Shown in pieces: positions 1 through 64,000 of a stretch of DNA of 64,000 bases (the stretch's first letter is position 1; each line of letters starts with the position of its first letter). The notes under the pieces were generated by a model that saw only the letters and a program-made list of their open reading frames with translations, was not told the origin of the DNA and did no database searches. Source of the DNA: Lacticaseibacillus mingshuiensis (GTDB taxonomy: Bacteria; Bacillota; Bacilli; Lactobacillales; Lactobacillaceae); NCBI RefSeq assembly GCF_016861785.1, contig NZ_BOLS01000007.1, forward strand, positions 62,001-126,000, written 5' to 3'. A program made the translations under genes and the position numbers.

Positions 1-1013
<1,013 letters not shown>

Positions 1014-1105
1014 ATCATTTAGCTAAAATTATCATTCGTAAGACTGAGGTCGCAGCCGGGGCTCATGGTAAAATATAAGTATTCAGAATGGAGTGAATAC
1101 GTTAT

Positions 1106-1696
1106 ATGAATACCATTAAAAAGTTGAGTCCGACTGCGATCACGGCCATCATCATCGGCGTTGTCGCCGTGATCGTCGCGATCTTCAGCATCTCCACTTA
1201 TAACGACTTGGCCAAACAGGACCAGGCTGTCAAAGCGAAGTGGAGCCAGGTCGAGAACGTGATGCAGCGACGCGCCGATTTGATTCCTAATCTCACCGCG
1301 GCCGTAAAAGGGTCCATGAGCCACGAGACAAAGATCTTTGATGATATTGCGAAAGCTCGCCAAAATTATTACAATGCTGATTCCACCACGGCTAAGGCCA
1401 GCGCGGACAATGAGGTCAACAAATCCGTCGGCACCTTGCTGAATGTCATCTCCGAGAGCTATCCGACTCTAGCCTCCAACGACAACGTGAAGACCTTGAT
1501 GACCCAACTTGAAGGCAGCGAAAATCGCATTTCCGTTGAACGAAAACGTTATATCGAGGCGGTTCAGGATTATAATTCAAGCTTGGTCACTTTCCCACGG
1601 AATTTGTTTGCTAATCTGATGGGCCTCAAAGAGAAACCGGAATTCAAGGCCGACCCAGAGGCGTATAACGTGCCGAAAGTGGACCTTTCTGAGTGA
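1106..1696 (+). CDS. lemA: LemA family membrane protein
   Basis: LemA-family protein of 196 residues: one N-terminal membrane helix (about residues 10-28) followed by a helical domain with the family segment around QRRADLIPNL. LemA proteins have an N-terminal anchor and a coiled-coil body; their biochemical role is not established. The ATG is preceded by GGAG at 1090-1093. The stop overlaps the beginning of the next frame, which encodes a TPM-domain exported protein. The LemA plus TPM pair is a recurrent neighbourhood in Firmicutes, so the two products may act together at the cell envelope; that joint role is inference. Confidence 0.92.
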   Translation: MNTIKKLSPTAITAIIIGVVAVIVAIFSISTYNDLAKQDQAVKAKWSQVENVMQRRADLIPNLTAAVKGSMSHETKIFDDIAKARQNYYNADSTTAKASADNEVNKSVGTLLNVISESYPTLASNDNVKTLMTQLEGSENRISVERKRYIEAVQDYNSSLVTFPRNLFANLMGLKEKPEFKADPEAYNVPKVDLSE

Positions 1697-1713
1697 AGAA
1701 AGTAGGGATGGGG

Positions 1714-2649
1714 ATGCACAAACGCAGATGGGGCTGGCTGGTCGCATTGATCGGCGTGATCGCGCTTTTGTTTGCGGCGACACCGGTCCATGCCGCCAGC
1801 AACCTCCCCGCTGACCCGCAAGACCACGCCTATTACGACGGCATCAACTTGCTCGACAGCCAGACGCGCCAGCTGATCGACCAGAAAAATAGTTTTTACA
1901 ATGAGCAAAGCGAGCGGCCCCAGATCAAAGTGGCCGCCATCAAATCGACAGACGGCGAAGCGCTTGGCGAATACGCCCCGGACCTGTTTGAGAAATGGGG
2001 CATCGGGAAAAAGGGTGAGGATAATGGTGTCCTGATTCTTTACGCCGACAATGACGGCAAGCAGAACATGCGCATCGAAGTCGGTTACGGCCTGGAAGGG
2101 GAGCTGACCGACGCGCTGTCCGGCCAGATCCTCAACCAAAATCTCGACGACATCAAGTCTTCTAATAAGGCCGACGTCAACAAGGCGATTCGCAATGTCT
2201 TTAACGCGGTTGCAACGGTCATCGACAAAAAATACGATTATCCAAAAGATGATAATACCGTCAGCGATGACACCATGAGTGATTATGAAGAAACCAATGA
2301 CGAGCCGTTCGGAGATTACGATGATGATGATTCAAGCAATGGTATTTTTACCATGGCGCTTGTGATCTTCCTGGTCGTGATCATCATCTCGATCTTTGGT
2401 GGCGGTGGTCCGCGTGGTGGCGGACGCCGGCGCGGCGGAAATTGGTGGCTGTTGTGGCTACTGTCGGATCTGTTAAGCAGTGGCAGCCGCTATGGCCGCT
2501 ATGGTCGCGGCGGCCGTGGCGGTTTCAGCGGCGGCGGGGGCTTTGGCTCCGGTGGCGGCTTTGGTGGCGGCGGTGGATTCGGCGGCGGTGGCGGCGGCGG
2601 CTTCGGCGGCGGAGGCGGTGCCTCTGGCGGGGGCGGCGCCGATGTCTAA
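1714..2649 (+). CDS. TPM-domain exported protein with Gly-rich tail (YgcG-like)
   Basis: Predicted exported membrane protein. A signal peptide ends near VHA-AS (about residue 27), followed by a TPM domain with its acidic stretch (YADNDGKQNMRIEVGYGLEG), one membrane helix around ALVIFLVVIIISIF, and a long C-terminal tail of glycine, serine and phenylalanine. I chose ATG 1714 because AGGG lies about six bases upstream; a GTG at 1693 overlapping the lemA stop, or ATG 1708, are alternatives in the same frame. Coupled with lemA. The Gly-rich tail is very G+C-rich and creates several spurious open frames on both strands. Function beyond the TPM family assignment is unknown. Confidence 0.9.
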   Translation: MHKRRWGWLVALIGVIALLFAATPVHAASNLPADPQDHAYYDGINLLDSQTRQLIDQKNSFYNEQSERPQIKVAAIKSTDGEALGEYAPDLFEKWGIGKKGEDNGVLILYADNDGKQNMRIEVGYGLEGELTDALSGQILNQNLDDIKSSNKADVNKAIRNVFNAVATVIDKKYDYPKDDNTVSDDTMSDYEETNDEPFGDYDDDDSSNGIFTMALVIFLVVIIISIFGGGGPRGGGRRRGGNWWLLWLLSDLLSSGSRYGRYGRGGRGGFSGGGGFGSGGGFGGGGGFGGGGGGGFGGGGGASGGGGADV

Positions 2650-2711
2650 CCGGGACCACGCCGGATGCTTTATCCAAGACGCAGACTGCGGAAGTGAACA
2701 GAGACGCAACG

Positions 2712-2752
2712 AACCGGATCAACGCGCAATGCAGGGCGTTGGGCCGGTTTTT
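2712..2752 (+). terminator. intrinsic terminator after lemA-TPM operon
   Basis: Two-part stem AACCGG..CAACGC pairs with GCGTTG..CCGGTT and is followed by TTTTTG. It ends the lemA transcript about 65 bases past the TPM stop. Confidence 0.8.
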
Positions 2753-2936
2753 GTTTTGCCTGCAGATTGGCCAAGCAGTTGAGCGGGTAGACCAGTTGCT
2801 GGTGGGGGGCGCCGATTTTCTTTACAGTTTGTCAACATCATGCGGCCAGACAGTGGGAAGCGGTCCCAAAGTGTGATACAGTATTTCAGATATGGACAGT
2901 CGCAGACGCGGCCGTCACGCGAGAGGAGGCTGCGCG

Positions 2937-4316
2937 TTGCACACGCTGACCAAGGGCAATCCCCTGAAACTTGTTTTCTTCTTTACCATTCCACTTCTGA
3001 TCGGGAATGTCTTCCAGCAACTATACAGCTTCATGGATACGCTGATCGTTGGGCGGACCATCGGCAAGGCAGCGCTGGCCGCTGTCGGTGCGACGGGCAG
3101 TATCAACTTTTTGATCATCGGGTTTGCGCAGGGCACCACCGCCGGCCTGTCGATTCTGACCGCTCAGGCCTATGGGGCGCGTGATTATCAAAAGCTGCGC
3201 CGGTCCTTTGGCGCCAGCATCTGGATCTCCCTAGCGATGACCATCGTGTTGACCGCGCTGTCGGTCACCTTCACCCGGCCAATGCTGGAGCTGATGCAGA
3301 CGCCGCCGGAGATCATCAACGATTCCGTCTCGTTCATCCGGATTATTTTCATGGGCATCGCGGCCTCGATGGCGTTCAACCTGCTCTCAAATATGATGCG
3401 CGCGCTGGGCGACTCACGCACGCCGTTGATATTTCTAGTCATCGCAACGATCATCAATATTATTTTGGAATTGATCTTCATCCTCGGCCTGCACTGGGGC
3501 GTGGCCGGCGCCGGTATCGCGACCGTGAGCGCCCAAGTCATTTCGGCGCTGCTTTGCTGGTTTTATATTCGCAAACATATTCCGCTTCTCGTGATTCGAA
3601 AAGAGGATCTGAAATTTGATTGGGCGAATATTCGCCACCACATCGCAGTCGGCCTGCCAATGGGTTTTTCCATGTCCATCATCGCGATCGGCTCCGTCAT
3701 TTTGCAGATCATGCTCAACACCCTGGGCACCGACGCCGTTGCGGCTTACACCGCGGCCGGCCGAATCGACCAGCTCGCGACACTGCCGGCCTCCTCATTT
3801 GGCGTGACCATGGCGACCTATGCCGCCCAGAACCTCGGCGCTAAGGAGTACGGCCGCATTCGCAAAGGGGTGCATCAGACCCTGATCCTGAACGTGGCGA
3901 TCTCCGCCGTGCTTGGGGCGTTGATCATCATCTTTTCCAAGCCGCTGGTCAACCTGTTCCTTGGCCCGAACCAGCCGCACGTCACCGCGCTGGCCCAGAT
4001 CTACTTCAAATACAACGCCAGCATGTATTGGCTCCTCGCAATTCTGTTCACAATGCGTAATCTGCTTCAGGGCCTCGGCCACACCTTGGTCCCGACCGTC
4101 GCTGGCTTCTTCGAACTGATGATGCGCTCCTTCGCTGGCCTGTTCCTCGTGTCGCGCCTGGGCTTCACCGGCGCGTCCATGGCCAACCCGCTCGCGTGGA
4201 TCGGCTCCGTCTTCGTGCTCGTCAACGTCTACTTCCGCACCATGAAGCACATCCGCCAGAAACAGGATGAACAAGCCGGCAAGCTGGAGGAGGTGCCAAA
4301 CGATGACCAAGGATAA
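2937..4316 (+). CDS. MATE family multidrug/Na+ antiporter
   Basis: Efflux pump of the MATE family, about 459 residues and roughly twelve membrane helices, with the N-terminal family segment IPLLIGNVFQQLYSFMDTLI and a second related half. It probably exports cationic or aromatic compounds in exchange for Na+ or H+; the substrate is not predictable. The start is TTG at 2937: a perfect AGGAGG lies at 2924-2929 with a seven-base spacer. An in-frame ATG further up (2892) would add 15 residues that do not look like the family and would place the ribosome site inside the gene. The end overlaps the lepB start by 14 bases, so the two are translationally coupled. Confidence 0.93.
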   Translation: MHTLTKGNPLKLVFFFTIPLLIGNVFQQLYSFMDTLIVGRTIGKAALAAVGATGSINFLIIGFAQGTTAGLSILTAQAYGARDYQKLRRSFGASIWISLAMTIVLTALSVTFTRPMLELMQTPPEIINDSVSFIRIIFMGIAASMAFNLLSNMMRALGDSRTPLIFLVIATIINIILELIFILGLHWGVAGAGIATVSAQVISALLCWFYIRKHIPLLVIRKEDLKFDWANIRHHIAVGLPMGFSMSIIAIGSVILQIMLNTLGTDAVAAYTAAGRIDQLATLPASSFGVTMATYAAQNLGAKEYGRIRKGVHQTLILNVAISAVLGALIIIFSKPLVNLFLGPNQPHVTALAQIYFKYNASMYWLLAILFTMRNLLQGLGHTLVPTVAGFFELMMRSFAGLFLVSRLGFTGASMANPLAWIGSVFVLVNVYFRTMKHIRQKQDEQAGKLEEVPNDDQG

Positions 4317-5043
4317 AGACAAGCAGTCAACCAAGCCGACCAAGGGAAAACAGAGCGCCCAAGCACCCACCGACGCCGCCCAAACGGCAACACCGAATCA
4401 AGCGGCCACTGCGGAAAGTGCCACAAGCGGCCACCATGCCGCCGCGCCGTCTGAATCCGCTAAAAAAGGCGGCGGCCTCCGCGACCTCTTCAAGTGGGTC
4501 GGCATCACCATTGTGTTTGTCGCCATCGCCGTGTTGGGGGTGCAATATTTGACGACTGAAGTGATCGGTAACGATACCGTGGTCGGGACCTCGATGAACC
4601 CGACCCTGGCGCCCGACGACAAGGTGATCATCTTGCGCCATAAAAAGATCACCCGCAACGCGATCGTTGTCCTGGACGCCCCAGATGAACCGGGCAGCTA
4701 TTACATCAAGCGTGTGGTCGGCTTGCCGGGTGAGACCGTCGAAGTCAAAGACGAAAAGCTCTATATCGATGGCAAGCAAGTCGCCCAGCCGTATCTGAAT
4801 GACGCCTTCATGCGCCAAGCCGTCAAAGCCTGGCAGACGACGCACGACACGGTCGGCCAAGGCGTCAGCTTCACCGACAACTTCAAGCTGAAAGAAAAGG
4901 TGCCAGCCGGCCACTATTTTGTGCTCGGCGATGATCGCCGTGTGTCGCATGACAGTCGGGACTTCGGCTTCGTCAAGAAAAGTGCGATTCGCGGCGTGGT
5001 GGCCTTGCGCTACTGGCCACTCAATCACATGAAGTTCTTCTGA
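4303..5043 (+). CDS. lepB: type I signal peptidase
   Basis: Removes signal peptides from secreted pre-proteins outside the membrane. The catalytic serine is in GTSMNPTL (about Ser97) and the general-base lysine in YYIKRVVGLPGE (about Lys136); the C-terminal box GDDRRVSHDSRDFG is intact. One membrane helix spans about residues 65-82. The first 60 residues are an unusual hydrophilic extension rich in Lys, Gln, Ala and Thr, facing the cytoplasm. ATG 4303 is preceded by GGAGGAGG at 4286-4293 (nine-base spacer) inside the end of the MATE gene. Confidence 0.95.
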   Translation: MTKDKDKQSTKPTKGKQSAQAPTDAAQTATPNQAATAESATSGHHAAAPSESAKKGGGLRDLFKWVGITIVFVAIAVLGVQYLTTEVIGNDTVVGTSMNPTLAPDDKVIILRHKKITRNAIVVLDAPDEPGSYYIKRVVGLPGETVEVKDEKLYIDGKQVAQPYLNDAFMRQAVKAWQTTHDTVGQGVSFTDNFKLKEKVPAGHYFVLGDDRRVSHDSRDFGFVKKSAIRGVVALRYWPLNHMKFF

Positions 5044-5103
5044 TTCGCACCGAAATTGTCGGCGAAAATCGACGTCAAACCCGCACCACAACTGAGCTTA
5101 AGA

Positions 5104-5121
5104 CGACGGTCGCCGTTTTTT
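5104..5121 (+). terminator. weak terminator after lepB
   Basis: A short ACGG-TCG-CCGT hairpin at 5106-5116 followed by a T run. The stem is small, so assignment is tentative. Confidence 0.4.
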
Positions 5122-5143
5122 TCTTCTATTAAGTAGGCAATAC

Positions 5144-5191
5144 AAACAGGCATCTCACACTAGGCCGCAGCCCAGCGTGAGATGCCTGTTT
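5144..5191. terminator. strong hairpin between convergent genes
   Basis: A perfect 15-bp stem: AAACAGGCATCTCAC at 5144-5158 pairs with 5177-5191. It lies between lepB (plus) and the aldo/keto reductase (minus) and probably stops transcription from one or both sides. Confidence 0.7.
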
Positions 5192-5236
5192 GGTTCCTGA
5201 CCGATCTGGGGGAATCGGGGAACTATTTTTGCCAAA

Positions 5237-6157
5237 TCACGGCAGATTGTTGCCAGCCGCGAAGTAGACGTCGTACCATTCTTGCTTGGTGAGCTTGAAG
5301 TCGGCCGCTTCGGCGATCTGAGCGATCCGGTCCTTGTTCGTGGTGCCCGCGATGACCTGGAAGGCGCCTGGAATGCGCAGGATCCAAGCCGCTGCGATCG
5401 CGTTGACGTTCGTGTTGTACTTGTCCGCCAAGTCATGCAGCTTCTTGTTGAGTTCAGGGAACTTCGGGTTGTCGATGAAGACGCCTTCGAAGAATCCGTA
5501 CTGGTAAGGGCTCCATGCCTGAATGGTCATGTTGTGCAGACGGGAGTATTCAAGAATGCCGCCGTCGTGATCAATGGAGCGCTCGTCGGACATGTTGACG
5601 TGAATGCCGTTGTCGATCATGCCCGTGTGCATCACGCCGAATTGCAACTGGTTGGCGATCAGATTCTGCGGCACCGCCGACTGCAACAACTCAACTTGAC
5701 TCGGGTTGAAGTTCGACACGCCGAATTGACGGACCTTGCCGCTGTTTTGCAAGGTGAGGAAGGCTTCCGCGACCTCATCAGGCTCCATCAGTGGATCTGG
5801 CCGGTGCAGCAGCAGGACGTCAACATAATCGAGGCCCAGCCGTGCAAGTGACCCATCGACCGCTTCAAGGATGTGTTCCTTGGAAAAATCGTAGCGTTGG
5901 CCCGGCACAATGCCGACCTTCGTCTGCACGATCACATCATCGCGCGAGAAGCTGGCTTTCTTTAATGCGGCGCCAAAAAGCGACTCCGCCTTGCCACCAT
6001 CATAAATGTCGGCATTATCAAAAAAGTTGATACCCGTATTATAGGCTGATTCCAAAAGTGCAACGGCACCGTCTTCATCAAGTCCAGTAATACGCATCAC
6101 ACCTAATGCGACTTCAGAGGCCTTAAGCCCGGAGCCGCCAAGATCGATCTGACGCAA
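5237..6157 (-). CDS. aldo/keto reductase
   Basis: NAD(P)H-dependent oxidoreductase with an aldo/keto reductase barrel, 306 residues. The catalytic tetrad is visible as Asp47 and Tyr52 (FFDNADIYDG), Lys80 (VQTKVG) and His118 (LLHRPDP). It resembles the YdhF-like branch, but the substrate is unknown. Translation starts at TTG 6157, supported by AGGAG nine bases upstream; no ATG is suitably placed. Transcribed alone on the minus strand, divergent from the polyphosphate operon. Confidence 0.92.
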   Translation of the reverse strand: MRQIDLGGSGLKASEVALGVMRITGLDEDGAVALLESAYNTGINFFDNADIYDGGKAESLFGAALKKASFSRDDVIVQTKVGIVPGQRYDFSKEHILEAVDGSLARLGLDYVDVLLLHRPDPLMEPDEVAEAFLTLQNSGKVRQFGVSNFNPSQVELLQSAVPQNLIANQLQFGVMHTGMIDNGIHVNMSDERSIDHDGGILEYSRLHNMTIQAWSPYQYGFFEGVFIDNPKFPELNKKLHDLADKYNTNVNAIAAAWILRIPGAFQVIAGTTNKDRIAQIAEAADFKLTKQEWYDVYFAAGNNLP

Positions 6158-6702
6158 AACAATCAGCTCCTAACTGTGTTTGTTTATTGGATCCATTGTC
6201 TAGCGTAGCATATTGCCAGCCGCCATGAAAGCGCACACGGCTGGTAAATTGGACCAGAATTTCGCGGGAAATACGCACGGAAATTACTGTGGTGGCGTGG
6301 CTTCTCATTGGTTGGCTGCGCGTCATGTGAGGCTGGTTTCTGGATGGGCCTGCCTGGCGAAATAGAGAACAACGATTGTGACGCCATCACACGATTGTTG
6401 CGGCCGCACCAGGGCACGCCTCTTGCAACGTCTGGACTCGGGGTCCGCAGATCTTGCCGACCCCCAGGATGCTTGAGATCAAGTTGTGTGATGGCGTCAC
6501 ACCGATGTGGACTTCTTTGGCCCAAGTTGCAAATATGAAACTCGTTTTACCAAAATATTGACAATGACTATTTTTTTCACTCGTTTAAGTAACCTCGTAC
6601 AAGCTTGTCATCTCTAAGCGCTTTTCGGTTCATGAACAGCCTTCTGCGTGCTATGATTAAAGCGCAAGAGTCGCAGATACGACAGGAAACGAGGAGAGAA
6701 AG
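6158..6702. other. intergenic region with two TGTGA palindromes
   Basis: A 545-base region between divergent transcription units. It holds two copies of the window-wide palindrome: TGTGACGCCATCACA at 6377-6391 and TGTGATGGCGTCACA at 6487-6501. No credible coding frame is seen. The promoter of the polyphosphate operon is likely at its right end. Confidence 0.7.
6629..6657 (+). promoter_or_regulatory. candidate promoter of ppx1-ppk-ppx2
   Basis: TTCATG and TATGAT separated by 17 bases, ending 45 bases before the ppx1 start. The -10 box is good, the -35 box is weak. Confidence 0.45.
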
Positions 6703-8229
6703 ATGGCATCCGAGCAAGGGTTTATCGTGATCGGCGCGCAGAACATTTTTTTCAGCATCACGAATTTGCGTCATCTCGAAGAAGTAGAACGGGGACAGTA
6801 TCCAGTGCCGATCGGCGAGGATATTTTTGCGACGAAAGAGATTCAGCCTGAGACCGTGGACACCGCGGTCGATGCGCTACAGGCGATCTTCCAGCTCTTT
6901 CGCGATTATGGGGTGCATCACTATGACGCGGTCGGCAGCTACAGCTTTTTTGAGGCGGCAAACGCCCAATTCGTGGTGGATCAGCTGTATAGCCGCACGG
7001 GGCTGATGGTCGCGCCGCAGACCTTGGCACAGGAGTCGTTTTACCGGACGCAGGCGGTGTTCGCGCGGTTCCCGCATTTTAAGGAGATCATCAAGGACGG
7101 CACGGTGCTGATCGATATTTCCTCTGGGTCGGTGGAGCTGACGGCGTTTCGCAATGGCAAATTCGGATTTTCGCGTAATTTATCCATTGGTCCCCTTCGC
7201 GTGTTCGAGGTGATGAGCGACGTCCAGGCGACCGTGCCGAATTATGTCGATGTCCTCCGCGACTATATCGACAGTCGGCTGCTGGATTTCATGCGCCTGT
7301 TGCCCCGAGATGTGCATTACACCAACGTGATCTTGATGGGCAGCGCGCTCAGCTTGTTTGAACGGCTGATTCCGGTGGGCGAGGCCACGGTCGAAACGGA
7401 TCGTGAGGGCTTTGACCTCATTTATAATGAAGTCACGCATGCCTCAGATCAGTATCTCAGCGACGAATATGATCTGCCGATGAGCCAGACGTCGCAGGTG
7501 TTGCCGACGGTGCTCCTGCTGTATCGTTTGATCAAAAATCTGAACAGCGACAAGGTCTGGATCTCGAACCTCAACCTGCTCGATGGGCTGGAAGTCGACC
7601 GGGCCGCAGATAAGGGCTTCATGCACGCGGGCTTTGACCCCGACGAGGAGATCGTGGTGTCGGCGCAAAATCTGGCCGAGCGGTACCGGGTCGATCCGAA
7701 GCACCGCGATGCCACCGTCCAATTTTCCCTGCAGCTGTTTGATCGGTTGAAAAAGTTGCACGGCATGGGCAAACGGGAGCGCCTGTTGTTACAAATTGCG
7801 GCGACCGTCAATGACGTGGGCAGTTATATCGATACGCATCATCACTTTATTCATTCCGAGTATATTATTCAGGCGTCCGAGCTGATGGGCCTGACCTCGA
7901 CCGAGCAAAAAATGGTCGCGACGATCGCTCGCTATCATTCCTCGGATCAGCCGCAAACGGATCTGTCGGATCTCGCGGAGCTCAATTCCGCGCGGCGCCT
8001 GACGATCGCCAAACTCGCGGCGCTTTTGCGGGTGGCGGACAGTCTGGATGCCTCCCGCCAGCAAAAGATCGAGTCGCTGCGGGTGTCGGTCAAGCCGGAT
8101 GAGGTGTTGTTGACCGCAACGGCCAATGACGATGTGGAACTGGAACGCTGGACGCTGGCGCGCAAAGGCCGCTTTTTCGCCGCGGTGTTTGGACTGCCAA
8201 TTGAACTGAAAGGGCGGACACAAGCATGA
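6703..8229 (+). CDS. ppx1: exopolyphosphatase-like protein with HD-type C-terminal domain
   Basis: Ppx/GppA-family phosphatase of 508 residues, first gene of a polyphosphate operon. The N-terminal part has the ASKHA-type fold (second phosphate-loop-like segment TVLIDISSGSVELTAF), but the usual first motif DxGSNS is not recognisable at the N-terminus (FIVIGAQNIFFSI), so catalysis may be altered. The C-terminal part from about residue 325 resembles the HD domain of long Ppx proteins (NDVGSYIDTHHHFIHSEYII). ATG 6703 follows a GAGGAGAGAA ribosome site. Its stop overlaps the ppk start (ATGA). Expected role: hydrolysis of terminal phosphate from polyphosphate, or sensing of it. Confidence 0.87.
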   Translation: MASEQGFIVIGAQNIFFSITNLRHLEEVERGQYPVPIGEDIFATKEIQPETVDTAVDALQAIFQLFRDYGVHHYDAVGSYSFFEAANAQFVVDQLYSRTGLMVAPQTLAQESFYRTQAVFARFPHFKEIIKDGTVLIDISSGSVELTAFRNGKFGFSRNLSIGPLRVFEVMSDVQATVPNYVDVLRDYIDSRLLDFMRLLPRDVHYTNVILMGSALSLFERLIPVGEATVETDREGFDLIYNEVTHASDQYLSDEYDLPMSQTSQVLPTVLLLYRLIKNLNSDKVWISNLNLLDGLEVDRAADKGFMHAGFDPDEEIVVSAQNLAERYRVDPKHRDATVQFSLQLFDRLKKLHGMGKRERLLLQIAATVNDVGSYIDTHHHFIHSEYIIQASELMGLTSTEQKMVATIARYHSSDQPQTDLSDLAELNSARRLTIAKLAALLRVADSLDASRQQKIESLRVSVKPDEVLLTATANDDVELERWTLARKGRFFAAVFGLPIELKGRTQA

Positions 8230-10400
8230 GTCAAAATCAGATCGCCGCAACTTATACGAAACCGGAATATTATACCAACCGGGAGCTGTCCTGGCTCGCC
8301 TTTAATGACCGCGTGCTGGAAGAGGCCCGTGACCACGATAACCCGCTGCTGGAGCGTGTGCGGTTCCTCGCCATTACGCAAAGCAACCTGGATGAATTTT
8401 TCAATGTGCGGGTCGCATCGCTGCGGAAAATGGTGGCCGTTGGGTATCTTGAGCCAGATGCGGCCGGCATGACGGCGTCCCAGCAACTGGCCGCGATCGC
8501 GACGCAGGCCCATGCGATGGTGGATAAGCAATACACCACCTGGACGCGCTCGCTGCGGCCGCTGTTGGCGGAGCTGTCGATTCAGCTGAAAACAGCTGAG
8601 GAGCTGAGCCCAGCCCAGGCGGATTTCATCGATGATTATTTTCATGAAGAAGTTTATCCCGTCCTGACTCCGATGGGCGTGGACCCGACGCGGCCGTTTC
8701 CGTTTTTGGCTAACAATTCGCTCAACCTGGCGCTGCGTGTGGAGCGGACCGAGGAAAAAGAGGCGGATAAGGGTCGTTCGTTTGCCTTGGTGCAAGTGCC
8801 GGATGTGTTTCCGCGAGTCGTGCGGCTGCCTGATGCGCCGAATGATTTTATCTTGCTGGAAGACGTGATTCGGCATTATGCGCAGGAGCTGTTCGTCGGC
8901 GCGACAATCAGGGAAACGGCGCTGTTCCGCGTCACGCGGGACATGGATCTGGATGTGGCCGAGGAAGACGCGTCGGATCTGATGAAGGAGATTCAGTCCC
9001 AGCTGAAAAAACGCCAGCGCGGCAAGGTCATGCGGCTGGAGATCGACGCGGGGATGAGCAAATACCTGAAGAAGCGCCTGACGCGCGGGCTGGACGTTAA
9101 GGACGACGCCGATATTTATACGATCAAGGGGCCGATCGACTTGAACATGCTGAACAAGCTGGTCAAGGGCGTGCAGGGCCACGAAGATGAGCTGTATCCG
9201 CCATACACGCCGTATCTGAATCCGGCGCTGATGGCAGGCAGCCTGTTTGATCAGATCCGCGACCACGACATTTTCATGCAGCATCCATACGACAGCTTCA
9301 CGCCCGTGGTGGAATTCATTCGCCAAGCCAGCGTGGATCCGGCGGTGCTTGCGGTGAAGATGACGCTGTACCGCGTTTCCAGCAAATCACCGATCATTTC
9401 CTATTTGAAGCAGGCCGCGGAAAATGGCAAGCAGGTCACCGTTTTGGTCGAGCTCAAGGCGCGGTTTGATGAGGAAAATAATGTGCATTGGGCCAAGGAG
9501 CTTGAGCGTGCCGGCTGCCATGTGATCTATGGGCTGGTCGGCTTGAAGACCCACAGCAAGTTGGCCCTGGTGGTGCGCCGCGAAGAAGGGGGCATCCGCC
9601 GCTACATGCACATGGCGACCGGCAATTACAACGACGTCACGGCCCGCGTGTATACCGACATGGGCCTGTTCACGGCGAATGCCGAAATGGGGGCGGATGC
9701 GTCCAATATTTTCAACATGTTGTCGGGCTTTGCGGAGCCAGCGTATTTTCACAAATTGGTGATTGCACCACTGGGCATCCGCGAGTTCCTGGTCGACCAG
9801 ATCGAAGGCGAGATCCGAGCCGCACAAGCCGGGCGCAAGGCGCAGATCCGGATGAAGATGAATTCGCTCAGTGATGCGGACATGATCGCCGAACTCTACA
9901 AGGCCAGCGCCGCCGGGGTGCAGGTCGAGCTGCTCGTCCGCGGCATTTGTGATCTCAAGGTCGGCATTCCGGGCATTTCGGAAAACATCACCGTGCATTC
10001 CATCGTCGGCCGCTTTTTGGAGCACAGCCGGATCTTCTATTTCTTTGCGGATGGCGAGGCGCGTGTGTTCCTGTCGTCGGCGGATCTGATGAAGCGCAAC
10101 TTGAGCCGGCGCGTGGAGCTGTTGTTCCCGATCTTGCAGGACGATGTGCGCGAACATGTGCTGTCGATCTTCGACACGCTTTGGCAGGACAATGTGAAAA
10201 CGCGTGTGCTTCAGCCGGACGAAACCTGGGAGCGCGTCGATCGGCGCGGGAAAGTCTTGCTGGCGGCGCAGGAGACGTTTTTGCAAGAGGCTGCCGCGAA
10301 GATCAAACACCTGGGCGACCTCACCGAGGCGGACGACCCACGCCAAACAAGGCGGTTCACCCCGATGAAGGCCCCGGAAGACGAGGCGGACAATGACTGA
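8226..10400 (+). CDS. ppk: polyphosphate kinase 1
   Basis: Makes long-chain polyphosphate from ATP at the membrane. 724 residues, the usual length for PPK1. The N-terminal signature NRELSWLAFNDRVLEEA is present, and the two conserved catalytic histidines are found in LKTHSKLALVVRR (about residue 442) and LEHSRIFYFF (about residue 600). The start codon overlaps the ppx1 stop and the end overlaps ppx2 by eight bases, so the three genes form one coupled operon of synthesis and breakdown. Confidence 0.96.
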   Translation: MSQNQIAATYTKPEYYTNRELSWLAFNDRVLEEARDHDNPLLERVRFLAITQSNLDEFFNVRVASLRKMVAVGYLEPDAAGMTASQQLAAIATQAHAMVDKQYTTWTRSLRPLLAELSIQLKTAEELSPAQADFIDDYFHEEVYPVLTPMGVDPTRPFPFLANNSLNLALRVERTEEKEADKGRSFALVQVPDVFPRVVRLPDAPNDFILLEDVIRHYAQELFVGATIRETALFRVTRDMDLDVAEEDASDLMKEIQSQLKKRQRGKVMRLEIDAGMSKYLKKRLTRGLDVKDDADIYTIKGPIDLNMLNKLVKGVQGHEDELYPPYTPYLNPALMAGSLFDQIRDHDIFMQHPYDSFTPVVEFIRQASVDPAVLAVKMTLYRVSSKSPIISYLKQAAENGKQVTVLVELKARFDEENNVHWAKELERAGCHVIYGLVGLKTHSKLALVVRREEGGIRRYMHMATGNYNDVTARVYTDMGLFTANAEMGADASNIFNMLSGFAEPAYFHKLVIAPLGIREFLVDQIEGEIRAAQAGRKAQIRMKMNSLSDADMIAELYKASAAGVQVELLVRGICDLKVGIPGISENITVHSIVGRFLEHSRIFYFFADGEARVFLSSADLMKRNLSRRVELLFPILQDDVREHVLSIFDTLWQDNVKTRVLQPDETWERVDRRGKVLLAAQETFLQEAAAKIKHLGDLTEADDPRQTRRFTPMKAPEDEADND

Positions 10401-11326
10401 AGCCAAGCATTTTGCCGTGATCGACCTCGGCAGTAATTCCGCGCGCCTGACCGTGTGGGCGATCGACGCGGCCAATCAGCCTCGCGAGATCGTGCGCCTC
10501 AAGGAAATGGTGCGCCCTGTCGGAAGGCATGGGCGAGGAAAAAGTGTTACAGCCGGCCGCCATGGCGCGCACTATTGCGGCCTTGGCTGGCTTCCAGCAA
10601 CAACTTGCCACCTTGCCCAATGTCACCTTGCGCGCCGTGGCCACAGCGGCGGTCCGCCAAGCGGTGAACCAGAAGGAGTTTCTTCGCCAGGTCAAAAAGA
10701 CGACCGGAATCACCATCACCGTCATCACCGGCGACGAGGAGGCCACGCTGGATTACACCGGCGTGATCAACACGATGCCGATTCAAAACGCCCTGATCAT
10801 GGATACCGGCGGCGCGTCCACCGAATTGATCCTCGTGCAGGAGCGAAAACTTCGCCAAGTCATTTCCCTGCCATTTGGCTCGGTCAATCTCTCGGAGCGT
10901 TTCTTGTCCTCCGACGTGGTCTCGGCCGCCGAGCTGTTTGACCTCGTCACCTTTGTGGAAAACACGCTGAATGGCGTCTGGTGGTTGCGCAAGGCCCAGA
11001 ATTTGCCGATCGTCGCGCTGGGCGGCTCAAACCGGACCCTGGCGAAAATTCAACGGCGACGCGAGGCCTTTTCGAACTTTGAAGACATCCACGGCTTCCG
11101 CATGTCAACGACCGCGGTGAATGCGATCTTCCGCGACGTTTTGACGAAAAACCTGACCGAGCGCCAGGCGATTCCGGGCCTCGCCCGCGAACGCGCCGAC
11201 ATCATCATCGCCGGCCTGATTCCCGTCGTCACCATGATCCGCTACCTGGACTGCGACCGCCTGACCTTCTCCCAATACGGCCTGCGCGCAGGCACACTTT
11301 ACAATTATCTCAATACCCCAGCATAA
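10393..11326 (+). pseudogene. ppx2: exopolyphosphatase Ppx/GppA family, frameshifted
   Basis: Second Ppx/GppA-type exopolyphosphatase, broken by one extra base. The first 43 codons encode VIDLGSNSARLTVW and continue to LKEMVR; the rest, with MDTGGASTELILV and the remainder of the family, lies in the next frame. Joining the frames by dropping one C from the CCC at 10515-10517 restores ...LKEMVRLSEGMGEEKVLQ... and a protein of about 310 residues of normal family length. Outside that point no other lesion is seen, so this may be a recent mutation or a base-call error in a short homopolymer. The start overlaps ppk. Confidence 0.88.
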
Positions 11327-11343
11327 GAAGCAGTTAAGAATAC

Positions 11344-11376
11344 GCCGGCCCCTAGGGAAAAGGGACCGGCTTTGTT
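11344..11376 (+). terminator. terminator after ppx2
   Basis: GCCGG.CCCT pairs with AGGG.CCGGC (11344-11370) and is followed by TTTGTT. It closes the polyphosphate operon. Confidence 0.75.
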
Positions 11377-11384
11377 ATAACTAG

Positions 11385-11492
11385 GGTGCGGAGGCCCGCG
11401 GGATGGTGGGGCAGTTAGTTCGGCCTGGGTGTTTGATGGCGCACTTTGCCATCAGGCGACCGGGACGACTAAATGACCCCACCATGCGCACC
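11385..11492. repeat. long imperfect hairpin element, copy 1
   Basis: Nested inverted repeat. GGTGCG pairs with CGCACC at the outside, ATGGTGGGG (11403-11411) with CCCCACCAT (11477-11485), TTAGT with ACTAA, and TGATGGC with GCCATCA at the tip. Part of a 397-base gene-free stretch between ppx2 and the DUF1002 gene. Confidence 0.65.
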
Positions 11493-11510
11493 GGAGCCCA
11501 ACTGGAAAAG

Positions 11511-11646
11511 GGTGCGGAGCGCGGCGTTCAGGTCTGAGCAGCTAGTGCGGCCTGGGCGCGAATGGCGCACTTGGCCATGCGGGCCGAAGCCCAACTGGAA
11601 ATCGCAGTCCCGCGCAAGGCCCAACTCAGAGGCCAACACCTCCGCA
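11511..11646. repeat. related hairpin element, copy 2
   Basis: A degenerate tandem relative of the preceding element. It shares GCGGCCTGGG, ATGGCGCACTT and AAGCCCAACTGG-like segments, and its ends pair as TGCGGAG with CTCCGCA. No open frame here looks like protein. Confidence 0.5.
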
Positions 11647-11723
11647 ATAACCCCCCAAAACCCCAATCGACAAATCCCGCTCTCTCTATTTTCCCCAATA
11701 ACGTACACGAATGGAGTCAAACA

Positions 11724-12710
11724 ATGAAAAAACTATTCTGCTTCGCCGGTGCCTTGGCACTTGCAGTTGGCGTTTTCGCCGGCCGCACCGCAACGGTAAA
11801 AGCTGCTGATACGACTTGGCAGCCGGTCGCCACGCTTGGGGTCTCGTTGACGGACGCCCAGCGCAGCGGCACGCTGTCCACGCTGGAAAAGGCGGCCGGC
11901 CTCTCATCGCCGACCACGCTCACGGTCAACGGGAGCACGCTGGTCAAATACCTCAATCCCTCCGGCAGCACCTTCACCGCCAATTCCGGTGTGTGGTCCA
12001 GCGCGCTGGTCCAGAAGACGTCCACCGGCGGCATCAACGTGACCATCGTGCCGTATGATGGCAAGAACAACATCACCACGATCACCGAGGACCAGTACCG
12101 CAACGCCGCAGTGACGGCCGGCGTGACGAACGCCAATCTGTTCATCACGAGCGCCACCCCGATCGACGGCTCAGGTGCGCTGGCGGGCGTGTATGCTGCC
12201 TTCGCGGAAAATGGGGAGACGCTGGATGCCAGCCAGATCAACGCCGCCCAGGATGAGGTCGATACCTTGTCCAAGATCACCGACGCCAACAAGGATAAGG
12301 ACGGCTATTCGGACAAACTCCTCAACAACGCCGTCGCCGGCATGAAATCCGATATGGCCAGCCAATCCAACAGCGGCAGTCAGACCTTGTCGCAAAATCA
12401 GATCGGCAACATCGTCGATTCCCAGCTTGAGAAAAATAATCTCGGGACGATCATCAACAACAATCAGCGCACCCAGATCATCAATTTACTGGTGACGATT
12501 CAAAAGTCCGGCGCGCTTCAAAGCAGCGGCTTCAAGCAGCAGGCGGAAAAACTTGCCGACAGCATTCAAGACAGTGCCAAGAGCTTGTTCTCAGATCTCA
12601 AGACCAAACTCAACTCCGAGGACACACGCAATTTCTTGCAAAAAATTTGGGATGCGATCGTCGATTTCTTCACCAGTCTGTGGAATTGGGTCGTGGCACA
12701 GTTTAACTAA
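11724..12710 (+). CDS. secreted DUF1002 protein
   Basis: Exported protein of 328 residues with a clear signal peptide (MKKLFCFAGALALAVGVFAG, cleavage near VKA-AD at about residue 28). The body matches DUF1002 proteins of lactobacilli and other Firmicutes: an N-terminal domain with YDGKNNITTITEDQYRNAAV and a helical second half ending in an amphipathic, Trp-rich segment. Function is unknown. ATG 11724 is preceded by GGAG at 11713-11716; an in-frame upstream extension would run through the hairpin repeat and is rejected. Monocistronic, closed by a strong terminator. Confidence 0.88.
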   Translation: MKKLFCFAGALALAVGVFAGRTATVKAADTTWQPVATLGVSLTDAQRSGTLSTLEKAAGLSSPTTLTVNGSTLVKYLNPSGSTFTANSGVWSSALVQKTSTGGINVTIVPYDGKNNITTITEDQYRNAAVTAGVTNANLFITSATPIDGSGALAGVYAAFAENGETLDASQINAAQDEVDTLSKITDANKDKDGYSDKLLNNAVAGMKSDMASQSNSGSQTLSQNQIGNIVDSQLEKNNLGTIINNNQRTQIINLLVTIQKSGALQSSGFKQQAEKLADSIQDSAKSLFSDLKTKLNSEDTRNFLQKIWDAIVDFFTSLWNWVVAQFN

Positions 12711-12743
12711 AGCAAATCAAAAAAGATGTTGCTTTATCATGGC

Positions 12744-12782
12744 GGGACAACGTTTGCGCAATGCAAATATTGTCCCTTTTTG
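12744..12782 (+). terminator. terminator after DUF1002 gene
   Basis: GGGACAA (12744-12750) pairs with TTGTCCC (12770-12776), with an inner TTTGC/GCAAA stem, then TTTTT. Confidence 0.85.
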
Positions 12783-13190
12783 GATTGAGAACTCTATGTG
12801 TGTGGGTGGACCCAACGACAAACCGCAAAGGTCAGAGGTGTTCAAGACAGTAGGCGGCTTGGAAGAGGATTATCACATGAGCTATTTCGGCTATCATACG
12901 TCAACTTTTGAGATTATAATTTTTAATAATTGGGTAGTGTATAACGTTCTGATAAAAACGTCATCTAGGGTGCAGATTGTAGACTAATATTATAGAAATA
13001 AAAATAGGAGAATTTGTGGACCGAATATTGATTGACCGAGGCCATGATAACGGTTACAATATGCTTAACTATATGTGATGTAGCCATACTGAATACGGGC
13101 ATTCAGTAAAGGGGGGAATGCTGGCGAAAGATGGGTGGTCATGTCCTTGCACATGTCTTTTTGTCTCGAGTAAGAAAGGGAGAAGTAAGT
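12783..13190 (+). other. gene-free leader region of the DUF2712-like cluster
   Basis: About 400 AT-richer bases without a convincing gene. It contains the promoter described separately. In the expected 5' leader there is a perfect hairpin, TACTGAAT (13087-13094) with ATTCAGTA (13101-13108), and a second weaker one, CATGT/ACATG, at about 13140-13155 followed by CTTTTTG. The second could act as an attenuator. Confidence 0.5.
13032..13060 (+). promoter_or_regulatory. promoter of the DUF2712-like/ABC cluster
   Basis: TTGACC and TACAAT separated by exactly 17 bases. The predicted leader is roughly 125 bases long and carries two hairpins. Confidence 0.65.
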
Positions 13191-13640
13191 ATGTAGAAAA
13201 GTTTGCTAATGATCTTTGGTGCGCTCTTTGCTGGCGCTATTGCGATCCAAGAAGTGGCAACGCCTGTGTCTGCCTTCACTGATTATACGATTGGCGTTCC
13301 AGCAACGACCAAGACTGCAAAACCGAATAGTAAAGATTTAAATAATCCGGAGATGGTTTCTAACCCTGCGAGATCTTTCGCTGTATGCGTACTTATGACC
13401 ACTGAAGGTAGTGGCAAAGGCACTATCACAACCCTTTGGATGGAGTATCAAAATGCGACGATCAACACATCCTATGGCGCAAACGACAAACAGTCGAACG
13501 AAATAGAATATCAGTTGCGCGCGCACAAAAACCAGGGTTTGATTAAGGGGACCTGGCATAATGTAACTGCAGAAAACAATAATTATAGCGCAAAGGCATT
13601 TGTTGCAAAAGGCTGGTGGAGTGCGGATAACTCAAAATAA
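13191..13640 (+). CDS. small secreted DUF2712-like protein, TAG at codon 2
   Basis: Predicted secreted protein of about 148 residues. The C-terminal half (TTEGSGKGTITTLWME ... VTAENNNYSAKAFVAKGWWS) resembles my recollection of DUF2712-type secreted proteins; that assignment is tentative. The best ribosome site (GGGAG 13178-13182) is eight bases before ATG 13191, but the next codon is TAG. The frame then reads KSLLMIFGALFAG..., a natural signal peptide, so the ancestral start was very likely M-K/Q-KSLLMIF. Expression would now depend on TTG 13203 or ATG 13209, both badly spaced, or on readthrough. Its neighbours are three membrane proteins and an ABC ATPase, suggesting an exported peptide and its transporter or immunity system. 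Confidence 0.68.
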
Positions 13641-13783
13641 GGGGATATTTTGAGTATACTGGTTCATGGTCTTGGGAATTGAGCTAACTGGACTGGTATC
13701 TTTGCAGTCAAAATTTTGTCGTGGAGGTGCTTGGCACGGTAAAGCTCTGTGCTGAGTGCCTTCTTTATGTTGGAGGGGATCAA

Positions 13784-14569
13784 ATGCTTCGCAGCTTGGG
13801 TTATCGTTTTTTTTATAGCTACCGAGTGTACATATTTCTATTGCTCGTGCTTGTTCTAGTGTCATATGACGTTGTGCTTAACATTGGCAACTTTAGAGGA
13901 GCCCCTTTGCTTGAGCAGCGAATGTTACTGTCTTCCACGTCTCAGGGACATATTGTTGTCATCGCCTTGTTCTGGGTCTATCCGCTCTATGTCCTGTTGG
14001 TGTCAGGTGAACGGGTCTTATTGGAACAGCACCAAGGCATTGACCTGATTGAGAAGACGCGCTTACGTGATCGCAAAACAATCGATCTAAGCGGCCTTGT
14101 TGAAAGCAGCTGGACTGCGCTGATCGTCTGCCTTGGACTTCTAGTTAATAGTGCGCTGGTCCATCTTCTTATCCATGACGTCGCAGGGCCAAGTAAGGTC
14201 GACAAGCAATTTATGGACATGATCGAGCTCTTTAAAAGCTGGCATTGGATGGGCCACTGGGTGTTTACCCATCCTGCATCCGCTTATCTCGTCTATGTCT
14301 TGCTTCTATTCTTTATCTTGACCGCGATTGGCTTTTTTACATTAAGCCTGATTCGGTGTTTTCCAGATCGCAAAATCGCGTACCCAATCACCTTCATTTA
14401 CTGGTTAGCTTGGTGGTTCACGCCGCTTGACTTATCGATGGCGATGCAACCCTTCACGGAATATGGCTTGAGCTACGCGGTGACCACGACTGGGCTTTTC
14501 TGTGGATTGACATTATTACTGGCCTTCGGGGTCCTTTTCGTTCGGAGGTGGCATAATGATCAGATATGA
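13784..14569 (+). CDS. hypothetical six-helix membrane protein (ABC-associated)
   Basis: Integral membrane protein of 261 residues with about six helices (the first YRVYIFLLLVLVLVSYDVVL, the last near GLFCGLTLLLAFGVLFV). No family recognised with confidence; size and context fit the membrane part of an ABC-2-type transporter. The start is ATG 13784 because GGAGG at 13772-13776 is seven bases upstream; a GTG at 13721 lacks a ribosome site. It ends inside the next gene (14-base overlap). Base composition is AT-richer than the surrounding backbone. Confidence 0.75.
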   Translation: MLRSLGYRFFYSYRVYIFLLLVLVLVSYDVVLNIGNFRGAPLLEQRMLLSSTSQGHIVVIALFWVYPLYVLLVSGERVLLEQHQGIDLIEKTRLRDRKTIDLSGLVESSWTALIVCLGLLVNSALVHLLIHDVAGPSKVDKQFMDMIELFKSWHWMGHWVFTHPASAYLVYVLLLFFILTAIGFFTLSLIRCFPDRKIAYPITFIYWLAWWFTPLDLSMAMQPFTEYGLSYAVTTTGLFCGLTLLLAFGVLFVRRWHNDQI

Positions 14570-15359
14570 TCGACGAAAATTTGGTATCGCCGGTATCCTG
14601 CTCATGTTGATCTTCATTGTGATGGCGTATAACGGCTACCAAGGTTTTGGCACATTTTGGCCCGCAGTCTTGAAAGCAAAAATAGAAACGGATAAAGTCG
14701 CTTGGATGCAGTCGCTTAGTTTGGGGTTTGTTTGGGTGTCGGCACTCGACTCGCGGGTCCATGGCATCTTTCTTGCTTTGATCTTTGCGCTCTCCATTGA
14801 TGTCGTTGGTGTCGAGACAACAGATATTTGGATCGCGAGGCTGAGCCGGCGGGCACTGCTCACGCGTGATACGAAGCGCGCCATGCTGCTTGTGCTACTT
14901 AATTCTGTGATGATGATGGTCCTGCTTGTTGTTGAGACCGCACTCTGGTATCCCATTGCTTTCGACAACCTTGGGAATTTTCTTATCAACTTGGTAATTG
15001 TTGGTGCCGGGTTTACAGTCTTTTATCTTTTCGTTGCGATTCTGGCCCAGACTTGTCGCTATCTCTTTATGTCAAGAGGGCTCGGATTCGTCGCGTGTGC
15101 TTTTTTCTTAGTAGGAGACTTTTACCTGCCGACAGTTTTTCATATTAACGAGATGTGGTCTGCTACCAACATTTTGGACACTTTATATCTCTACACTTTG
15201 AATCTACGCCCACAGAATGGTTTCGTCCCATCGCTATCTCAACTTGCTGATCCGGCCGCAAATGCTGGGTTTTTGTTGATCGTCATCGTTGCGTTAGTCA
15301 TTGCCAGAAGAGAGATCGTTTTGCATCGCGATATGGTCTTCACGGAGGAACGCAAATGA
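14556..15359 (+). CDS. hypothetical membrane protein (ABC-associated)
   Basis: Integral membrane protein of 267 residues, about six hydrophobic segments, not recognised as a named family. The start has GGAGG nine bases upstream (TCGGAGGTGGCATA ATG). It overlaps both neighbours, so translation of the cluster is coupled. Together with the preceding and following proteins it probably makes the membrane channel served by the ATPase at the end of the cluster. Whether it exports the small secreted protein or protects against it cannot be told from sequence. Confidence 0.75.
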   Translation: MIRYDRRKFGIAGILLMLIFIVMAYNGYQGFGTFWPAVLKAKIETDKVAWMQSLSLGFVWVSALDSRVHGIFLALIFALSIDVVGVETTDIWIARLSRRALLTRDTKRAMLLVLLNSVMMMVLLVVETALWYPIAFDNLGNFLINLVIVGAGFTVFYLFVAILAQTCRYLFMSRGLGFVACAFFLVGDFYLPTVFHINEMWSATNILDTLYLYTLNLRPQNGFVPSLSQLADPAANAGFLLIVIVALVIARREIVLHRDMVFTEERK

Positions 15360-15985
15360 AACGCAACTTCTTAATCTGCTGGCTTGTTTTGCTTGGCTAT
15401 CTGGGACTACTTGAAGTAAGCGGCCTTGGTGCGCACACATATGGTGATAAGATCAGCGGTGTTTCGTTCTATGGCAATGCGGGCTACCCGGCCCTGTTGG
15501 CATTTACTTTTCAGGCCATGTTTACGATTCTGATATTCGATCGATCGAGAGAGTTTTTTTATCACCGCAACATTGTTCAACTCGTGAGGTATCGCTCACG
15601 AGTTCAGCTATTCTTGCGTCTGGTGCGCAATAACATTCTCGCAATTGTCTTACTCGATGTGGCACTGGCGGCTTGTAATTGGCTTGTTTATCCCGCAACA
15701 CCAAGCAGGGGAGTGCTTCTTCAACTCCTGATACAGATGAACGGGTTATGCCTCTATGGGCTCGTCCAGACAATTCTTGAACTTAAAGTCTCGTCGACGT
15801 TTGCCTTGATAACAACTATGATCGGTGCGGCGGCTTTTGAACGGCTTAATTGGCTGCCGTCCCAACTCATTCACACAAGCCGGCTCACTGCCAACCCTGG
15901 AACGACATTGATTGGCGCCGCGATAGTGCTGATCTTGCTAGTTGTGCTTGGGGCGTCGCTTATTCGCAAACAGGAGATTGTGTAA
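15356..15985 (+). CDS. hypothetical membrane protein (ABC-associated)
   Basis: 209-residue membrane protein with four to five hydrophobic segments and short basic loops (for example RYRSRVQLFLRLVRNN). It begins with an ATGA overlap with the upstream gene, and its stop overlaps the ATPase start by one base. No named family recognised. It is the third consecutive membrane protein of the cluster. Confidence 0.74.
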   Translation: MKRNFLICWLVLLGYLGLLEVSGLGAHTYGDKISGVSFYGNAGYPALLAFTFQAMFTILIFDRSREFFYHRNIVQLVRYRSRVQLFLRLVRNNILAIVLLDVALAACNWLVYPATPSRGVLLQLLIQMNGLCLYGLVQTILELKVSSTFALITTMIGAAAFERLNWLPSQLIHTSRLTANPGTTLIGAAIVLILLVVLGASLIRKQEIV

Positions 15986-16644
15986 TGAAAATACAAATTG
16001 AGCATTACAACAAAACGATTCGGCGCCACCAGGTTCTCGAAGACGTGTCGGCGACATTTGTCTCTGGCCACGTGTATGGGCTGTACGGTCGCAACGGGAG
16101 CGGGAAAAGTATGCTGCTACGCGCGATCAGTGGGCTGATTCGGCCGACAAGTGGGAAGATCATGATCGATGACAAAACGTTGGGCGTTGATTTTGATTTT
16201 TCAGAGAGCCTCGGTTTGATCATTGAAAGCGTGCGGCTTCAGCCCTCATTTACGGCCCAACAAAATCTCGAGATTCTTCGCGACATTCGCAAGACCGCAA
16301 GCGATGAAGATATTCGATGGGCCTTGGACGCTGTAGGGTTAGCCGATTCGAGTCAAGTCAAGGTACGCGAATTTTCCCTTGGGATGAATCAGAAGCTCGC
16401 GATTGCTCAGGCAATCTTTGAACATCCCGCCATTCTACTGCTAGATGAGCCGACGAATGCACTGGATTTTCAATCTGTCCGAGAATTTCAAGATCTAATC
16501 GCGAAGTTGCGGGATCCAGACCGCATCATCATTGTGGCTTCGCATGCAAAGGAGGATCTATTGACCATTGCGGACCAGTTCCTCGAAATGGATGCGGGGC
16601 ATCTCTCAGTTCGGCAGCGCGATGATCTGGCCATGTTAGCGTAG
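15985..16644 (+). CDS. ABC transporter ATP-binding protein
   Basis: Cytoplasmic ATPase subunit, 219 residues. Walker A is GRNGSGKS (35-42), the signature is a variant SLGMN (131-135), Walker B is LLLDEP (151-156), and the switch histidine is in ASHAKED. The compact domain and SLGMxQ-type signature fit ABC-2-type export or immunity ATPases rather than importers. AGGAG at 15972-15976 precedes the ATG. Last gene of the cluster, followed directly by a terminator. Confidence 0.9.
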   Translation: MKIQIEHYNKTIRRHQVLEDVSATFVSGHVYGLYGRNGSGKSMLLRAISGLIRPTSGKIMIDDKTLGVDFDFSESLGLIIESVRLQPSFTAQQNLEILRDIRKTASDEDIRWALDAVGLADSSQVKVREFSLGMNQKLAIAQAIFEHPAILLLDEPTNALDFQSVREFQDLIAKLRDPDRIIIVASHAKEDLLTIADQFLEMDAGHLSVRQRDDLAMLA

Positions 16645-16679
16645 GAGTCTGATTCATCAAGCTTTCAAGAGAAACAAAA

Positions 16680-16703
16680 AAAGAGGTCACATGGCCTCTT
16701 TTT
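16680..16703. terminator. bidirectional terminator
   Basis: AAAGAGG and CCTCTTT form the stem around TCACATGG, with A and T runs on both sides. It separates the ABC cluster from the convergent DUF975 gene. Confidence 0.8.
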
Positions 16704-16779
16704 GATTCGTACTAGTCTTGAACTGGACGGCATGCGCTCAAACGCGCATAGTGGCGAGGAGGATGCCGTCTATTTTTCC

Positions 16780-17391
16780 TTAATAGGCAGGCTCGTCCGT
16801 CGCTTCCGTGAAGTGCGCGCCGACCAGGTTGCGGTAGTAGACCGCGTTGGTGGTGTGGATGTACGGGGCGAGCCAGAAGAGGCCGATGCCGAGGGTCGGG
16901 ATGCACAGAAGGGCCCAGCCGATGAAGCTCAGCTGCAGGACGAAGTATTCCATCTTGTGGCCGACCATCAGCTCGCGGCTGGCGGTGATGGCATCGGTCG
17001 CGTCGATCTGGCGGCCCGCGGCGATCCAGTCGCGCAGGATGTAGTTGGCCTGCGAATAGCTAAGCCCCTTGATGATCCCCGGCACGAAGAACAACAGGGT
17101 CCACAGGAACGTGAAGACCTGGGTGAGCAGGGTGGTCAGAAAAACGGCCATCGCGTTGCCACTGGTGAAGCCGGAAAACATGCCGTTGATGATGCCATTT
17201 GGGCGGCGCTGATCGACCAGATCCAGGAAGGAAAAGGCGATACCGGCGTCGATCATCAACGCGACGATGCCGATCGTGATGCTGCCGATCAAGCTGGCCA
17301 TGATGCCACCGACGAAGACGATCAGGACCCCCCAGCCCCAATTGCCGCGGAGTGACGCTTTTGCTTGTGCTTTGATTTCTGCGCGTGTCAT
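16780..17391 (-). CDS. DUF975 family membrane protein
   Basis: Membrane protein of 203 residues with about five helices. The N-terminus MTRAEIKAQAKASLRGNWGWG and the segment YSQANYILRD...DAITASRELMVGHKMEYFVLQLSFIGW are typical of the DUF975 family of Firmicutes, whose function is unknown. ATG 17391 has GGAGG eight bases upstream on the minus strand; a TTG five codons earlier sits inside that ribosome site and is unlikely. Confidence 0.9.
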   Translation of the reverse strand: MTRAEIKAQAKASLRGNWGWGVLIVFVGGIMASLIGSITIGIVALMIDAGIAFSFLDLVDQRRPNGIINGMFSGFTSGNAMAVFLTTLLTQVFTFLWTLLFFVPGIIKGLSYSQANYILRDWIAAGRQIDATDAITASRELMVGHKMEYFVLQLSFIGWALLCIPTLGIGLFWLAPYIHTTNAVYYRNLVGAHFTEATDEPAY

Positions 17392-17481
17392 ATGAAGATC
17401 CTCCAAGTATTGAATTTAGGGCGATAATACCATAATTTAGGTTCGAATAACAGAAAAACGTTGTGCGAAAGGGTTAACGAC

Positions 17482-17937
17482 ATGAAGATGAGACCAGTGA
17501 GGCCGGGCGATGCGGCCATTCTAACAGAATTGAGAGAAAAAACGTTGGCCGCGTTGACCTTAGCGCCAGAAGTCCAGGCTTTTATCGCCCACACTGAACC
17601 GGTTGACGAGCGGGTGCTGGCCCGTGATCTGGTCGGGCGGGTGCTGATGGTGGCGAAACGCCCGGTCGCTTTTTACCGGGTGACGGCGCAGGACAGCGCG
17701 ACCGCGGTGTTAGACGAGCTGTTTGTGGACCCCGCCTTTCAGAACCAAGGCATCGGCCAACTGCTGTTTACGGATGCGGTGCGCCAGGCGCGGTTGGCCG
17801 GAAAAACAGAATTGAGCCTGCTGGCACTGCCGACCGCTGAAGGTTTTTACCGCAAGATGGGGATGTTCCCGGACCGCGGTTTTTCGCCGATGGCTCAGCC
17901 GGAGTTGCAGCTGCTGGTTTATGCCATGCGGTTGTAG
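17482..17937 (+). CDS. GNAT family N-acetyltransferase
   Basis: Acetyl-CoA-dependent acetyltransferase of 151 residues. Motif A is ELFVDPAFQNQGIGQLLF, and the C-terminal segment AEGFYRKMGMFPDRG has the usual GNAT tyrosine region. The acceptor is unknown. ATG 17482 is preceded by GAAAGGG with an eight-base spacer; ATG 17488 is a weaker choice. It stands alone, divergent from the DUF975 gene and convergent with a small membrane-protein gene. Confidence 0.88.
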   Translation: MKMRPVRPGDAAILTELREKTLAALTLAPEVQAFIAHTEPVDERVLARDLVGRVLMVAKRPVAFYRVTAQDSATAVLDELFVDPAFQNQGIGQLLFTDAVRQARLAGKTELSLLALPTAEGFYRKMGMFPDRGFSPMAQPELQLLVYAMRL

Positions 17938-17959
17938 GCGGGGACTGGGCGACGCCGCA

Positions 17960-18274
17960 TTAGTGGCCGCGGGCATCCGACGCCCATTTGTGCGGATGGG
18001 GATGGCGCGCACGATACCGTTCTTCCAGTTTGTCCTCGATCAGGATGACAACCAGCAGGGGCGGCCCAAACAGCATGAACGCCTGCAGGATACTCGTGGT
18101 GAAAAACATGCCCAGCGTCAGACACGGAATGATGACGATTGCGACCAGGCGGACAAGCAAGTCGATCTTGCGTTTGCGAAGCCAGCGTTTGTCGGCAGCT
18201 GTGGCTTCAACCGATTGTTTGGCGCGAATCTGTTCAGTGGCTTCTTCGATGGTGCGACGTTTGGTCATTGTCAC
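17960..18274 (-). CDS. small two-helix membrane protein, hypothetical
   Basis: About 104 residues: a charged N-terminal part (TKRRTIEEATEQIRAKQ), a basic stretch, then two adjacent hydrophobic segments (LLVRLVAIVIIPCLTLGMFF and AFMLFGPPLLVVILI) and a His-rich tail. No family recognised. The GTG start at 18274 is favoured by AAGGAAGGG seven bases upstream; ATG 18268 is possible. Confidence 0.62.
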   Translation of the reverse strand: MTMTKRRTIEEATEQIRAKQSVEATAADKRWLRKRKIDLLVRLVAIVIIPCLTLGMFFTTSILQAFMLFGPPLLVVILIEDKLEERYRARHPHPHKWASDARGH

Positions 18275-18308
18275 GGGGCATCCCTTCCTTTGAATTAGAT
18301 GATAGCGC

Positions 18309-18386
18309 ATTTGGGGTCGTGACACCGTCATTTTTTTCGGATGTGGCCCTCATTATTTTCGGAAGAGACACGGTGATTATTTTCGC
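18309..18386. repeat. degenerate short repeats related to the TGTGA palindrome units
   Basis: Three imperfect units of about 22-26 bases ending in CATTATTTTC-like tails (CCGTCATTTTTTTCGG, CCCTCATTATTTTCGG, CGGTGATTATTTTCGC). The same tail follows palindromes at 53475 and 55204. Probably a decayed remnant. Confidence 0.4.
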
Positions 18387-18412
18387 CCCCGGTCCACGGT
18401 TTTCAGCCCACG

Positions 18413-18444
18413 CAAAAGGCGGCCATTTTGTCGGCCGCCTTTTG
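18413..18444. terminator. terminator of DHFR-like gene
   Basis: CAAAAGGCGGCC (18413-18424) pairs with GGCCGCCTTTTG (18433-18444). On the minus strand it follows the reductase gene directly. Confidence 0.85.
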
Positions 18445-18456
18445 TGTGGAAATGAG

Positions 18457-18987
18457 TTACTTGAGCACTTCATAGGTCAGGGTGACGAACTGGTCGTTTT
18501 GCTTGGCGTTGAGCAACTTGAGCGGAATGTCGGTCAGGTTGCTTGCGACCAAGCTGACACCGTCGCCCAGCAGCACTGGCGCGATCGTGATGATCAGCTT
18601 ATCGATCAATTTTTCCTTGAGCAAGTCGGTGAAGATATCCGCCCCGCCGACGAGCCAGATGCCCTTCCCCTTTTTTTCCTTCAATTGCCGGACGAATTGC
18701 GGGATGTTGCCCGCGACCACGGTGGTCGGATCGTCGGTATCATGCAGGGTGGTCGAAAAGACATAGCTCTCTTTATCGCTGTATGGGTAGGTGCCTGCAA
18801 GATGCAGCTTCCGCTGATACGTCATGCGGCCCATCAATACAGTGTCGATGCTGCTATAAAAATCCTGATACGCAGCGTCTTGGGCACTGGAGTCGAACTT
18901 ACTGAGGAACCCGGTGCCGCCGTCCTTTTCGGCGATGAAGCCGTCGAGACTTTCGGCCAAGTACAAGATCACTTGTCGTTCTGCCAT
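18457..18987 (-). CDS. dihydrofolate reductase/RibD C-terminal family protein
   Basis: 176 residues with the DHFR-like fold of the RibD C-terminal family: VILYLAESLDGFIAEKDG at the N-terminus, DTVLMGRMTYQ, and GIWLVGGADIF as the nucleotide-binding segment. Similar to YyaP/YwjB-type reductases; substrate unknown, NADPH use likely. ATG 18987 has GAGGG about eight bases upstream; a GTG three codons earlier is too close to that site. Confidence 0.9.
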   Translation of the reverse strand: MAERQVILYLAESLDGFIAEKDGGTGFLSKFDSSAQDAAYQDFYSSIDTVLMGRMTYQRKLHLAGTYPYSDKESYVFSTTLHDTDDPTTVVAGNIPQFVRQLKEKKGKGIWLVGGADIFTDLLKEKLIDKLIITIAPVLLGDGVSLVASNLTDIPLKLLNAKQNDQFVTLTYEVLK

Positions 18988-19216
18988 AAATGCCACCCTC
19001 TTCTTTCTTGATACGTTCAGTATAGCACAAAAGAAAGCGCATTCACTAGGGGCGCGGGAAAAAGGGCATGCGTCAGTGGGTTTACTTCACGCCGCCTGGG
19101 GTGACTGGGCATTTTTCAGTCAGCGAGCCCCTTCGGAGTGAATTTGGGCATTTATTGTTGAGGCTGGTAACCTGAGTTCTTCGTCGCTCTGTTGCTTCTA
19201 TTAAAGTGCCTACCGC

Positions 19217-20398
19217 TCACAATTTTTCCTCAAATCCCTCCATTGGCGCCAGGCGGGCTTGGTAGTCTGTTGGCTTGGCGGCGTCTGTCGTGAAGTGCAT
19301 GACGGACTTGAAGGCGGTGCTCAGGTAGACTTGCATGACGGGCGGAATCGCGAGGCGGGTCATGTCCGCCGGAGACAGGGTGGTGCGGATGCTGGCGGCG
19401 TCTCCGCGCTCGACTTTTTGTACCCAGTTGGGCTCACGCAGAAGCTCGCGGCCCAGCACGGCGAAATCGGCACCGGTTCTCAGCGCATCATCAGCGTCCT
19501 CGGGCTGCTCGATCGCGCCGACGCCCAGCAGTGGCAAGTGGCCCTGCGTGATCTCGGTGAAGTGGCGCAGAATCGGCGTGGTATCTGTTTTGTCACTCAG
19601 TGAGGTCCGCTTGTAGCTGCCCATCGACAGATGCAGGTAATCCACCTTGTCGCGAATCTGCTCCGCGAAAAATAGGGAGTCGGCGAGGCGAATGCCCGGG
19701 GTCTCGATTTCCTCTGGTGACAGCCGGTACCCAACGATAAAGGGCTGGGTCGCGGTACTGGCCGCTTTACGCACAGCCGCGATCACGGCGAGGGCAAAAT
19801 GCATGCGGCCGGCGCGATCGCCGCCCCATTGATCGGTGCGCTGGTTGGCGTTCGGCGAGAAAAATTGTTGCAGGAGATACGTATTGGCCCCGTGCAACTC
19901 CACGCCATCAAAGCCGGCCTTGATCGCGCGAGTCGTCGCTTCCCCAAAGGCGGTGATGGTCGTCTCGATCTCCGCTTCGGTCATCGCGCGCGGGGTGTCG
20001 GAGTCGGCTGGATATGAGGCCGCAATGGCGCTGGCGCTGACGGGCTGGGCGCCGCGCAGGACTTTGCGCGTACTTTTCCGGCCGGCGTGAAAGATCTGCA
20101 GAATCGCCTTGGTGCCATTTTGGTGAATGGCGGACGCCACGCGGGCAAGCCCGGGAATCATGTCATCGCTGGCGACGGACAGCTCGCCTTCAAAGCCTTT
20201 GCCCAGCGCAGTCACATTGGCCACCCCGGTGATGATCATCCCAGGTCCGCCGGCACGCGTGGCATAATAATTGACCTCGTCGCTGGTGACCATGCCGTTA
20301 TAGAAGCTGGTCATCGTGGTCATGGGACTCATTACGATGCGATTTTTCACCGTGAGCCCATTCTTAAATTGGTACCCGTTTAGAAAATTGTTAGTCAT
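19217..20398 (-). CDS. NADH:flavin oxidoreductase, old yellow enzyme family
   Basis: FMN-dependent ene-reductase-type barrel of 393 residues. N-terminal NRIVMSPMTTMTSF, active-site region GVELHGANTYLLQQFFSPNANQRTDQWGG, and the C-terminal phosphate-binding FAVLGRELLREPNW are all intact. ATG 20398 follows GGAGG with a short spacer; longer upstream frames extend across the promoter region. It is divergent from an HxlR-family regulator gene 141 bases away, a common arrangement in which the regulator senses electrophiles or oxidants that the reductase removes. That regulatory link is inferred from position. Confidence 0.94.
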   Translation of the reverse strand: MTNNFLNGYQFKNGLTVKNRIVMSPMTTMTSFYNGMVTSDEVNYYATRAGGPGMIITGVANVTALGKGFEGELSVASDDMIPGLARVASAIHQNGTKAILQIFHAGRKSTRKVLRGAQPVSASAIAASYPADSDTPRAMTEAEIETTITAFGEATTRAIKAGFDGVELHGANTYLLQQFFSPNANQRTDQWGGDRAGRMHFALAVIAAVRKAASTATQPFIVGYRLSPEEIETPGIRLADSLFFAEQIRDKVDYLHLSMGSYKRTSLSDKTDTTPILRHFTEITQGHLPLLGVGAIEQPEDADDALRTGADFAVLGRELLREPNWVQKVERGDAASIRTTLSPADMTRLAIPPVMQVYLSTAFKSVMHFTTDAAKPTDYQARLAPMEGFEEKL

Positions 20399-20454
20399 TT
20401 GACCCTCCATAAACGCGGACTTATTTTTCGTTAGTAACACCGCGATGTTTTCAG

Positions 20455-20512
20455 TATAATGGGAGCAGATAAAAAGGCCAGTACCCACTTTTGAGTCGGA
20501 TACCCACCTTTT
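20455..20512. promoter_or_regulatory. hxlR promoter and candidate operator
   Basis: A perfect TATAAT at 20455-20460 faces the hxlR gene. Downstream lie two direct repeats, TACCCACTTTT at 20482-20492 and TACCCACCTTTT at 20501-20512, 19 bases apart. They suit autorepression by a dimeric HxlR protein and could also control the divergent reductase. Confidence 0.55.
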
Positions 20513-20539
20513 GGAAAGAAATGGGACGCGGAGGCGAAC

Positions 20540-20911
20540 ATGACAACTTATCATATGGGCATCGAAGCAACACTTGCGGTGATCGGCGGCAAATGGAAGC
20601 CGCTGATTCTATGTTTTCTGGGCACCGGCGCCAAACGCCCTGGCGAGTTGCGCCGGCAGATGGCGCCAATTACAGAGAAGATGTTGACGCAGCAATTGCG
20701 CGAGCTCGCGCGCGATGGCATCATTTCGCGGACGGTTTTTCCGCAGGTTCCGCCGAAAGTCGAATATGCGTTGACCGAGCGGGGCAAAAGTCTGCGGGAA
20801 GTCCTGATCGCGATGTCCAAATGGGGCGAAAACGCGATCGCGGCGCGGCAGGCGGCGGGGGAAGCAGTGACCTTGCAGCACCCGGACCACAACGGCTACC
20901 TGCAGTATTGA
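20540..20911 (+). CDS. HxlR family transcriptional regulator
   Basis: Winged-helix regulator of 123 residues. IEATLAVIGGKWKPLILCFLGTGAKRPGEL is the typical HxlR N-terminus, followed by ITEKMLTQQLRELARDGIISR (recognition helix) and VEYALTERGKSL (wing). One cysteine at about position 25 could be a thiol sensor as in other HxlR/YodB-type proteins. The start is set by GGAGG five bases upstream. Only three bases separate its stop from that of the convergent PEBP-family gene. Confidence 0.93.
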   Translation: MTTYHMGIEATLAVIGGKWKPLILCFLGTGAKRPGELRRQMAPITEKMLTQQLRELARDGIISRTVFPQVPPKVEYALTERGKSLREVLIAMSKWGENAIAARQAAGEAVTLQHPDHNGYLQY

Positions 20912-20914
20912 CGC

Positions 20915-21424
20915 TCAGTTGCGAGACGGGATGTCGCGGGTCGCGGTGGCCAAAATGTGGCCCTGCATCGCGTGGCGCAGCTCGTTGAACCAAAAGCCGG
21001 TGGTCAGCGGCAATGCGGTGTCCAGCGCGAACACGATCAGCGTGTAATCGTGCACCTTGTCTGGGGGCTGTGGACCCACGTAGCCGATCTTGATCTTGTC
21101 ATCCGGGTTGTTGACTAGGTGGCCGGCGTTTGAGTTGCGGCCATTGATCAGCGCGATCTCACCGCTGCGACTGGCGTTTTCCGGCAAGGTCGTTTGCGCG
21201 GCGGAAATGTTGGCCGCGGTCCAGTGGATCCATGGAAAACCGGAGACCGGTACGGCATCAAAATCGATCAGAAGCAGCGCAAACGTTTTGGCGTCTGCCG
21301 GGGCGTCTTCGATGGTGAACGGAAAACTGGTGATCGGGTGGGCCGCATACAGGTCGGCGCCGGTCGCGTGTTTGCCATAGCGGTCCGGTAACAATCCATT
21401 TTCTAATGCAATGTTTATCTTCAT
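20915..21424 (-). CDS. YbhB/YbcL family (PEBP-like) protein
   Basis: 169-residue cytoplasmic protein of the phosphatidylethanolamine-binding/Raf-kinase-inhibitor-like family: FALLLIDFDAVPVSGFPWIHWTAANI and YVGPQPPDKVHDYTLIVFAL carry the ligand-site signatures (DxDAP-like and GPxPP). The ligand in bacteria is unknown. ATG 21424 has a GAAGGGA ribosome site. Convergent with hxlR. Confidence 0.9.
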   Translation of the reverse strand: MKINIALENGLLPDRYGKHATGADLYAAHPITSFPFTIEDAPADAKTFALLLIDFDAVPVSGFPWIHWTAANISAAQTTLPENASRSGEIALINGRNSNAGHLVNNPDDKIKIGYVGPQPPDKVHDYTLIVFALDTALPLTTGFWFNELRHAMQGHILATATRDIPSRN

Positions 21425-21504
21425 TTATTGTGCTTCCCTTCTTGAAACGGTACCCTTATTATACCGCAGCAAAACCGCTGCCACCCACAGTCAGGAGGGT
21501 CATC

Positions 21505-22281
21505 ATGTACTATGACCAGCATGTGCACACCTATTTTTCCTTCGACTCGCAGGCGCCATTCGAGGGCTACTTGCACCAGAGCCAGGCGCCGCTTGTTACC
21601 ACTGACCATCTCGAAATGGCCAATCCCGATGATGCGGGGCACAACGATCTGCCGGATCAATTGGCCTATCAACAAAAGCGCGCCGAGCTGCGTGGGGCGT
21701 TTCCAAACCGCATTCTGACGGGCGTCGAGTGCGGATACTATGCACCTTGCCTCAAAGAGACGTATGATTACCTGCGGCGCGCCGACTACGATCTGGTGCT
21801 GTTGTCATTTCATCACGATGGGCACCATGATTTCCAGGATGATTATTTTAAGTCCGTGCCCAAGCGCGCCCATGTGGAAAATTATTACCAGCTGATGGCC
21901 GCCGGGGTGGCCGAATTCGAAGGCGCGGATGTGCTGGCCCATTTTGATTATGGGTTGCGCGTGCTGGATGTGACACCGGCGGAGCTGACCGCCTGGGTGA
22001 AACCGCAATTGATGGCGATCTTTCGCATGGCGGTGGCCAAACACCTCGCCTTTGAGGTCAACACCAAGTCGATGTTTTTATGGGGCAATGAGGCGCTGTA
22101 TGAAACGGCGCTGCCGTGGTATCAAGAAGCTGGCGGGACGCTGTTCACGCTTGGGTCGGACGCCCACAGCAATGATAAGTATGAGATGGATTTTGACCGG
22201 GCCAAGGCGTTTTTGCACCGGCATGGCGTGACGCAATTGGCCACGTACCAGCAGCACACGCCGCATCTGGTCGATTTTTAG
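21505..22281 (+). CDS. PHP-domain histidinol-phosphatase family protein
   Basis: 258 residues with a PHP metal-dependent phosphoesterase domain: DQHVHTYFSFDS, TTDHLEM, GVECGYY, LLSFHHDG, VLAHFDYG and TLGSDAHSNDKY supply the metal ligands. Closest to the HisJ/HisK-type phosphatases, but no other his gene is nearby, so the physiological substrate is uncertain. ATG 21505 follows AGGAGGG with a five-base spacer. The next gene starts nine bases after its stop, with its own GGAGGAA. Confidence 0.9.
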   Translation: MYYDQHVHTYFSFDSQAPFEGYLHQSQAPLVTTDHLEMANPDDAGHNDLPDQLAYQQKRAELRGAFPNRILTGVECGYYAPCLKETYDYLRRADYDLVLLSFHHDGHHDFQDDYFKSVPKRAHVENYYQLMAAGVAEFEGADVLAHFDYGLRVLDVTPAELTAWVKPQLMAIFRMAVAKHLAFEVNTKSMFLWGNEALYETALPWYQEAGGTLFTLGSDAHSNDKYEMDFDRAKAFLHRHGVTQLATYQQHTPHLVDF

Positions 22282-22290
22282 GAGGAAGCT

Positions 22291-23241
22291 ATGGCAGAGA
22301 TCGAGAATCCGCAACTACAGGAACTGTTTGACGAGGTGCAAAAAGGGTATGCGATGCCGATTCATGTCGAGATCGCCGGCCCGGCTAGCGGTGTGTTGAC
22401 GCATGACCAATCGCACCAAAAACTGGAAGCTGATGGCAGTGTGACCGTCCAGATCACCGACACGACCGCGGTGGATTACACGCTGAGCCATGAGCTCTTG
22501 CACATGTATTTCACTACCCAAGATGTGCCACTGCCGCAATATCAATTATTGACAGGCGACCCGAGCCTCGACCGCCAATTTTACGCGACGTCGACGGCGC
22601 TGTACGATGCCGCGATGCATGTGCTGGTCACCGGCTGGCAACGCGACCACGGGCTGATCACGGAAGAAGTCGAGGCCCAGGTTCAGGCCGGGTTTGATCA
22701 GCTGACGCCAAAAGAGTCCCCGGAAACGGAAAATTTGGTGGTCTTTCGCATTATGTCCCTGCTGGATCTCATGGTCTTTCGCCAGGGCGGGTCGGCCGCG
22801 GACCAAGATCGGTGGCGTACCGATTTTCCAGAGACGGCGCCGCTTGCCTTTGGGTTGTTTGGCGTGATCATGGATAAGCCGCTGGATGCGCCGACGCGGG
22901 TGCGGCGGACGGTCGTGAATTTGTTCAAGATGTTCGAGGAGATCGTCCAGCAGCTGGGCTACGAACCGCCGGCGAACACGGAATTTGTGTCTCTGCCGCC
23001 GATTTTGTCGCCCCGGCAGTTGCGGCTGTCTTTGAATCAGCTGTTTGATCTGAAGCACAGCGATTTCCGCAACCGCGAGACGAAGCACCGGGGGTATGTT
23101 GCGCTGGGCAAGGGCGACGACCAAAACGCGTTCGTTCTGCCGCTTGTCGACCCGAAGCCAGAAGACTTCCGCAAGATGTACCAGCAGCCTTTGGAAGATA
23201 TTTTGAAGAAGTATGATGTGTTGTATGGGGTTCGGAATTAA
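22291..23241 (+). CDS. IpaB/EvcA-family protein with HExxH motif
   Basis: 316-residue soluble protein matching, from memory, the lactobacillar proteins labelled IpaB/EvcA family (shared features: DEVQKGYAMPI near the start, LTHDQS, TLSHELLHMYF). Residues 67-71 read HELLH, a zinc metallopeptidase HExxH motif, so a metal-dependent hydrolase is possible although the family label implies no activity. The gene is coupled with the PHP-domain gene upstream. No signal peptide, so cytoplasmic. Confidence 0.82.
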   Translation: MAEIENPQLQELFDEVQKGYAMPIHVEIAGPASGVLTHDQSHQKLEADGSVTVQITDTTAVDYTLSHELLHMYFTTQDVPLPQYQLLTGDPSLDRQFYATSTALYDAAMHVLVTGWQRDHGLITEEVEAQVQAGFDQLTPKESPETENLVVFRIMSLLDLMVFRQGGSAADQDRWRTDFPETAPLAFGLFGVIMDKPLDAPTRVRRTVVNLFKMFEEIVQQLGYEPPANTEFVSLPPILSPRQLRLSLNQLFDLKHSDFRNRETKHRGYVALGKGDDQNAFVLPLVDPKPEDFRKMYQQPLEDILKKYDVLYGVRN

Positions 23242-23269
23242 ATCTTTGTAGGGCGCCCGGTGGGCTTAC

Positions 23270-23486
23270 GGGTGGGCGGCGGCCAGAAATCGGCTGGCGA
23301 CCGTAGTAGAGCGCCCAAGTGACTTTGAGCCCGCAAAGGTCGCGGTCTCAAAGCTCACTTTCGGTGTAAGCGGCACAGCCGCTAACACCGACGAGGGGGC
23401 TTGATTCGGGCGTTAGGCGTTTACGCCTTACGCCCGGACATGCGAAGCGAGCCGTTTTCGGCCGGAGCCCACCCTACATCCAGCAC
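23270..23486 (-). repeat. 217-bp structured dispersed repeat, copy 1
   Basis: Copy 1 of a 217-bp family, in opposite orientation to the copies at 36255 and 59341. It has terminal inverted repeats (GGGTGGGC... and GGCCGGAGCCCACCC), a GGGCGTTAGGC/GCCTTACGCCC hairpin, a GGTGTAAGCGGC/GCCGCTAACACC hairpin and a TTTGAG.CCGC/GCGG.CTCAAA hairpin. It fills half of a 485-base gap before the sirtuin gene. The remaining 240 bases show no gene. Confidence 0.85.
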
Positions 23487-23726
23487 TGAAGTTATGGAGT
23501 TCGAATCCTGCCATACAGTCATACTTCTGTGGGATATGTTACTCCTGGTTACTGGTACATCTTCCGGCGTTCCGGTTCAAAATGGGCATCGTCTTGCGTC
23601 GTTCCTTTGGCGATTCGATGTGTCTTCGCAGCTTTTGTCTTCAAGCCGAACTTGCCAACTTATTTCTTCCTATCACTTCACTCATGCCGACAAGTCTTGT
23701 TGTATTCACCTAAGGAGGGGCCGTTG

Positions 23727-24428
23727 ATGTTTGATCTTCAAGGGGCGATCGATCAGGCGCAGTTTGTCACGTTTTTGACTGGGGCCGGGGTGTCCACTGC
23801 TTCTGGGATTCCGGATTATCGCAGTAAGGGCGGGCTTTACTCGGATATGGTCAGCCCGGAGTATGCGTTGTCGGCGGATAATCTCAGGGATCATCCGGAT
23901 GATTTTTACCAATGGGTCAAGGCGCATATGTATTATCCGGAAGCGCGGCCGAATATTATTCATGAAAAAATGGCGGCGATCACGAATGCCAAGGGGGCGA
24001 TCGTGACGCAGAATGTGGACGGGCTCCACACGCAAGCGGGCGCGAAAAATGTGGTCGAGTTTCACGGCAACTTGTATCGGCTGCATTGTCAGACTTGTGG
24101 GCAGGCAATCGATTATCAGACCTATCTGGCCAGTGAGTTTCATACGGCGGATGGCGGGGTGATTCGGCCGGATATTGTGTTGTATGGCGAACAGATCGCG
24201 CCCCGAGTGATCGATGCGGCACTTGAAGCGGTGAATGCGGCGGACCTGATCGTGGTGGTCGGGACGAGTTTTCAGGTTTATCCGTTTGCCGGGCTGATTC
24301 AAGGCGTAGATCCGATGACGACCTTGGTTGCGGTGAATCGCGAAGCCATTGATCTGCCGTATGGCGCGCATATGGTGGTCGGGGATGCGGTGAAGGTTTT
24401 TGAGGACCTACAAGTCACGCCGGCATAA
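23727..24428 (+). CDS. NAD-dependent protein deacylase (sirtuin)
   Basis: 233-residue Sir2-family enzyme that removes acyl groups from lysines using NAD+. Motifs: GAGVSTASGIPDYRS (19-33), QNVDGLH (95-101), catalytic His113 in FHGN, and VVGTSFQVYP. The zinc module looks incomplete: one CxxC (CQTC, 121-124) is present, but the expected second Cys pair is replaced by EFHTADGGVIRPD. ATG 23727 is eight bases after a strong AAGGAGG; longer in-frame starts lie in non-coding DNA. Confidence 0.92.
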   Translation: MFDLQGAIDQAQFVTFLTGAGVSTASGIPDYRSKGGLYSDMVSPEYALSADNLRDHPDDFYQWVKAHMYYPEARPNIIHEKMAAITNAKGAIVTQNVDGLHTQAGAKNVVEFHGNLYRLHCQTCGQAIDYQTYLASEFHTADGGVIRPDIVLYGEQIAPRVIDAALEAVNAADLIVVVGTSFQVYPFAGLIQGVDPMTTLVAVNREAIDLPYGAHMVVGDAVKVFEDLQVTPA

Positions 24429-24502
24429 CTCGATTTATCAAAATATGACGGTAAGCGCCGTTATTTTTCTGATATGATTGGTCATACTGTGAGGTGAAGC
24501 GC

Positions 24503-25090
24503 ATGTCCAAGCAACGACTCGAGGCCTTTACTGACGGGGTCATCGCCATTATTATCACGATCATGGTGTTGGAATTACGGCCGCCAGAAAGTGGCCAGCT
24601 CGGCGCGTTATGGGGCGAGCGGTATGTGTTTTTGATCTATGCGATCTCCTTTTTTAACGTGGCCGTTTATTGGAACAATCATCACCATTTATTTCAGATC
24701 GTGAAACGCGTCAGCGGTGGCGTGTTATGGGCGAATATGTTTTTCCTGTTCGGACTGTCCCTGATTCCATTCGTGACATCCTGGGTCGGCGCCAATCATG
24801 TCGCGGATTACGGGCCGGAGATGTCATACGGGATCGTGATTCTCGTGATCGATATCGCGTATTACATCCTGATTCGGACGCTCATCCGGTTGGACCGGCG
24901 GAATCAGGACATCATGAGCCTGGTTGGGCGCGGGTATTACAAGCCGATCGCCTCGATCATTTTGAACGTGATCGCGATCCTTGCGGCGTTCATTTGGCCG
25001 ACGCTCACGATCATCTTGGACATGGTGACGTTGCTGTTGTGGATCAAACCGGAGCGGCGCATCGAGCAACACCTCCAGAAAAATGACTAG
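24503..25090 (+). CDS. TMEM175/DUF1211 family membrane protein
   Basis: 195 residues, about six helices. The N-terminal AFTDGVIAIIITIMVLEL is the filter motif (FTDGVFAI-type) of bacterial TMEM175 proteins, which form K+ leak channels; a NHHHLF segment follows in helix 2-3. ATG 24503 follows GAGGTG with a suitable spacer. A tiny single-helix protein is encoded 14 bases downstream. Confidence 0.9.
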   Translation: MSKQRLEAFTDGVIAIIITIMVLELRPPESGQLGALWGERYVFLIYAISFFNVAVYWNNHHHLFQIVKRVSGGVLWANMFFLFGLSLIPFVTSWVGANHVADYGPEMSYGIVILVIDIAYYILIRTLIRLDRRNQDIMSLVGRGYYKPIASIILNVIAILAAFIWPTLTIILDMVTLLLWIKPERRIEQHLQKND

Positions 25091-25104
25091 GAGGACATTC
25101 GGAT

Positions 25105-25206
25105 ATGGGAACGCCATTCTTGGCAATTTTGATCGTTTTGGCCATCGCAATCGTCGCGCTTGTCGTGACGCTGGTGATGCATCTGAAACGGCGCAAGCAA
25201 CAATAA
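25105..25206 (+). CDS. 33-residue single-helix membrane protein
   Basis: Small protein MGTPFLAILIVLAIAIVALV... ending in a basic HLKRRKQQ tail: one membrane helix, positive-inside C-terminus. AGGAGG at 25089-25094 lies ten bases before the ATG and a terminator follows directly, which supports real translation. Possibly co-transcribed with the TMEM175-like gene. No family recognised. Confidence 0.65.
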   Translation: MGTPFLAILIVLAIAIVALVVTLVMHLKRRKQQ

Positions 25207-25213
25207 GAGACCG

Positions 25214-25242
25214 GCGCATCTTTCGCGAGGTGCGCTTTTTTT
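25214..25242 (+). terminator. terminator after small membrane protein
   Basis: GCGCATCT (25214-25221) pairs with AGGTGCGC (25228-25235), one wobble pair, followed by seven T. Confidence 0.8.
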
Positions 25243-25332
25243 GCTCGCATTTTGCGAGATTTGGCTTAGCGAAAAATCGGGTGGTGACGGATAATTGAGG
25301 GAGCGTTATATTTTCGGAGGAGGACGATCACC

Positions 25333-25746
25333 ATGACCACAACAAAACAAACAAAACCGACTCAGGCAGCCACCCGCTTGGCCGGTATCAATATCATTTC
25401 CGCAGACCCATTGCGGCTCGCGGATTTTTACCAGCGGGTGCTCGGCGCACAGGTCGTGAATGATCCGGCACATGGCGGCCCGGATCGCATTGAGATCTGG
25501 TTTGGCGGGCCCGATGACGGCCATGTATTTATCACGGTCAACCGTGATCCGGCCTTTTCGCCAACGCAGACGCAAGCGTGTCAGGGCTTTGAGCTGCGTG
25601 TCAGCGATGCGAACGCCGAGTACGCGCGCATCACGGCGATGGGCGTCGCAGTGCCCGAAGCGCCGCGTGATCTGCCGTGGGGGTATCGGTATTTTGAGGT
25701 GAAGGACCCGGATGGCAATGGGGTCGATCTGGTGCAGGCGCTGTGA
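25333..25746 (+). CDS. VOC (glyoxalase/bleomycin resistance) family protein
   Basis: 137 residues with a single vicinal-oxygen-chelate module pair: GINIISADPLRLADFYQRVLG at the start and GYRYFEVKDPDGNGVDLVQ at the end. Could be a metal-dependent lyase or a ligand-binding resistance protein; the substrate is unknown. A GGAGGAGG ribosome site precedes the ATG. Monocistronic. Confidence 0.9.
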   Translation: MTTTKQTKPTQAATRLAGINIISADPLRLADFYQRVLGAQVVNDPAHGGPDRIEIWFGGPDDGHVFITVNRDPAFSPTQTQACQGFELRVSDANAEYARITAMGVAVPEAPRDLPWGYRYFEVKDPDGNGVDLVQAL

Positions 25747-25839
25747 GCTGAGTGATTGGGATTTTACCCGAGGCTTCGCCTAGAGGTGGGCGGAGATCTG
25801 GCTATTTTTTCAAAAAGCCCAAGACGCAAAAATCCCTGT

Positions 25840-25982
25840 ACGGGTGCATTAATGTTACTGCAGTGTCGTGGGCCAAATGTCTGGGTCCGAGCAGCTAAGG
25901 TTCCAATCACCTGGTCCAAAGAGCGGACCTGGCGCTTGGAACACTTACCTGTCGGACCCAAGAACGACATTTGGCCCACTTC
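25840..25982 (-). repeat. 143-bp dispersed repeat (family 3), copy 1
   Basis: Terminal inverted repeats GTGGGCCAAATGTC (25868-25881) and GACATTTGGCCCAC (25966-25979). The reverse complement matches 56526-56668 over about 140 bases with few differences, including sequence outside the inverted ends (TAACATTA.TGCAC). No coding frame. Confidence 0.8.
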
Positions 25983-25987
25983 CATAA

Positions 25988-26025
25988 AAATAGCACCCGC
26001 AAGCCGACACTTGCGAGTGCTATTT
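25988..26025 (-). terminator. terminator of msmK-type gene
   Basis: A 16-bp stem with one G-T pair: AAATAGCACCCGCAAG (25988-26003) with 26010-26025. It ends the minus-strand ATPase gene. Confidence 0.8.
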
Positions 26026-26058
26026 GTTTAAGGGGTTTAGCTGGTTTGAAACTCGGAA

Positions 26059-27207
26059 TTAAGCCTTTGCCTGTTCGTCAGTCATGGCTTGTTCTTCTTC
26101 TTCGGTGACGATCGCAGCGGTCGTGTCCTTGTCGAAGAAGTGCGCCTTGTTGATGTCAAAGCCAAGGTCAACCTTGTCGCCAGGGTTGTGGAAGTCACGC
26201 GCGTCAACAGTCGCGGTGAATTCGGTGCCATCTACACGGCTGTACAGCTGGGAAGTTGCACCGAGCAATTCGGAAACAACAACTTCGACGTGAACCGTTG
26301 CGCCAGGCCAGGTCTCGATGAAGGCTTCTTCAGCATGGATGTCTTCTGGACGAATACCGAAGACAACTTCCTTGCCATCGTAGCCGCGATCGTTCAAGAC
26401 TTTTGCACGACCTTCTGGCAGGGTCAGGTTCAAACCGGTGCCATCGGAGATCTTGCCGTCTTTGTAGGTGACGTTGAAGAAGTTCATCGCAGGGGAGCCC
26501 ATGAACCCGGCAACGAATTCGTTGCGAGGGTTGTCATAAACTTCAGCCGGGGTGCCGATCTGCTGGATCTTACCAACAGACATAACAACAACACGGTCCG
26601 CCATGGTCATCGCTTCGATCTGGTCATGGGTAACATAGATCGTGGTGGTGTTCAGACGCTGGTGCAGCTTGGCGATTTCGCTACGCATGGAAACACGGAG
26701 CTTGGCATCCAAGTTAGACAGCGGCTCGTCCATCAGGAAGATAGGTGCATCACGGACGATCGCACGGCCCAGGGCAACACGCTGACGCTGGCCACCAGAC
26801 AAGTCGGCAGGCTTGCGTTCCAGGAATTCGGTCAGGCCCAAGATGTTAGCCGCATAGTCGACCCGCTTCTTGATATCGTCCTTGGCGTATTTACGCAGCT
26901 TCAGACCAAAGGCCATGTTGTCGAACACGGTCATATGCGGATACAGCGCGTAGTTCTGGAAAACCATCGCGATATCGCGGTCCTTTGGTGCAACGTCGTT
27001 CATGATCTTGTCGTTGATCTTCAGTTCGCCTTTGGTAATGTCCTCCAGCCCGGCGATCATACGCAGGGTGGTGGACTTCCCGCAGCCAGAAGGGCCAACG
27101 AAAACGATGAACTCTTTGTCCTTAACGTGAAGGTTGAAGTCCATAACAGCGTAGTCGTCGCCGTCATCGTACTCCTTATAAATGTGCTCGAGATCGATAT
27201 TAACCAT
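26059..27207 (-). CDS. msmK: multiple-sugar ABC transporter ATP-binding protein (MsmK/UgpC type)
   Basis: 382-residue ATPase that energises several carbohydrate ABC importers. Walker A GPSGCGKS, signature LSGGQRQR, Walker B IFLMDEPLSNLD, and the C-terminal OB-like regulatory domain (VVFGIRPEDIHAEEA) typical of MsmK, MalK and UgpC. No permease or binding-protein gene is adjacent, as is usual for a shared orphan MsmK. ATG 27207 follows AGGAGAGC; the long in-frame extension upstream is not protein-like. A CcpA-like site lies about 60 bases upstream. Confidence 0.95.
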   Translation of the reverse strand: MVNIDLEHIYKEYDDGDDYAVMDFNLHVKDKEFIVFVGPSGCGKSTTLRMIAGLEDITKGELKINDKIMNDVAPKDRDIAMVFQNYALYPHMTVFDNMAFGLKLRKYAKDDIKKRVDYAANILGLTEFLERKPADLSGGQRQRVALGRAIVRDAPIFLMDEPLSNLDAKLRVSMRSEIAKLHQRLNTTTIYVTHDQIEAMTMADRVVVMSVGKIQQIGTPAEVYDNPRNEFVAGFMGSPAMNFFNVTYKDGKISDGTGLNLTLPEGRAKVLNDRGYDGKEVVFGIRPEDIHAEEAFIETWPGATVHVEVVVSELLGATSQLYSRVDGTEFTATVDARDFHNPGDKVDLGFDINKAHFFDKDTTAAIVTEEEEQAMTDEQAKA

Positions 27208-27265
27208 GATTAGCTCTCCTAACAAAATTAGAATAGGAACCTTGTTTACATGACTAAGTATACGA

Positions 27266-27279
27266 TGTAAGCGGTTCAC
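27266..27279. promoter_or_regulatory. possible catabolite-responsive element
   Basis: TGTAAGCGGTTCAC matches the left half of the CcpA consensus TGWAANCGNTNWCA exactly and fails at the last three positions. It sits upstream of the msmK-type gene. Confidence 0.35.
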
Positions 27280-27392
27280 CTCGCAGTGGCAACCCTTACA
27301 ATATTTGCCGGCGCATTTTGGGCACATTGCCGAAGAATTCGCCAAAGTGCCCAAGGGGGATATGCTACACTGGGTCGTGGAAGGTGAAAAAG

Positions 27393-27857
27393 ATGAAGCA
27401 ACTGACTTTGATTCTGGTGGCCACGCCGACCGGACTGCTCGTGATCAACCGCAAAAAGCCCCCGTATCAAGGCTGCTGGAATGCGCTCGGCGGCAAAGTT
27501 GAACCGGGTGAAACACCGGCAGTTGGGGCGGCGCGCGAACTATTTGAAGAAAGCGGCCTGCGCGTGTCGCCAGAAGCGCTCACCACATGCGGGCTGGTCC
27601 ACTGGCACGTCGATGGCAAGCCCCGCGGTGATCTCTTCCTATATACATGCACCACGGCGACTGCGATGTCCCTGCCGACCGCCACGCGTGAGGGCGTGCT
27701 CATGACTTTTTCCCCGGATTGGTTGGCGGATCCACGGAATCTTGGCGTCGTGCCGGATCTGCAGGCGATGCTCCCGCTATTTTTCGCTGGCAAAAACGGG
27801 GAGTGGACCAGCCGCTTCGCTGGTGACCAGTTCCTCGGCTTGGAGGCGACGTCATGA
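27393..27857 (+). CDS. NUDIX hydrolase
   Basis: 154 residues with a complete Nudix box, GGKVEPGETPAVGAARELFE followed by ESGL (from about residue 31). Resembles the 8-oxo-dGTP diphosphatase (MutT-like) group. ATG 27393 follows AAGG with a nine-base spacer. The stop overlaps the start of the DUF72 gene (ATGA). Confidence 0.92.
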   Translation: MKQLTLILVATPTGLLVINRKKPPYQGCWNALGGKVEPGETPAVGAARELFEESGLRVSPEALTTCGLVHWHVDGKPRGDLFLYTCTTATAMSLPTATREGVLMTFSPDWLADPRNLGVVPDLQAMLPLFFAGKNGEWTSRFAGDQFLGLEATS

Positions 27858-28687
27858 TCCTCGTTGGCCTGACCGCCGTTGCTGAGCATCCCGACCTCGC
27901 GCCGAATGGCAAAGCGAGCACGCTGAGCGACATCGCGACCGTTTTCCCCGTGGTTGAAATGGACACGACTTTCTATCATATTCCAGGTGAAAAAACGGTG
28001 CGGAATTGGCAGCGGCAGGTGCCGCCGACGTTTCAGTTCATCGTGAAGGCGACGGCCACCATGACCCAACACGAACCGCTGCCTGCCGACACCGACCGCC
28101 GCGAGCCATTTATTCAGCTGCGCGCCAGCCTTCAGTCGTTGATCGACGCCAAGCAGCTGACCGCGATCTTGTTTCAACTGCCGCCGTGGTTTGGCGCGAC
28201 CGCCGACAACATCGCCTACCTAAAATGGGTGCGGACGCAGTATCCGGACTTGCCGATCGCAATCGAGTTGCGGGACGGCTCTTGGCTCAGTCCTAAATTT
28301 CGCAATTCGACCCTCGCATTGTGGCGTCAGCTCGATTTTATTAATGTGGTCGTCGACGAGCCTCAGGTGCCAGGCAATCCTGTCCCCCTGGTTCCCGAAG
28401 TCACGAATCCGACCTGCGCGATCATGCGCTTGCACGGGCGCAACTTGATGGGTTGGCTCAAACAGGGCGCAGCTTGGCGCGGCGAGCGCACGAATTACCG
28501 CTACTCGGACGACGAGTTGACGGTGCTTGGTGAAACGGCCATGAAGCTTGCGGCGGGCGCCAAACAGGTCTTTGTCATTTTCAACAATAACGGCCACCAA
28601 GATGCCTCACCCGACGCCCAGCGATTTATTGCCCAGCAGGGATTGCAGTTCACCGGATTGGCCCCGCGGCAGCTGGACTTGTTTTGA
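27854..28687 (+). CDS. DUF72 domain protein
   Basis: 277-residue DUF72 (YecE-like) protein, a TIM-barrel family of unknown biochemical role: VVEMDTTFYHIPGEKTVRNW, FQFIVKATATMT, LPIAIELRDGSW, AIMRLHGRN and VFVIFNNNGHQDASPDAQ are the conserved blocks. Coupled to the Nudix gene by an ATGA overlap. It is the last gene before the first palindrome array. Confidence 0.92.
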   Translation: MILVGLTAVAEHPDLAPNGKASTLSDIATVFPVVEMDTTFYHIPGEKTVRNWQRQVPPTFQFIVKATATMTQHEPLPADTDRREPFIQLRASLQSLIDAKQLTAILFQLPPWFGATADNIAYLKWVRTQYPDLPIAIELRDGSWLSPKFRNSTLALWRQLDFINVVVDEPQVPGNPVPLVPEVTNPTCAIMRLHGRNLMGWLKQGAAWRGERTNYRYSDDELTVLGETAMKLAAGAKQVFVIFNNNGHQDASPDAQRFIAQQGLQFTGLAPRQLDLF

Positions 28688-29404
28688 GGATGGGACGCGG
28701 ACGGGCGGCGAGGGAAGTAATGTGATGGCATCACATTTGGGCATACTCGGAAAGTATTGTGACCGCATCACACATGGGTGCACGCGAGAAGTAATGTGAT
28801 GGCGTTACACCCGGGCGCACGCGAAAAATAATGTGATGGCGTCACACTCGGGCGTGCGCGAAAAGTCAGGTGATGACGTCGCCCCCGGACGTGCACAAAA
28901 AGTAATGTGATGGGGTCACACGCCCACGATCGCCCGCGAAAAGTAATGTGATGGCGTCACACACGGGCGTCGCGAGAAGTAATGTGACCGCATCACACTG
29001 GGTAGGCATGGAAAGTAATGTGATGCCATCACACCTAAGACGTACGACCAAAAGTCGGGTGTGATCGCGTCGCTGCGAACCCCCAACAAAAATGGGATAC
29101 CATCACACCCTGTGCTGTCCTCAAAAAAGTAATGTGACCACATCACACTGATCTTGCCCCTGCAAGTTCGGGTGTGATGTGGTCACATTTTTGTTTGTCT
29201 CGATTGCGGAAAAGATGGCACGGGGCGCTACTTTTTCGTGAGACCCCAAAAAGTTTTGTGATGGCGTCACACCGCATCACAACTGGATTTCTTGGGTCTT
29301 TGTCTCGCCACACGACTTTCTGTGAGCATATTGTTAGGTATTTTTCGAAACTGGCGGTACATTCAGGTCGGAGACATCAAACAGTGACTAGGAGGCGAGT
29401 TGTG
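28688..29404. repeat. palindrome array A1 (37-bp units)
   Basis: A 717-base gene-free stretch. Palindromes of the type TGTGATGGCATCACA start at 28721, 28758, 28795, 28832, 28906, 28947, 28983, 29019, 29093, 29133, 29173 and 29257, with decayed copies at 28869 and 29060. The first six positions (28721 to 28906, counting the decayed 28869 copy) are exactly 37 apart; later spacing is 33-41. The 22-base linker is also conserved (CGGGCGTGCGCGAAAAGTAA-like). Sites vary at the three central positions while keeping dyad symmetry. Confidence 0.93.
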
Positions 29405-29410
29405 ATGGCA
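29401..29410 (+). promoter_or_regulatory. palindrome half-site over the tetR start codon
   Basis: TGTGATGGCA at 29401-29410 equals ten of the fifteen bases of the array palindrome and contains the GTG/ATG start codons of the TetR gene. The other half (TCACA) is absent. It could be chance or a relic operator. Confidence 0.3.
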
Positions 29411-30043
29411 GATAACAAAACAAATTTCGCGCCGACTGGCATGAACAGTCAGCTCGAGGCAATACTGAACGCGACGATCGATGCGTTGCGAACACAGGAT
29501 TATGCGCAGATCACTTTTCATGACCTCGAAAATCGGACCGGCATCAAATATATGACGATCAAAAGGCGATTTAATTCAAAGGCCGAGTTATTCGCAGCGG
29601 TACAGTTACACGAGTTGAAACGCGTTGGACCGGCATTTGTCAAAGTGCTGGATCCGGAGAATGATAATCTCTTGCGCAGCTACGTCAACCGTGCTGTGAA
29701 GGAAGAGGTCCCGCTGTTCAAAGTCATGATCACACTGCCGGGACTATCGCTGGATGATTTTTCCTTGGCGGCGCGGACTCGGTTGGATGAAGAATTAGGC
29801 CCACAGTATCAGAAATTGGTCACACAGCTGAGGACGGCGCATCGCTATATCGGCAAAAATGAGGCGATTGGGCTGGTGCATTTCGGGCTTGCCCTGATGG
29901 CGATCGCGTGCGAGCAGAACCGGCATCAACAAACTGATTACCAGATCGCGGACACGTTACTGGCGCTGTTGCATCTTTATCAAGGGCGCATCTATAAAGG
30001 ATTAGAGACGCCGGGTTTGCGGCAACCCCGGCGTCCGCAGTAA
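29405..30043 (+). CDS. TetR/AcrR family regulator within the palindrome arrays
   Basis: 212 residues. The N-terminal helix-turn-helix spans about residues 15-60 (ILNATIDALRTQDYAQITFHDLENRTGIKYMTIKRRFNSKAEL); the C-terminal ligand domain is not assigned to a subfamily. AGGAGG at 29390-29395 supports ATG 29405, with GTG 29402 possible. The only gene between arrays A1 and A2. It has no adjacent target gene of the usual TetR type, so either it controls distant genes or it binds the surrounding palindromes; the second idea is inference from size (15-bp dyads suit TetR dimers) and position. Confidence 0.88.
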   Translation: MADNKTNFAPTGMNSQLEAILNATIDALRTQDYAQITFHDLENRTGIKYMTIKRRFNSKAELFAAVQLHELKRVGPAFVKVLDPENDNLLRSYVNRAVKEEVPLFKVMITLPGLSLDDFSLAARTRLDEELGPQYQKLVTQLRTAHRYIGKNEAIGLVHFGLALMAIACEQNRHQQTDYQIADTLLALLHLYQGRIYKGLETPGLRQPRRPQ

Positions 30044-30101
30044 AAAGTTTTGGCTCTCCTCCTGTTTGGTTGGCAAACTCTTTCGTATAAAAAATGGTAG
30101 T

Positions 30102-30130
30102 GGCTGGTCGAGTCAGTGGCCAGCCTTTTT
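30102..30130 (+). terminator. terminator after tetR
   Basis: GGCTGG (30102-30107) pairs with CCAGCC (30120-30125) before TTTTT. Confidence 0.7.
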
Positions 30131-31260
30131 GGTGTGATGGCATCACACTATCTCACACGCCCGAGCCTTGGGGGATGTGGTCGGTAGCGTTCGGCTGACC
30201 GCTTTTTCGGTGCCGATTTTGCCATCGAAAACGTTGATCTGACGGCATTCTTGACTCGTCGGTGAGCCAATGAAGAATGCGTGTTACGAGCTATTTGTTA
30301 AAACCGCGCTAGACCGGCTTTTTGAGCCACACAAACCGGTCGTCAGAGACGCATTAGAAGGTGTGATTCGGGGGATTATTCAGTTTTTGGCTTGAACGTG
30401 ACCTTTGAATGCGCGTGGGACGTTTCAGGCGACGACTTGAGAACGGGCGCTACCGGCCGAACTTTTGTGAGGGCATCACACTAGTTCGCAGACGATTGCA
30501 GTGGCGGCGTCAACACTTGCATACTCCTGGTATATAGGTGTTGTGATCCGCTCTCAAAAGAGGCCAATCGACATACCCGGGGTACGCGGCCTGGATTTCC
30601 CCGATGCGCCGACGACAAATAATGTGATGGCATCACACTTGTTTGAAGGGAGTTCACCGGGCACGGGTGTCTGACTGACGTACTCCCGGTATGCGGGTCT
30701 CGATTTCCCGGGAAATGGCGAAAAGTAATGTGACCGCATCACACCAGCGCAACGGCTCTGCCCGGGGCAGTAATGGGATCGTATGGACTTTGAGCCTGCG
30801 AATATCGCAATATCCAACAATAACTCGCGTACTCAGGGTATGCGAATGTCGTTTTTGCTGTCAAAAGAGGTCGATCGGCATATCAGGGTACGCGGCTTTC
30901 GATTCCCCGATACACTGTAGCAAAATGGTGTGACGGCATCACACCAACATCAAAGTGCAGGGCTCGGTCGTGCAGATCTTATGGACTCAGAGTCCGCGAA
31001 TATGACAATATCGAACGGAAACCCCGAAATTCGCGGACCCGGGGTTCATAGAGTAAAAAGGCCCCGGGGGTCTGCGCTAACAAATAATGTGATGGCATCA
31101 CACCGGTTTGAAGGTGTTCAATGCGGGCGTGACTGACTGGCAGACTCCCGGTATGCGGATGTCCTAATTTACTGTCAAAAGCAGTCCATCAGCATACCCG
31201 GAGTACGCACCTCCGATATGGAGGTAAAAACAATGTGATAGCATCACACCGGTTTGTCCA
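30131..31260. repeat. palindrome array A2, composite cassettes with 65-70-bp hairpins
   Basis: Palindromes start at 30133, 30466, 30623, 30729, 30929, 31088 and 31234. Between them are imperfect inverted repeats: 30519-30587 (69 bp), 30827-30893 (67), 30983-31047 (65) and 31140-31208 (69). Type I arms read like GCGTACTCCCGGTATGCG; the type II arm reads GGACTCAGAGTCCGCGAAT. Each arm is itself a near palindrome. The unit starting at 30623 has only one arm (30679-30696) and is 106 bp long instead of about 157. Bases 30150-30460 show no clear unit. No gene is seen. Confidence 0.88.
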
Positions 31261-31620
31261 TGGTGGCGTAGGGCGCAACTAATGTCACCGCATCACACAA
31301 GATCCGGACGCGCCCGAAAGCGCACGCAACTATTGTCACCGCATCACACAAGATACGCACGCGGCCGAAAGCTCACGCAACTAATGTCACCGCATCACAC
31401 AAGATTCGGACGCCCCCCAGAAAGCTCGCGCAACTAATGTCACCGCATCACACAAAATCCGGACGCCCGCCGAAAGCTTACGCAACTATTGTCACTGCAT
31501 CACACAAAATCAGCACGCTCCCCCGAAAGCTCACGCAACTAATGTCACCGCGTCACACTAGATGCCCACCCGCCAGAAGACTCCGCAAATAATGTGACCC
31601 CATCACACCAGTTACCAGCG
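31261..31620. repeat. tandem repeat, about 52-bp units with altered palindrome
   Basis: Seven units with core starts at 31283, 31334, 31385, 31438, 31490, 31543 and 31593, spaced 50-53. Five cores are TGTCACCGCATCACA or TGTCACTGCATCACA and one is TGTCACCGCGTCACA, so the left half has lost symmetry; the last core (TGTGACCCCATCACA) is the normal form. The intervening part (CGGACGC.CCGAAAGCTCACGCAACTAA-like) is conserved too. Confidence 0.9.
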
Positions 31621-31678
31621 CACGCCTCAAATTATCCCCAGCGAAGATTCACCGCCGCGCCAATTTCTGGAAAGCCAC

Positions 31679-31707
31679 TGAAAACAAGCGGCGGCCTATG
31701 CTATACT
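31679..31707 (+). promoter_or_regulatory. candidate metG promoter
   Basis: TGAAAA and TATACT separated by 17 bases, about 80 bases before the metG start. No T-box specifier or antiterminator is visible in the short leader. Confidence 0.5.
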
Positions 31708-31709
31708 GA

Positions 31710-33764
<2,055 letters not shown>

Positions 33765-33783
33765 TTTAAGTTGAATGGATATG

Positions 33784-33817
33784 AAAAAATCGACTCGCGG
33801 GTGCGGGTCGATTTTTT
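33784..33817. terminator. bidirectional terminator after metG
   Basis: AAAAAATCGAC (33784-33794) pairs with GTCGATTTTTT (33807-33817), with further pairing of CGC/GCG inside. Confidence 0.9.
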
Positions 33818-33874
33818 GTGTGGATCTTGAGGCGCGGGATATTGGCTTGGGACCTAAGCGCTCGGCTACGCACC

Positions 33875-34636
33875 CTATTTTGCCATGTGCACGGTGGTCA
33901 ATGCGGCGTATGGGGCGAGGGCGGCTTCGTCTGCGCCGTCGTCTGTGATCAGGCCGCTGATCTGGTCGAGGGTATAGAAGGTATAAAAATCTTGCTGATC
34001 GAGTTTGCTATGGTCGCATACGACGAAGGTGGCGTGCGCATTTTTCAACGCGATGCGCAGGGTCTGGCCTTCTTCGGGACTGGTGGTGGTGATCAGCTCC
34101 TTGTTGATGCCATTGGCGCCGACGAAGGCTTTGTCAAAGCGCAGGCGTTCGAGGACCTCGTTGGCAAGGCTGCCGGCAAAGGCGCCTGAGCGTGCGCGGT
34201 AGGTGCCACCGATCAGCTGAAGGTCGACGCGACGGCCCAAGCGCTGAAAGCTTTCGAACACTTGCAGCGCGTTGGTGATAAAACGTACATCAGTTGCCTC
34301 GATGTAAGGGGCAATCAATTCCAGCGTGGTGCCGGAGCCGATGAAGATCGTGTCGCCGTCATCGATCATATCTGCGGCGAGGCGCGCAATCGCCGTTTTG
34401 GCAGGGACTTCCAGTTGGCGTTTTTCGTCGTGACTGCGCTCGGGCATGTGCGCCAGTCCGCGACTTTGCGCGCCGCCGTGGATCCGGATCAGCGCATTTT
34501 CCGCCGCGAGTTCATCGAGGTCCCGCCGCACGGTCATGGTGGACACCCCAAGCGTTTCACCGATTTCGCTGACGGTCACGATTCCCTTTTTTTCAACCAG
34601 CGACTTGATCGTAATGAGCCGTTCGCGCTTGAGCAT
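33875..34636 (-). CDS. DeoR/GlpR family sugar-responsive repressor
   Basis: 253 residues. An N-terminal DeoR helix-turn-helix (ERLITIKSLVEKKGIVTVSEI...STMTVRRDLDELA) is followed by a sugar-phosphate-sensing domain (DTIFIGSGTTLELIAPYI, FITNALQVFE, LIGGTYRARSGAFAG, FVGANGIN). Resembles LacR-like repressors. No sugar operon is adjacent. ATG 34636 is favoured over a GTG three codons earlier because of spacing from AAAGG. Upstream, 34655-34690 holds repeats of a TTGTTYGT type that could be its operator. Confidence 0.92.
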   Translation of the reverse strand: MLKRERLITIKSLVEKKGIVTVSEIGETLGVSTMTVRRDLDELAAENALIRIHGGAQSRGLAHMPERSHDEKRQLEVPAKTAIARLAADMIDDGDTIFIGSGTTLELIAPYIEATDVRFITNALQVFESFQRLGRRVDLQLIGGTYRARSGAFAGSLANEVLERLRFDKAFVGANGINKELITTTSPEEGQTLRIALKNAHATFVVCDHSKLDQQDFYTFYTLDQISGLITDDGADEAALAPYAALTTVHMAK

Positions 34637-35378
34637 TGTCGTCACACCTTTTCCATTGTTTGTGAGTTCTTGTTCGTTCCTGTTGACGTTAGCACGCTTT
34701 TCTCAAAATCACAAGTAAATTGCGCCAAACGAACAATGGGGCGAGATCTTCAAATACGGAGACGAGTGACCAGTCTATTACTTCAGTTGACACAGGCAAA
34801 AACTGCTCACGCTACAACGCTGCCTGGGGAAATCGGGCGCTTGCTTGATAGCGTTGAGATTCTATTATTCGGAGCCACAGCGAAAGAGCGAGAAATCGCG
34901 TCAAGGATTCCTAAATCGTCGTGCCGGCCGAAACTGTTCGTAGAATCTCGATGGAGCAAGAATAATAAAGGCAAGCCGCTGTTAACTCGTCGTGCTCGCG
35001 GTGGCTATTCTGCTTATCGTCGACACCACGCTTCAAACGGTGTGGCAAATTGCCGGGGAAAATGCGACGATTGTGTGCCAATACGAGCGCGGCGCGATGT
35101 CCCTGACCAGCCTCTTGTTAGATGTGCCCGTCAGCCAAAAAGTAATTGCCAAAAAGGATGCAACATACTGGCAACTGATCCACGCCGAACATTCACGGCA
35201 GGCGGCACGTACTCGCCGCTTTCACCGGTGGTTTGGCTATGTGGGTCGATGCCCGCGTCCAGTCAAATCACTTTTGCGAGTGAGGCGACACCTCAGAAAA
35301 AATAGTTTCGGCGGCTGACTAATCTTCACACACACGCCACATTTGCGGGGTACACTTGCCCTACATATGGAGGCAATC
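34637..35378. other. mostly non-coding region with a doubtful ORF
   Basis: 742 bases between the DeoR gene and a small membrane-protein gene. A frame at 34992-35318 (108 codons, GTG start, begins MLAVAILLIVDTTLQTVWQ) has protein-like composition at first but no ribosome site and an Arg-rich end. It may be a gene remnant. No repeats of the palindrome family here. Confidence 0.35.
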
Positions 35379-35960
35379 ATGACAACAACAGCGAATCTTA
35401 TTTTTCAAGGCGCCATGCTTGTGGCGATACTGTGCGCATTTCTCAGCCTGCGCCTCAAAAAACAGGCGGACAAACAGGCACCATCCCTGACCAAGACGCT
35501 TGGCCTCTCCAAACTCGAGACGTGGCGCTACAACCAACGCCTTCAACTCGCGCTCGTCGACCTCGATAACGCGCTGTTCACAAGCCAAACCCGTCTTGGC
35601 CTTTCAGCAATGGCCATGATGGTCACGCTCGGCGGCTGGCTTGCCGTGACCCTTGAACTGGAAGTCCACCTCGCGCGCCTGTGCGTCTGGTCGGTGCTCG
35701 TCATGGCTGGTTATCTCTGGTTCACCCGCACCAGCTGGACACGTCGAGCCAAAAACCTCGCCGCCATCGACCAGATGCTTGAAAAAGACCCAGACCAGGC
35801 CGCCAGTTTTTCCATCACCAAAGCGGGCCAGGCAAAAGGCAAAGCAGTCGAAGGTAAACGCAAATTAGCCGCGATTCTGGTCATCATTGGCCTCACCGTT
35901 ATCGTCCTCGCCCGCATCTACCTCGACATCGCCACCATCCAGGCAAACACCTTGCATTGA
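35379..35960 (+). CDS. hypothetical membrane protein
   Basis: 193 residues with three to four hydrophobic segments (LIFQGAMLVAILCAFLSLRL, the pair between about residues 75 and 120, and a C-terminal LAAILVIIGLTVIVLARIYL) separated by basic cytoplasmic loops. No family recognised. ATG 35379 has GGAGG five bases upstream. Monocistronic, closed by a very strong terminator. Confidence 0.72.
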   Translation: MTTTANLIFQGAMLVAILCAFLSLRLKKQADKQAPSLTKTLGLSKLETWRYNQRLQLALVDLDNALFTSQTRLGLSAMAMMVTLGGWLAVTLELEVHLARLCVWSVLVMAGYLWFTRTSWTRRAKNLAAIDQMLEKDPDQAASFSITKAGQAKGKAVEGKRKLAAILVIIGLTVIVLARIYLDIATIQANTLH

Positions 35961-35999
35961 TCGCCTTTATAATAGAAGAAAAAACGCGCACACAACCGA

Positions 36000-36048
36000 A
36001 AAACCAGCCGCAAAGCCTTGTAGGAAAAGGGCTTGCGGCTGGTTTTTT
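36000..36048 (+). terminator. terminator after hypothetical membrane protein gene
   Basis: AAAACCAGCCGCAA (from 36000) pairs with TTGCGGCTGGTTTT (36033-36046), followed by further T. Confidence 0.88.
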
Positions 36049-36254
36049 GCGTGTGGAACGTGTCGAATCCGTGGCGATTGCGACAGATTATGGCGCGTGA
36101 GAGATAGGCGGAAGGCGGCGTAGGGCGAAGAAATGCGCCGACAGAAGGGGACAGCAAGCGAATTTTAGAAACAGTATCAATGCGTAAATGTCATTTGATT
36201 TCTGCCAAGCATCTTCCACAACCGGGAAGGCAAATCTACTTCTGTATTTCTGCA

Positions 36255-36471
36255 GTGCTGGATATGAGGTGGGCTTCGGCCGAAAATGGCTCGCTTCGCA
36301 TGTCTGGGCGTAAGGCGTAAACGCCTAACGCCCAGAGCAAGCCCCCTCGTCGGCGTTGGCGGCTATGCCGCCTACGCCGAAAGTGAGCTTTGAGACCGCG
36401 ACCTTCGCGGGCTCAAAGTCACTTGTCCGCTCTACTCCGGTCGCCAGCCAGTTTCTGGCCGAAGCTCACCC
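36255..36471 (+). repeat. 217-bp structured dispersed repeat, copy 2
   Basis: The same length as the other two copies. Its stems differ from copy 3 by paired changes: GGGCTTCGGCC with GGCCGAAGCTC at the ends, TGGGCG/CGCCCA instead of TTGGCG/CGCCAA, GGCG/CGCC instead of GGTG/CACC. It ends about 95 bases before tatD, in a 607-base gap otherwise without features. Confidence 0.85.
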
Positions 36472-36567
36472 GGGCGCTTTCTCCAAATCCGACAGTGAAA
36501 ATCCGGGTCGATTTGCCGGCCCGGTTGCTGGCAAGTATAATGGCAGGAGACGAATGAGGTGTACAAC

Positions 36568-37347
36568 ATGGAGATCTTTGATTCACATACCCATCTAAAC
36601 GACACGCCGTACTTGGGCCACGAAGCAGAATACGTCCAGCAGGCACACGACCTAGGCGTCACCGAAATGGCGATCGTCGGCTCAGACACCGTGCTGAATG
36701 ACGGGGCCCTGCGCCTGGCGCACAGCTTTTCAAACCTCTACGCGATCATTGGCTGGCATCCCGAATCCAGCAAAGATTACGATCAGGCCAAAGAAAATCA
36801 GCTGATCCAAGACCTCGCCGATCCAAAAGTGGTCGCACTAGGGGAGATCGGACTGGATTATCACTGGGACACCAGCCCGCGTGAGACCCAGCGCCGTGTT
36901 TTTGCCCGCCAGCTCGCCATCGCACGTGACTTGCACATTCCCGTGTCGATTCACACCCGCGAGGCCTTCGACGACACTTATCGCATCATGCAGGAAGCAC
37001 ATTTTGACCAGATCGGCGGCATCATGCACAGCTTCACCGGCGACGGCGAATGGGCCAAGAAGTTCCTTGACCTCGGCGCGTATGTCTCCTATTCCGGCAT
37101 TGTCAGTTTCAAAAATGCGCCTGAGGAACACGAAAGCGTGCAGGTCATTCCCGAAGACCGCTTGCTGGTCGAAACGGACGCGCCTTATCTAACCCCGGCG
37201 CCGTACCGCGGACGGCCGAACCAGCCAGCCTATACCCGCTATGTGGTTGAGGCCGTGGCTAACTTGCGCGGCGACACGCCGGAACATATCGCCGCGATCA
37301 CTCGGGCAAACGCCCACCGTATTTTTAACCTAAAGGAGAACAATTGA
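36568..37347 (+). CDS. tatD: TatD family metal-dependent deoxyribonuclease
   Basis: 259 residues with the TatD metal-binding blocks FDSHTHLND, ALGEIGLDYHW, PVSIHTREAF, GIMHSFTGDGEW and LLVETDAPYLTP. 3'-5' nuclease, possibly in DNA repair. ATG 36568 has GAGGTG upstream. Its stop overlaps the rnmV start. Confidence 0.95.
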   Translation: MEIFDSHTHLNDTPYLGHEAEYVQQAHDLGVTEMAIVGSDTVLNDGALRLAHSFSNLYAIIGWHPESSKDYDQAKENQLIQDLADPKVVALGEIGLDYHWDTSPRETQRRVFARQLAIARDLHIPVSIHTREAFDDTYRIMQEAHFDQIGGIMHSFTGDGEWAKKFLDLGAYVSYSGIVSFKNAPEEHESVQVIPEDRLLVETDAPYLTPAPYRGRPNQPAYTRYVVEAVANLRGDTPEHIAAITRANAHRIFNLKENN

Positions 37348-37910
37348 GTCCATTTAAACAGATCATCGTGGTCGAGGGCCGTGACGACACGAAACGACTG
37401 ACCGAGGCATTCGGCAAGATTGATACGATCGAAACGCGCGGCAGCGCCATCGATGACAAAACGCTGGATGTGATCAAAAAGGCGCAGGAAACGCGCGGCG
37501 TGATTGTGCTCACGGATCCGGATTTCCCGGGCGAAAAGATTCGCAAAACCATCAGCGCTCATGTGCCCGGCGTTCAGCACGCTTTTTTGCCAAGAGGCGA
37601 GGCAGCCCCGGATGGTCCAGGCTCGCTTGGGGTCGAGCACGCCAGCCCGGCTGCGCTGAAGGCTGCGCTGGAGGCGGTGGCGACGCCGAGTGAGGACGCG
37701 CCGCAACTCTTCGACCAAAGCGACTTACAGGCAGCCGGGCTGATCGGCGGTGCCGGGTCCCGCGCCAAACGTGAGCGGCTGGGGGAGCTGCTCCACATCG
37801 GCTACACCAATGGCAAGCAGCTCGTCCATCGCTTGCAGGCATTCGGCATCACACGCACGCAATTGACCGACGCGCTCGCCCAGCTCGACAAGGAGGCTTC
37901 ACATGACTGA
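37344..37910 (+). CDS. rnmV: ribonuclease M5
   Basis: Matures 5S rRNA. 188 residues: an N-terminal TOPRIM domain with IIVVEGRDDTKRL (Glu) and VIVLTDPDFPGEKIR (Asp pair), then the M5-specific C-terminal domain. Starts with TTG 37344 overlapping the tatD stop, with AAGGAGAA upstream. Overlaps ksgA by eight bases. Confidence 0.95.
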   Translation: MSPFKQIIVVEGRDDTKRLTEAFGKIDTIETRGSAIDDKTLDVIKKAQETRGVIVLTDPDFPGEKIRKTISAHVPGVQHAFLPRGEAAPDGPGSLGVEHASPAALKAALEAVATPSEDAPQLFDQSDLQAAGLIGGAGSRAKRERLGELLHIGYTNGKQLVHRLQAFGITRTQLTDALAQLDKEASHD

Positions 37911-38790
37911 CGTATTACCGATCGTCGCGCCCGAACGCACCCGCGCGATTTTGAAGGCCCATGGGTTTCGCTTGAAAAAACGGCTCGGGCAAAATTTTCT
38001 GACCGTCCCCAAAGTCTTGGCGCGCATCGTGACCGCGGCGCAACTGACCGAAGCGGATGACGTGATCGAGATCGGACCCGGAATCGGCGCGCTCACCGAA
38101 TTTTTAGCTGGTAGTGCAGGCCGGGTGCTGGCCATTGAGATCGACCCGCAGCTCCTGCCTGTTTTGGCCGACACCATGGCACCGTATGATAACGTGCAGG
38201 TGGTGGAAGGCGACGTGCTCAAGCTCGACTTGCCGGCGCTGGTCGAGGAAAAATTGCCGGGATCAACGCGCCTCAAAGTGGTCGCCAACCTCCCGTACTA
38301 CATCACGACGCCGATCTTGATGCACCTGCTTCAAAGCGACCTGCCACTCGCCGGTCTGACCGTGATGATGCAAAAAGAAGTCGCGGATCGCTTGACGGCG
38401 CGGCCGAGCACCAAAGATTACGGTAGTCTCTCCATCGCTGTGCAACAAAACATGCATGTCGCGGTGGCGTTTGATGTCAGCCGCAAGTCCTTTGTCCCAG
38501 CCCCGAATGTCGATTCGGCCATCGTGACGTTGACTCGCCGCGCCCAGCCACTGGCCGAAGTCACTGATCAGGAATCCTTTGATAAGCTGGTCCGAGGCGG
38601 CTTTGCGGCCCGGCGCAAAACACTTTGGAATAATCTTATCAACCTTTATGGAAAAACGGACGCGGTCAAAGAAAAAATTTCTTTGGCACTGCAGGATTGC
38701 AATATTGAGGCAAGCACGCGGGCTGAAACACTTGATATTCCGGCATTTGCGGCTCTTAGCAACGCCCTTTTTGCCCGCGACGTTCGATAA
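37903..38790 (+). CDS. rsmA: 16S rRNA dimethyladenosine transferase
   Basis: KsgA: dimethylates two adenines in the 3' hairpin of 16S rRNA using SAM. 295 residues; RLGQNFL, VIEIGPGIGALTEFL (SAM loop), NLPYYITTPIL (NLPY catalytic motif). Third gene of the tatD-rnmV-ksgA operon; a GAGG-type site lies in the end of rnmV. Confidence 0.96.
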   Translation: MTDVLPIVAPERTRAILKAHGFRLKKRLGQNFLTVPKVLARIVTAAQLTEADDVIEIGPGIGALTEFLAGSAGRVLAIEIDPQLLPVLADTMAPYDNVQVVEGDVLKLDLPALVEEKLPGSTRLKVVANLPYYITTPILMHLLQSDLPLAGLTVMMQKEVADRLTARPSTKDYGSLSIAVQQNMHVAVAFDVSRKSFVPAPNVDSAIVTLTRRAQPLAEVTDQESFDKLVRGGFAARRKTLWNNLINLYGKTDAVKEKISLALQDCNIEASTRAETLDIPAFAALSNALFARDVR

Positions 38791-38880
38791 CGCAAAATGA
38801 TGAGAAAAAGCTAAGAAAAGCGACCACGGCGCGGGTTTGCGAGCGTTTTTTGTTGCGCGGCTTGCATGGCAATGGTATAA

Positions 38881-38909
38881 TTGCAAATTTCTTGCGAATC
38901 TGTTATGAT
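38881..38909 (+). promoter_or_regulatory. veg promoter
   Basis: TTGCAA and TATGAT with a 17-base spacer, 22 bases before the veg start codon region. Confidence 0.75.
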
Positions 38910-38930
38910 GTTAACTAAGAGGTGAAGTGC

Positions 38931-39182
38931 ATGCCAATCACGTTAGCGAGCATCAAGCAGCAACTCGATTCCAAGATCGGTGAAAATGTCACAGTCGTCG
39001 CCCAAGCAGGTCGCAAAAAAGTGACCCGCCGGCGCGGCACGCTCAAAGAAACTTACCCGGCCGTTTTTGTTGTCGCACTCGACCAAGACGAGAACTCATT
39101 CGAACGCGTTTCCTACAGTTATGCCGATCTTCTCACCAAATCAATTCAGATCACATTTGATGACGAAGAGAAAGCATCCTAA
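38931..39182 (+). CDS. veg: Veg family protein
   Basis: 83 residues, the small conserved Firmicutes protein Veg (LASIKQQLDSKIGENVTVVAQAGRKK...RRGTL.ETYPAVFVV). In Bacillus it affects biofilm formation; here the role is inferred. ATG 38931 follows GAGGTG. It has its own promoter and terminator between ksgA and ispE, the canonical position. Confidence 0.95.
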   Translation: MPITLASIKQQLDSKIGENVTVVAQAGRKKVTRRRGTLKETYPAVFVVALDQDENSFERVSYSYADLLTKSIQITFDDEEKAS

Positions 39183-39199
39183 AACTAAATACCGATTGA

Positions 39200-39231
39200 C
39201 CCGCAGCGGAAGTTGAAGCTGCGGGTTTTTT
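39200..39231 (+). terminator. terminator after veg
   Basis: CCCGCAGC (39200-39207) pairs with GCTGCGGG (39218-39225) before TTTTTT. Confidence 0.9.
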
Positions 39232-39397
39232 CGTGGGGAAATTGTGAATGCCAATGGGGGAGTGTTGATGGGCAAAGAAGAGACACAAAACGCACGCGCA
39301 TTTTTCCCAATGCACTTGCAGTGGGCCAGACTTCCATGGTGCACGTCGCCGAGGAAAACAGTATACTGGTAGTAATAGAATGCGAGCTGGTGAAGCG

Positions 39398-40246
39398 ATG
39401 ACGATCATTGAAAAAGCGCCAGCCAAGATCAACCTCAGCCTGGATGCCCTCTATCGCCACCCCGGCGGCGAGCACGAGTGGAAAATGGTCATGACATCCG
39501 TTGACTTGGCGGATTATGTGCATATCGACAAAAGCGCCGCGATTCATGTCACCACAGACAGCGGCTTTTTACCCGAAGACCCGCGTAACCTGGCTTACCA
39601 GGCGGCGCAGGCATTACGCGCCGCGGCCCACGTGAATGCCGGTGCGAAGATCTACATTGAAAAACATATCCCCGTTGCGGCGGGACTGGGCGGCGGGTCA
39701 TCGGATGCGGCCGCCGTTTTGCGCGGGCTCAATCAACTCTGGCAACTCAATTATTCGCCGGAGAAGCTTGCGAAAATTGGCCTGGCGGTGGATTCCGATG
39801 TCCCGTTTTGCGTCTATTCGCAAACGGCGCTGGTCACGGGACGCGGGGAAGTCGTGCAGCCGCTGGGGCCGTTGCCGAATTTTTGGGTGGTGCTGGCCAA
39901 GCCGCGACTGTCGGTGTCAACGAACACCATTTTGAACGCGCTGGACTATCGCGATGACCTCGCCCGCCCGGAAACAGAGACGGTGGTCGCCGGCATTCGC
40001 CAGCAGGATTTTCCCTTGATGATCAGCGGCATGGCCAACGCCTTGGAGCCGGTCACGGCGGCGCGGCACCCGGAGATCTCGGAACTCAAGCGCCGCTTCC
40101 TCCGCTATGGCGCGGCGGTCGCGCAAATGTCAGGCAGCGGGCCGACCGTGTTTGGCCTGTGCCAAAATGAAAGTCGCGCGCACCGCATTTATAACAGCAT
40201 GAAAGGCTTTTGCCAGGAGGTCTATCTCCTGCGGCCACTTCATTAA
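39398..40246 (+). CDS. ispE: 4-diphosphocytidyl-2-C-methyl-D-erythritol kinase
   Basis: GHMP kinase of 282 residues: APAKINLSLD at the start, the ATP loop PVAAGLGGGSSDAAA, and C-terminal AQMSGSGPTVFGL. In the MEP pathway it phosphorylates CDP-methylerythritol. Many lactobacilli make isoprenoids by mevalonate and yet keep this gene at this position, so its real substrate may differ. ATG 39398 is chosen because relatives begin at this residue; ATG 39380 in frame would add six residues. Confidence 0.93.
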   Translation: MTIIEKAPAKINLSLDALYRHPGGEHEWKMVMTSVDLADYVHIDKSAAIHVTTDSGFLPEDPRNLAYQAAQALRAAAHVNAGAKIYIEKHIPVAAGLGGGSSDAAAVLRGLNQLWQLNYSPEKLAKIGLAVDSDVPFCVYSQTALVTGRGEVVQPLGPLPNFWVVLAKPRLSVSTNTILNALDYRDDLARPETETVVAGIRQQDFPLMISGMANALEPVTAARHPEISELKRRFLRYGAAVAQMSGSGPTVFGLCQNESRAHRIYNSMKGFCQEVYLLRPLH

Positions 40247-40422
40247 GGCTTCTCGCGACTTGTGGGGGCTTTTTTTCTTGCCCGTAATTCGGGAAAAGTG
40301 TTTCTCAAAGCCCCGCCTGGTAAACGCTAACGCCTTAATCGGTGGCGGTTACGCTAACTTTTGATGCGTTGACTTTGCGTTTTTAATTGACCAGAATGAA
40401 GGTAATGAAGGAGGTTCGAGGA

Positions 40423-41301
40423 ATGATCAAACCGAAACCGAATCAGGCTTTTTTCTGGGGCATTTTGCTCAATGCACTTTACATCATCGCCGAGGTGACG
40501 TTTGGCGTGGTGGTCGGCTCGATCGCGCTGGTCGCCGACGCGATGCACAACCTCAGCGACGTGTTGGGGCTGGGCATCGCGTGGTTTGCCGACTGGTTGT
40601 CCGGCCGCCAGCCGACGATGAAACGCACCTATGGCTATAAGAGTTCGTCGATCATGGCCGCCTTGATCAACGCCGTGTTTTTGTTGGTGGCGATGGGGGC
40701 GATCATCGTCGAAGCGGTCGGGCGACTCGCGAACCCGGCGCCGATCGCGGGCGGCACCGTGATGCTGGTGGCGGGCGTTGGCATCTTGATCAATGGGGCA
40801 ACGGCCATGCTTTTTCACGCGGGCCAGCAACATGACCTCAACATTCGGGGTGCGTTCATGCACATGGCCGCGGATGCCGGCGTGTCGCTGGGCGTGGTGC
40901 TCGCCGGGGGGCTGTACCTCCTGACCGGCTGGGAGTGGCTCGACCCGATCGTCTCGATTCTGGTCGCGATCGTGGTCCTGGTCGGCACATGGGGCCTGCT
41001 GCGGGACGCGATGAACCTCGCAATGGCGGCGGTGCCCAAGGCGATCGACACGGTCAAGGTGAAAAAAATGATCACCGACTTTCCGACCGTGGTGGCCTGC
41101 CATGACTTGCACATCTGGGCGCTTTCGACAAAAGACGTCGCGCTGACGGTGCATGTGATGCGCAACACGAACTGCAACAACGACCAATTTTTGGAACAGC
41201 TTGGACATGACTTGCGCCACACGTTTGATATCGCGCATGTGACCATCCAAGTCGAGTACGGCGATTACCAGCCGCTCAAACAGACGGACAATCCATATTG
41301 A
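40423..41301 (+). CDS. cation diffusion facilitator (CDF) exporter
   Basis: 292-residue, six-helix exporter, probably for Zn2+ or a similar divalent ion. Metal-site motifs in helices 2 and 5: LVADAMHNLSD and HMAADAG (HxxxD type). A cytoplasmic C-terminal domain contains HDLHIWAL. ATG 40423 follows AGGAGG with an eight-base spacer. Monocistronic with its own terminator. Confidence 0.93.
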   Translation: MIKPKPNQAFFWGILLNALYIIAEVTFGVVVGSIALVADAMHNLSDVLGLGIAWFADWLSGRQPTMKRTYGYKSSSIMAALINAVFLLVAMGAIIVEAVGRLANPAPIAGGTVMLVAGVGILINGATAMLFHAGQQHDLNIRGAFMHMAADAGVSLGVVLAGGLYLLTGWEWLDPIVSILVAIVVLVGTWGLLRDAMNLAMAAVPKAIDTVKVKKMITDFPTVVACHDLHIWALSTKDVALTVHVMRNTNCNNDQFLEQLGHDLRHTFDIAHVTIQVEYGDYQPLKQTDNPY

Positions 41302-41308
41302 TCCTGGT

Positions 41309-41335
41309 AGCGATTCTTTTGGGAATCGCTTTTTT
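41309..41335 (+). terminator. terminator after CDF gene
   Basis: AGCGATTC (41309-41316) pairs with GAATCGCT (41323-41330), then TTTTT. It lies inside an apparent upstream extension of the next frame, which rules that extension out. Confidence 0.85.
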
Positions 41336-41411
41336 GATGCAACTCGCAGCCAACTCAGCTAGACTTGGGGAAAAGGTGCCGCTTATTGGCGACAGCAAAG
41401 GGGGACTCGTA

Positions 41412-41606
41412 ATGGCAGACGAACAGGAAAGCAAGTCGCGGCCAGCTGAGCTTTCAGCGGACGAGGCATTTTTGCAGGAACAGCGCCTCGCCCAGCGCCA
41501 GGCGGCCGAGACGTTTATTCGCAGCCAGGCGACTTTGGATGATCTGGATGCGCTTGAGCGTTTGATCGAAAACAGGCGGCGGGCGATGCTCCCGCGTTTT
41601 TGCTGA
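41412..41606 (+). CDS. 64-residue charged protein upstream of a two-component system
   Basis: Small soluble helical protein (MADEQESKSRPAELSADEAF ... LDALERLIENRRRAMLPRFC), acidic then basic. ATG 41412 has AAAGGGGG seven bases upstream; an earlier in-frame TTG would read through the CDF terminator. Only 21 bases separate it from the response regulator, so it is probably the first gene of that operon. No family recognised. Confidence 0.6.
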   Translation: MADEQESKSRPAELSADEAFLQEQRLAQRQAAETFIRSQATLDDLDALERLIENRRRAMLPRFC

Positions 41607-41627
41607 AAACACACGGAGGTGGCCGCG

Positions 41628-42284
41628 ATGCGGGTGTTGATCGTTGAGGACGAGCCGGCGCTGCGCGAAAGCATGGCGACGTTTTTGGGGCGCAAGATGG
41701 CGGTCGACATCGCTGGCACGCTGGGTGAGGCGGACGCATCGATCGCCGAAAGCGCGCCGGATGCGGTGGTGCTGGATCTGACCTTGCCGGACGGGGATGG
41801 GCTGACCTGGCTAAAAACCTGGCGCCCGCTGCTTGCCGCAAAGGTCTTGGTGGTGACCGCCAACGATCAGGAAAGCGCGATGCTGACGGGACTGGCCTTG
41901 GCCGACGATTATGTGGTCAAGCCGGTCAGTTTGCGTGTGCTTGTGGCGCGGCTGGAAAAATTGCTGCCTTCAGCCGTTTTGGCGATGGGCCCGCTGACCG
42001 TGGACTTAGCCCGAGGCGAGGTCCGGCGCGGCAGTGAACTGGTGCCGTTATCGGCAACGGAATGGCGACTCGTCAGTTTTCTCGCTCAGCATCAAGGCCA
42101 GCTCTTGACGCGCGACCAACTGCTTGCGCTATGGGATGCCTCTGGGAGTTTTGTCTCGGACAACACGCTGACCGTGACGATGCGCCGCTTGCGTGAAAAA
42201 TTGGAACAGCCGGGCGAGCTGCCGCTGATTCGGACGGTACGGGGAATGGGGTATTTCATCAATGGCGAAAATACATTGGCTTGA
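41628..42284 (+). CDS. OmpR/PhoB family response regulator
   Basis: 218 residues: receiver domain with acidic pocket Glu8-Asp9, phospho-acceptor Asp50 (VLDLTLPDGDG) and Lys98 (VVKPVS), then a winged-helix DNA-binding domain (LSATEWRLVSFL...DNTLTVTMRRLREKLE...IRTVRGMGYF). ATG 41628 follows GGAGG with an eight-base spacer. Overlaps the kinase gene by 23 bases. The likely target is the ABC transporter 1.8 kb downstream. Confidence 0.94.
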   Translation: MRVLIVEDEPALRESMATFLGRKMAVDIAGTLGEADASIAESAPDAVVLDLTLPDGDGLTWLKTWRPLLAAKVLVVTANDQESAMLTGLALADDYVVKPVSLRVLVARLEKLLPSAVLAMGPLTVDLARGEVRRGSELVPLSATEWRLVSFLAQHQGQLLTRDQLLALWDASGSFVSDNTLTVTMRRLREKLEQPGELPLIRTVRGMGYFINGENTLA

Positions 42285-43272
42285 GGCACCGGAAACGCGC
42301 AGCATTGTGGGCCTCGGCGCTGGGCTGAGTTTCATCGCAGGGGCGGTCTGCGTCATCGCATCTTCCTACGCCCCGGCTGCAGGCTGGCAGCTCTTGGGGC
42401 TGTTCATCTTGGCGGTGCTTGCGATCGGGCTGACTTGCTGGCTGTGGCTCCGCCAGCTTCAGGAGCGTTTTGCCGCGATCACGCAGCGATTGGCCGACGC
42501 GATGCAGGACAAGCCGGATTATCAGATGGCGCTCAACGACGAGGGCCTGTTTTCGGACCTGCACAACCAGCTGTTTCAATATGTGCGGCGGACCACGGCG
42601 CTGCGGGCGGATCTTGAGCGCGACCGGGCGCAGCTCAGTCGGGCGATCACCGACATCGCCCACCAGTTGCGCACCCCGATCGCGGCCAGCGACAACCTGC
42701 TTGAGCTGCTCGACGAGGCGAACGCGGCCAAGACTCGCGACGCTCTGCTCGCGCAAAATCAGCGGCTCGCGGCTCTTGTGAACCAGATGATTCTATTGGC
42801 CCGGGTGGACACTCACACGCTGAGTCAGGAAAAAACGTCGCAGCCGCTGAATGACTTGGTGCGCGGTGCGGTGAATCTGTTGCTCAACCCGTTGGCCGAT
42901 CGCGACTTGCAACTGGATTGGCAGAGCGATGACGGCCTGCTGGTCAATGTAAACGCACAGCTGACACGCGAGGCGTTGATCAATGTGTTGAAAAATAGTC
43001 TTGAGCATGCCGCGCCGCACAGCACGTTGACGATCGCCGCATCGGCCACGGCAATCGCGACGCAGCTGACCGTCACCAATCAGGGACCGGCGATTCCCGC
43101 TGCGGAGCTGCCCCATTTGTTCGAGCGCTTTTATCGCGGCAGCCAGACCGGCCCCAACAATTTGGGCATCGGCCTCGCCATCGCGCAGGGCATCATCGCG
43201 GCAAGTGACGGCCGCCTGACCATCGCCAACGTGAAGGGCGGCGTGCAATATCGGGTCGAGTGGTTCAACTAA
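42262..43272 (+). CDS. sensor histidine kinase
   Basis: 336 residues. Two N-terminal helices (about residues 13-35 and 42-62) with almost no extracellular loop, a short linker, HisKA with IAHQLRTPI (His134) and a HATPase domain (INVLKNSLEHA, LFERFYRG, NLGIGLAIAQGI). Small-loop kinases of this kind (BceS-like, intramembrane-sensing) are usually paired with FtsX-type ABC transporters that act as the real sensor. Such a transporter follows after a repeat-filled gap. Confidence 0.93.
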   Translation: MAKIHWLEAPETRSIVGLGAGLSFIAGAVCVIASSYAPAAGWQLLGLFILAVLAIGLTCWLWLRQLQERFAAITQRLADAMQDKPDYQMALNDEGLFSDLHNQLFQYVRRTTALRADLERDRAQLSRAITDIAHQLRTPIAASDNLLELLDEANAAKTRDALLAQNQRLAALVNQMILLARVDTHTLSQEKTSQPLNDLVRGAVNLLLNPLADRDLQLDWQSDDGLLVNVNAQLTREALINVLKNSLEHAAPHSTLTIAASATAIATQLTVTNQGPAIPAAELPHLFERFYRGSQTGPNNLGIGLAIAQGIIAASDGRLTIANVKGGVQYRVEWFN

Positions 43273-43299
43273 GGACGTGGATTGTGTGTCGCCCGCTAC

Positions 43300-43442
43300 G
43301 GGGCTCGGCAGAATAGGCTGGAACGGGGTGGGCGCGACTTTTTGCCTTTTGCAAAACCGGCAAAAGGCAAAAAGCTCGACCTTATTCTAGGTGGTAAACC
43401 GCCAAGAATAATTTCACCCCTGAGCCTATTCTGCCGAGCCCC
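43300..43442 (+). repeat. family-2 inverted-repeat element, left copy
   Basis: Perfect 20-bp terminal inverted repeats (43300-43319 and 43423-43442, beginning GGGGCTCGGCAGAATAGG), an inner GGGGTG/CACCCC pair and a central hairpin TTGCCTTTTGC/GCAAAAGGCAA-like. No coding content. The right copy lies 342 bases away in opposite orientation. Confidence 0.85.
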
Positions 43443-43444
43443 TT

Positions 43445-43740
43445 CGCTACTGGTGTGCTTCGCCGGCATGGTTGAATTAGTGCAATCCGGTACTTCATGC
43501 GCGCTGTCAGATCTGGGTAGTCATGAGTTGTCAGCTCGAGTGCCTTGATGATTGGCAGCAAATCGCGGATGGCAGGCATTGGTTCGCGGCTCTTATTCTG
43601 GCCGACGACTGCAGGAGGCCGAAAGAAAATGGGCGCGCCGTCCCATCCGATAACCAGTCGTTGGCAACGTCTGTCCAGGGCCGCCGCAAGTTTGTCTCTT
43701 CAAGTAGGACGCTCGAACAGATAAGCTTTCGACTTAGCGA
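43445..43740 (-). pseudogene. possible gene remnant between the two family-2 elements
   Basis: The minus strand reads a protein-like frame (…RLVIGWDGAPIFFRPPAV, then KSREPMPAIRDLLPIIKALE, then LTTHDYPDLTARMKYRIALI) of about 90 codons from about 43710 until it runs into the left element. A TGA lies just upstream (near 43715), with more in-frame protein-like sequence beyond it (LDSNYLGILLAKSKAYLFER). No ribosome site. It may be an interrupted, decayed gene; no family recognised. Confidence 0.35.
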
Positions 43741-43784
43741 GAAGGATGCCGAGATAGTTACTGTCCAAACTCTGCTGTAGCGAA

Positions 43785-43934
43785 GGACCCCGGCAAAATA
43801 GGCTCAGGGGTGAAATTGTTGTTAGCCGGGGGCTTTTCCCGGCGTACAACAAGGCCGAGCTTTAAGACTTTTGCTGGTTTTGCAAAAGGCTCAAAGTCGT
43901 GCCCACTCCGTTCCAGCCTATTTTGCCGGGGACC
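43785..43934 (-). repeat. family-2 inverted-repeat element, right copy
   Basis: Ends GGACCCCGGCAAAATAGGCT (43785-43804) and its 19/20 reverse complement at 43915-43934. Internal sequence is only partly like the left copy (CAGGGGTGAAATT..., TTTTGCAAAAGGC, GTGCCCACTCCGTTCCAGCC). Together the two copies occupy most of the 785-base gap between kinase and transporter genes. Confidence 0.85.
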
Positions 43935-44057
43935 GAAGCGGCCTCTTCCGCATTAGCCGAGCTGTCCGGGTATGAACGCCCCGCTATGCATCCTGCACCC
44001 TGTCACTTACCTGTCACTTTGAATCGTTATGCTTGGGCTATCTTGGAGGTGGACGAA

Positions 44058-44723
44058 ATGGCAATTTTAACAGCGGACCATTTGACCAAAAAATATCCCG
44101 GCGAGGATACGCCTGCGCTGGATGACGTGAGCTTGTCGATCGAAGCGGGGGAGTTTTTGGCGATCGTCGGGCCAAGCGGGTCGGGCAAATCGACGCTGCT
44201 ACATTTGCTCGGCGGGGTCGATCGGCCGACGAGTGGCAGCGTGCAGCTTTACGACACGGATATCTACAAATTAAATGAGACCCAGCTGGCGATTTTTCGG
44301 CGGCGCCAGGTCGGCTTGATCTATCAATTTTACAATCTGATGCCGGAATTGACGGTGGCGGAAAATATCACCCTGCCAACTGAGCTGGATGGCAAAACGG
44401 TGCCGGCCGCGATCTTGGATGAGCTCCTGGCGACATTGGGGTTGCAGGAAAAACGGGGCGCACTGCCGAGCCAGTTGTCCGGTGGCCAGCAACAGCGTGT
44501 CGCGATCGGGCGCGCACTGATCGGACAGCCGGCGATCGTGTTGGCCGATGAACCGACCGGCAACCTCGATCAGCGCAATTCGCAGGAGATCATGGACGTG
44601 TTGCACCAGGCCAATGCGAAGTCCGGTCAGACGATCGTGGTGATCACGCATGATCCGGCGATCGCCGCGCAGGCTGGGCGCGTCATCACGATCGAGGACG
44701 GCCGCCTGAAGGAAGGGCGGTGA
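44058..44723 (+). CDS. ABC transporter ATP-binding protein (antimicrobial-peptide type)
   Basis: 221 residues, MacB/LolD/BceA-like ATPase: Walker [10 protein letters not shown]-loop [16 protein letters not shown], signature [15 protein letters not shown], Walker [14 protein letters not shown]-loop VITHD. ATG 44058 follows GGAGG. Its stop overlaps the permease frame. Partner of the large FtsX permease. Confidence 0.94.
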
Positions 44724-44728
44724 GCGCG

Positions 44729-47089
44729 ATGGGTATTTTGACCAAACTCTCACTGCGCAGCCTACGCGAGGAAAAATCGCGGACGATCTTGACTATTGTG
44801 GCGATGACGATCGCGGCCACGTTGGCTGTGGCAACTCTGGTTGGGCTGCGTTCGGTGCAGATCAGCATGTATCAGCGTGCGGTCCAGTCGGAAGCGGGGC
44901 TGGTCGTGCGGTTCCCCGGGGTGACGGCTGAAAAAGCAGAGAAGCTGCAAAATAGTTCGCAGTTCAGTAAGACCGCCGCCTTCGAGGAGGTCGGCGAAAG
45001 TCAATTGACCGGGATGACCGACCAGCAAGATAGCGGGGTGCAAGTCTATCGGCTGACCGCCAAAGATCTCAAATTGATGGCGACGCCGATCTTAGCGGCT
45101 GGCCGCTTGCCGCAAACCAGTGATGAGATCCTCGTGCCGAGTTATGCGATCGGCGACGGCTCGGCCATTGGTCAACGTGAAACGGTTCACATCAACGGGC
45201 AAAAGCGCCGGCTCCTTGTGGTCGGGACGATCGATATGTATGCGATGTCGCCGATCGCGGGGAATTCGCTTGTGATGCTGACGAAAACACTGACCGGAAA
45301 GCGCACGGTGATGGTTGCGCCGGCAAGTTTTGGCGGGTTGCATGCCCGCATGTCGGCCCTAGCGAAAACGGCTGGTATTCATCCCAAAACTGTGACCTAT
45401 GACGAAAGTGCCTTAATGATCATGGGCGCAAGCGGGAATGCAAAATCGCAAGCAATTCTCGTCAGCGTGGTGTTGGCCGCATTGCTCGTTATCGGCGGGG
45501 TCGCGTTGATCATGATCTATATGAGCATCAATCTGACGGTCAAAGCGCATCGCGAACGATATGGCCTACTGCGGTCTTTGGGGACGACGCCAAAACAGTT
45601 GCGCCGATTAGTCTATGAACAGAGCCTGACGTTGGCATTGCCTGCACTGCTGTTTGGTTACCTGTTTGGTATTTTTGGAATCAAATTGACGATGACAGGC
45701 ATTAATCAGATGATGCGCCGGACACAAATGGGGTTCACGTTTGTTTTCCGAGCGGATTGGCTACCGCTTGTGATCGCAGGTCTCTTTATGGCGGGCGTCA
45801 CTTTGTTGGCGGCGGCGCGCCCGGCTTTCCGTGCGAGTCGAATCAGCCCGATCGCCGCGATCAGGACCGCAGAAACATCACCGATGCTGAGCCGGTGGCG
45901 GTTGCACGAAACGTGGCTGATGCGGCATCTGCATACCTTGGCGCTCAAACGTGACCGCCGCAATACCGCACGCGGGACGATGCTGGTCCTGCTCACGCTG
46001 ACGGTCGCGCTGTTTATCGGGATGACGGGCTTCATGCACAATCTTTTGGCCAATACCGAGCAATCGCGGGACACTGACTTGATGGTGGCCATCACCGGTA
46101 GCGACCAGCGCACCGCAGTCCGCAAGCTGATCACCCAGCAGGCGAAGACAAAGCAACTGGCGGTGGTGCTGGAAAGTAGCGCGATGGTGCTCAAGGAACC
46201 ATACGCCCTGACGGACAGTTCGATGACGGTGGTCGCGGTGCCGGACGCGCAGTTCAAGAAGAATTTCAACAGCACGCCGACCTATCTCAACACGCGGGTG
46301 CAGGGCACAGATGCAAACGGCAAAAATCACAAGGAGTGGTTGGTGCCACCGACTTATGATGGCACCTACGCGCTGGGCAATGCCGATCACATGACGAAAA
46401 AGGCCGGCGTAACGACTCAGGCGACACTGGTGCCGGCGACCGAAGAGCCGGGCTTGGCCCAGCTCATCTATCACGATGGTTTTGGTGCGATGATCGTTTC
46501 GGAGACCTTATTTGCCCAGTGGCAGGCCAAGCTTGGCAACAAGGCGAGTGATATGCAGACGGTGGCCGCGGTCAAGTTGTCGGACCCGCAAGACCATAAG
46601 GCGCTGGTCAAGGCCTTATCCACCCAGTTCAAAGGGAGTCGGGTGACTGATTATATTGCCTACGATGAACAGAATATCGCGATCATGACGGCATTTCGGG
46701 TGATCTCGTATGGTTTTATCACGCTGCTTGCGCTGGTCAGCCTGGCGACGATCATTAACCACGTTTTCGCCGCGCTGCTCGAGCAAAAACGAAGCCTGGC
46801 GATGCTTCAGTCGATCGGCACGACATCCGGTCAGCTGACGGGGATGCTGAATCTGCAAAATGCATTGCTGCTGGTCAAAGGCGGGGTGCTCGGGACGCTC
46901 TTGGGCAATTTGCTCAGTTATTGGCTTTACAGACTGATGACGCACGAGTTCCTGAAAAGTTTTCTCTGGCCCTGGCAAGAAACGCTGGCCGCTTTGCTCG
47001 GCCTGGCTGTGATCTGGCTCGCCTTTGCGATCACGACGCGGCGGATGCTGCGGCATCAGGATATCGATCAACTGATTCGAGCGGTGTAA
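44729..47089 (+). CDS. ABC transporter permease, two FtsX domains
   Basis: 786-residue permease. The N-terminal helix (SRTILTIVAMTIAATLAVATLVGL) precedes a large extracytoplasmic domain, then a first FtsX block of three helices (about residues 240-380), a second extracytoplasmic domain, and a second FtsX block at the C-terminus. Eight helices in this plan fit MacB/SalY-type permeases better than ten-helix BceB. Likely exports or detoxifies peptides or lipids. Start uncertain: ATG 44729 has a better-placed GGTGA than the overlapping GTG 44720. Confidence 0.92.
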   Translation: MGILTKLSLRSLREEKSRTILTIVAMTIAATLAVATLVGLRSVQISMYQRAVQSEAGLVVRFPGVTAEKAEKLQNSSQFSKTAAFEEVGESQLTGMTDQQDSGVQVYRLTAKDLKLMATPILAAGRLPQTSDEILVPSYAIGDGSAIGQRETVHINGQKRRLLVVGTIDMYAMSPIAGNSLVMLTKTLTGKRTVMVAPASFGGLHARMSALAKTAGIHPKTVTYDESALMIMGASGNAKSQAILVSVVLAALLVIGGVALIMIYMSINLTVKAHRERYGLLRSLGTTPKQLRRLVYEQSLTLALPALLFGYLFGIFGIKLTMTGINQMMRRTQMGFTFVFRADWLPLVIAGLFMAGVTLLAAARPAFRASRISPIAAIRTAETSPMLSRWRLHETWLMRHLHTLALKRDRRNTARGTMLVLLTLTVALFIGMTGFMHNLLANTEQSRDTDLMVAITGSDQRTAVRKLITQQAKTKQLAVVLESSAMVLKEPYALTDSSMTVVAVPDAQFKKNFNSTPTYLNTRVQGTDANGKNHKEWLVPPTYDGTYALGNADHMTKKAGVTTQATLVPATEEPGLAQLIYHDGFGAMIVSETLFAQWQAKLGNKASDMQTVAAVKLSDPQDHKALVKALSTQFKGSRVTDYIAYDEQNIAIMTAFRVISYGFITLLALVSLATIINHVFAALLEQKRSLAMLQSIGTTSGQLTGMLNLQNALLLVKGGVLGTLLGNLLSYWLYRLMTHEFLKSFLWPWQETLAALLGLAVIWLAFAITTRRMLRHQDIDQLIRAV

Positions 47090-47129
47090 CGGTGGTGCCG
47101 CGCAATTAGTAAAAAAGAAGGCCATCGTA

Positions 47130-47168
47130 AAAAATTCGGCTCGTCCAACCAGGGCGGGCCGAATTTTT
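47130..47168. terminator. bidirectional terminator
   Basis: AAAATTCGGC.CG.CC pairs with GG.CG.GCCGAATTTT (47130-47168), between the plus-strand permease gene and the convergent FetB-like gene. Confidence 0.9.
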
Positions 47169-47215
47169 GATGGATGCGAGGCGCGCCAGCGTGGGCCTCA
47201 GGCTGCGCCCTATTT

Positions 47216-47977
47216 TCAGCGCAGCTGGAGATCTTCGTTGTAGTAGCGCGGATACGCGAGGTAACAGGCGATCACACTGCCGAGGCTGGTGGCCGCCAGC
47301 AGCATGAAGGTCACCATGATCTGATACATGATTGCCTTGGTCGGGTCGACGCCGGCGAAGATCAGACCGGACATCATTCCAGGTAGGGAGACCAGGCCAA
47401 CTGTTTTCGCCGAATCGATGGTCGGCGACATGCCGGTCCGAATCGCTTCGCGGACGATGCCGATTGAGGCCTGCTTGAGGGTTGCGCCGAGTGCGAGCCG
47501 CTCGAGCACGGCCTGCCGTTGATCATGGAAGCTGGTGTTCATATTGCGGTAACACAGCCCGATCGCGACCATGGCGTTGGAGGCGATCATGCCCGAGATC
47601 GGCACGATCTGCGACGGCGTGAATTTCACCGCATGCGCCAGGACCAGCAGCACGATCGTCACGCCGGTCGCCACGGTGATCGCCAGCAGACTGATCGCAA
47701 ACGCGTGCGGAATCCCGTTGGCGCGTTTGCGAGCGTTGAGTGCAGCGTTGAAGATGATGATCGCCATCATTAAAAAGGTGAGTGGCGCGCGGTCGACTTT
47801 GATAATGTAGGTCAGCACGTACCCGACGACGGTGAGCTGAATCACCGCGCGCACGACGCCGACCAGCATCTCTTTTTCCAGGCCGATCTTTTCGTGAAAA
47901 TTGATGATGAGCGCGATGGCGACCAGCGCGACCGCAAATAGCAAAGCGGTGGGGGAAACGATCAGATCATTTGTCAC
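47216..47977 (-). CDS. fetB: FetB/YbbM family ABC permease (UPF0014)
   Basis: 253 residues, seven to eight helices; VRAVIQLTVVGYVLTYI and the cytoplasmic ERLALGATLKQASIGIVREAIRTGMSPTIDSAKTVGLVSLPGMMSG segment are typical of UPF0014. In E. coli FetAB exports iron and protects against oxidative stress; that role here is inferred. Starts at GTG 47977, nine bases after AGGAGG, overlapping the end of the ATPase gene by 11 bases. Confidence 0.92.
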   Translation of the reverse strand: MTNDLIVSPTALLFAVALVAIALIINFHEKIGLEKEMLVGVVRAVIQLTVVGYVLTYIIKVDRAPLTFLMMAIIIFNAALNARKRANGIPHAFAISLLAITVATGVTIVLLVLAHAVKFTPSQIVPISGMIASNAMVAIGLCYRNMNTSFHDQRQAVLERLALGATLKQASIGIVREAIRTGMSPTIDSAKTVGLVSLPGMMSGLIFAGVDPTKAIMYQIMVTFMLLAATSLGSVIACYLAYPRYYNEDLQLR

Positions 47978-48626
47978 GGCGAATGGCCTCCTTGTCCAGT
48001 GTGCCGTCGCGCAGCGCAAGTAGGTCATGCGCCACTGCGATCTCGCCTTCGTCATGGGTGACGGCGATCACGGTCATGCCGTTGCGGTTGCCGGCTTCGA
48101 TCAGCTGATGGACGATGGCCTTGGTGTCGTGATCCAGGCCGGTCGTGACCTCGTCGAGCAGCAGCACTTTTGGCGGAAAAAGCAGATTACGGATCAAGGC
48201 GACCCGCTGTTTTTCCCCGCCGGACAGCTCGGTGATCGGCTTGTCCAGCATCTCGGCAGGCAGATCGACATCGCTCAGTGCCGCAAGCGCCTTGGCCGCA
48301 TCGAAGGGCCGGCTGCGGAGCTCGAACGGAAACGCGAGGTTGTCGCGGACTGTTTCGCCAAAGAGACTGGGCTGCTGAAAACAGTAGGAGACTTCGCGGC
48401 GATAGGCGATCTTGTCAAAACTGCTTTGCGGTCGATCTAAGTAGGTGATGGTGCCAGCGGTGGGCGTCAGAAGAGTCGCCAAAAGCCGCAAGACGGTGCT
48501 TTTGCCCGCCCCGGATGGCCCGACGATCGTTAAATACGCCCCAGGTTCCACGGTGAAGGAAATATCATGTAAAATTGGGCGGTCGCCGACGGTCAAGCCG
48601 ACATCCCGCAGATCAAAGACTGCCAT
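47967..48626 (-). CDS. fetA: FetA/YbbL family ABC ATPase
   Basis: 219 residues: Walker A GPSGAGKS, signature LSGGEKQRVALIRNL, Walker B VLLLDEVTTGLD, H-loop VTHDEGE. Partner of the UPF0014 permease. The ATG follows GAGGTG. The pair is one of the insertions between ispE and purR. Confidence 0.93.
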   Translation of the reverse strand: MAVFDLRDVGLTVGDRPILHDISFTVEPGAYLTIVGPSGAGKSTVLRLLATLLTPTAGTITYLDRPQSSFDKIAYRREVSYCFQQPSLFGETVRDNLAFPFELRSRPFDAAKALAALSDVDLPAEMLDKPITELSGGEKQRVALIRNLLFPPKVLLLDEVTTGLDHDTKAIVHQLIEAGNRNGMTVIAVTHDEGEIAVAHDLLALRDGTLDKEAIRRDK

Positions 48627-48718
48627 GTGCGCACCTCGTATTCATTACTTTATAATCATTCTAAACAATGTGCGATGAGAACGCTAGCATTCTTCTTATT
48701 TCCTTAATTTATGCGAGG

Positions 48719-48730
48719 GAAACGAACAAT
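48719..48730 (+). promoter_or_regulatory. candidate PurBox upstream of purR
   Basis: GAAACGAACAAT agrees with the core of the PurR-binding consensus AWWWCCGAACWWT except at the first C. A TATAAT -10 box follows at 48777-48782. Suggests autoregulation by PurR. Confidence 0.45.
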
Positions 48731-48845
48731 CAAAACAGATGTGAGAAAATATCTAGGAATTTGCAAACAAATCCCGTATAATTGGGAAGATTAAATCACC
48801 TTGTGTTGTGATAATCCAAATATTCGGAGTTAAGGAGACTTCATT

Positions 48846-49694
48846 ATGAAAGTTCGTCGCAGCGATCGGCTGATCGACATGACCCGTTACTTACTCGAGC
48901 GCCCCCATACCCTGGTGCCGCTGACCTATTTTTCCCGGCGTTATGACAGCGCCAAGTCCTCGATCTCAGAGGACCTTGCAATCGTCCGCCGTGTGTTTGC
49001 CCAGCGCCAGACCGGCCTGCTTGAAACGGTGCCCGGTGCCGCTGGTGGGGTGCGCTACATCCCAATGGCCGGCAAGGAAGAAGCCGAAGCATTCGTGACT
49101 GGCATGGCCAAGCGCCTGTCCGAAACGGATCGTCTTTTGCCAGGCGGTTACGTGTACCTGTCTGATCTGCTCGGCACGCCAGAAGTCTTGCGCGAGATCG
49201 GCCGGCTGATCGCCACGCAATACGTGGACCAGCATGTTGACGCCGTGATGACCGTCGCCACCAAGGGTATTCCGATCGCGCAAAGCGTCAGTCAGTACCT
49301 CAACGTGCCGTTTGTGATCGTGCGGCGCGATAGCAAGATCACCGAGGGCTCGACCGTTTCCGTCAATTACGTGTCCGCCAGCAGTGCCCGCATCGAGAAA
49401 ATGGAGCTGTCTAAGCGCAGTTTGCCGGCGAACTCCGGGGTCTTGATCGTCGACGATTTCATGAAGGGCGGCGGCACCGTTAACGGGATGCGCAGCTTGA
49501 TCGAGGAATTTGATGCGAAGCTCGTCGGCATTTCCGTCTTCGCCGAGGGCAACTTCTCGGGCGACCGGATGGTATCCGATTACACCAGCATCATTCGCGT
49601 CGATGAAGTGGACACTAAGGCCAACACGTTGCATGCCATTCCGGGCAATTATCTGGCGAAAAATGCGGCGCACTTCGACCATTTTAAAGCGTAA
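48846..49694 (+). CDS. purR: purine operon regulator PurR
   Basis: 282 residues: N-terminal winged helix (RSDRLIDMTRYLLERPHTLVPL ... SAKSSISEDLAIVRR) and a PRTase-like domain with the PRPP loop VLIVDDFMKGGGTV. Binds PRPP as inducer signal and controls purine genes. The start has GGAG about nine bases upstream. Canonically followed by glmU; here a VanZ/RDD gene is inserted, coupled by a TAATG overlap. Confidence 0.96.
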   Translation: MKVRRSDRLIDMTRYLLERPHTLVPLTYFSRRYDSAKSSISEDLAIVRRVFAQRQTGLLETVPGAAGGVRYIPMAGKEEAEAFVTGMAKRLSETDRLLPGGYVYLSDLLGTPEVLREIGRLIATQYVDQHVDAVMTVATKGIPIAQSVSQYLNVPFVIVRRDSKITEGSTVSVNYVSASSARIEKMELSKRSLPANSGVLIVDDFMKGGGTVNGMRSLIEEFDAKLVGISVFAEGNFSGDRMVSDYTSIIRVDEVDTKANTLHAIPGNYLAKNAAHFDHFKA

Positions 49695-50860
49695 TGAGTA
49701 CCTATCTGTTTCCGGTGAAAATGGCGCTGATGCTCTTTCCGTTTTTGGCGCTGGTCCTCGCCTTGCCAGTTTTTGTCGGCCAATATCGCCGCTACGGCAG
49801 TTTCGTGTTTTGGCGGGCAGTCGTGATCTACACTTTCATCTTCTATTTGCTGACGGCGTATTTCATGGTGATCTTGCCGCTGCCGACCGTGGCCAGTGTG
49901 GCAAAAATGACCGGACCGACCTATAACCTGGTGCCATTCAAGGTGGTCAGTGACTTTTTCAAGCAGACCGTGTTCGTCTTGAGCGATCCGGCCACGTGGC
50001 TTGCAGCCTTGAAGCAAAACGTGGTAATTCAGCCGCTGTTTAATCTGCTATTGACCTTGCCGTTTGGCGTCTACCTGCGCTATTACTTCAAGCGGTCCTT
50101 GAAGCAGGTGCTCCTGTTGTCGTTCGGGCTCAGTCTGTTTTTCGAATTGACCCAATTGACCGGGCTGTACGGCATCTACCCACGGCCGTATCGGTTGTTT
50201 GACGTGGATGACCTGATGCTGAATTCACTGGGCGGGCTGCTGGGCGGCTTGCTGGCGCCGGCGTTGATGCGGCTTTTTCCCACCCGTGAGCAAATGGACG
50301 CGAAAGCCTATGAACGCGGGCAGCGCGTCACCTTCACCCGGCGCCTCGTCGCGTTTTTGATCGACAACGTCATCGCGGTCGGCCTTTTCACGATGGTGGT
50401 GGGGCTGGTCGCGCAACTGCTGCATGTAACGGCTTTCGTCGACGCCTCGGGGCTGGGCAATACCATTCCCCAGCTGATGGTTTTCCTGTTCTGGCCGGCA
50501 GTGGCAGGCGGGCAGACCTTGGGTAAAAAATTGGTCCGCATCCGCATCGTTAAACGCGATGGCGCTGCGTGCGGCTTTTGGCGGCTGGCGTGGCGCGAAT
50601 TTTTGCTCTACGGCGTCGCGTATTGGGCGCTGCGCGGGCTGATCTGGAGCACCACCGAACTATTTTCCAAAATGCATCAGACGCCGGTCGATTGGCTGTT
50701 GTTTGGCCTGACGCTGGGCGCGACGCTGTTTTTCCTGGTAGATATTCTGGTGGTCGGGCTGCGGCGCACGCGGGCCTTTCACGATGTGTGGGCCGGCACG
50801 ACGCAGATCAGCACGGTCGAGCGGCCGGTTGAAACTGAGTCGGGGTCTTCCGCCAAATAA
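49694..50860 (+). CDS. VanZ-RDD fusion membrane protein
   Basis: 388 residues with two membrane domains. About 1-200 is VanZ-like (MFPFLALVLALPVF..., LLLTLPFGVYLRYYFKRSLKQVLLLSFGLSLFFELTQL, RLFDVDDLMLNSLGGLLGG). About 210-375 is an RDD domain (VTFTRRLVAFLIDNVIA, AGGQTLGKKLVRIRI, RRTRAFHDVWAGT). VanZ relatives give low-level glycopeptide tolerance by an unknown mechanism. No clear ribosome site, so it depends on translation of purR. Confidence 0.92.
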   Translation: MSTYLFPVKMALMLFPFLALVLALPVFVGQYRRYGSFVFWRAVVIYTFIFYLLTAYFMVILPLPTVASVAKMTGPTYNLVPFKVVSDFFKQTVFVLSDPATWLAALKQNVVIQPLFNLLLTLPFGVYLRYYFKRSLKQVLLLSFGLSLFFELTQLTGLYGIYPRPYRLFDVDDLMLNSLGGLLGGLLAPALMRLFPTREQMDAKAYERGQRVTFTRRLVAFLIDNVIAVGLFTMVVGLVAQLLHVTAFVDASGLGNTIPQLMVFLFWPAVAGGQTLGKKLVRIRIVKRDGAACGFWRLAWREFLLYGVAYWALRGLIWSTTELFSKMHQTPVDWLLFGLTLGATLFFLVDILVVGLRRTRAFHDVWAGTTQISTVERPVETESGSSAK

Positions 50861-50874
50861 ATGTCTCGCACAAG

Positions 50875-50901
50875 TAGCTCGGCCAGACGCCGGGCTATTT
50901 T
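50875..50901 (+). terminator. terminator after VanZ-RDD gene
   Basis: TAGCTCGGC (50875-50883) pairs with GCCGGGCTA (50889-50897), one wobble pair, then TTTT. Confidence 0.75.
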
Positions 50902-50931
50902 GTATTGGTCTACACCGGAAAACGCCGTGTG

Positions 50932-50960
50932 TTGCGATTTTCGGCCAGCTGGGCTATGAT
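50932..50960 (+). promoter_or_regulatory. glmU promoter
   Basis: TTGCGA and TATGAT with a 17-base spacer, 32 bases before the glmU start. Confidence 0.75.
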
Positions 50961-50992
50961 GAAAACGAGTTTTCAGATGGGAGCGTTTTGGA

Positions 50993-52381
50993 ATGGCAGG
51001 GAAATACACGATCATCCTCGCAGCCGGCAAAGGCACGCGGATGAAGAGCAAATTATACAAAGTGCTGCATCCCGTATGCGGCAAGCCGATGGTGGATCAC
51101 GTCTTGACGGCAATCGAAAAGACGCAGCCGGACAAGGTCGTGACGATCGTTGGCCACGGCGCCGAGGCAGTCGAGGAAACGCTGGGCGACCGCTCGGAAT
51201 ATGTCGTTCAGGAATCACAGTTGGGCACCGGCCACGCTGTTTTGCAGGCGGAACCGCTGCTCGGCGACAAAACGGGGATGACGCTGATCGCAAGTGGCGA
51301 CACGCCGCTTTTGACCGCCACCACTTTTGAAAAATTATTCGCCTACCATAAAGATAAGGGCGCCAAGGCCACTATTTTGACCGCGACCGCCCCGGATCCG
51401 ACCGGTTATGGCCGCATCGTGCGCAACGACCTCGGCATTGTCGAGAAGATCGTTGAGCAAAAAGATGCGAGCTTGGAAGAGGCGCGGATCACCGAGATCA
51501 ATACCGGCGTCTATTGTTTTGACAATCAGGCGCTGTTCGAGGCGCTGCACAAGGTCACGAACCATAACGCGCAAGGCGAATATTACCTGACCGACGTGAT
51601 CGAGATCTTGAAAAAAGAAGGCGCGATCGTGGCCGCTTACAAGATGGCCAACTTCGAGGAGTCGATGGGCGTCAATGACCGCATCGCCTTGGCCGCCGCG
51701 ACGAAGGTGATGCAGCAGCGCATCAACACGCGTCACATGCAAGACGGTGTCACGTTGATCGACCCGGCCACCACATACATCGACACGGATGTCCAGATCG
51801 GCAGCGACACCGTGATCGAGCCGAGCGTCAGCCTCAAAGGGCACACGGTGATCGGGGAGGATTGCGTGATCGGCACACATTCCGAGCTGATCGACGCCAC
51901 TCTAGAAGACAATGTCCACGTGGTTTCCTCAACGATCGAGCACGCGGTGATGCATAGCGGCTCCGACATCGGTCCGAATTCCCATCTGCGGCCGAAAGCG
52001 GAGATTGGCGAAAATGCGCATCTGGGCAATTTTGTTGAGATCAAAAACGCGACGATCGGCGCCCGCACCAAGGTTGGTCATCTGACTTATGTCGGCGATG
52101 CGACCCTGGGCACGGATATCAACGTGGGCTGCGGCGTGGTCTTCGTCAACTATGACGGCGTGCAAAAGTTCCACACCACGATCGGCGACAAGAGTTTCAT
52201 CGGCTCAAACTCTAACATCATCGCCCCGGTCAACATGGCGGATCACAGCTTCATCGCCGCCGGGTCCACGATCACCGACGACATTCCCAAGCACGCGATG
52301 GCGATCGCCCGCGCGCGGCAAACCAACAAACCCGACTTTTGGCAGCGCCTGCCGCTGGCCAACTCGAAGGATTGGGATTAA
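50993..52381 (+). CDS. glmU: bifunctional GlcNAc-1-P uridyltransferase / GlcN-1-P acetyltransferase
   Basis: 462 residues, makes UDP-GlcNAc for the cell wall. An N-terminal nucleotidyltransferase ([35 protein letters not shown]) is followed by a C-terminal left-handed beta-helix of hexapeptide repeats (from about residue 250) ending in the acetyltransferase site [20 protein letters not shown]. Full length. GGGAG nine bases before the ATG. In most relatives prs follows; here 7.3 kb intervene. Confidence 0.97.
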
Positions 52382-52398
52382 CTGAATTGAAATGGAAG

Positions 52399-52429
52399 AG
52401 GCTGGCGCTGCAAGGTGCTGGCCTTTTTG
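52399..52429 (+). terminator. terminator after glmU
   Basis: AGGCTGGCGC (52399-52408) pairs with GTGCTGGCCT (52415-52424) using G-T pairs, then TTTTTG. Confidence 0.75.
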
Positions 52430-52439
52430 TTTTGGGGTT

Positions 52440-53860
52440 TGGGGCGCGGGGAAAGCGTGGAAAAGTAATGTGATGGCGTCACACCAGTTTCTGGGGGTGG
52501 AGGTCGGAAGCCGTCAAACTTGCGTACCCCCGGCATGTGGATGTCGCGATATCGCCTCACAAGATGTCGATCAGCGGACTCCGGGTATGCGCTTTTCAGA
52601 TTCTCGGGGCGTGCCAGGACAAACTCGTGTGACAGCATCACACCAATGTTGAAGCCGGCCTCTGGGCGTGCGAATTCAGCAGGACTCTCGGTCCGCGAAT
52701 ATCGAGATTTTTGCAAAAAGCGGAACAATTCGCGGACCAGGAGTCCACCGCGCGACCCCGGTATGCAGCTAGTCAGTTATGTGACGGCATCACACAAATA
52801 TCGACGCCGACTCGGGGGGGTGCGGAATTCAGATGGACTCCCGGTCCGCAAATGTCGAGATTTTTGACAAAAGCGGAACAATTCGCGGACCGGGAGTCCA
52901 AGGGCACCACCACGCCCACAGTATGCATTTATCAAGTTGTGTGATGGCGTCACAAAAGGTCAAACGATTCTTCCGAGGGCGTGCTCATACATCCGCGTAC
53001 TCCCGGTATGCGACTTTCAGATTCTTGGGGTGCCAGGACAAACTTGTGTGATGGCGTCACAAAAGTTCAAAAAGATTTTTCCGGGCACCCCCACATTCGC
53101 GTACCCCGGGTATGCGTATTTGGCGATATCGCTTTAAAAGATGTCGATCGACATACTCCCGGTATGCGACTTTCAGATTCTCGATGTCCCAGCACGAACT
53201 CGTGTGACGGCATCACACCAATATCGAGGCCCTTTTGTGGGGCGTGCGCGGGAACGCGTTCAAACTAATGTGATGCCATCACATTAGTTGTCGGCGAAAG
53301 TTCTTGGGCGTCCAAATCCGTGAACCCCCGGTATGCCTATAAACATCTTTTGCCAACAAATCACGACATTCGCATCCCCTGAGTCCGCGAGTTTATGTTT
53401 TTTTGACATTGCTATAGTCGCGGACTAAGCGCCAGACGAGCTCTCCCTGACCCAGACACGAGGCTTTGTGTTGGTGTGATGCGGTCACATTACTTTCTCC
53501 ATTTCCTGGGAGGGCGCAGCATACCGTGAGTACGCTGATTTGCCGATTTCAAAGGATGCCAACAACATCCGCATACCGGAAGTGGCGAGTCAGATGCCCA
53601 CCCAGTAGACCGCTTTTAACTAGTGGGATGCCATCACATTAGTTGTTAGCACGACCGCCCAATTCTCCAATCGTGGGCCCTGAGTCCGCAAATTCCGGGT
53701 CTTCGGTTCAATATTTTCATATTCGCAGACCCTGAACCCATGAAAGATCCGCCAACCCAGGGGCGTGCGCTTTGAGGTTGGTGGGATGTCATCACATTAG
53801 TTGTCACACCCATCCCCGAGCCAAGGAATTTGTGGGATGCCATCACATTGACCGTCACGC
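52440..53860. repeat. palindrome array B, composite cassettes with hairpins
   Basis: A gene-free stretch of about 1.4 kb. Palindromes start at 52469, 52628, 52780, 52940, 53047, 53203, 53269, 53475, 53624, 53782 and 53833. Hairpins: type I at 52522-52591 (70 bp) and 53099-53168 (70), degenerate at about 53320-53388 and 53519-53587; type II at 52682-52746 (65), 52835-52899 (65) and 53675-53739 (65). Most spacings are 149-160; the 107-bp unit from 52940 carries one arm only (52995-53012). Linkers share GGGCGTGC and CTTTCAGATTCT-like blocks. Confidence 0.9.
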
Positions 53861-53890
53861 AAAAAAGAGACAAAACGGCTGTCTTGTCCC
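53861..53890 (-). terminator. terminator of the acetyltransferase gene
   Basis: GGGACAA and TTGTCTC pair on the minus strand (53867-53890), followed by a T run (AAAAAA at 53861-53866 on the plus strand). Confidence 0.7.
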
Positions 53891-53913
53891 AGAATAATTT
53901 GTCTTAACTGATA

Positions 53914-54537
53914 TTACTTCTGATCCGCAAACATATCAGGATCGATCCGCCGGTCTTTAAAATAAAATTCCCGGTCGTGGTCATTGATTGGGCGGACGAC
54001 TTGGCACGGATCGCCGAATGCGACGACATTACTTGGCAGATCTTTGGTCACGATGCTGCCTGCGCCGACGACGACATTATCGCCGATCGTGACGCCAGGC
54101 AAAATGATGACGCCGGCGCCGAACCAGCAATTTTCGCCGATCACCACTGGCGCATTGTATTGGTAACCTTGGGCGCGGAGCTCTGGCAGAAGTGGGTGGC
54201 CGGCCGTGGCAATTGTCACATTCGGCCCAAACATTGTGTGACTGCCGACGGTGATGTAGGTGTCATCCACCATCGTCAAGTTGAAATTGGCGTAGACCGC
54301 ATCGCCAAACCGCACATGGTAGCCACCAAAGTTTGCGTGCAGCGGCGGTTCGATGTAGCAATTCTCCCCCATCTTGGCGAACATGTCATGAAGCATGGCG
54401 TCGCGTTTTGCCGATTCGCTGGGCCGTGTCTGATTAAAATCGTAAAGTTTTTCGAGACACTGTTGTTGCACCGCACTGATCTCGGGATCGCCCGGGTTAT
54501 ACAGATCTCCGGAGTGCATTTTCTCTTTGTCGTTCAT
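53914..54537 (-). CDS. sugar O-acetyltransferase (LacA/Maa family)
   Basis: 207 residues: an N-terminal Mac domain (MHSGDLYNPGDPEISAVQQQ) and hexapeptide left-handed beta-helix (PPLHANFGGYHVRFGDAVYANFN, catalytic histidine in TAGHPL, GENCWFGAGVIILPGVTIGDNVVVGAGSIVTKD). Transfers acetyl from acetyl-CoA to a sugar such as maltose or a galactoside. The ATG follows GAAGGGAG. Single gene lying between palindrome arrays. Confidence 0.95.
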   Translation of the reverse strand: MNDKEKMHSGDLYNPGDPEISAVQQQCLEKLYDFNQTRPSESAKRDAMLHDMFAKMGENCYIEPPLHANFGGYHVRFGDAVYANFNLTMVDDTYITVGSHTMFGPNVTIATAGHPLLPELRAQGYQYNAPVVIGENCWFGAGVIILPGVTIGDNVVVGAGSIVTKDLPSNVVAFGDPCQVVRPINDHDREFYFKDRRIDPDMFADQK

Positions 54538-55246
54538 CTGGCGTTCTCCCTTCGCACTATCTCGCTCCAGTATATCGAGGTATTCGCGTGACTTCTATTT
54601 TCAAAAGGCGCGCGATATAGGCTTTTTGTTTCCTGACGCATGCTAGATCGACTCAAGCGACTGACGATTTCGGGCGCGTCATCGCATAGGGATACCGTCT
54701 TTTTCTGTCAAAAAAGGGTTGTCTGAAACGTTGATGGACCGGCTTTCTTGTTCTGGTGGATGGCCGTCATTGGGACGAAAAGGCGTTGTGACAGCTTTTG
54801 TACTAGTTAGATCATCCCGCGAGATTTGCGCTGTGTTGTGATTTCGTGGGTAGTTGCCCATGTTTTCGACGAACGCGACGTCCTATTGCGTGATAGCCGC
54901 TTGCGCACGAATCATATCCTACCGTCATACGTGAGAAGTTGTGTGATAGCGTCACACCAGTTTCGCACTTTCATGCGAGGGCGTGCGGCCGCATACTCTG
55001 AGTACGCGGAGTTGCATTTCGATGGCTTCAATCGCGATATTTGCATACTCGGGGTACGCAGAGCGGAAACTGGTATGGCGGCCAACGTCCTGTCGTGCAA
55101 TCTCTGAGATTGCGAATGCGGAAATTTGTTGCGAAAAAGGGCAAATTGACAATCTCAGAGATCGCGGCTCTCGCGCGGCCACGGAGAGCGACTAGCGGAT
55201 AGGTGTGATGGGGTCACATTATTTTCAACAACGCCTAGCGGGGCAA
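54538..55246. repeat. palindrome array C
   Basis: A gene-free region. Palindromes at 54942-54956 (TGTGATAGCGTCACA) and 55204-55218 (TGTGATGGGGTCACA). Between them are two hairpins of the cassette kind: 54991-55059 (69 bp, arms GCATACTCTGAGTACGC and GCATACTCGGGGTACGC) and 55097-55166 (70 bp, arms built on AATCTCTGAGATT). Bases 54538-54930 show nothing identifiable. Confidence 0.8.
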
Positions 55247-55288
55247 CAAAAATGGCTTGGCCCCTGTGAAATGCAGGCATCAAGCCAT
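55247..55288 (-). terminator. terminator of the two-gene module
   Basis: On the minus strand ATGGCTTG and CAAGCCAT (55252-55259 with 55281-55288) form a perfect stem followed by TTTTTG. Confidence 0.75.
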
Positions 55289-55347
55289 GACGGCTGAATT
55301 CAAAATAAAAATTGTCACGCTTTCCTGGCACACGCACTCGTGAGCGT

Positions 55348-55545
55348 TTAATCTGCGGTCTTTCCTAAAAAGGTAACGACTCTTGCGGCGAGATAGACCA
55401 CTATGGCAATGATGAGAGCTTGCCAAACAACATTTATTTGTAGATGCCCAACGATGAGTACTGTATTAGCAGCGGCAAGCCCGACAAAAACCCCTTGGAT
55501 ATTTCTACTTCTAAACGTTTTCTTCATCCCTTGGATAGCAATCAC
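55348..55545 (-). CDS. small two-helix membrane protein (module partner)
   Basis: 65 residues (or 59 from ATG 55527): a basic start (MKKTFRSRN), then two hydrophobic segments (GVFVGLAAANTVLIVG and VVWQALIIAIVVYLAARVV). The GTG at 55545 overlaps the stop of the upstream gene, indicating coupled translation. No family recognised. AT-richer than the backbone. Confidence 0.65.
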   Translation of the reverse strand: MIAIQGMKKTFRSRNIQGVFVGLAAANTVLIVGHLQINVVWQALIIAIVVYLAARVVTFLGKTAD

Positions 55546-56456
55546 GACTTGCTATTCTCAGCAGGATCTTCAAAGTCCAGCTCGATCTCTCGAGAGCCTT
55601 TGCGGTGTTCTAGCACTTTTTCGATAATATGCTCCGCGGTAATGTTGCCGCCTTCCGTCATAGTTTGGATGGTCCGCATCCGAACCCTAAGACTATCTGT
55701 GGAGCCAAATTGCACTTCATTTTTTCTAACATTGGTCAGAAAATCGGTATCTGCGATCTTTGCAAAGAACTGACTACTGCCATCAGAAAATTTCCATTTT
55801 CCATGCTCAAACGCGACACTCACCAACTGTAAATAGACTTCAGAAGTCGAGGATTGTAATTCTTCACTCTTGGCAACCGGGCTATCAAAATCATCAGCTT
55901 CTGAGGACGCAATCGACACCGCGATGTTCTTTGTTGATGAAAACTCGATTAAATCCACCCCGGATCGTTTTAGAGGGCGCACTGTTTGTTCGATCGACTT
56001 TCGGACTTCGAGATCTTGAAAGGCTCTAAGATGTGAGGCAGGCACAGTCAGCGATGTGTCATCGTCAAGGTGCAACGTCACTTGACCATCTTGGTTTTTG
56101 ATAACACTTCTTATCTTGTGGCCGAACATTTTCTTGATCAGCTGAACCACACCGGAAAAAATACTAATATAGCCAGTCAGGTTGATAAAGGCCGTTGAAT
56201 TTTCACCGTTTAATAAATCAGCGGCGTATCGAATGAAATCTGACCCATTTGCAATCAGAAAGTCAACGACGAACGAGCCGCGCGACGTTGCCTGAATGTC
56301 GATGGATATCGGGTCGCCTGAAGGGTCTTCAATTTCTCGGATAGCCTGTATTGCATTCGACAGGCCAAGCAGCGCGGGGGCTAAATCAGTGATCGGCATG
56401 CGCCCATCATTTAGGGCGGGGCCTGAATAGTGGACCGTCAAATCGACTTTTGCCAT
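55542..56456 (-). CDS. uncharacterised protein (YSGPALNDGRM-type family)
   Basis: 304-residue protein that begins with VHYSGPALNDGRMPITDLAPALLGLSNAI, a start I recall from widespread uncharacterised proteins; no function is assigned. Next comes an N-terminal domain (SIDIQATSRGSFVVDFLIANG), a hydrophobic stretch around ISIFSGVVQLIKKMFGHKIR that may be a helical hairpin or membrane-associated, then two mixed alpha/beta parts (GQVTLHLDDDTSLTVPASHL; FEHGKWKFSDGSSQFFAKIADTDFL). Acidic C-terminus. Base composition is clearly AT-richer than neighbours, suggesting acquisition. Paired with the small membrane protein. Confidence 0.72.
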   Translation of the reverse strand: MAKVDLTVHYSGPALNDGRMPITDLAPALLGLSNAIQAIREIEDPSGDPISIDIQATSRGSFVVDFLIANGSDFIRYAADLLNGENSTAFINLTGYISIFSGVVQLIKKMFGHKIRSVIKNQDGQVTLHLDDDTSLTVPASHLRAFQDLEVRKSIEQTVRPLKRSGVDLIEFSSTKNIAVSIASSEADDFDSPVAKSEELQSSTSEVYLQLVSVAFEHGKWKFSDGSSQFFAKIADTDFLTNVRKNEVQFGSTDSLRVRMRTIQTMTEGGNITAEHIIEKVLEHRKGSREIELDFEDPAENSKS

Positions 56457-56525
56457 GGCTTCCTCCTCCTGTGCTATAAATTTTGAACGCTATCCCAATT
56501 TTCGTCAAGCGTGAGCGCATAAAAA

Positions 56526-56668
56526 GGAAGTGGGACAAATGTCGGTCTTGGGTCCGACAGGTAAGTGTTCCAAGCGCCGGGTCCGAACTTTGGACCAGGT
56601 GATTGGGACCTTAGCTGCTCGGACTCGGACATTTGTCCCACGACACTGCTGTAACATTAGTGCACTAT
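56526..56668 (+). repeat. 143-bp dispersed repeat (family 3), copy 2
   Basis: Terminal inverted repeats GTGGGACAAATGTC (56529-56542) and GACATTTGTCCCAC (56627-56640). Relative to copy 1 at 25840 the arms differ by a paired change (A-T here, C-G there). Confidence 0.8.
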
Positions 56669-56670
56669 AC

Positions 56671-56706
56671 AGGAACTGGGACAAAACAAAAGTTTTGTCC
56701 CAGTTC
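56671..56706 (-). terminator. perfect 16-bp hairpin, terminator of the rgg-like pair
   Basis: GGAACTGGGACAAAAC (56671-56686), loop AAAA, then the exact complement to 56706. It directly follows the minus-strand regulator gene. Confidence 0.8.
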
Positions 56707-56717
56707 CGCCACGCCTC

Positions 56718-57572
56718 TTATCGCTTTGCCAGCCCGGCCCACAACTTTGTGAGCTCATCGTTGATCGCTGCTTTGGGGGCGAGGCGGCGGCTGGCTGCCA
56801 GCAATGCGTTGAACTGACCTTGCGCCTGCGCCGGGTCGCGGAAGTAGACCGGGATGAAAGTTGTGAAGCGTTTTGCTAGCACGAAGAAAATGTTGGTACC
56901 CATCACCATCCGGCGCGTGATGAGCGGCGGCAGAGCCTTGATCTCCTTGACCGATCCGGTGGCCAGGATGTGCTGCATGAATTGGAGGTAGAGTCGGTTG
57001 AGGATTCGCTCGCGTAATTGCGTTTCTGCGTTGAGGGCGGCGCTTTGACTTTTTTCCAGAATTGCCTTGCCGTCTCCAAATGGTAAAAAGGCGATCAGTT
57101 CGGATAACAGGCGCAGGTCAAAGGTCGAAAAACGCGGGACCTGGTCGAGGTCATGAAAAAGCAACACGGCTTGTTCGGTGCTGGCAGCCGTGGCTCCGGC
57201 GAGTGCGGTGGCCTCCACGCGCACCAGCGAAGCGAGTTGGGTATACCCGGCGTTGCCCGTTTGCTGCGCCTTTTTTCGCAGGGCGGTCTCGGCGGTCTTC
57301 AAGTCGGAGAGAGATGGCGCGCCGATCAACAATTCCAGCACCTCGTCGGCCTCGACTTCGATCGGCAGGGGCATGCCCGGAATCGCCAGGGTGATGTCGC
57401 TCGGCGCGAGACGCAGGTGGTCCAGCAAGGCGAAAAATTGGCTGAGCTTCATCGGGGTCTGGCCGTTGACCAGCCGTGCATACGTCGCCGGCGAAATGTC
57501 GAGGGCCTGGCATAAGGGGGCGGTCTTGATCTGTTTGTCTTTGCGAATCTGGTTGAGCGTTTCGCCGATCAT
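56718..57572 (-). CDS. Rgg/MutR-like transcriptional regulator
   Basis: 284 residues: N-terminal helix-turn-helix (GETLNQIRKDKQIKTAPLCQALDISPATYARLVNG), then a long all-helical region of the Rgg/TPR-like kind that binds peptide signals in relatives. Starts one base inside the stop of its upstream paralogue (TGATG). No small pheromone gene is evident beside it. Family assignment rests on domain plan and length. Confidence 0.78.
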   Translation of the reverse strand: MIGETLNQIRKDKQIKTAPLCQALDISPATYARLVNGQTPMKLSQFFALLDHLRLAPSDITLAIPGMPLPIEVEADEVLELLIGAPSLSDLKTAETALRKKAQQTGNAGYTQLASLVRVEATALAGATAASTEQAVLLFHDLDQVPRFSTFDLRLLSELIAFLPFGDGKAILEKSQSAALNAETQLRERILNRLYLQFMQHILATGSVKEIKALPPLITRRMVMGTNIFFVLAKRFTTFIPVYFRDPAQAQGQFNALLAASRRLAPKAAINDELTKLWAGLAKR

Positions 57573-58483
57573 CAGGCTTCCTCCTTTGGGTCAAACGTGA
57601 CGAGGTCCAGCCACACCATCGCGATTCCTTGATTGAGTGCGTGGTTGGGATTGCCGGTGATGGTCAGGCAATCGCGCTGAAGTTCGCGAAACAAACGCGT
57701 GGCCAGCTCCCGCCGATCATTTAAATACAAGCGAATTGGTCGACACAACAATTTTAATGAGGAAAAAGCATAATCTGCATGCCCGGCTTCCCGCGATTCG
57801 ATCTGATTGCAGGCTTCCAACACCGCGGCGCGCCGGCGTGTGTGAATCGCGCTTTGCAAAAACTGGCGATACAACGTCGCGACCTGGCCGCGTCCGGTGT
57901 CGGTTGGCTCGCCCGGTGCATTGAGCATGTGGCTGAAGATCGCCTGCACGCGCTCAAACGGCAGGTAGACTGCGCTGGCCAGCAGAAGCTGCTGCTCAAA
58001 GGATGTGAGGAGATCCTGCTGGGAGATCTTTTGGTAAAGATGCTCCGCCGCATTTTCCGTCGCGGTCAGATCTTGGGCGAGCTCGCTTTGAAATAGCGTC
58101 AAGAAGTCGGCCAGTAGGGTAAAGCCACTATTGCCAGAAGCCGCGCCTTGTTCCTGAAGGGCGCTGATCTGTTTTTGCAGGCGCCGGAGCTGTTTTTTCT
58201 GCGTGCGGTAATAGACCTGCATCACATCCACGACCAGGTGCTCGGTGTCGCTGAGCGCGGCCTGCAGTGGCAACGTTTCGGGCGGCAGAGTCTCCTGCAG
58301 GTCGGAAAAACTATAGCGCAAGGCGTTCAGCGCGTTCACCGCGTCATCAAGGCGGACGCTACTACTGTCGTGAACGCTGCGATGATAAGTTGCGGTGGAG
58401 ATGCCGATCTGGCGCGCGAGGTCTTTTGCGGGGATGCCACGTGCCTGCCGCCAATTTTCAAGGGTCGAACCGAACGTGTTCAT
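57572..58483 (-). CDS. Rgg/MutR-like transcriptional regulator
   Basis: 303 residues, same plan as its downstream neighbour: helix-turn-helix (TLENWRQARGIPAKDLARQIGISTATYHRSVHD) and helical C-terminal domain (HLVVDVMQVYYRTQKKQLRRL..., EQQLLLASAVYLPFERVQAIFSHML). The two are distant paralogues in one operon, perhaps a heteromeric or antagonistic pair. The upstream region 58484-58640 holds a TATCC/GGATA inverted repeat (about 58510-58534) that may be an operator. Confidence 0.78.
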   Translation of the reverse strand: MNTFGSTLENWRQARGIPAKDLARQIGISTATYHRSVHDSSSVRLDDAVNALNALRYSFSDLQETLPPETLPLQAALSDTEHLVVDVMQVYYRTQKKQLRRLQKQISALQEQGAASGNSGFTLLADFLTLFQSELAQDLTATENAAEHLYQKISQQDLLTSFEQQLLLASAVYLPFERVQAIFSHMLNAPGEPTDTGRGQVATLYRQFLQSAIHTRRRAAVLEACNQIESREAGHADYAFSSLKLLCRPIRLYLNDRRELATRLFRELQRDCLTITGNPNHALNQGIAMVWLDLVTFDPKEEA

Positions 58484-58643
58484 AGCTGCCTCCTGATAAC
58501 GCTTTCTTATCCTGAATTGTAGGCTGAAAAGGATACCGATTCAACTATTTTGCGCGGCGCTGACGCAAATGTGAGAGATTCTCGTTGCGCGCGCGCCAGG
58601 CGGGTACATTATAAGTTGTGTTAGAGATGAGGGGGAACGGACG

Positions 58644-59057
58644 ATGAAACGAATCGATCTGACGGGCAAACGGTTTGGCCGGCTAGTCGTCGTGGGCTTT
58701 TCGGGCCAAGCAAGCAATGGCAACGCGCTGTGGCAATGCCAGTGCGACTGCGGAAAAACGATGGTGACAGAAGGCTACCGCCTGCGCCACGGCCTGACCA
58801 GTAGCTGCGGCTGTTATCGCGCGGAGCGGATGCGCCATGTGTTCGCCCAGCAGCAAAAATCAGTGAGCGCCGGCGCCCATCAACCAGGCGCGAAAAATCA
58901 CTCCGGTGTGGTCGGCGTCAGCTTCGACCGCCAAACAGGCAAGTGGAACGCCCGACTGTTTTACCGGGGCAAGTTGATCTTGAACAAGCGCTTCGAAGAT
59001 TTCGAGGCGGCAGTCGCAGCCCGCAAACGCGCAGAAAAAAAGTGCGACGCAAGCTGA
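58644..59057 (+). CDS. AP2-like DNA-binding protein with Cys cluster
   Basis: 137 residues. The N-terminal module DLTGKRFGRLVVVGF...WQCQCDCGK...LTSSCGC has the four-cysteine pattern seen in phage-type and homing-endonuclease-associated proteins. The C-terminal module HSGVVGVSFDRQTGKWNARL and RFEDFEAAVAARKRAEKK resembles an AP2 domain. No nuclease (HNH) motif lies between them, so it may be a regulator or a nuclease remnant. GGGGGAACGG precedes the ATG. Standalone and possibly mobile. Confidence 0.82.
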   Translation: MKRIDLTGKRFGRLVVVGFSGQASNGNALWQCQCDCGKTMVTEGYRLRHGLTSSCGCYRAERMRHVFAQQQKSVSAGAHQPGAKNHSGVVGVSFDRQTGKWNARLFYRGKLILNKRFEDFEAAVAARKRAEKKCDAS

Positions 59058-59340
59058 CACTGACTGGAAAATGCTTTGGGGGACAGCCGCCCGCAATTTG
59101 GGGCCAGCTGATCGAGTGTAATAGCGCAAGTAAACGGAACCGCAGCGTCGCAATGCAGGGAAAAGACTGCAAAGGAGAGGTTGCGGTTTTTGATTCGGAG
59201 CATTGTGGCGTCATAATTTTCAAAAAAGGCGTCAGCTGGCGACTAGTCAAATAATTGGTCAGGTAAAATGCCTCTGGCCAAAAGCTAACTGACTTCCGCC
59301 CTGATAACGGTAAACTCAAAACGTCTCTACAGAAAATTAA
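59058..59340. other. gene-free stretch
   Basis: About 280 bases between the AP2-like gene and repeat copy 3. No gene, terminator or repeat is convincing. Confidence 0.5.
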
Positions 59341-59557
59341 GTGCTGGATGTAGGGTGGGCTCCGGCCGAAAACGGCTCGCTTCGCATGTCTTGGCGTAAG
59401 GCATAAATGCCTAACGCCAAGAGCAGGCCCCCTCGTCGGTGTAAGCGGCTGTGCCGCTTACACCGAAAGTGAGCTTTGAGACCGCGACCTTTGCGGGCTC
59501 AAAGTTGCCTGTCCGCTCTACTGCGATCGCCAGCCAGTTTCTGGCCGGAGCCCACCC
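59341..59557 (+). repeat. 217-bp structured dispersed repeat, copy 3
   Basis: Same orientation as copy 2 and the same length. Terminal repeats GGGTGGGCTCCGGCC (59353-59367) and GGCCGGAGCCCACCC (59543-59557). Inner hairpins: CTTGGCGTAAGGC/GCCTAACGCCAAG, GGTGTAAGCGGC/GCCGCTTACACC and TTTGAG.CCGC/GCGG.CTCAAA. Confidence 0.87.
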
Positions 59558-59726
59558 GGGGGATAACACATATCACCACCCCGAATCGGTTCGCAAGACA
59601 AGTTTTGATTTTTCCGTTATAATGGCCTAGAGGAAGTTATCATTTTTGCACGGATTGGCCTTGCAATTTGACGAGATTCCGCTAGACTTTTTTTGACAGA
59701 AAAATTCACTTTACTTGGAGGAAACC

Positions 59727-60701
59727 ATGCCTGAGCACTATGCTGATCCAAAGTTAAAGATCTTTGCGTTGAATTCGAACAAACCCTTGGCGGAAAAAAT
59801 CGCCCAAGAGGTTGGCGTCGAATTAGGTAAGTCGTCGGTCAAGCGGTTTAGCGATGGTGAGATTCAGATCAACATCGAAGAAAGTATCCGTGGCGACGAC
59901 GTGTACCTGATCCAGTCGACTTCAGCGCCGGTCAATGACAATTTGATGGAGCTGCTCATTATGACGGATGCGCTCCGCCGGGCATCCGCGCACACGATCA
60001 ACGCGGTCATTCCTTACTATGGTTACGCGCGGCAGGATCGCAAGGCCCGCTCTCGCGAACCGATCACGGCAAAATTGGTCGCCAACATGCTCGAGCGCGC
60101 CGGCGTTGACCGTGTGCTGGCATTGGACCTGCATGCCGCTCAGATTCAGGGCTTTTTCGACATTCCCGTCGATCACCTGATGGGCGCGCCGCTGCTGGCC
60201 GATTACTTCTTGCGTAATCATTATGATGGGGCAGACACGGTCGTTGTTTCTCCTGATCATGGTGGTGTGACGCGGGCCCGCAAGCTCGCCGAGTTCCTCA
60301 AGGCACCGATCGCGATCATCGACAAGCGTCGGCCGCGGCCAAATGTCGCTGAGGTGATGAACATTGTCGGTCAGGTCGAAGGCAAGCGTTGCATCATCAT
60401 CGATGATATGATCGATACGGCAGGCACGTTGACGCTGGCTGGCCAGGCACTGAAGGACGCAGGCGCCACTGAAGTTTTGGCAGCCGCCACGCACGCTGTT
60501 TTCTCGGGCCCAGCGATCGAACGCCTTGCCGCTGCCCCAATCGAGCAGGTCGTGGTCACTGATTCCATCCAGCACCCAGAAGGCACCCAGCTCGACAAGT
60601 TGGTCACTGTTTCCGTTGGGCCACTGATCGGCCGCGCGATCAAGCGCATCCAGGAAAACAAGCCGGTATCGCCATTGTTCGAAAATCGCTTCACCAAGTA
60701 A
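59727..60701 (+). CDS. prs: ribose-phosphate pyrophosphokinase
   Basis: Makes PRPP from ribose-5-phosphate and ATP. 324 residues: [52 protein letters not shown] (ATP flexible loop), [18 protein letters not shown] and the PRPP loop [17 protein letters not shown] 59727 follows GGAGG with a five-base spacer. PRPP is also the PurR effector, linking it to purR upstream. Confidence 0.97.
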
Positions 60702-60731
60702 AAACAATCTGACTCTAAAATCAGCTCACGG

Positions 60732-60760
60732 ACGTCCCCGAATACGGAGACGTCTTTTTT
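60732..60760 (+). terminator. terminator after prs
   Basis: ACGTCCCC (60732-60739) and GGAGACGT (60746-60753) pair with one mismatch, then CTTTTTTG. Confidence 0.75.
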
Positions 60761-60806
60761 GTGCTGAAACAGGATCGCTTGTGAACAAATTCGAAGTAAA
60801 CTGGCG

Positions 60807-60845
60807 GCGGCCGTGCAGAAAATATTTTTCAGCACGCCGTTTTTT
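60807..60845 (+). terminator. orphan intrinsic terminator
   Basis: CGGC.GTGC and GCAC.CCG arms with an A/T-paired upper stem, then TTTTTT, 100 bases beyond the prs stop and after the prs terminator. It may end a short separate transcript. Confidence 0.5.
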
Positions 60846-60936
60846 GTTGCCAAAAATGGGCTCGCTTTCATCCGCAACAGGTTGCGGGTCAACGGCAATA
60901 AGCGGTTCAGCCAATGAGTCACAAATTCGACTTAAT

Positions 60937-60979
60937 CTACAAATTGTAGGTTGCAATCTTCAAAATGTCGTTGTATATT
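60937..60979 (+). promoter_or_regulatory. operator and promoter of tetR-yhgE
   Basis: A 13-bp palindrome CTACAAATTGTAG (60937-60949) abuts a strong promoter, TTGCAA (60951-60956), 17 bases, TATATT (60974-60979). Suits autoregulation by the TetR protein. Confidence 0.7.
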
Positions 60980-61019
60980 CTCTTACGGTAATATTCTCAC
61001 TAAAGAAGGAGGGACTCGC

Positions 61020-61589
61020 ATGATCCATCATCGTGTGCTTGATCAAGACAAGGTGCTTGCGGCAGCCTGCGACGTTGTGAAGGCGGAAGGCATTCAGGCG
61101 CTGACATACCGACGACTTGCCCATGATCTGAATATTCGGTCGCAGTCGCTGTACAATTATTTTCCTAATCTTGAGGGGCTCATCGAAACGATGGGGACCC
61201 ATTTCATGCAGGCCCTCTATCAACAGCTGACCGAGGCGCTGACCGGGGTGGCCGGCATCGAGGCACTGCGGGTGTACGCACAGACGGCGCATGATTATTT
61301 TGATGGCCAAGGCAATTTGTTCGAGGTCCTCTATTATGTGCATCGTTACGACGCGGACAGCCCGTTCGTGCAGGCGACGGCCCAGGTGCTCGGGATGCTG
61401 AAGAAGTTGATCAACGGGGTGCGGTTGAAGACCATGCATCACGAGGCGTTCACGCAAGGGCTGATCTCCAGTGTGCTGGGGTTCACGGTCATTGAGATCA
61501 TGGGGTTGATCCCATCGCCTGCGCCTGCGCGCCGGAAGAATTTTCATCAGATGCTGGGGCTTTACCTCGGCGATGTCATCACAGATTAA
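61020..61589 (+). CDS. TetR/AcrR family regulator
   Basis: 189 residues: helix-turn-helix DKVLAAACDVVKAEGIQALTYRRLAHDLNIRSQSLYNYFPNLEGL and a helical ligand domain (WHG/TetR_C-like, HDYFDGQGNLFEVLYYVHRYD). ATG 61020 follows AAGGAGGG. Twelve bases separate it from the YhgE-type gene, which it probably controls together with itself. Confidence 0.92.
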   Translation: MIHHRVLDQDKVLAAACDVVKAEGIQALTYRRLAHDLNIRSQSLYNYFPNLEGLIETMGTHFMQALYQQLTEALTGVAGIEALRVYAQTAHDYFDGQGNLFEVLYYVHRYDADSPFVQATAQVLGMLKKLINGVRLKTMHHEAFTQGLISSVLGFTVIEIMGLIPSPAPARRKNFHQMLGLYLGDVITD

Positions 61590-61601
61590 AGGGGCTTTTA
61601 T

Positions 61602-64000
61602 ATGATCAAAGACGAATTCAAGTTTATCCGCCACAATAAGTTGATCATGATCTCGGTCATGGTCATCATGTTCATTCCATTCCTCTACTCGATCTTTTTC
61701 CTGAAGTCGGTGTGGGATCCTTATGGCGATACCAAGGATCTGCCGGTCGCCGTGGTCAATCGCGATGTCCCGGCGGAGCTGCAAGGGAACACGATCAACG
61801 TCGGGGCCGACACGGTCAAGGAGCTGAAGAAAAATCATCAGCTGGGCTGGCATTTTGTCAGTGCGAAGACCGCGGCGAAGGGACTCAAGGACAACAAGTA
61901 TTACACGGTCGTCACGATTCCGGCCAATGCCTCGGCGAATGTGGCCACGGCAATGGATGCGAATCCGAAAAAGATGCAGCTGAAATATGAGACCAACGAC
62001 TCGCTGAACTATTTGAGCCAGGTGATCTCGGGCATCGGGGTCACGGCGCTGGATAAGCAGATCCGGACGCAGATCACGGATGCATTTTCTACCCAAGTCT
62101 TCAAGTCGATCGAGACCGCGGGTAAGGGAATGATCACCGCGGCCAAGGGTGCCAGCAAGCTCAATGATGGCACCACCACGCTGAGCGATGGCGTCAAGCA
62201 GTACACGCTGGGCGTCACCAAGGTCAAGGATGGCATCGAGGAGCTGCAAGTTTCCACCAGTCCCCTGCAAAGCGGGGTGAAAAAATTGGCGGATGGCAGT
62301 CAGACGCTGACGAATGGCATCAATTCCGCGAACGCCCAGATCACGCCGATGTTGCCGGATATCACGAAGCTGGTCAATGGCGGCCAGACGTTGGCGAGCG
62401 GCGTGACCGAATACACGGCCGGCACCAACAAGGTCGTCAATGGTCTGACCACCGTCAACAAGGCAGTTGGTCCACTGTCCAGCGGCGTCAAGCAACTGGT
62501 CGCAGGGGCCACGACCCTGAACAACGGTGTGACCAAGTACACCAAGGGCACCGACAGCCTGACCGATAACGTGGCGACGTACACCGCCGGCACGGATCAG
62601 GTGGCCGCCGGGGTCAGCAAGCTGGCGAAAAACAACACGACCATCGCTTCAGGCATCAAGAGCGCGGCGGCCGGGGCGAAAACCTTGGATAGCGGGTTGA
62701 CGGCCTACACTGGTGGCGTGGCGTCCTTGAACAAGGGGCTCACCCAGATGAAAGAACAAGCCGCTGCGTTGCCGGCCGGCGTTTCGAAGCTCCAAAGTGG
62801 GGCGCAGACGCTGGGCAAGGTCGCGGGCAGTCTGAAAGAGGCCAACGCCAACGCGAAAACAGGCGCCGCCTCTTTGACCAGCGACTATCAGGCAACGGCG
62901 GATGCGCTGACGGCTTTGAAGGAAAGTAACCCGTCGATCGGTGATGACGTTGACGCAATTTTGGCGCAGCTCGCCTCGGTCAAAAAAGATTACAGCGCGC
63001 TTTCCACGTACCAGATGACCTCTGGCTTGATGATCGCCGGGCTGACCAGCGGGAGCAGTCAGCTGAGTGCTGGCCTTGATACTTTGGCCGACCAGGCGCC
63101 GACGTTGATCGCCGGCATCGATGACGCGCAAGCCGGGGCCGCCGAATTAGACGGCAATAGCAAGCAACTGACCACCGGCGCCTCGTCCCTTGATACCGGA
63201 CTGGCGACGTTGGCCACCGGCTACACCGCGTTCGGCGCCGGCATCAGCCAGGCCAACGCCGGCTTGCAGCAGCTCGCCGCCAACAGCAGCGCGCTGCGGG
63301 CAGGCGGCTCACAGCTTGCCGCCTCCTCTGCGTCCCTGCGCAGCGGGAGCCAGCAACTGGCCAGTGGCGTTAATGCCATGGGCAGCAAGGTGCCAGCGTT
63401 GGTCAATGGCTTAGGTCAACTCGCGGCAGGGGGCCAAGTGCTGACCGCCAAGTCCGCCGAATTGACCAGTGGCGCCAACCAGATCGGGGATGGTCTCGGT
63501 CAGGTCGGTGCCAAGATGCCGACCCTGACAGCAGGCCTGACCAAGTTGGCCGATGGGTCTCAGCAGCTCACAACAGGTCTGACCACGTTGAACGGCAAGA
63601 TTCCGGCGCTTTTGTCCGGGGTCGGCCAGCTTGATAGCGGCGCCAAGCAGTTGACGGCGAAAAACAAGCAGTTGAACGCCGGCACCAGCCAGCTGGCTTC
63701 TGGATCGAAGGAATTGGCGACCAAGCTTGGCGATGGCGCGAAAACCATCAACGGCGTCAAGTTGACCAGCAAAACGGCGAACATGTTTGCCGATCCGACG
63801 GTGACGAAGCAAAAGCATTACAGCTATGTGGCCAACTATGGCCATGCGCTGGCGCCTTATGTTTTGTCCCTGGCGCTGTATGTGGGCGCACTGGTCTTCA
63901 ATTTTGCCTATCCGATTCGCAAAGTGTCGCGTAAAGACGGCAAGGCGACTGGCTGGTTCTTCTCGAAGATCGCTGTTGGCGGCATCGTGGCCGTGGGGAT
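61602..64000 (+). CDS. YhgE/Pip family membrane protein (3' end outside window)
   Basis: At least 799 residues, open at the window end. A basic start and N-terminal helix (IMISVMVIMFIPFLYSIFFL), then the YhgE N-terminal domain (LPVAVVNRDVPAELQG), then some 500 residues of low-complexity helical repeats of LxxGxxxL type (VKQYTLGVTKVKDGIEEL..., repeated as SGVxxLxxGxxxLxxG), then a membrane helix (YVLSLALYVGALVFNFAYPI) that begins the C-terminal ABC-2-like membrane domain. Relatives include the phage-infection protein Pip of Lactococcus and ESX-associated YukE-system proteins. AAAGGGG lies seven bases before ATG 61602. Confidence 0.93.
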   Translation, partial: MIKDEFKFIRHNKLIMISVMVIMFIPFLYSIFFLKSVWDPYGDTKDLPVAVVNRDVPAELQGNTINVGADTVKELKKNHQLGWHFVSAKTAAKGLKDNKYYTVVTIPANASANVATAMDANPKKMQLKYETNDSLNYLSQVISGIGVTALDKQIRTQITDAFSTQVFKSIETAGKGMITAAKGASKLNDGTTTLSDGVKQYTLGVTKVKDGIEELQVSTSPLQSGVKKLADGSQTLTNGINSANAQITPMLPDITKLVNGGQTLASGVTEYTAGTNKVVNGLTTVNKAVGPLSSGVKQLVAGATTLNNGVTKYTKGTDSLTDNVATYTAGTDQVAAGVSKLAKNNTTIASGIKSAAAGAKTLDSGLTAYTGGVASLNKGLTQMKEQAAALPAGVSKLQSGAQTLGKVAGSLKEANANAKTGAASLTSDYQATADALTALKESNPSIGDDVDAILAQLASVKKDYSALSTYQMTSGLMIAGLTSGSSQLSAGLDTLADQAPTLIAGIDDAQAGAAELDGNSKQLTTGASSLDTGLATLATGYTAFGAGISQANAGLQQLAANSSALRAGGSQLAASSASLRSGSQQLASGVNAMGSKVPALVNGLGQLAAGGQVLTAKSAELTSGANQIGDGLGQVGAKMPTLTAGLTKLADGSQQLTTGLTTLNGKIPALLSGVGQLDSGAKQLTAKNKQLNAGTSQLASGSKELATKLGDGAKTINGVKLTSKTANMFADPTVTKQKHYSYVANYGHALAPYVLSLALYVGALVFNFAYPIRKVSRKDGKATGWFFSKIAVGGIVAVG

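Follow-up and report, generated by a model that had tools for sequence, protein, structure and literature searches.

A palindromic 15-mer of the form TGTGA-N5-TCACA (TGTGANNNNNTCACA) recurs in the intergenic DNA of the window, that is, the whole 64-kb stretch of the Lacticaseibacillus mingshuiensis genome that was analysed, with 30 exact copies against 0.13 expected and none of 100 shuffles reaching 30. When one arm mismatch at most is allowed, 42 sites are counted over four stretches (2+27+11+2), the arms being perfect in 30 of them and one arm being altered in most of the remaining 12, as in the TGTCA variants at 31283-31543 and the TGGGA variants at 53624-53847. The first-pass annotation had listed 41 copies, at the right coordinates, and had described all of them as intergenic. 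This description holds as far as judged: the sites at 29173 and 29257 lie inside an open frame, yet 5' of a likely ATG at 29405, and the remaining open reading frames overlapping sites were called spurious by eye. A better consensus is TGTGA-Y-NNN-R-TCACA. The features of the window are collected in Table 1.

Table 1. Dyad arrays, dyad pairs and the TetR-like gene, in window coordinates
Feature	Position	Strand	Remark
Two TGTGA dyads enclosing one GGAC dyad (6434)	6377..6501		
Array of 12 TGTGA-Y-NNN-R-TCACA dyads, 36-84 bp apart	28721..29271		Two with one arm mismatch; 5' of the TetR-like gene
Orphan TetR-family protein, 212 aa	29405..30043	+	Candidate reader of the TGTGA dyad
Seven TGTGA dyads in a second cluster	30133..31248		RTAC and GGAC dyads interleaved
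RTAC pair	30521..30585		Spacing 52 bp
RTAC-like pair	31142..31206		AGAC as first dyad; spacing 52 bp
Seven tandem TGTGA-type copies	31283..31607		Spacing 50-53 bp; one TGTCA arm in six
Island with 11 TGTGA-type dyads	52469..53847		glmU and an acetyltransferase gene on either side, convergent
GGAC-Y-NNN-R-GTCC dyad pair	52682..52746		Exactly 52 bp; alternatively readable as a single long inverted repeat
Second GGAC pair	52835..52899		Spacing 52 bp
RTAC-Y-NNN-R-GTAY pair	53101..53165		Spacing 52 bp
Two TGTGA dyads enclosing an RTAC pair and a RATC pair	54942..55218		
RTAC pair	54993..55057		Spacing 52 bp
RATC-Y-NNN-R-GATY pair	55099..55163		Spacing 52 bp

The array at 28721 is the densest TGTGA cluster among the islands read; it stops about 130 bp before tetR, and the next densest starts about 1 kb after it. 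Array, tetR and array fill the spacer between a DUF72 gene and metG, which measures 3,100 bp here; in 10 of the 28 relatives that are more distant it spans 85-118 bp. The tetR product carries a TetR_N helix-turn-helix scoring 26.9 bits (cut-off 24), a longer reading frame scoring 23.2 bits, just below; TetR chains of the PDB match it weakly, and its structure model is of low confidence.

The CRP site is TGTGA-N6-TCACA. The likeness to CRP sites drawn in the first-pass annotation was discarded, as the gap is of five bases only and the six-base form occurs 0 times in the window.

Intergenic islands across the genome

A scan of the genome and its relatives, which the same annotation had suggested, found 115 exact copies genome-wide against 2 for a reversed-pattern control, and 39 in Lacticaseibacillus yichunensis against 0-5 in each of the other 28 genus relatives. 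Among the 29 relatives searched, the expansion is common to this genome and L. yichunensis only. An ancestral single site in relatives was considered and rejected, as the copies of two of them (G005 and G028) sit in corresponding, coding-looking stretches (by eye). Clustering, another of the suggested checks, is evident in intergenic islands: 111 of the 115 exact copies lie inside the 18 island stretches that were read, and one copy beyond them, on contig 6, has a non-Y/R centre. At contig level, the clustering of sites has P = 0.036. Island neighbours were placed on a closed relative at about 0.72, 1.43-1.53, 1.74 and 2.62 Mb; those of three contig-1 islands fall at 1.43-1.53 Mb of this 3.0-Mb relative, whose origin was unchecked and whose gene order is partly different. 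A single chromosomal domain was rejected, because the placed neighbours, few islands being placeable, are spread over several parts of closed relatives.

Palindromes near their own gene are common targets of TetR proteins, and the array ending shortly before tetR would suit ordinary operators of a regulator controlling neighbouring genes. This reading is nonetheless unlikely: islands lie between tandem, divergent and convergent gene pairs (from the longest open reading frames), several adjoin housekeeping genes (rpoD-, infC-, glmU-, metG- and trmFO-like), and single islands hold up to 17 15-mer sites, the tetR island holding 27.

Dyad families and the surrounding mosaic

At least three further dyad families, with arms GGAC, RATC and RTAC, occur in the islands, which are mosaics; all the families follow one grammar (an A-rich flank, a 4-5 bp arm and a Y-NNN-R centre) with different arms. 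The Y..R centre is found in 104 of 212 non-GTGA dyads versus 30 of 133 in the control. Successive same-family distances within islands are exactly 52 bp in 45 of 101 cases for GGAC, 23 of 70 for RATC and 15 of 39 for RTAC, and the dyad pairs at 51-53 bp comprise 87 same-family versus 2 different-family pairs, tandem copies being non-independent. The non-TGTGA palindromes are better described as pairs of dyads than as long hairpins. The TGTGA family follows the rule weakly (12 of 150 successive distances at 51-53 bp, about 1 expected). The further families and the 52-bp pairing, as well as the TetR-like gene adjoining the densest cluster, are additions to what the first-pass annotation had described.

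The surrounding mosaic is repetitive, rearranged between species and expanded in tandem, and large between-species indels terminate at GCACGCCC. Alignment ends lie within 3 bp of GCACGCCC in 7.0% of cases versus 2.1% in the null, and within 12 bp of the 15-mer in 27.0% versus 19.2% (sd 2.7), the latter enrichment being as expected of a recombination boundary and counting against the operator reading. These features, together with an expansion carried by a single lineage, would suit a selfish or recombinogenic intergenic mosaic in which the 15-mer is a mere junction repeat without host function. Such elements are on record. According to PMC3898611, a short inverted-repeat word and longer repeats are combined in the neisserial intergenic mosaic elements (NIME; dRS3 and RS repeats), whose intergenic arrays measure 200-2700 bp. 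The islands resemble them in this combination and are set apart by 52-bp pairs, arm-specific constraint and the presence of a TetR gene; the dRS3 pattern ATTCCC-N8-GGGAAT has 0 occurrences in the window. The STAR element of Staphylococcus aureus, as described in PMC3532100, is a 14-bp word set with spacers in intergenic arrays, frequent in some species only, for which purifying selection is proposed and no known function is given. The likeness lies in the short word, the intergenic arrays and the species-restricted abundance, but the STAR word is direct, GC-rich and without dyad, whereas the 15-mer is a dyad; the consensus T(G/A/T)TGTTG(G/T)GGCCC(C/A) has 0 matches in the window at one mismatch or fewer. 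A selfish mosaic as the whole account is improbable, since alignments break at the 15-mer itself less often than in the null (6.4% versus 10.3% of ends within 3 bp) and its arms are constrained at orthologous positions while their surroundings have drifted by about 12%.

A phage or plasmid origin was set aside: the window island is unmatched in phages and one repeat unit in plasmids, both TetR proteins are unmatched in plasmids, the window TetR is unmatched in viral contigs, and neither protein is a PHROG.

Constraint on the TGTGA arms

Between this genome and L. yichunensis, the arms of the 15-mer differ at 1 of 230 positions for sites exact in the former and at 3 of 240 for sites exact in the latter, versus 1112 of 9402 positions (11.8%) in the aligned intergenic background of the same two species. 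Changes in the words TGTGA and TCACA amount to 5/350 within dyads versus 21/116 when isolated (Fisher 1e-9): identical five-letter words outside a dyad drift freely between the two species. Low change rates are seen at the ten arm positions (11/450) and at the base five outside the arm (4/88), a position mostly occupied by A (186 of 222 flanks, from both sides of 111 exact sites). The change counts were taken from alignments of more than 88% identity and more than 150 bases, best first with overlaps removed, and omit L031 (same place as L119) and loci of other species. In dispersed islands, the arm changes of the other families show no clear constraint (GGAC 4/80, RATC 14/144, RTAC 1/28). Selection maintaining the TGTGA arms is the best reading of these rates.

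One arm is altered in 58 sites, and among 16 sites with one change per arm a single one is compensated. Since arm changes are almost never compensated, the 15-mer is in all likelihood a dyad that a protein recognises in the DNA and not an RNA hairpin. With the arm-specific constraint and the one-sided, uncompensated changes, the protein-binding dyad proposed in the first-pass annotation is well supported, and the 15-mer is very probably a constrained, protein-read site. That the palindromes act as RNA or single-strand hairpins, either as REP-like elements that a Y1 transposase mobilises or as structured transcripts, is highly improbable. Palindromes are indeed abundant in the islands and 13 of 30 genomes of the genus have Y1_Tnp genes, both carriers included, but T..G and C..A centres are mixed inside islands (19 of 68 sites in the minority), the full-length Y1 gene of this genome lies in a locus with a TnpB-like frame (named by eye) and no 15-mer, and no Rfam covariance model reached its gathering score in the window. 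REP/BIME elements with RAYT transposases, as described in PMC3733652, are likewise multi-copy extragenic palindromes, often paired, whereas the foot tags GTAG and CGTC are found here in 1 and 0 of 222 flanks. No RAYT-like gene was seen in the islands read, and the three Y1_Tnp matches of this genome are all outside the island stretches.

TetR-like proteins as candidate readers

The only close paralogue found for the window TetR (32% identity), likewise an orphan TetR-family gene, lies elsewhere in the genome beside a GGAC array. This array counts 23 dyads spaced by 52.18 bp (sd 0.39), with 34 dyads in L. yichunensis, and its arms changed by 11/168 versus 109/544 for the array spacer, in the better of two overlapping alignments (8/135 versus 80/396 in the other); the gene has a dN of 0.011 and a dS of 0.166. 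Exact-arm dyads number 16 (GTGA) at the window gene and 15 (GGAC) at the paralogue, versus at most 2 beside the other 25 TetR_N matches and in 20 control regions. The RATC and RTAC arrays yielded no neighbouring TetR gene. A lone TetR gene beside 1 of 18 islands could be due to chance; what carries the argument is the recurrence of the pattern at the paralogue.

The assembly of L. yichunensis yielded no orthologue of the window TetR, only the 32% paralogue, despite the constraint on the 15-mer between the two species. An assembly gap is possible: contigs break inside the tetR island, one match ending near 28790-28828 (C40) and another beginning near 31276 (C54), and the smallest of 13 contigs examined is 1,469 bp. 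The missing orthologue and the adjacency to a single island would suit a constrained site of another protein (recombinase, nucleoid protein or regulator) with a coincidental TetR neighbour. This is rather unlikely, as the densest 15-mer clusters flank tetR and the paralogue also adjoins a dense array of the same grammar, which the other 25 TetR_N matches do not. The TetR encoded at 29405 is a reasonably probable reader of the TGTGA dyad.

The favoured explanation, with a probability of about 0.55, is that paralogous TetR-like proteins have their operators in these arrays, which have spread through intergenic mosaics, and that the TGTGA sites are under selection. The 15-mer would be an operator-type dyad, and the dimer that binds it would most probably be the orphan TetR-family protein. 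At least two of the families sharing one grammar with different arms would be recognised by paralogous TetR-like proteins whose genes each adjoin a dense array of the matching dyad. Array pieces, many of them made of two dyads of one family at a distance of 52 bp (five helical turns), would have been scattered into the islands by recombination or copying; the TGTGA arms have been preserved by selection. The first-pass annotation had offered a binding platform or a self-propagating cassette as alternatives; a mixture fits, the mosaic being cassette-like in its repetition, rearrangement and expansion, and the 15-mer itself being constrained.

Multi-site binding may itself be the function. A chromosome-wide nucleoprotein network for nucleoid structure or cell cycle, in the manner of SlmA and RefZ, is tentatively preferred, the alternatives being plain gene regulation or titration. 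As PMC6657595 and PMC4726725 describe them, SlmA with its SBSs in E. coli and RefZ with its RBMs in Bacillus are TetR-family proteins with palindromes scattered over the chromosome, 24-52 SBSs and five RBMs, in ter-depleted or conserved placement. Dozens of palindromic sites over the chromosome (115 exact here) are shared with SlmA, and a TetR-family protein, here a candidate reader, with both systems; the present sites differ in their number (more than 100), their dense arrays, their mosaic islands and their several parallel specificities. SlmA and RefZ were absent among the 50 fold-search matches listed, an absence that does not count against the comparison.

The Noc site is ATTTCCCGGGAAAT. 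This motif is without enrichment in the window (4 occurrences at three mismatches or fewer versus 3.78 expected, one being exact at 30703); at two mismatches or fewer, 4 were found in 32.4 kb of islands and 0 in 41 kb of control, which are small numbers. ParB motifs were absent from the window.

Bacterial intergenic repeat arrays such as STAR and NIME are already known, STAR without a described function. In the literature search, the motif strings were unmatched in the papers searched and no such repeats in Lacticaseibacillus appeared among the titles and abstracts listed. In the present case a candidate reader accompanies the repeat, the paralogous pair serves as an internal control, the spacing follows a clean rule and the constraint has been measured, which makes the purpose of such arrays testable in a lactic acid bacterium. 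More than 100 clustered, mutation-protected dyads, most concentrated at the gene of a repressor-like DNA-binding protein, suggest an undescribed chromosomal protein-binding network. It is conceivable, if doubtful, that a paralogous set of array-binding TetR-like proteins, with a phased-dyad "satellite" by each gene and dispersed 52-bp pairs, forms a multi-specificity centromere- or nucleoid-like scaffold that diversifies by co-duplication of protein and site in one lactic acid bacterium lineage. If true, protein and sites would be diversifying together outside ordinary promoters.

Distribution and anatomy of the 15-mer

The dyad TGTGAN5TCACA (15-mer) occurs 30 times exactly in the window, against 0.13 expected, and 115 times in the 2.76-Mb source genome (56 contigs, the window being bases 62001-126000 of contig 7), where the reversed-pattern control is found twice. 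Among 29 genus relatives, the expansion is common only to Lacticaseibacillus yichunensis 33-1 (39 copies), the remaining 28 holding 0-5. The metG genes of these two species are 98% identical (next relative, 80%). The island motif GGACYNNNRGTCCGC, counted on both strands, has 50 and 27 matches in these genomes and at most three in the other 28 members, and a RATC pattern 10 and 6, with none in the other genus members searched. A contig scan for two TGTGA dyads 36-66 bp apart yielded 28 stretches, in which lactobacilli are represented by L. yichunensis only (three), records near the window being possibly missing from the scan. In Sulfurovum and Campylobacteraceae MAGs (L044, L045, L055, L066, L070, L071), GTAGG-TGTGACCATGTCACA-C is present, often as inverted pairs, and looks like GTAG-tagged REP/BIME elements with a core similar to the 15-mer. 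Prevotella records (L058, L067) carry TGTGAY-NNN-R-TCACA words within 66-bp, possibly coding repeats.

The 18 stretches read (32.4 kb) include 111 of the 115 exact genomic copies, or 169 sites if up to one arm mismatch is allowed. The 111 exact sites read TGTGA, pyrimidine, three freer bases, purine, TCACA, the outer centre letters being T..G (39), T..A (38), C..A (29), C..G (4), and G..A (1). An A-rich flank, AAAnTRR, lies outside each arm, with A at -5 in 186 of 222 flanks. Via tandem units, 15-mers recur at 36-41, 49-53, about 140, 155, 196, 240 or 250 bp.

On a closed relative, genes beside six islands, placed by pieces of ordinary proteins (15/17 matched, one weakly), map to about 0.72, 1.43, 1.47, 1.53, 1.74, and 2.62 Mb; these islands therefore occupy no single domain. 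Gene order differs in that relative, two contig 2 markers mapping far apart.

Other repeats accompany the 15-mer. A second long family, two copies of which (L027:1581-3000, L023:1608-2448) are each immediately preceded by one 15-mer, has 24 matches in the source genome, 17 in L. yichunensis, and none in two further genus members, a few matches being short ones to the 15-mer itself. By eye, several islands share a further repeat of ~330-400 bp, which lies between their 15-mers (L021:2246-2644, L022, L025, L029), perhaps also at window 30181-30460. Inside an island, 30703-30716 is an exact copy of the Noc site, ATTTCCCGGGAAAT; this sequence is not enriched in the window. The ORF adjoining the last window island (55542-56456) matches the NCBIfam LAPAL-motif putative phage structural protein.

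Conservation of the arms

The two genomes can be aligned across island flanks, with large indels within islands. Those inspected terminate at GCACGCCC, where inter-island alignment ends are also enriched (7.0% within 3 bp vs. 2.1% for the null). Such ends are enriched within 12 bp of a 15-mer (27.0% vs. 19.2%) but not within 3 bp (6.4% vs. 10.3%).

Divergence reaches 11.8% in aligned intergenic DNA (1112/9402 positions) and 4.65% outside it (1327/28509), whereas the arms of exact 15-mers changed at 1/230 positions, and at 3/240 for sites exact in the other genome (P = 2e-5 and 4e-4 even against a halved background, as though only one lineage were free to change). The 24 aligned exact sites are distributed over 11 sequences. 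Across 46 sites with at most one mismatch in either genome, 11/450 arm positions changed, compared with 4.5 to 23% at flanking positions. In the same DNA, TGTGA/TCACA words changed at 5/350 positions within dyads vs. 21/116 when isolated. The constraint is read from one species pair because, in the data searched, two species only carry the system. The GGAC, RATC, and RTAC dyads of dispersed islands and GCACGCCC display no clear constraint in these alignments.

To judge from its sequence, the 15-mer works as DNA and not as an RNA hairpin. One arm is altered, mostly to TGTCA or TGGGA, opposite a perfect partner at 58 sites, and among 16 sites with one change per arm, a single one, possibly no true site, is compensated. 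T..G and C..A sites are intermixed within islands (19/68 in the minority orientation), and consistent hairpins would therefore be formed from neither strand. A flank-letter check found no GTAG or CGTC tag at 15-mers, and Rfam models gave zero matches in the window.

Companion dyads and the 52-bp spacing

Palindromes between 15-mers are pairs of small dyads, rather than long hairpins, with the same Y-NNN-R centre and GGAC, RATC, or RTAC arms. Y..R centres occur in 104/212 non-GTGA dyads (4-bp arms, 5-base gap) in islands vs. 30/133 in control DNA. With up to one arm mismatch allowed and tandem copies not being independent, successive same-family distances are exactly 52 bp in 45/101 cases for GGAC, 23/70 for RATC, and 15/39 for RTAC, and pairs at 51-53 bp are same-family in 87 cases vs. 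different-family in 2. The TGTGA family obeys this spacing weakly (12/150 at 51-53).

Dyad pairs spaced by 52 bp in the window
Feature	First start	Second start
52-bp dyad pair	30521	30573
52-bp dyad pair	31142	31194
52-bp dyad pair	52682	52734
52-bp dyad pair	52835	52887
52-bp dyad pair	53101	53153
52-bp dyad pair	54993	55045
52-bp dyad pair	55099	55151

A regular GGAC-Y-NNN-R-GTCC array with a 52-53 bp period lies upstream of a TetR paralogue, with 23 dyads in the source genome (L221:3013-4161) and 34 in L. yichunensis (L222:1879-3807); beyond this gene stands an ORF resembling, by eye, a D-serine dehydratase. At an Ammoniphilus resinae contig end (L062:1-330), copies of TGTGACAGAGTCACA follow one another every 52 bp, upstream of a GntR-like ORF (judged by eye); the period is the same, yet the repeat is apparently unrelated.

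A putative TetR-dyad system

The assembled contigs of L. yichunensis yielded no orthologue of the window's orphan TetR-family gene (29405-30043), and they end within the corresponding island. From the sequence patterns, we propose that each TetR protein would bind its own dyads as dimers, a distance of 52 bp favouring two dimers on the same DNA face. Gene-adjacent arrays would be the sources from which pieces were scattered, selection then keeping the TGTGA sites. The nearest precedents are SlmA and RefZ, presented in passages of PMC6657595 and PMC4726725 as TetR-family proteins whose scattered palindromes tie division to the chromosome. If TGTGA sites are kept by selection, many-place binding would matter to the cell, and it may act on division or nucleoid shape, serve for titration, or regulate genes.
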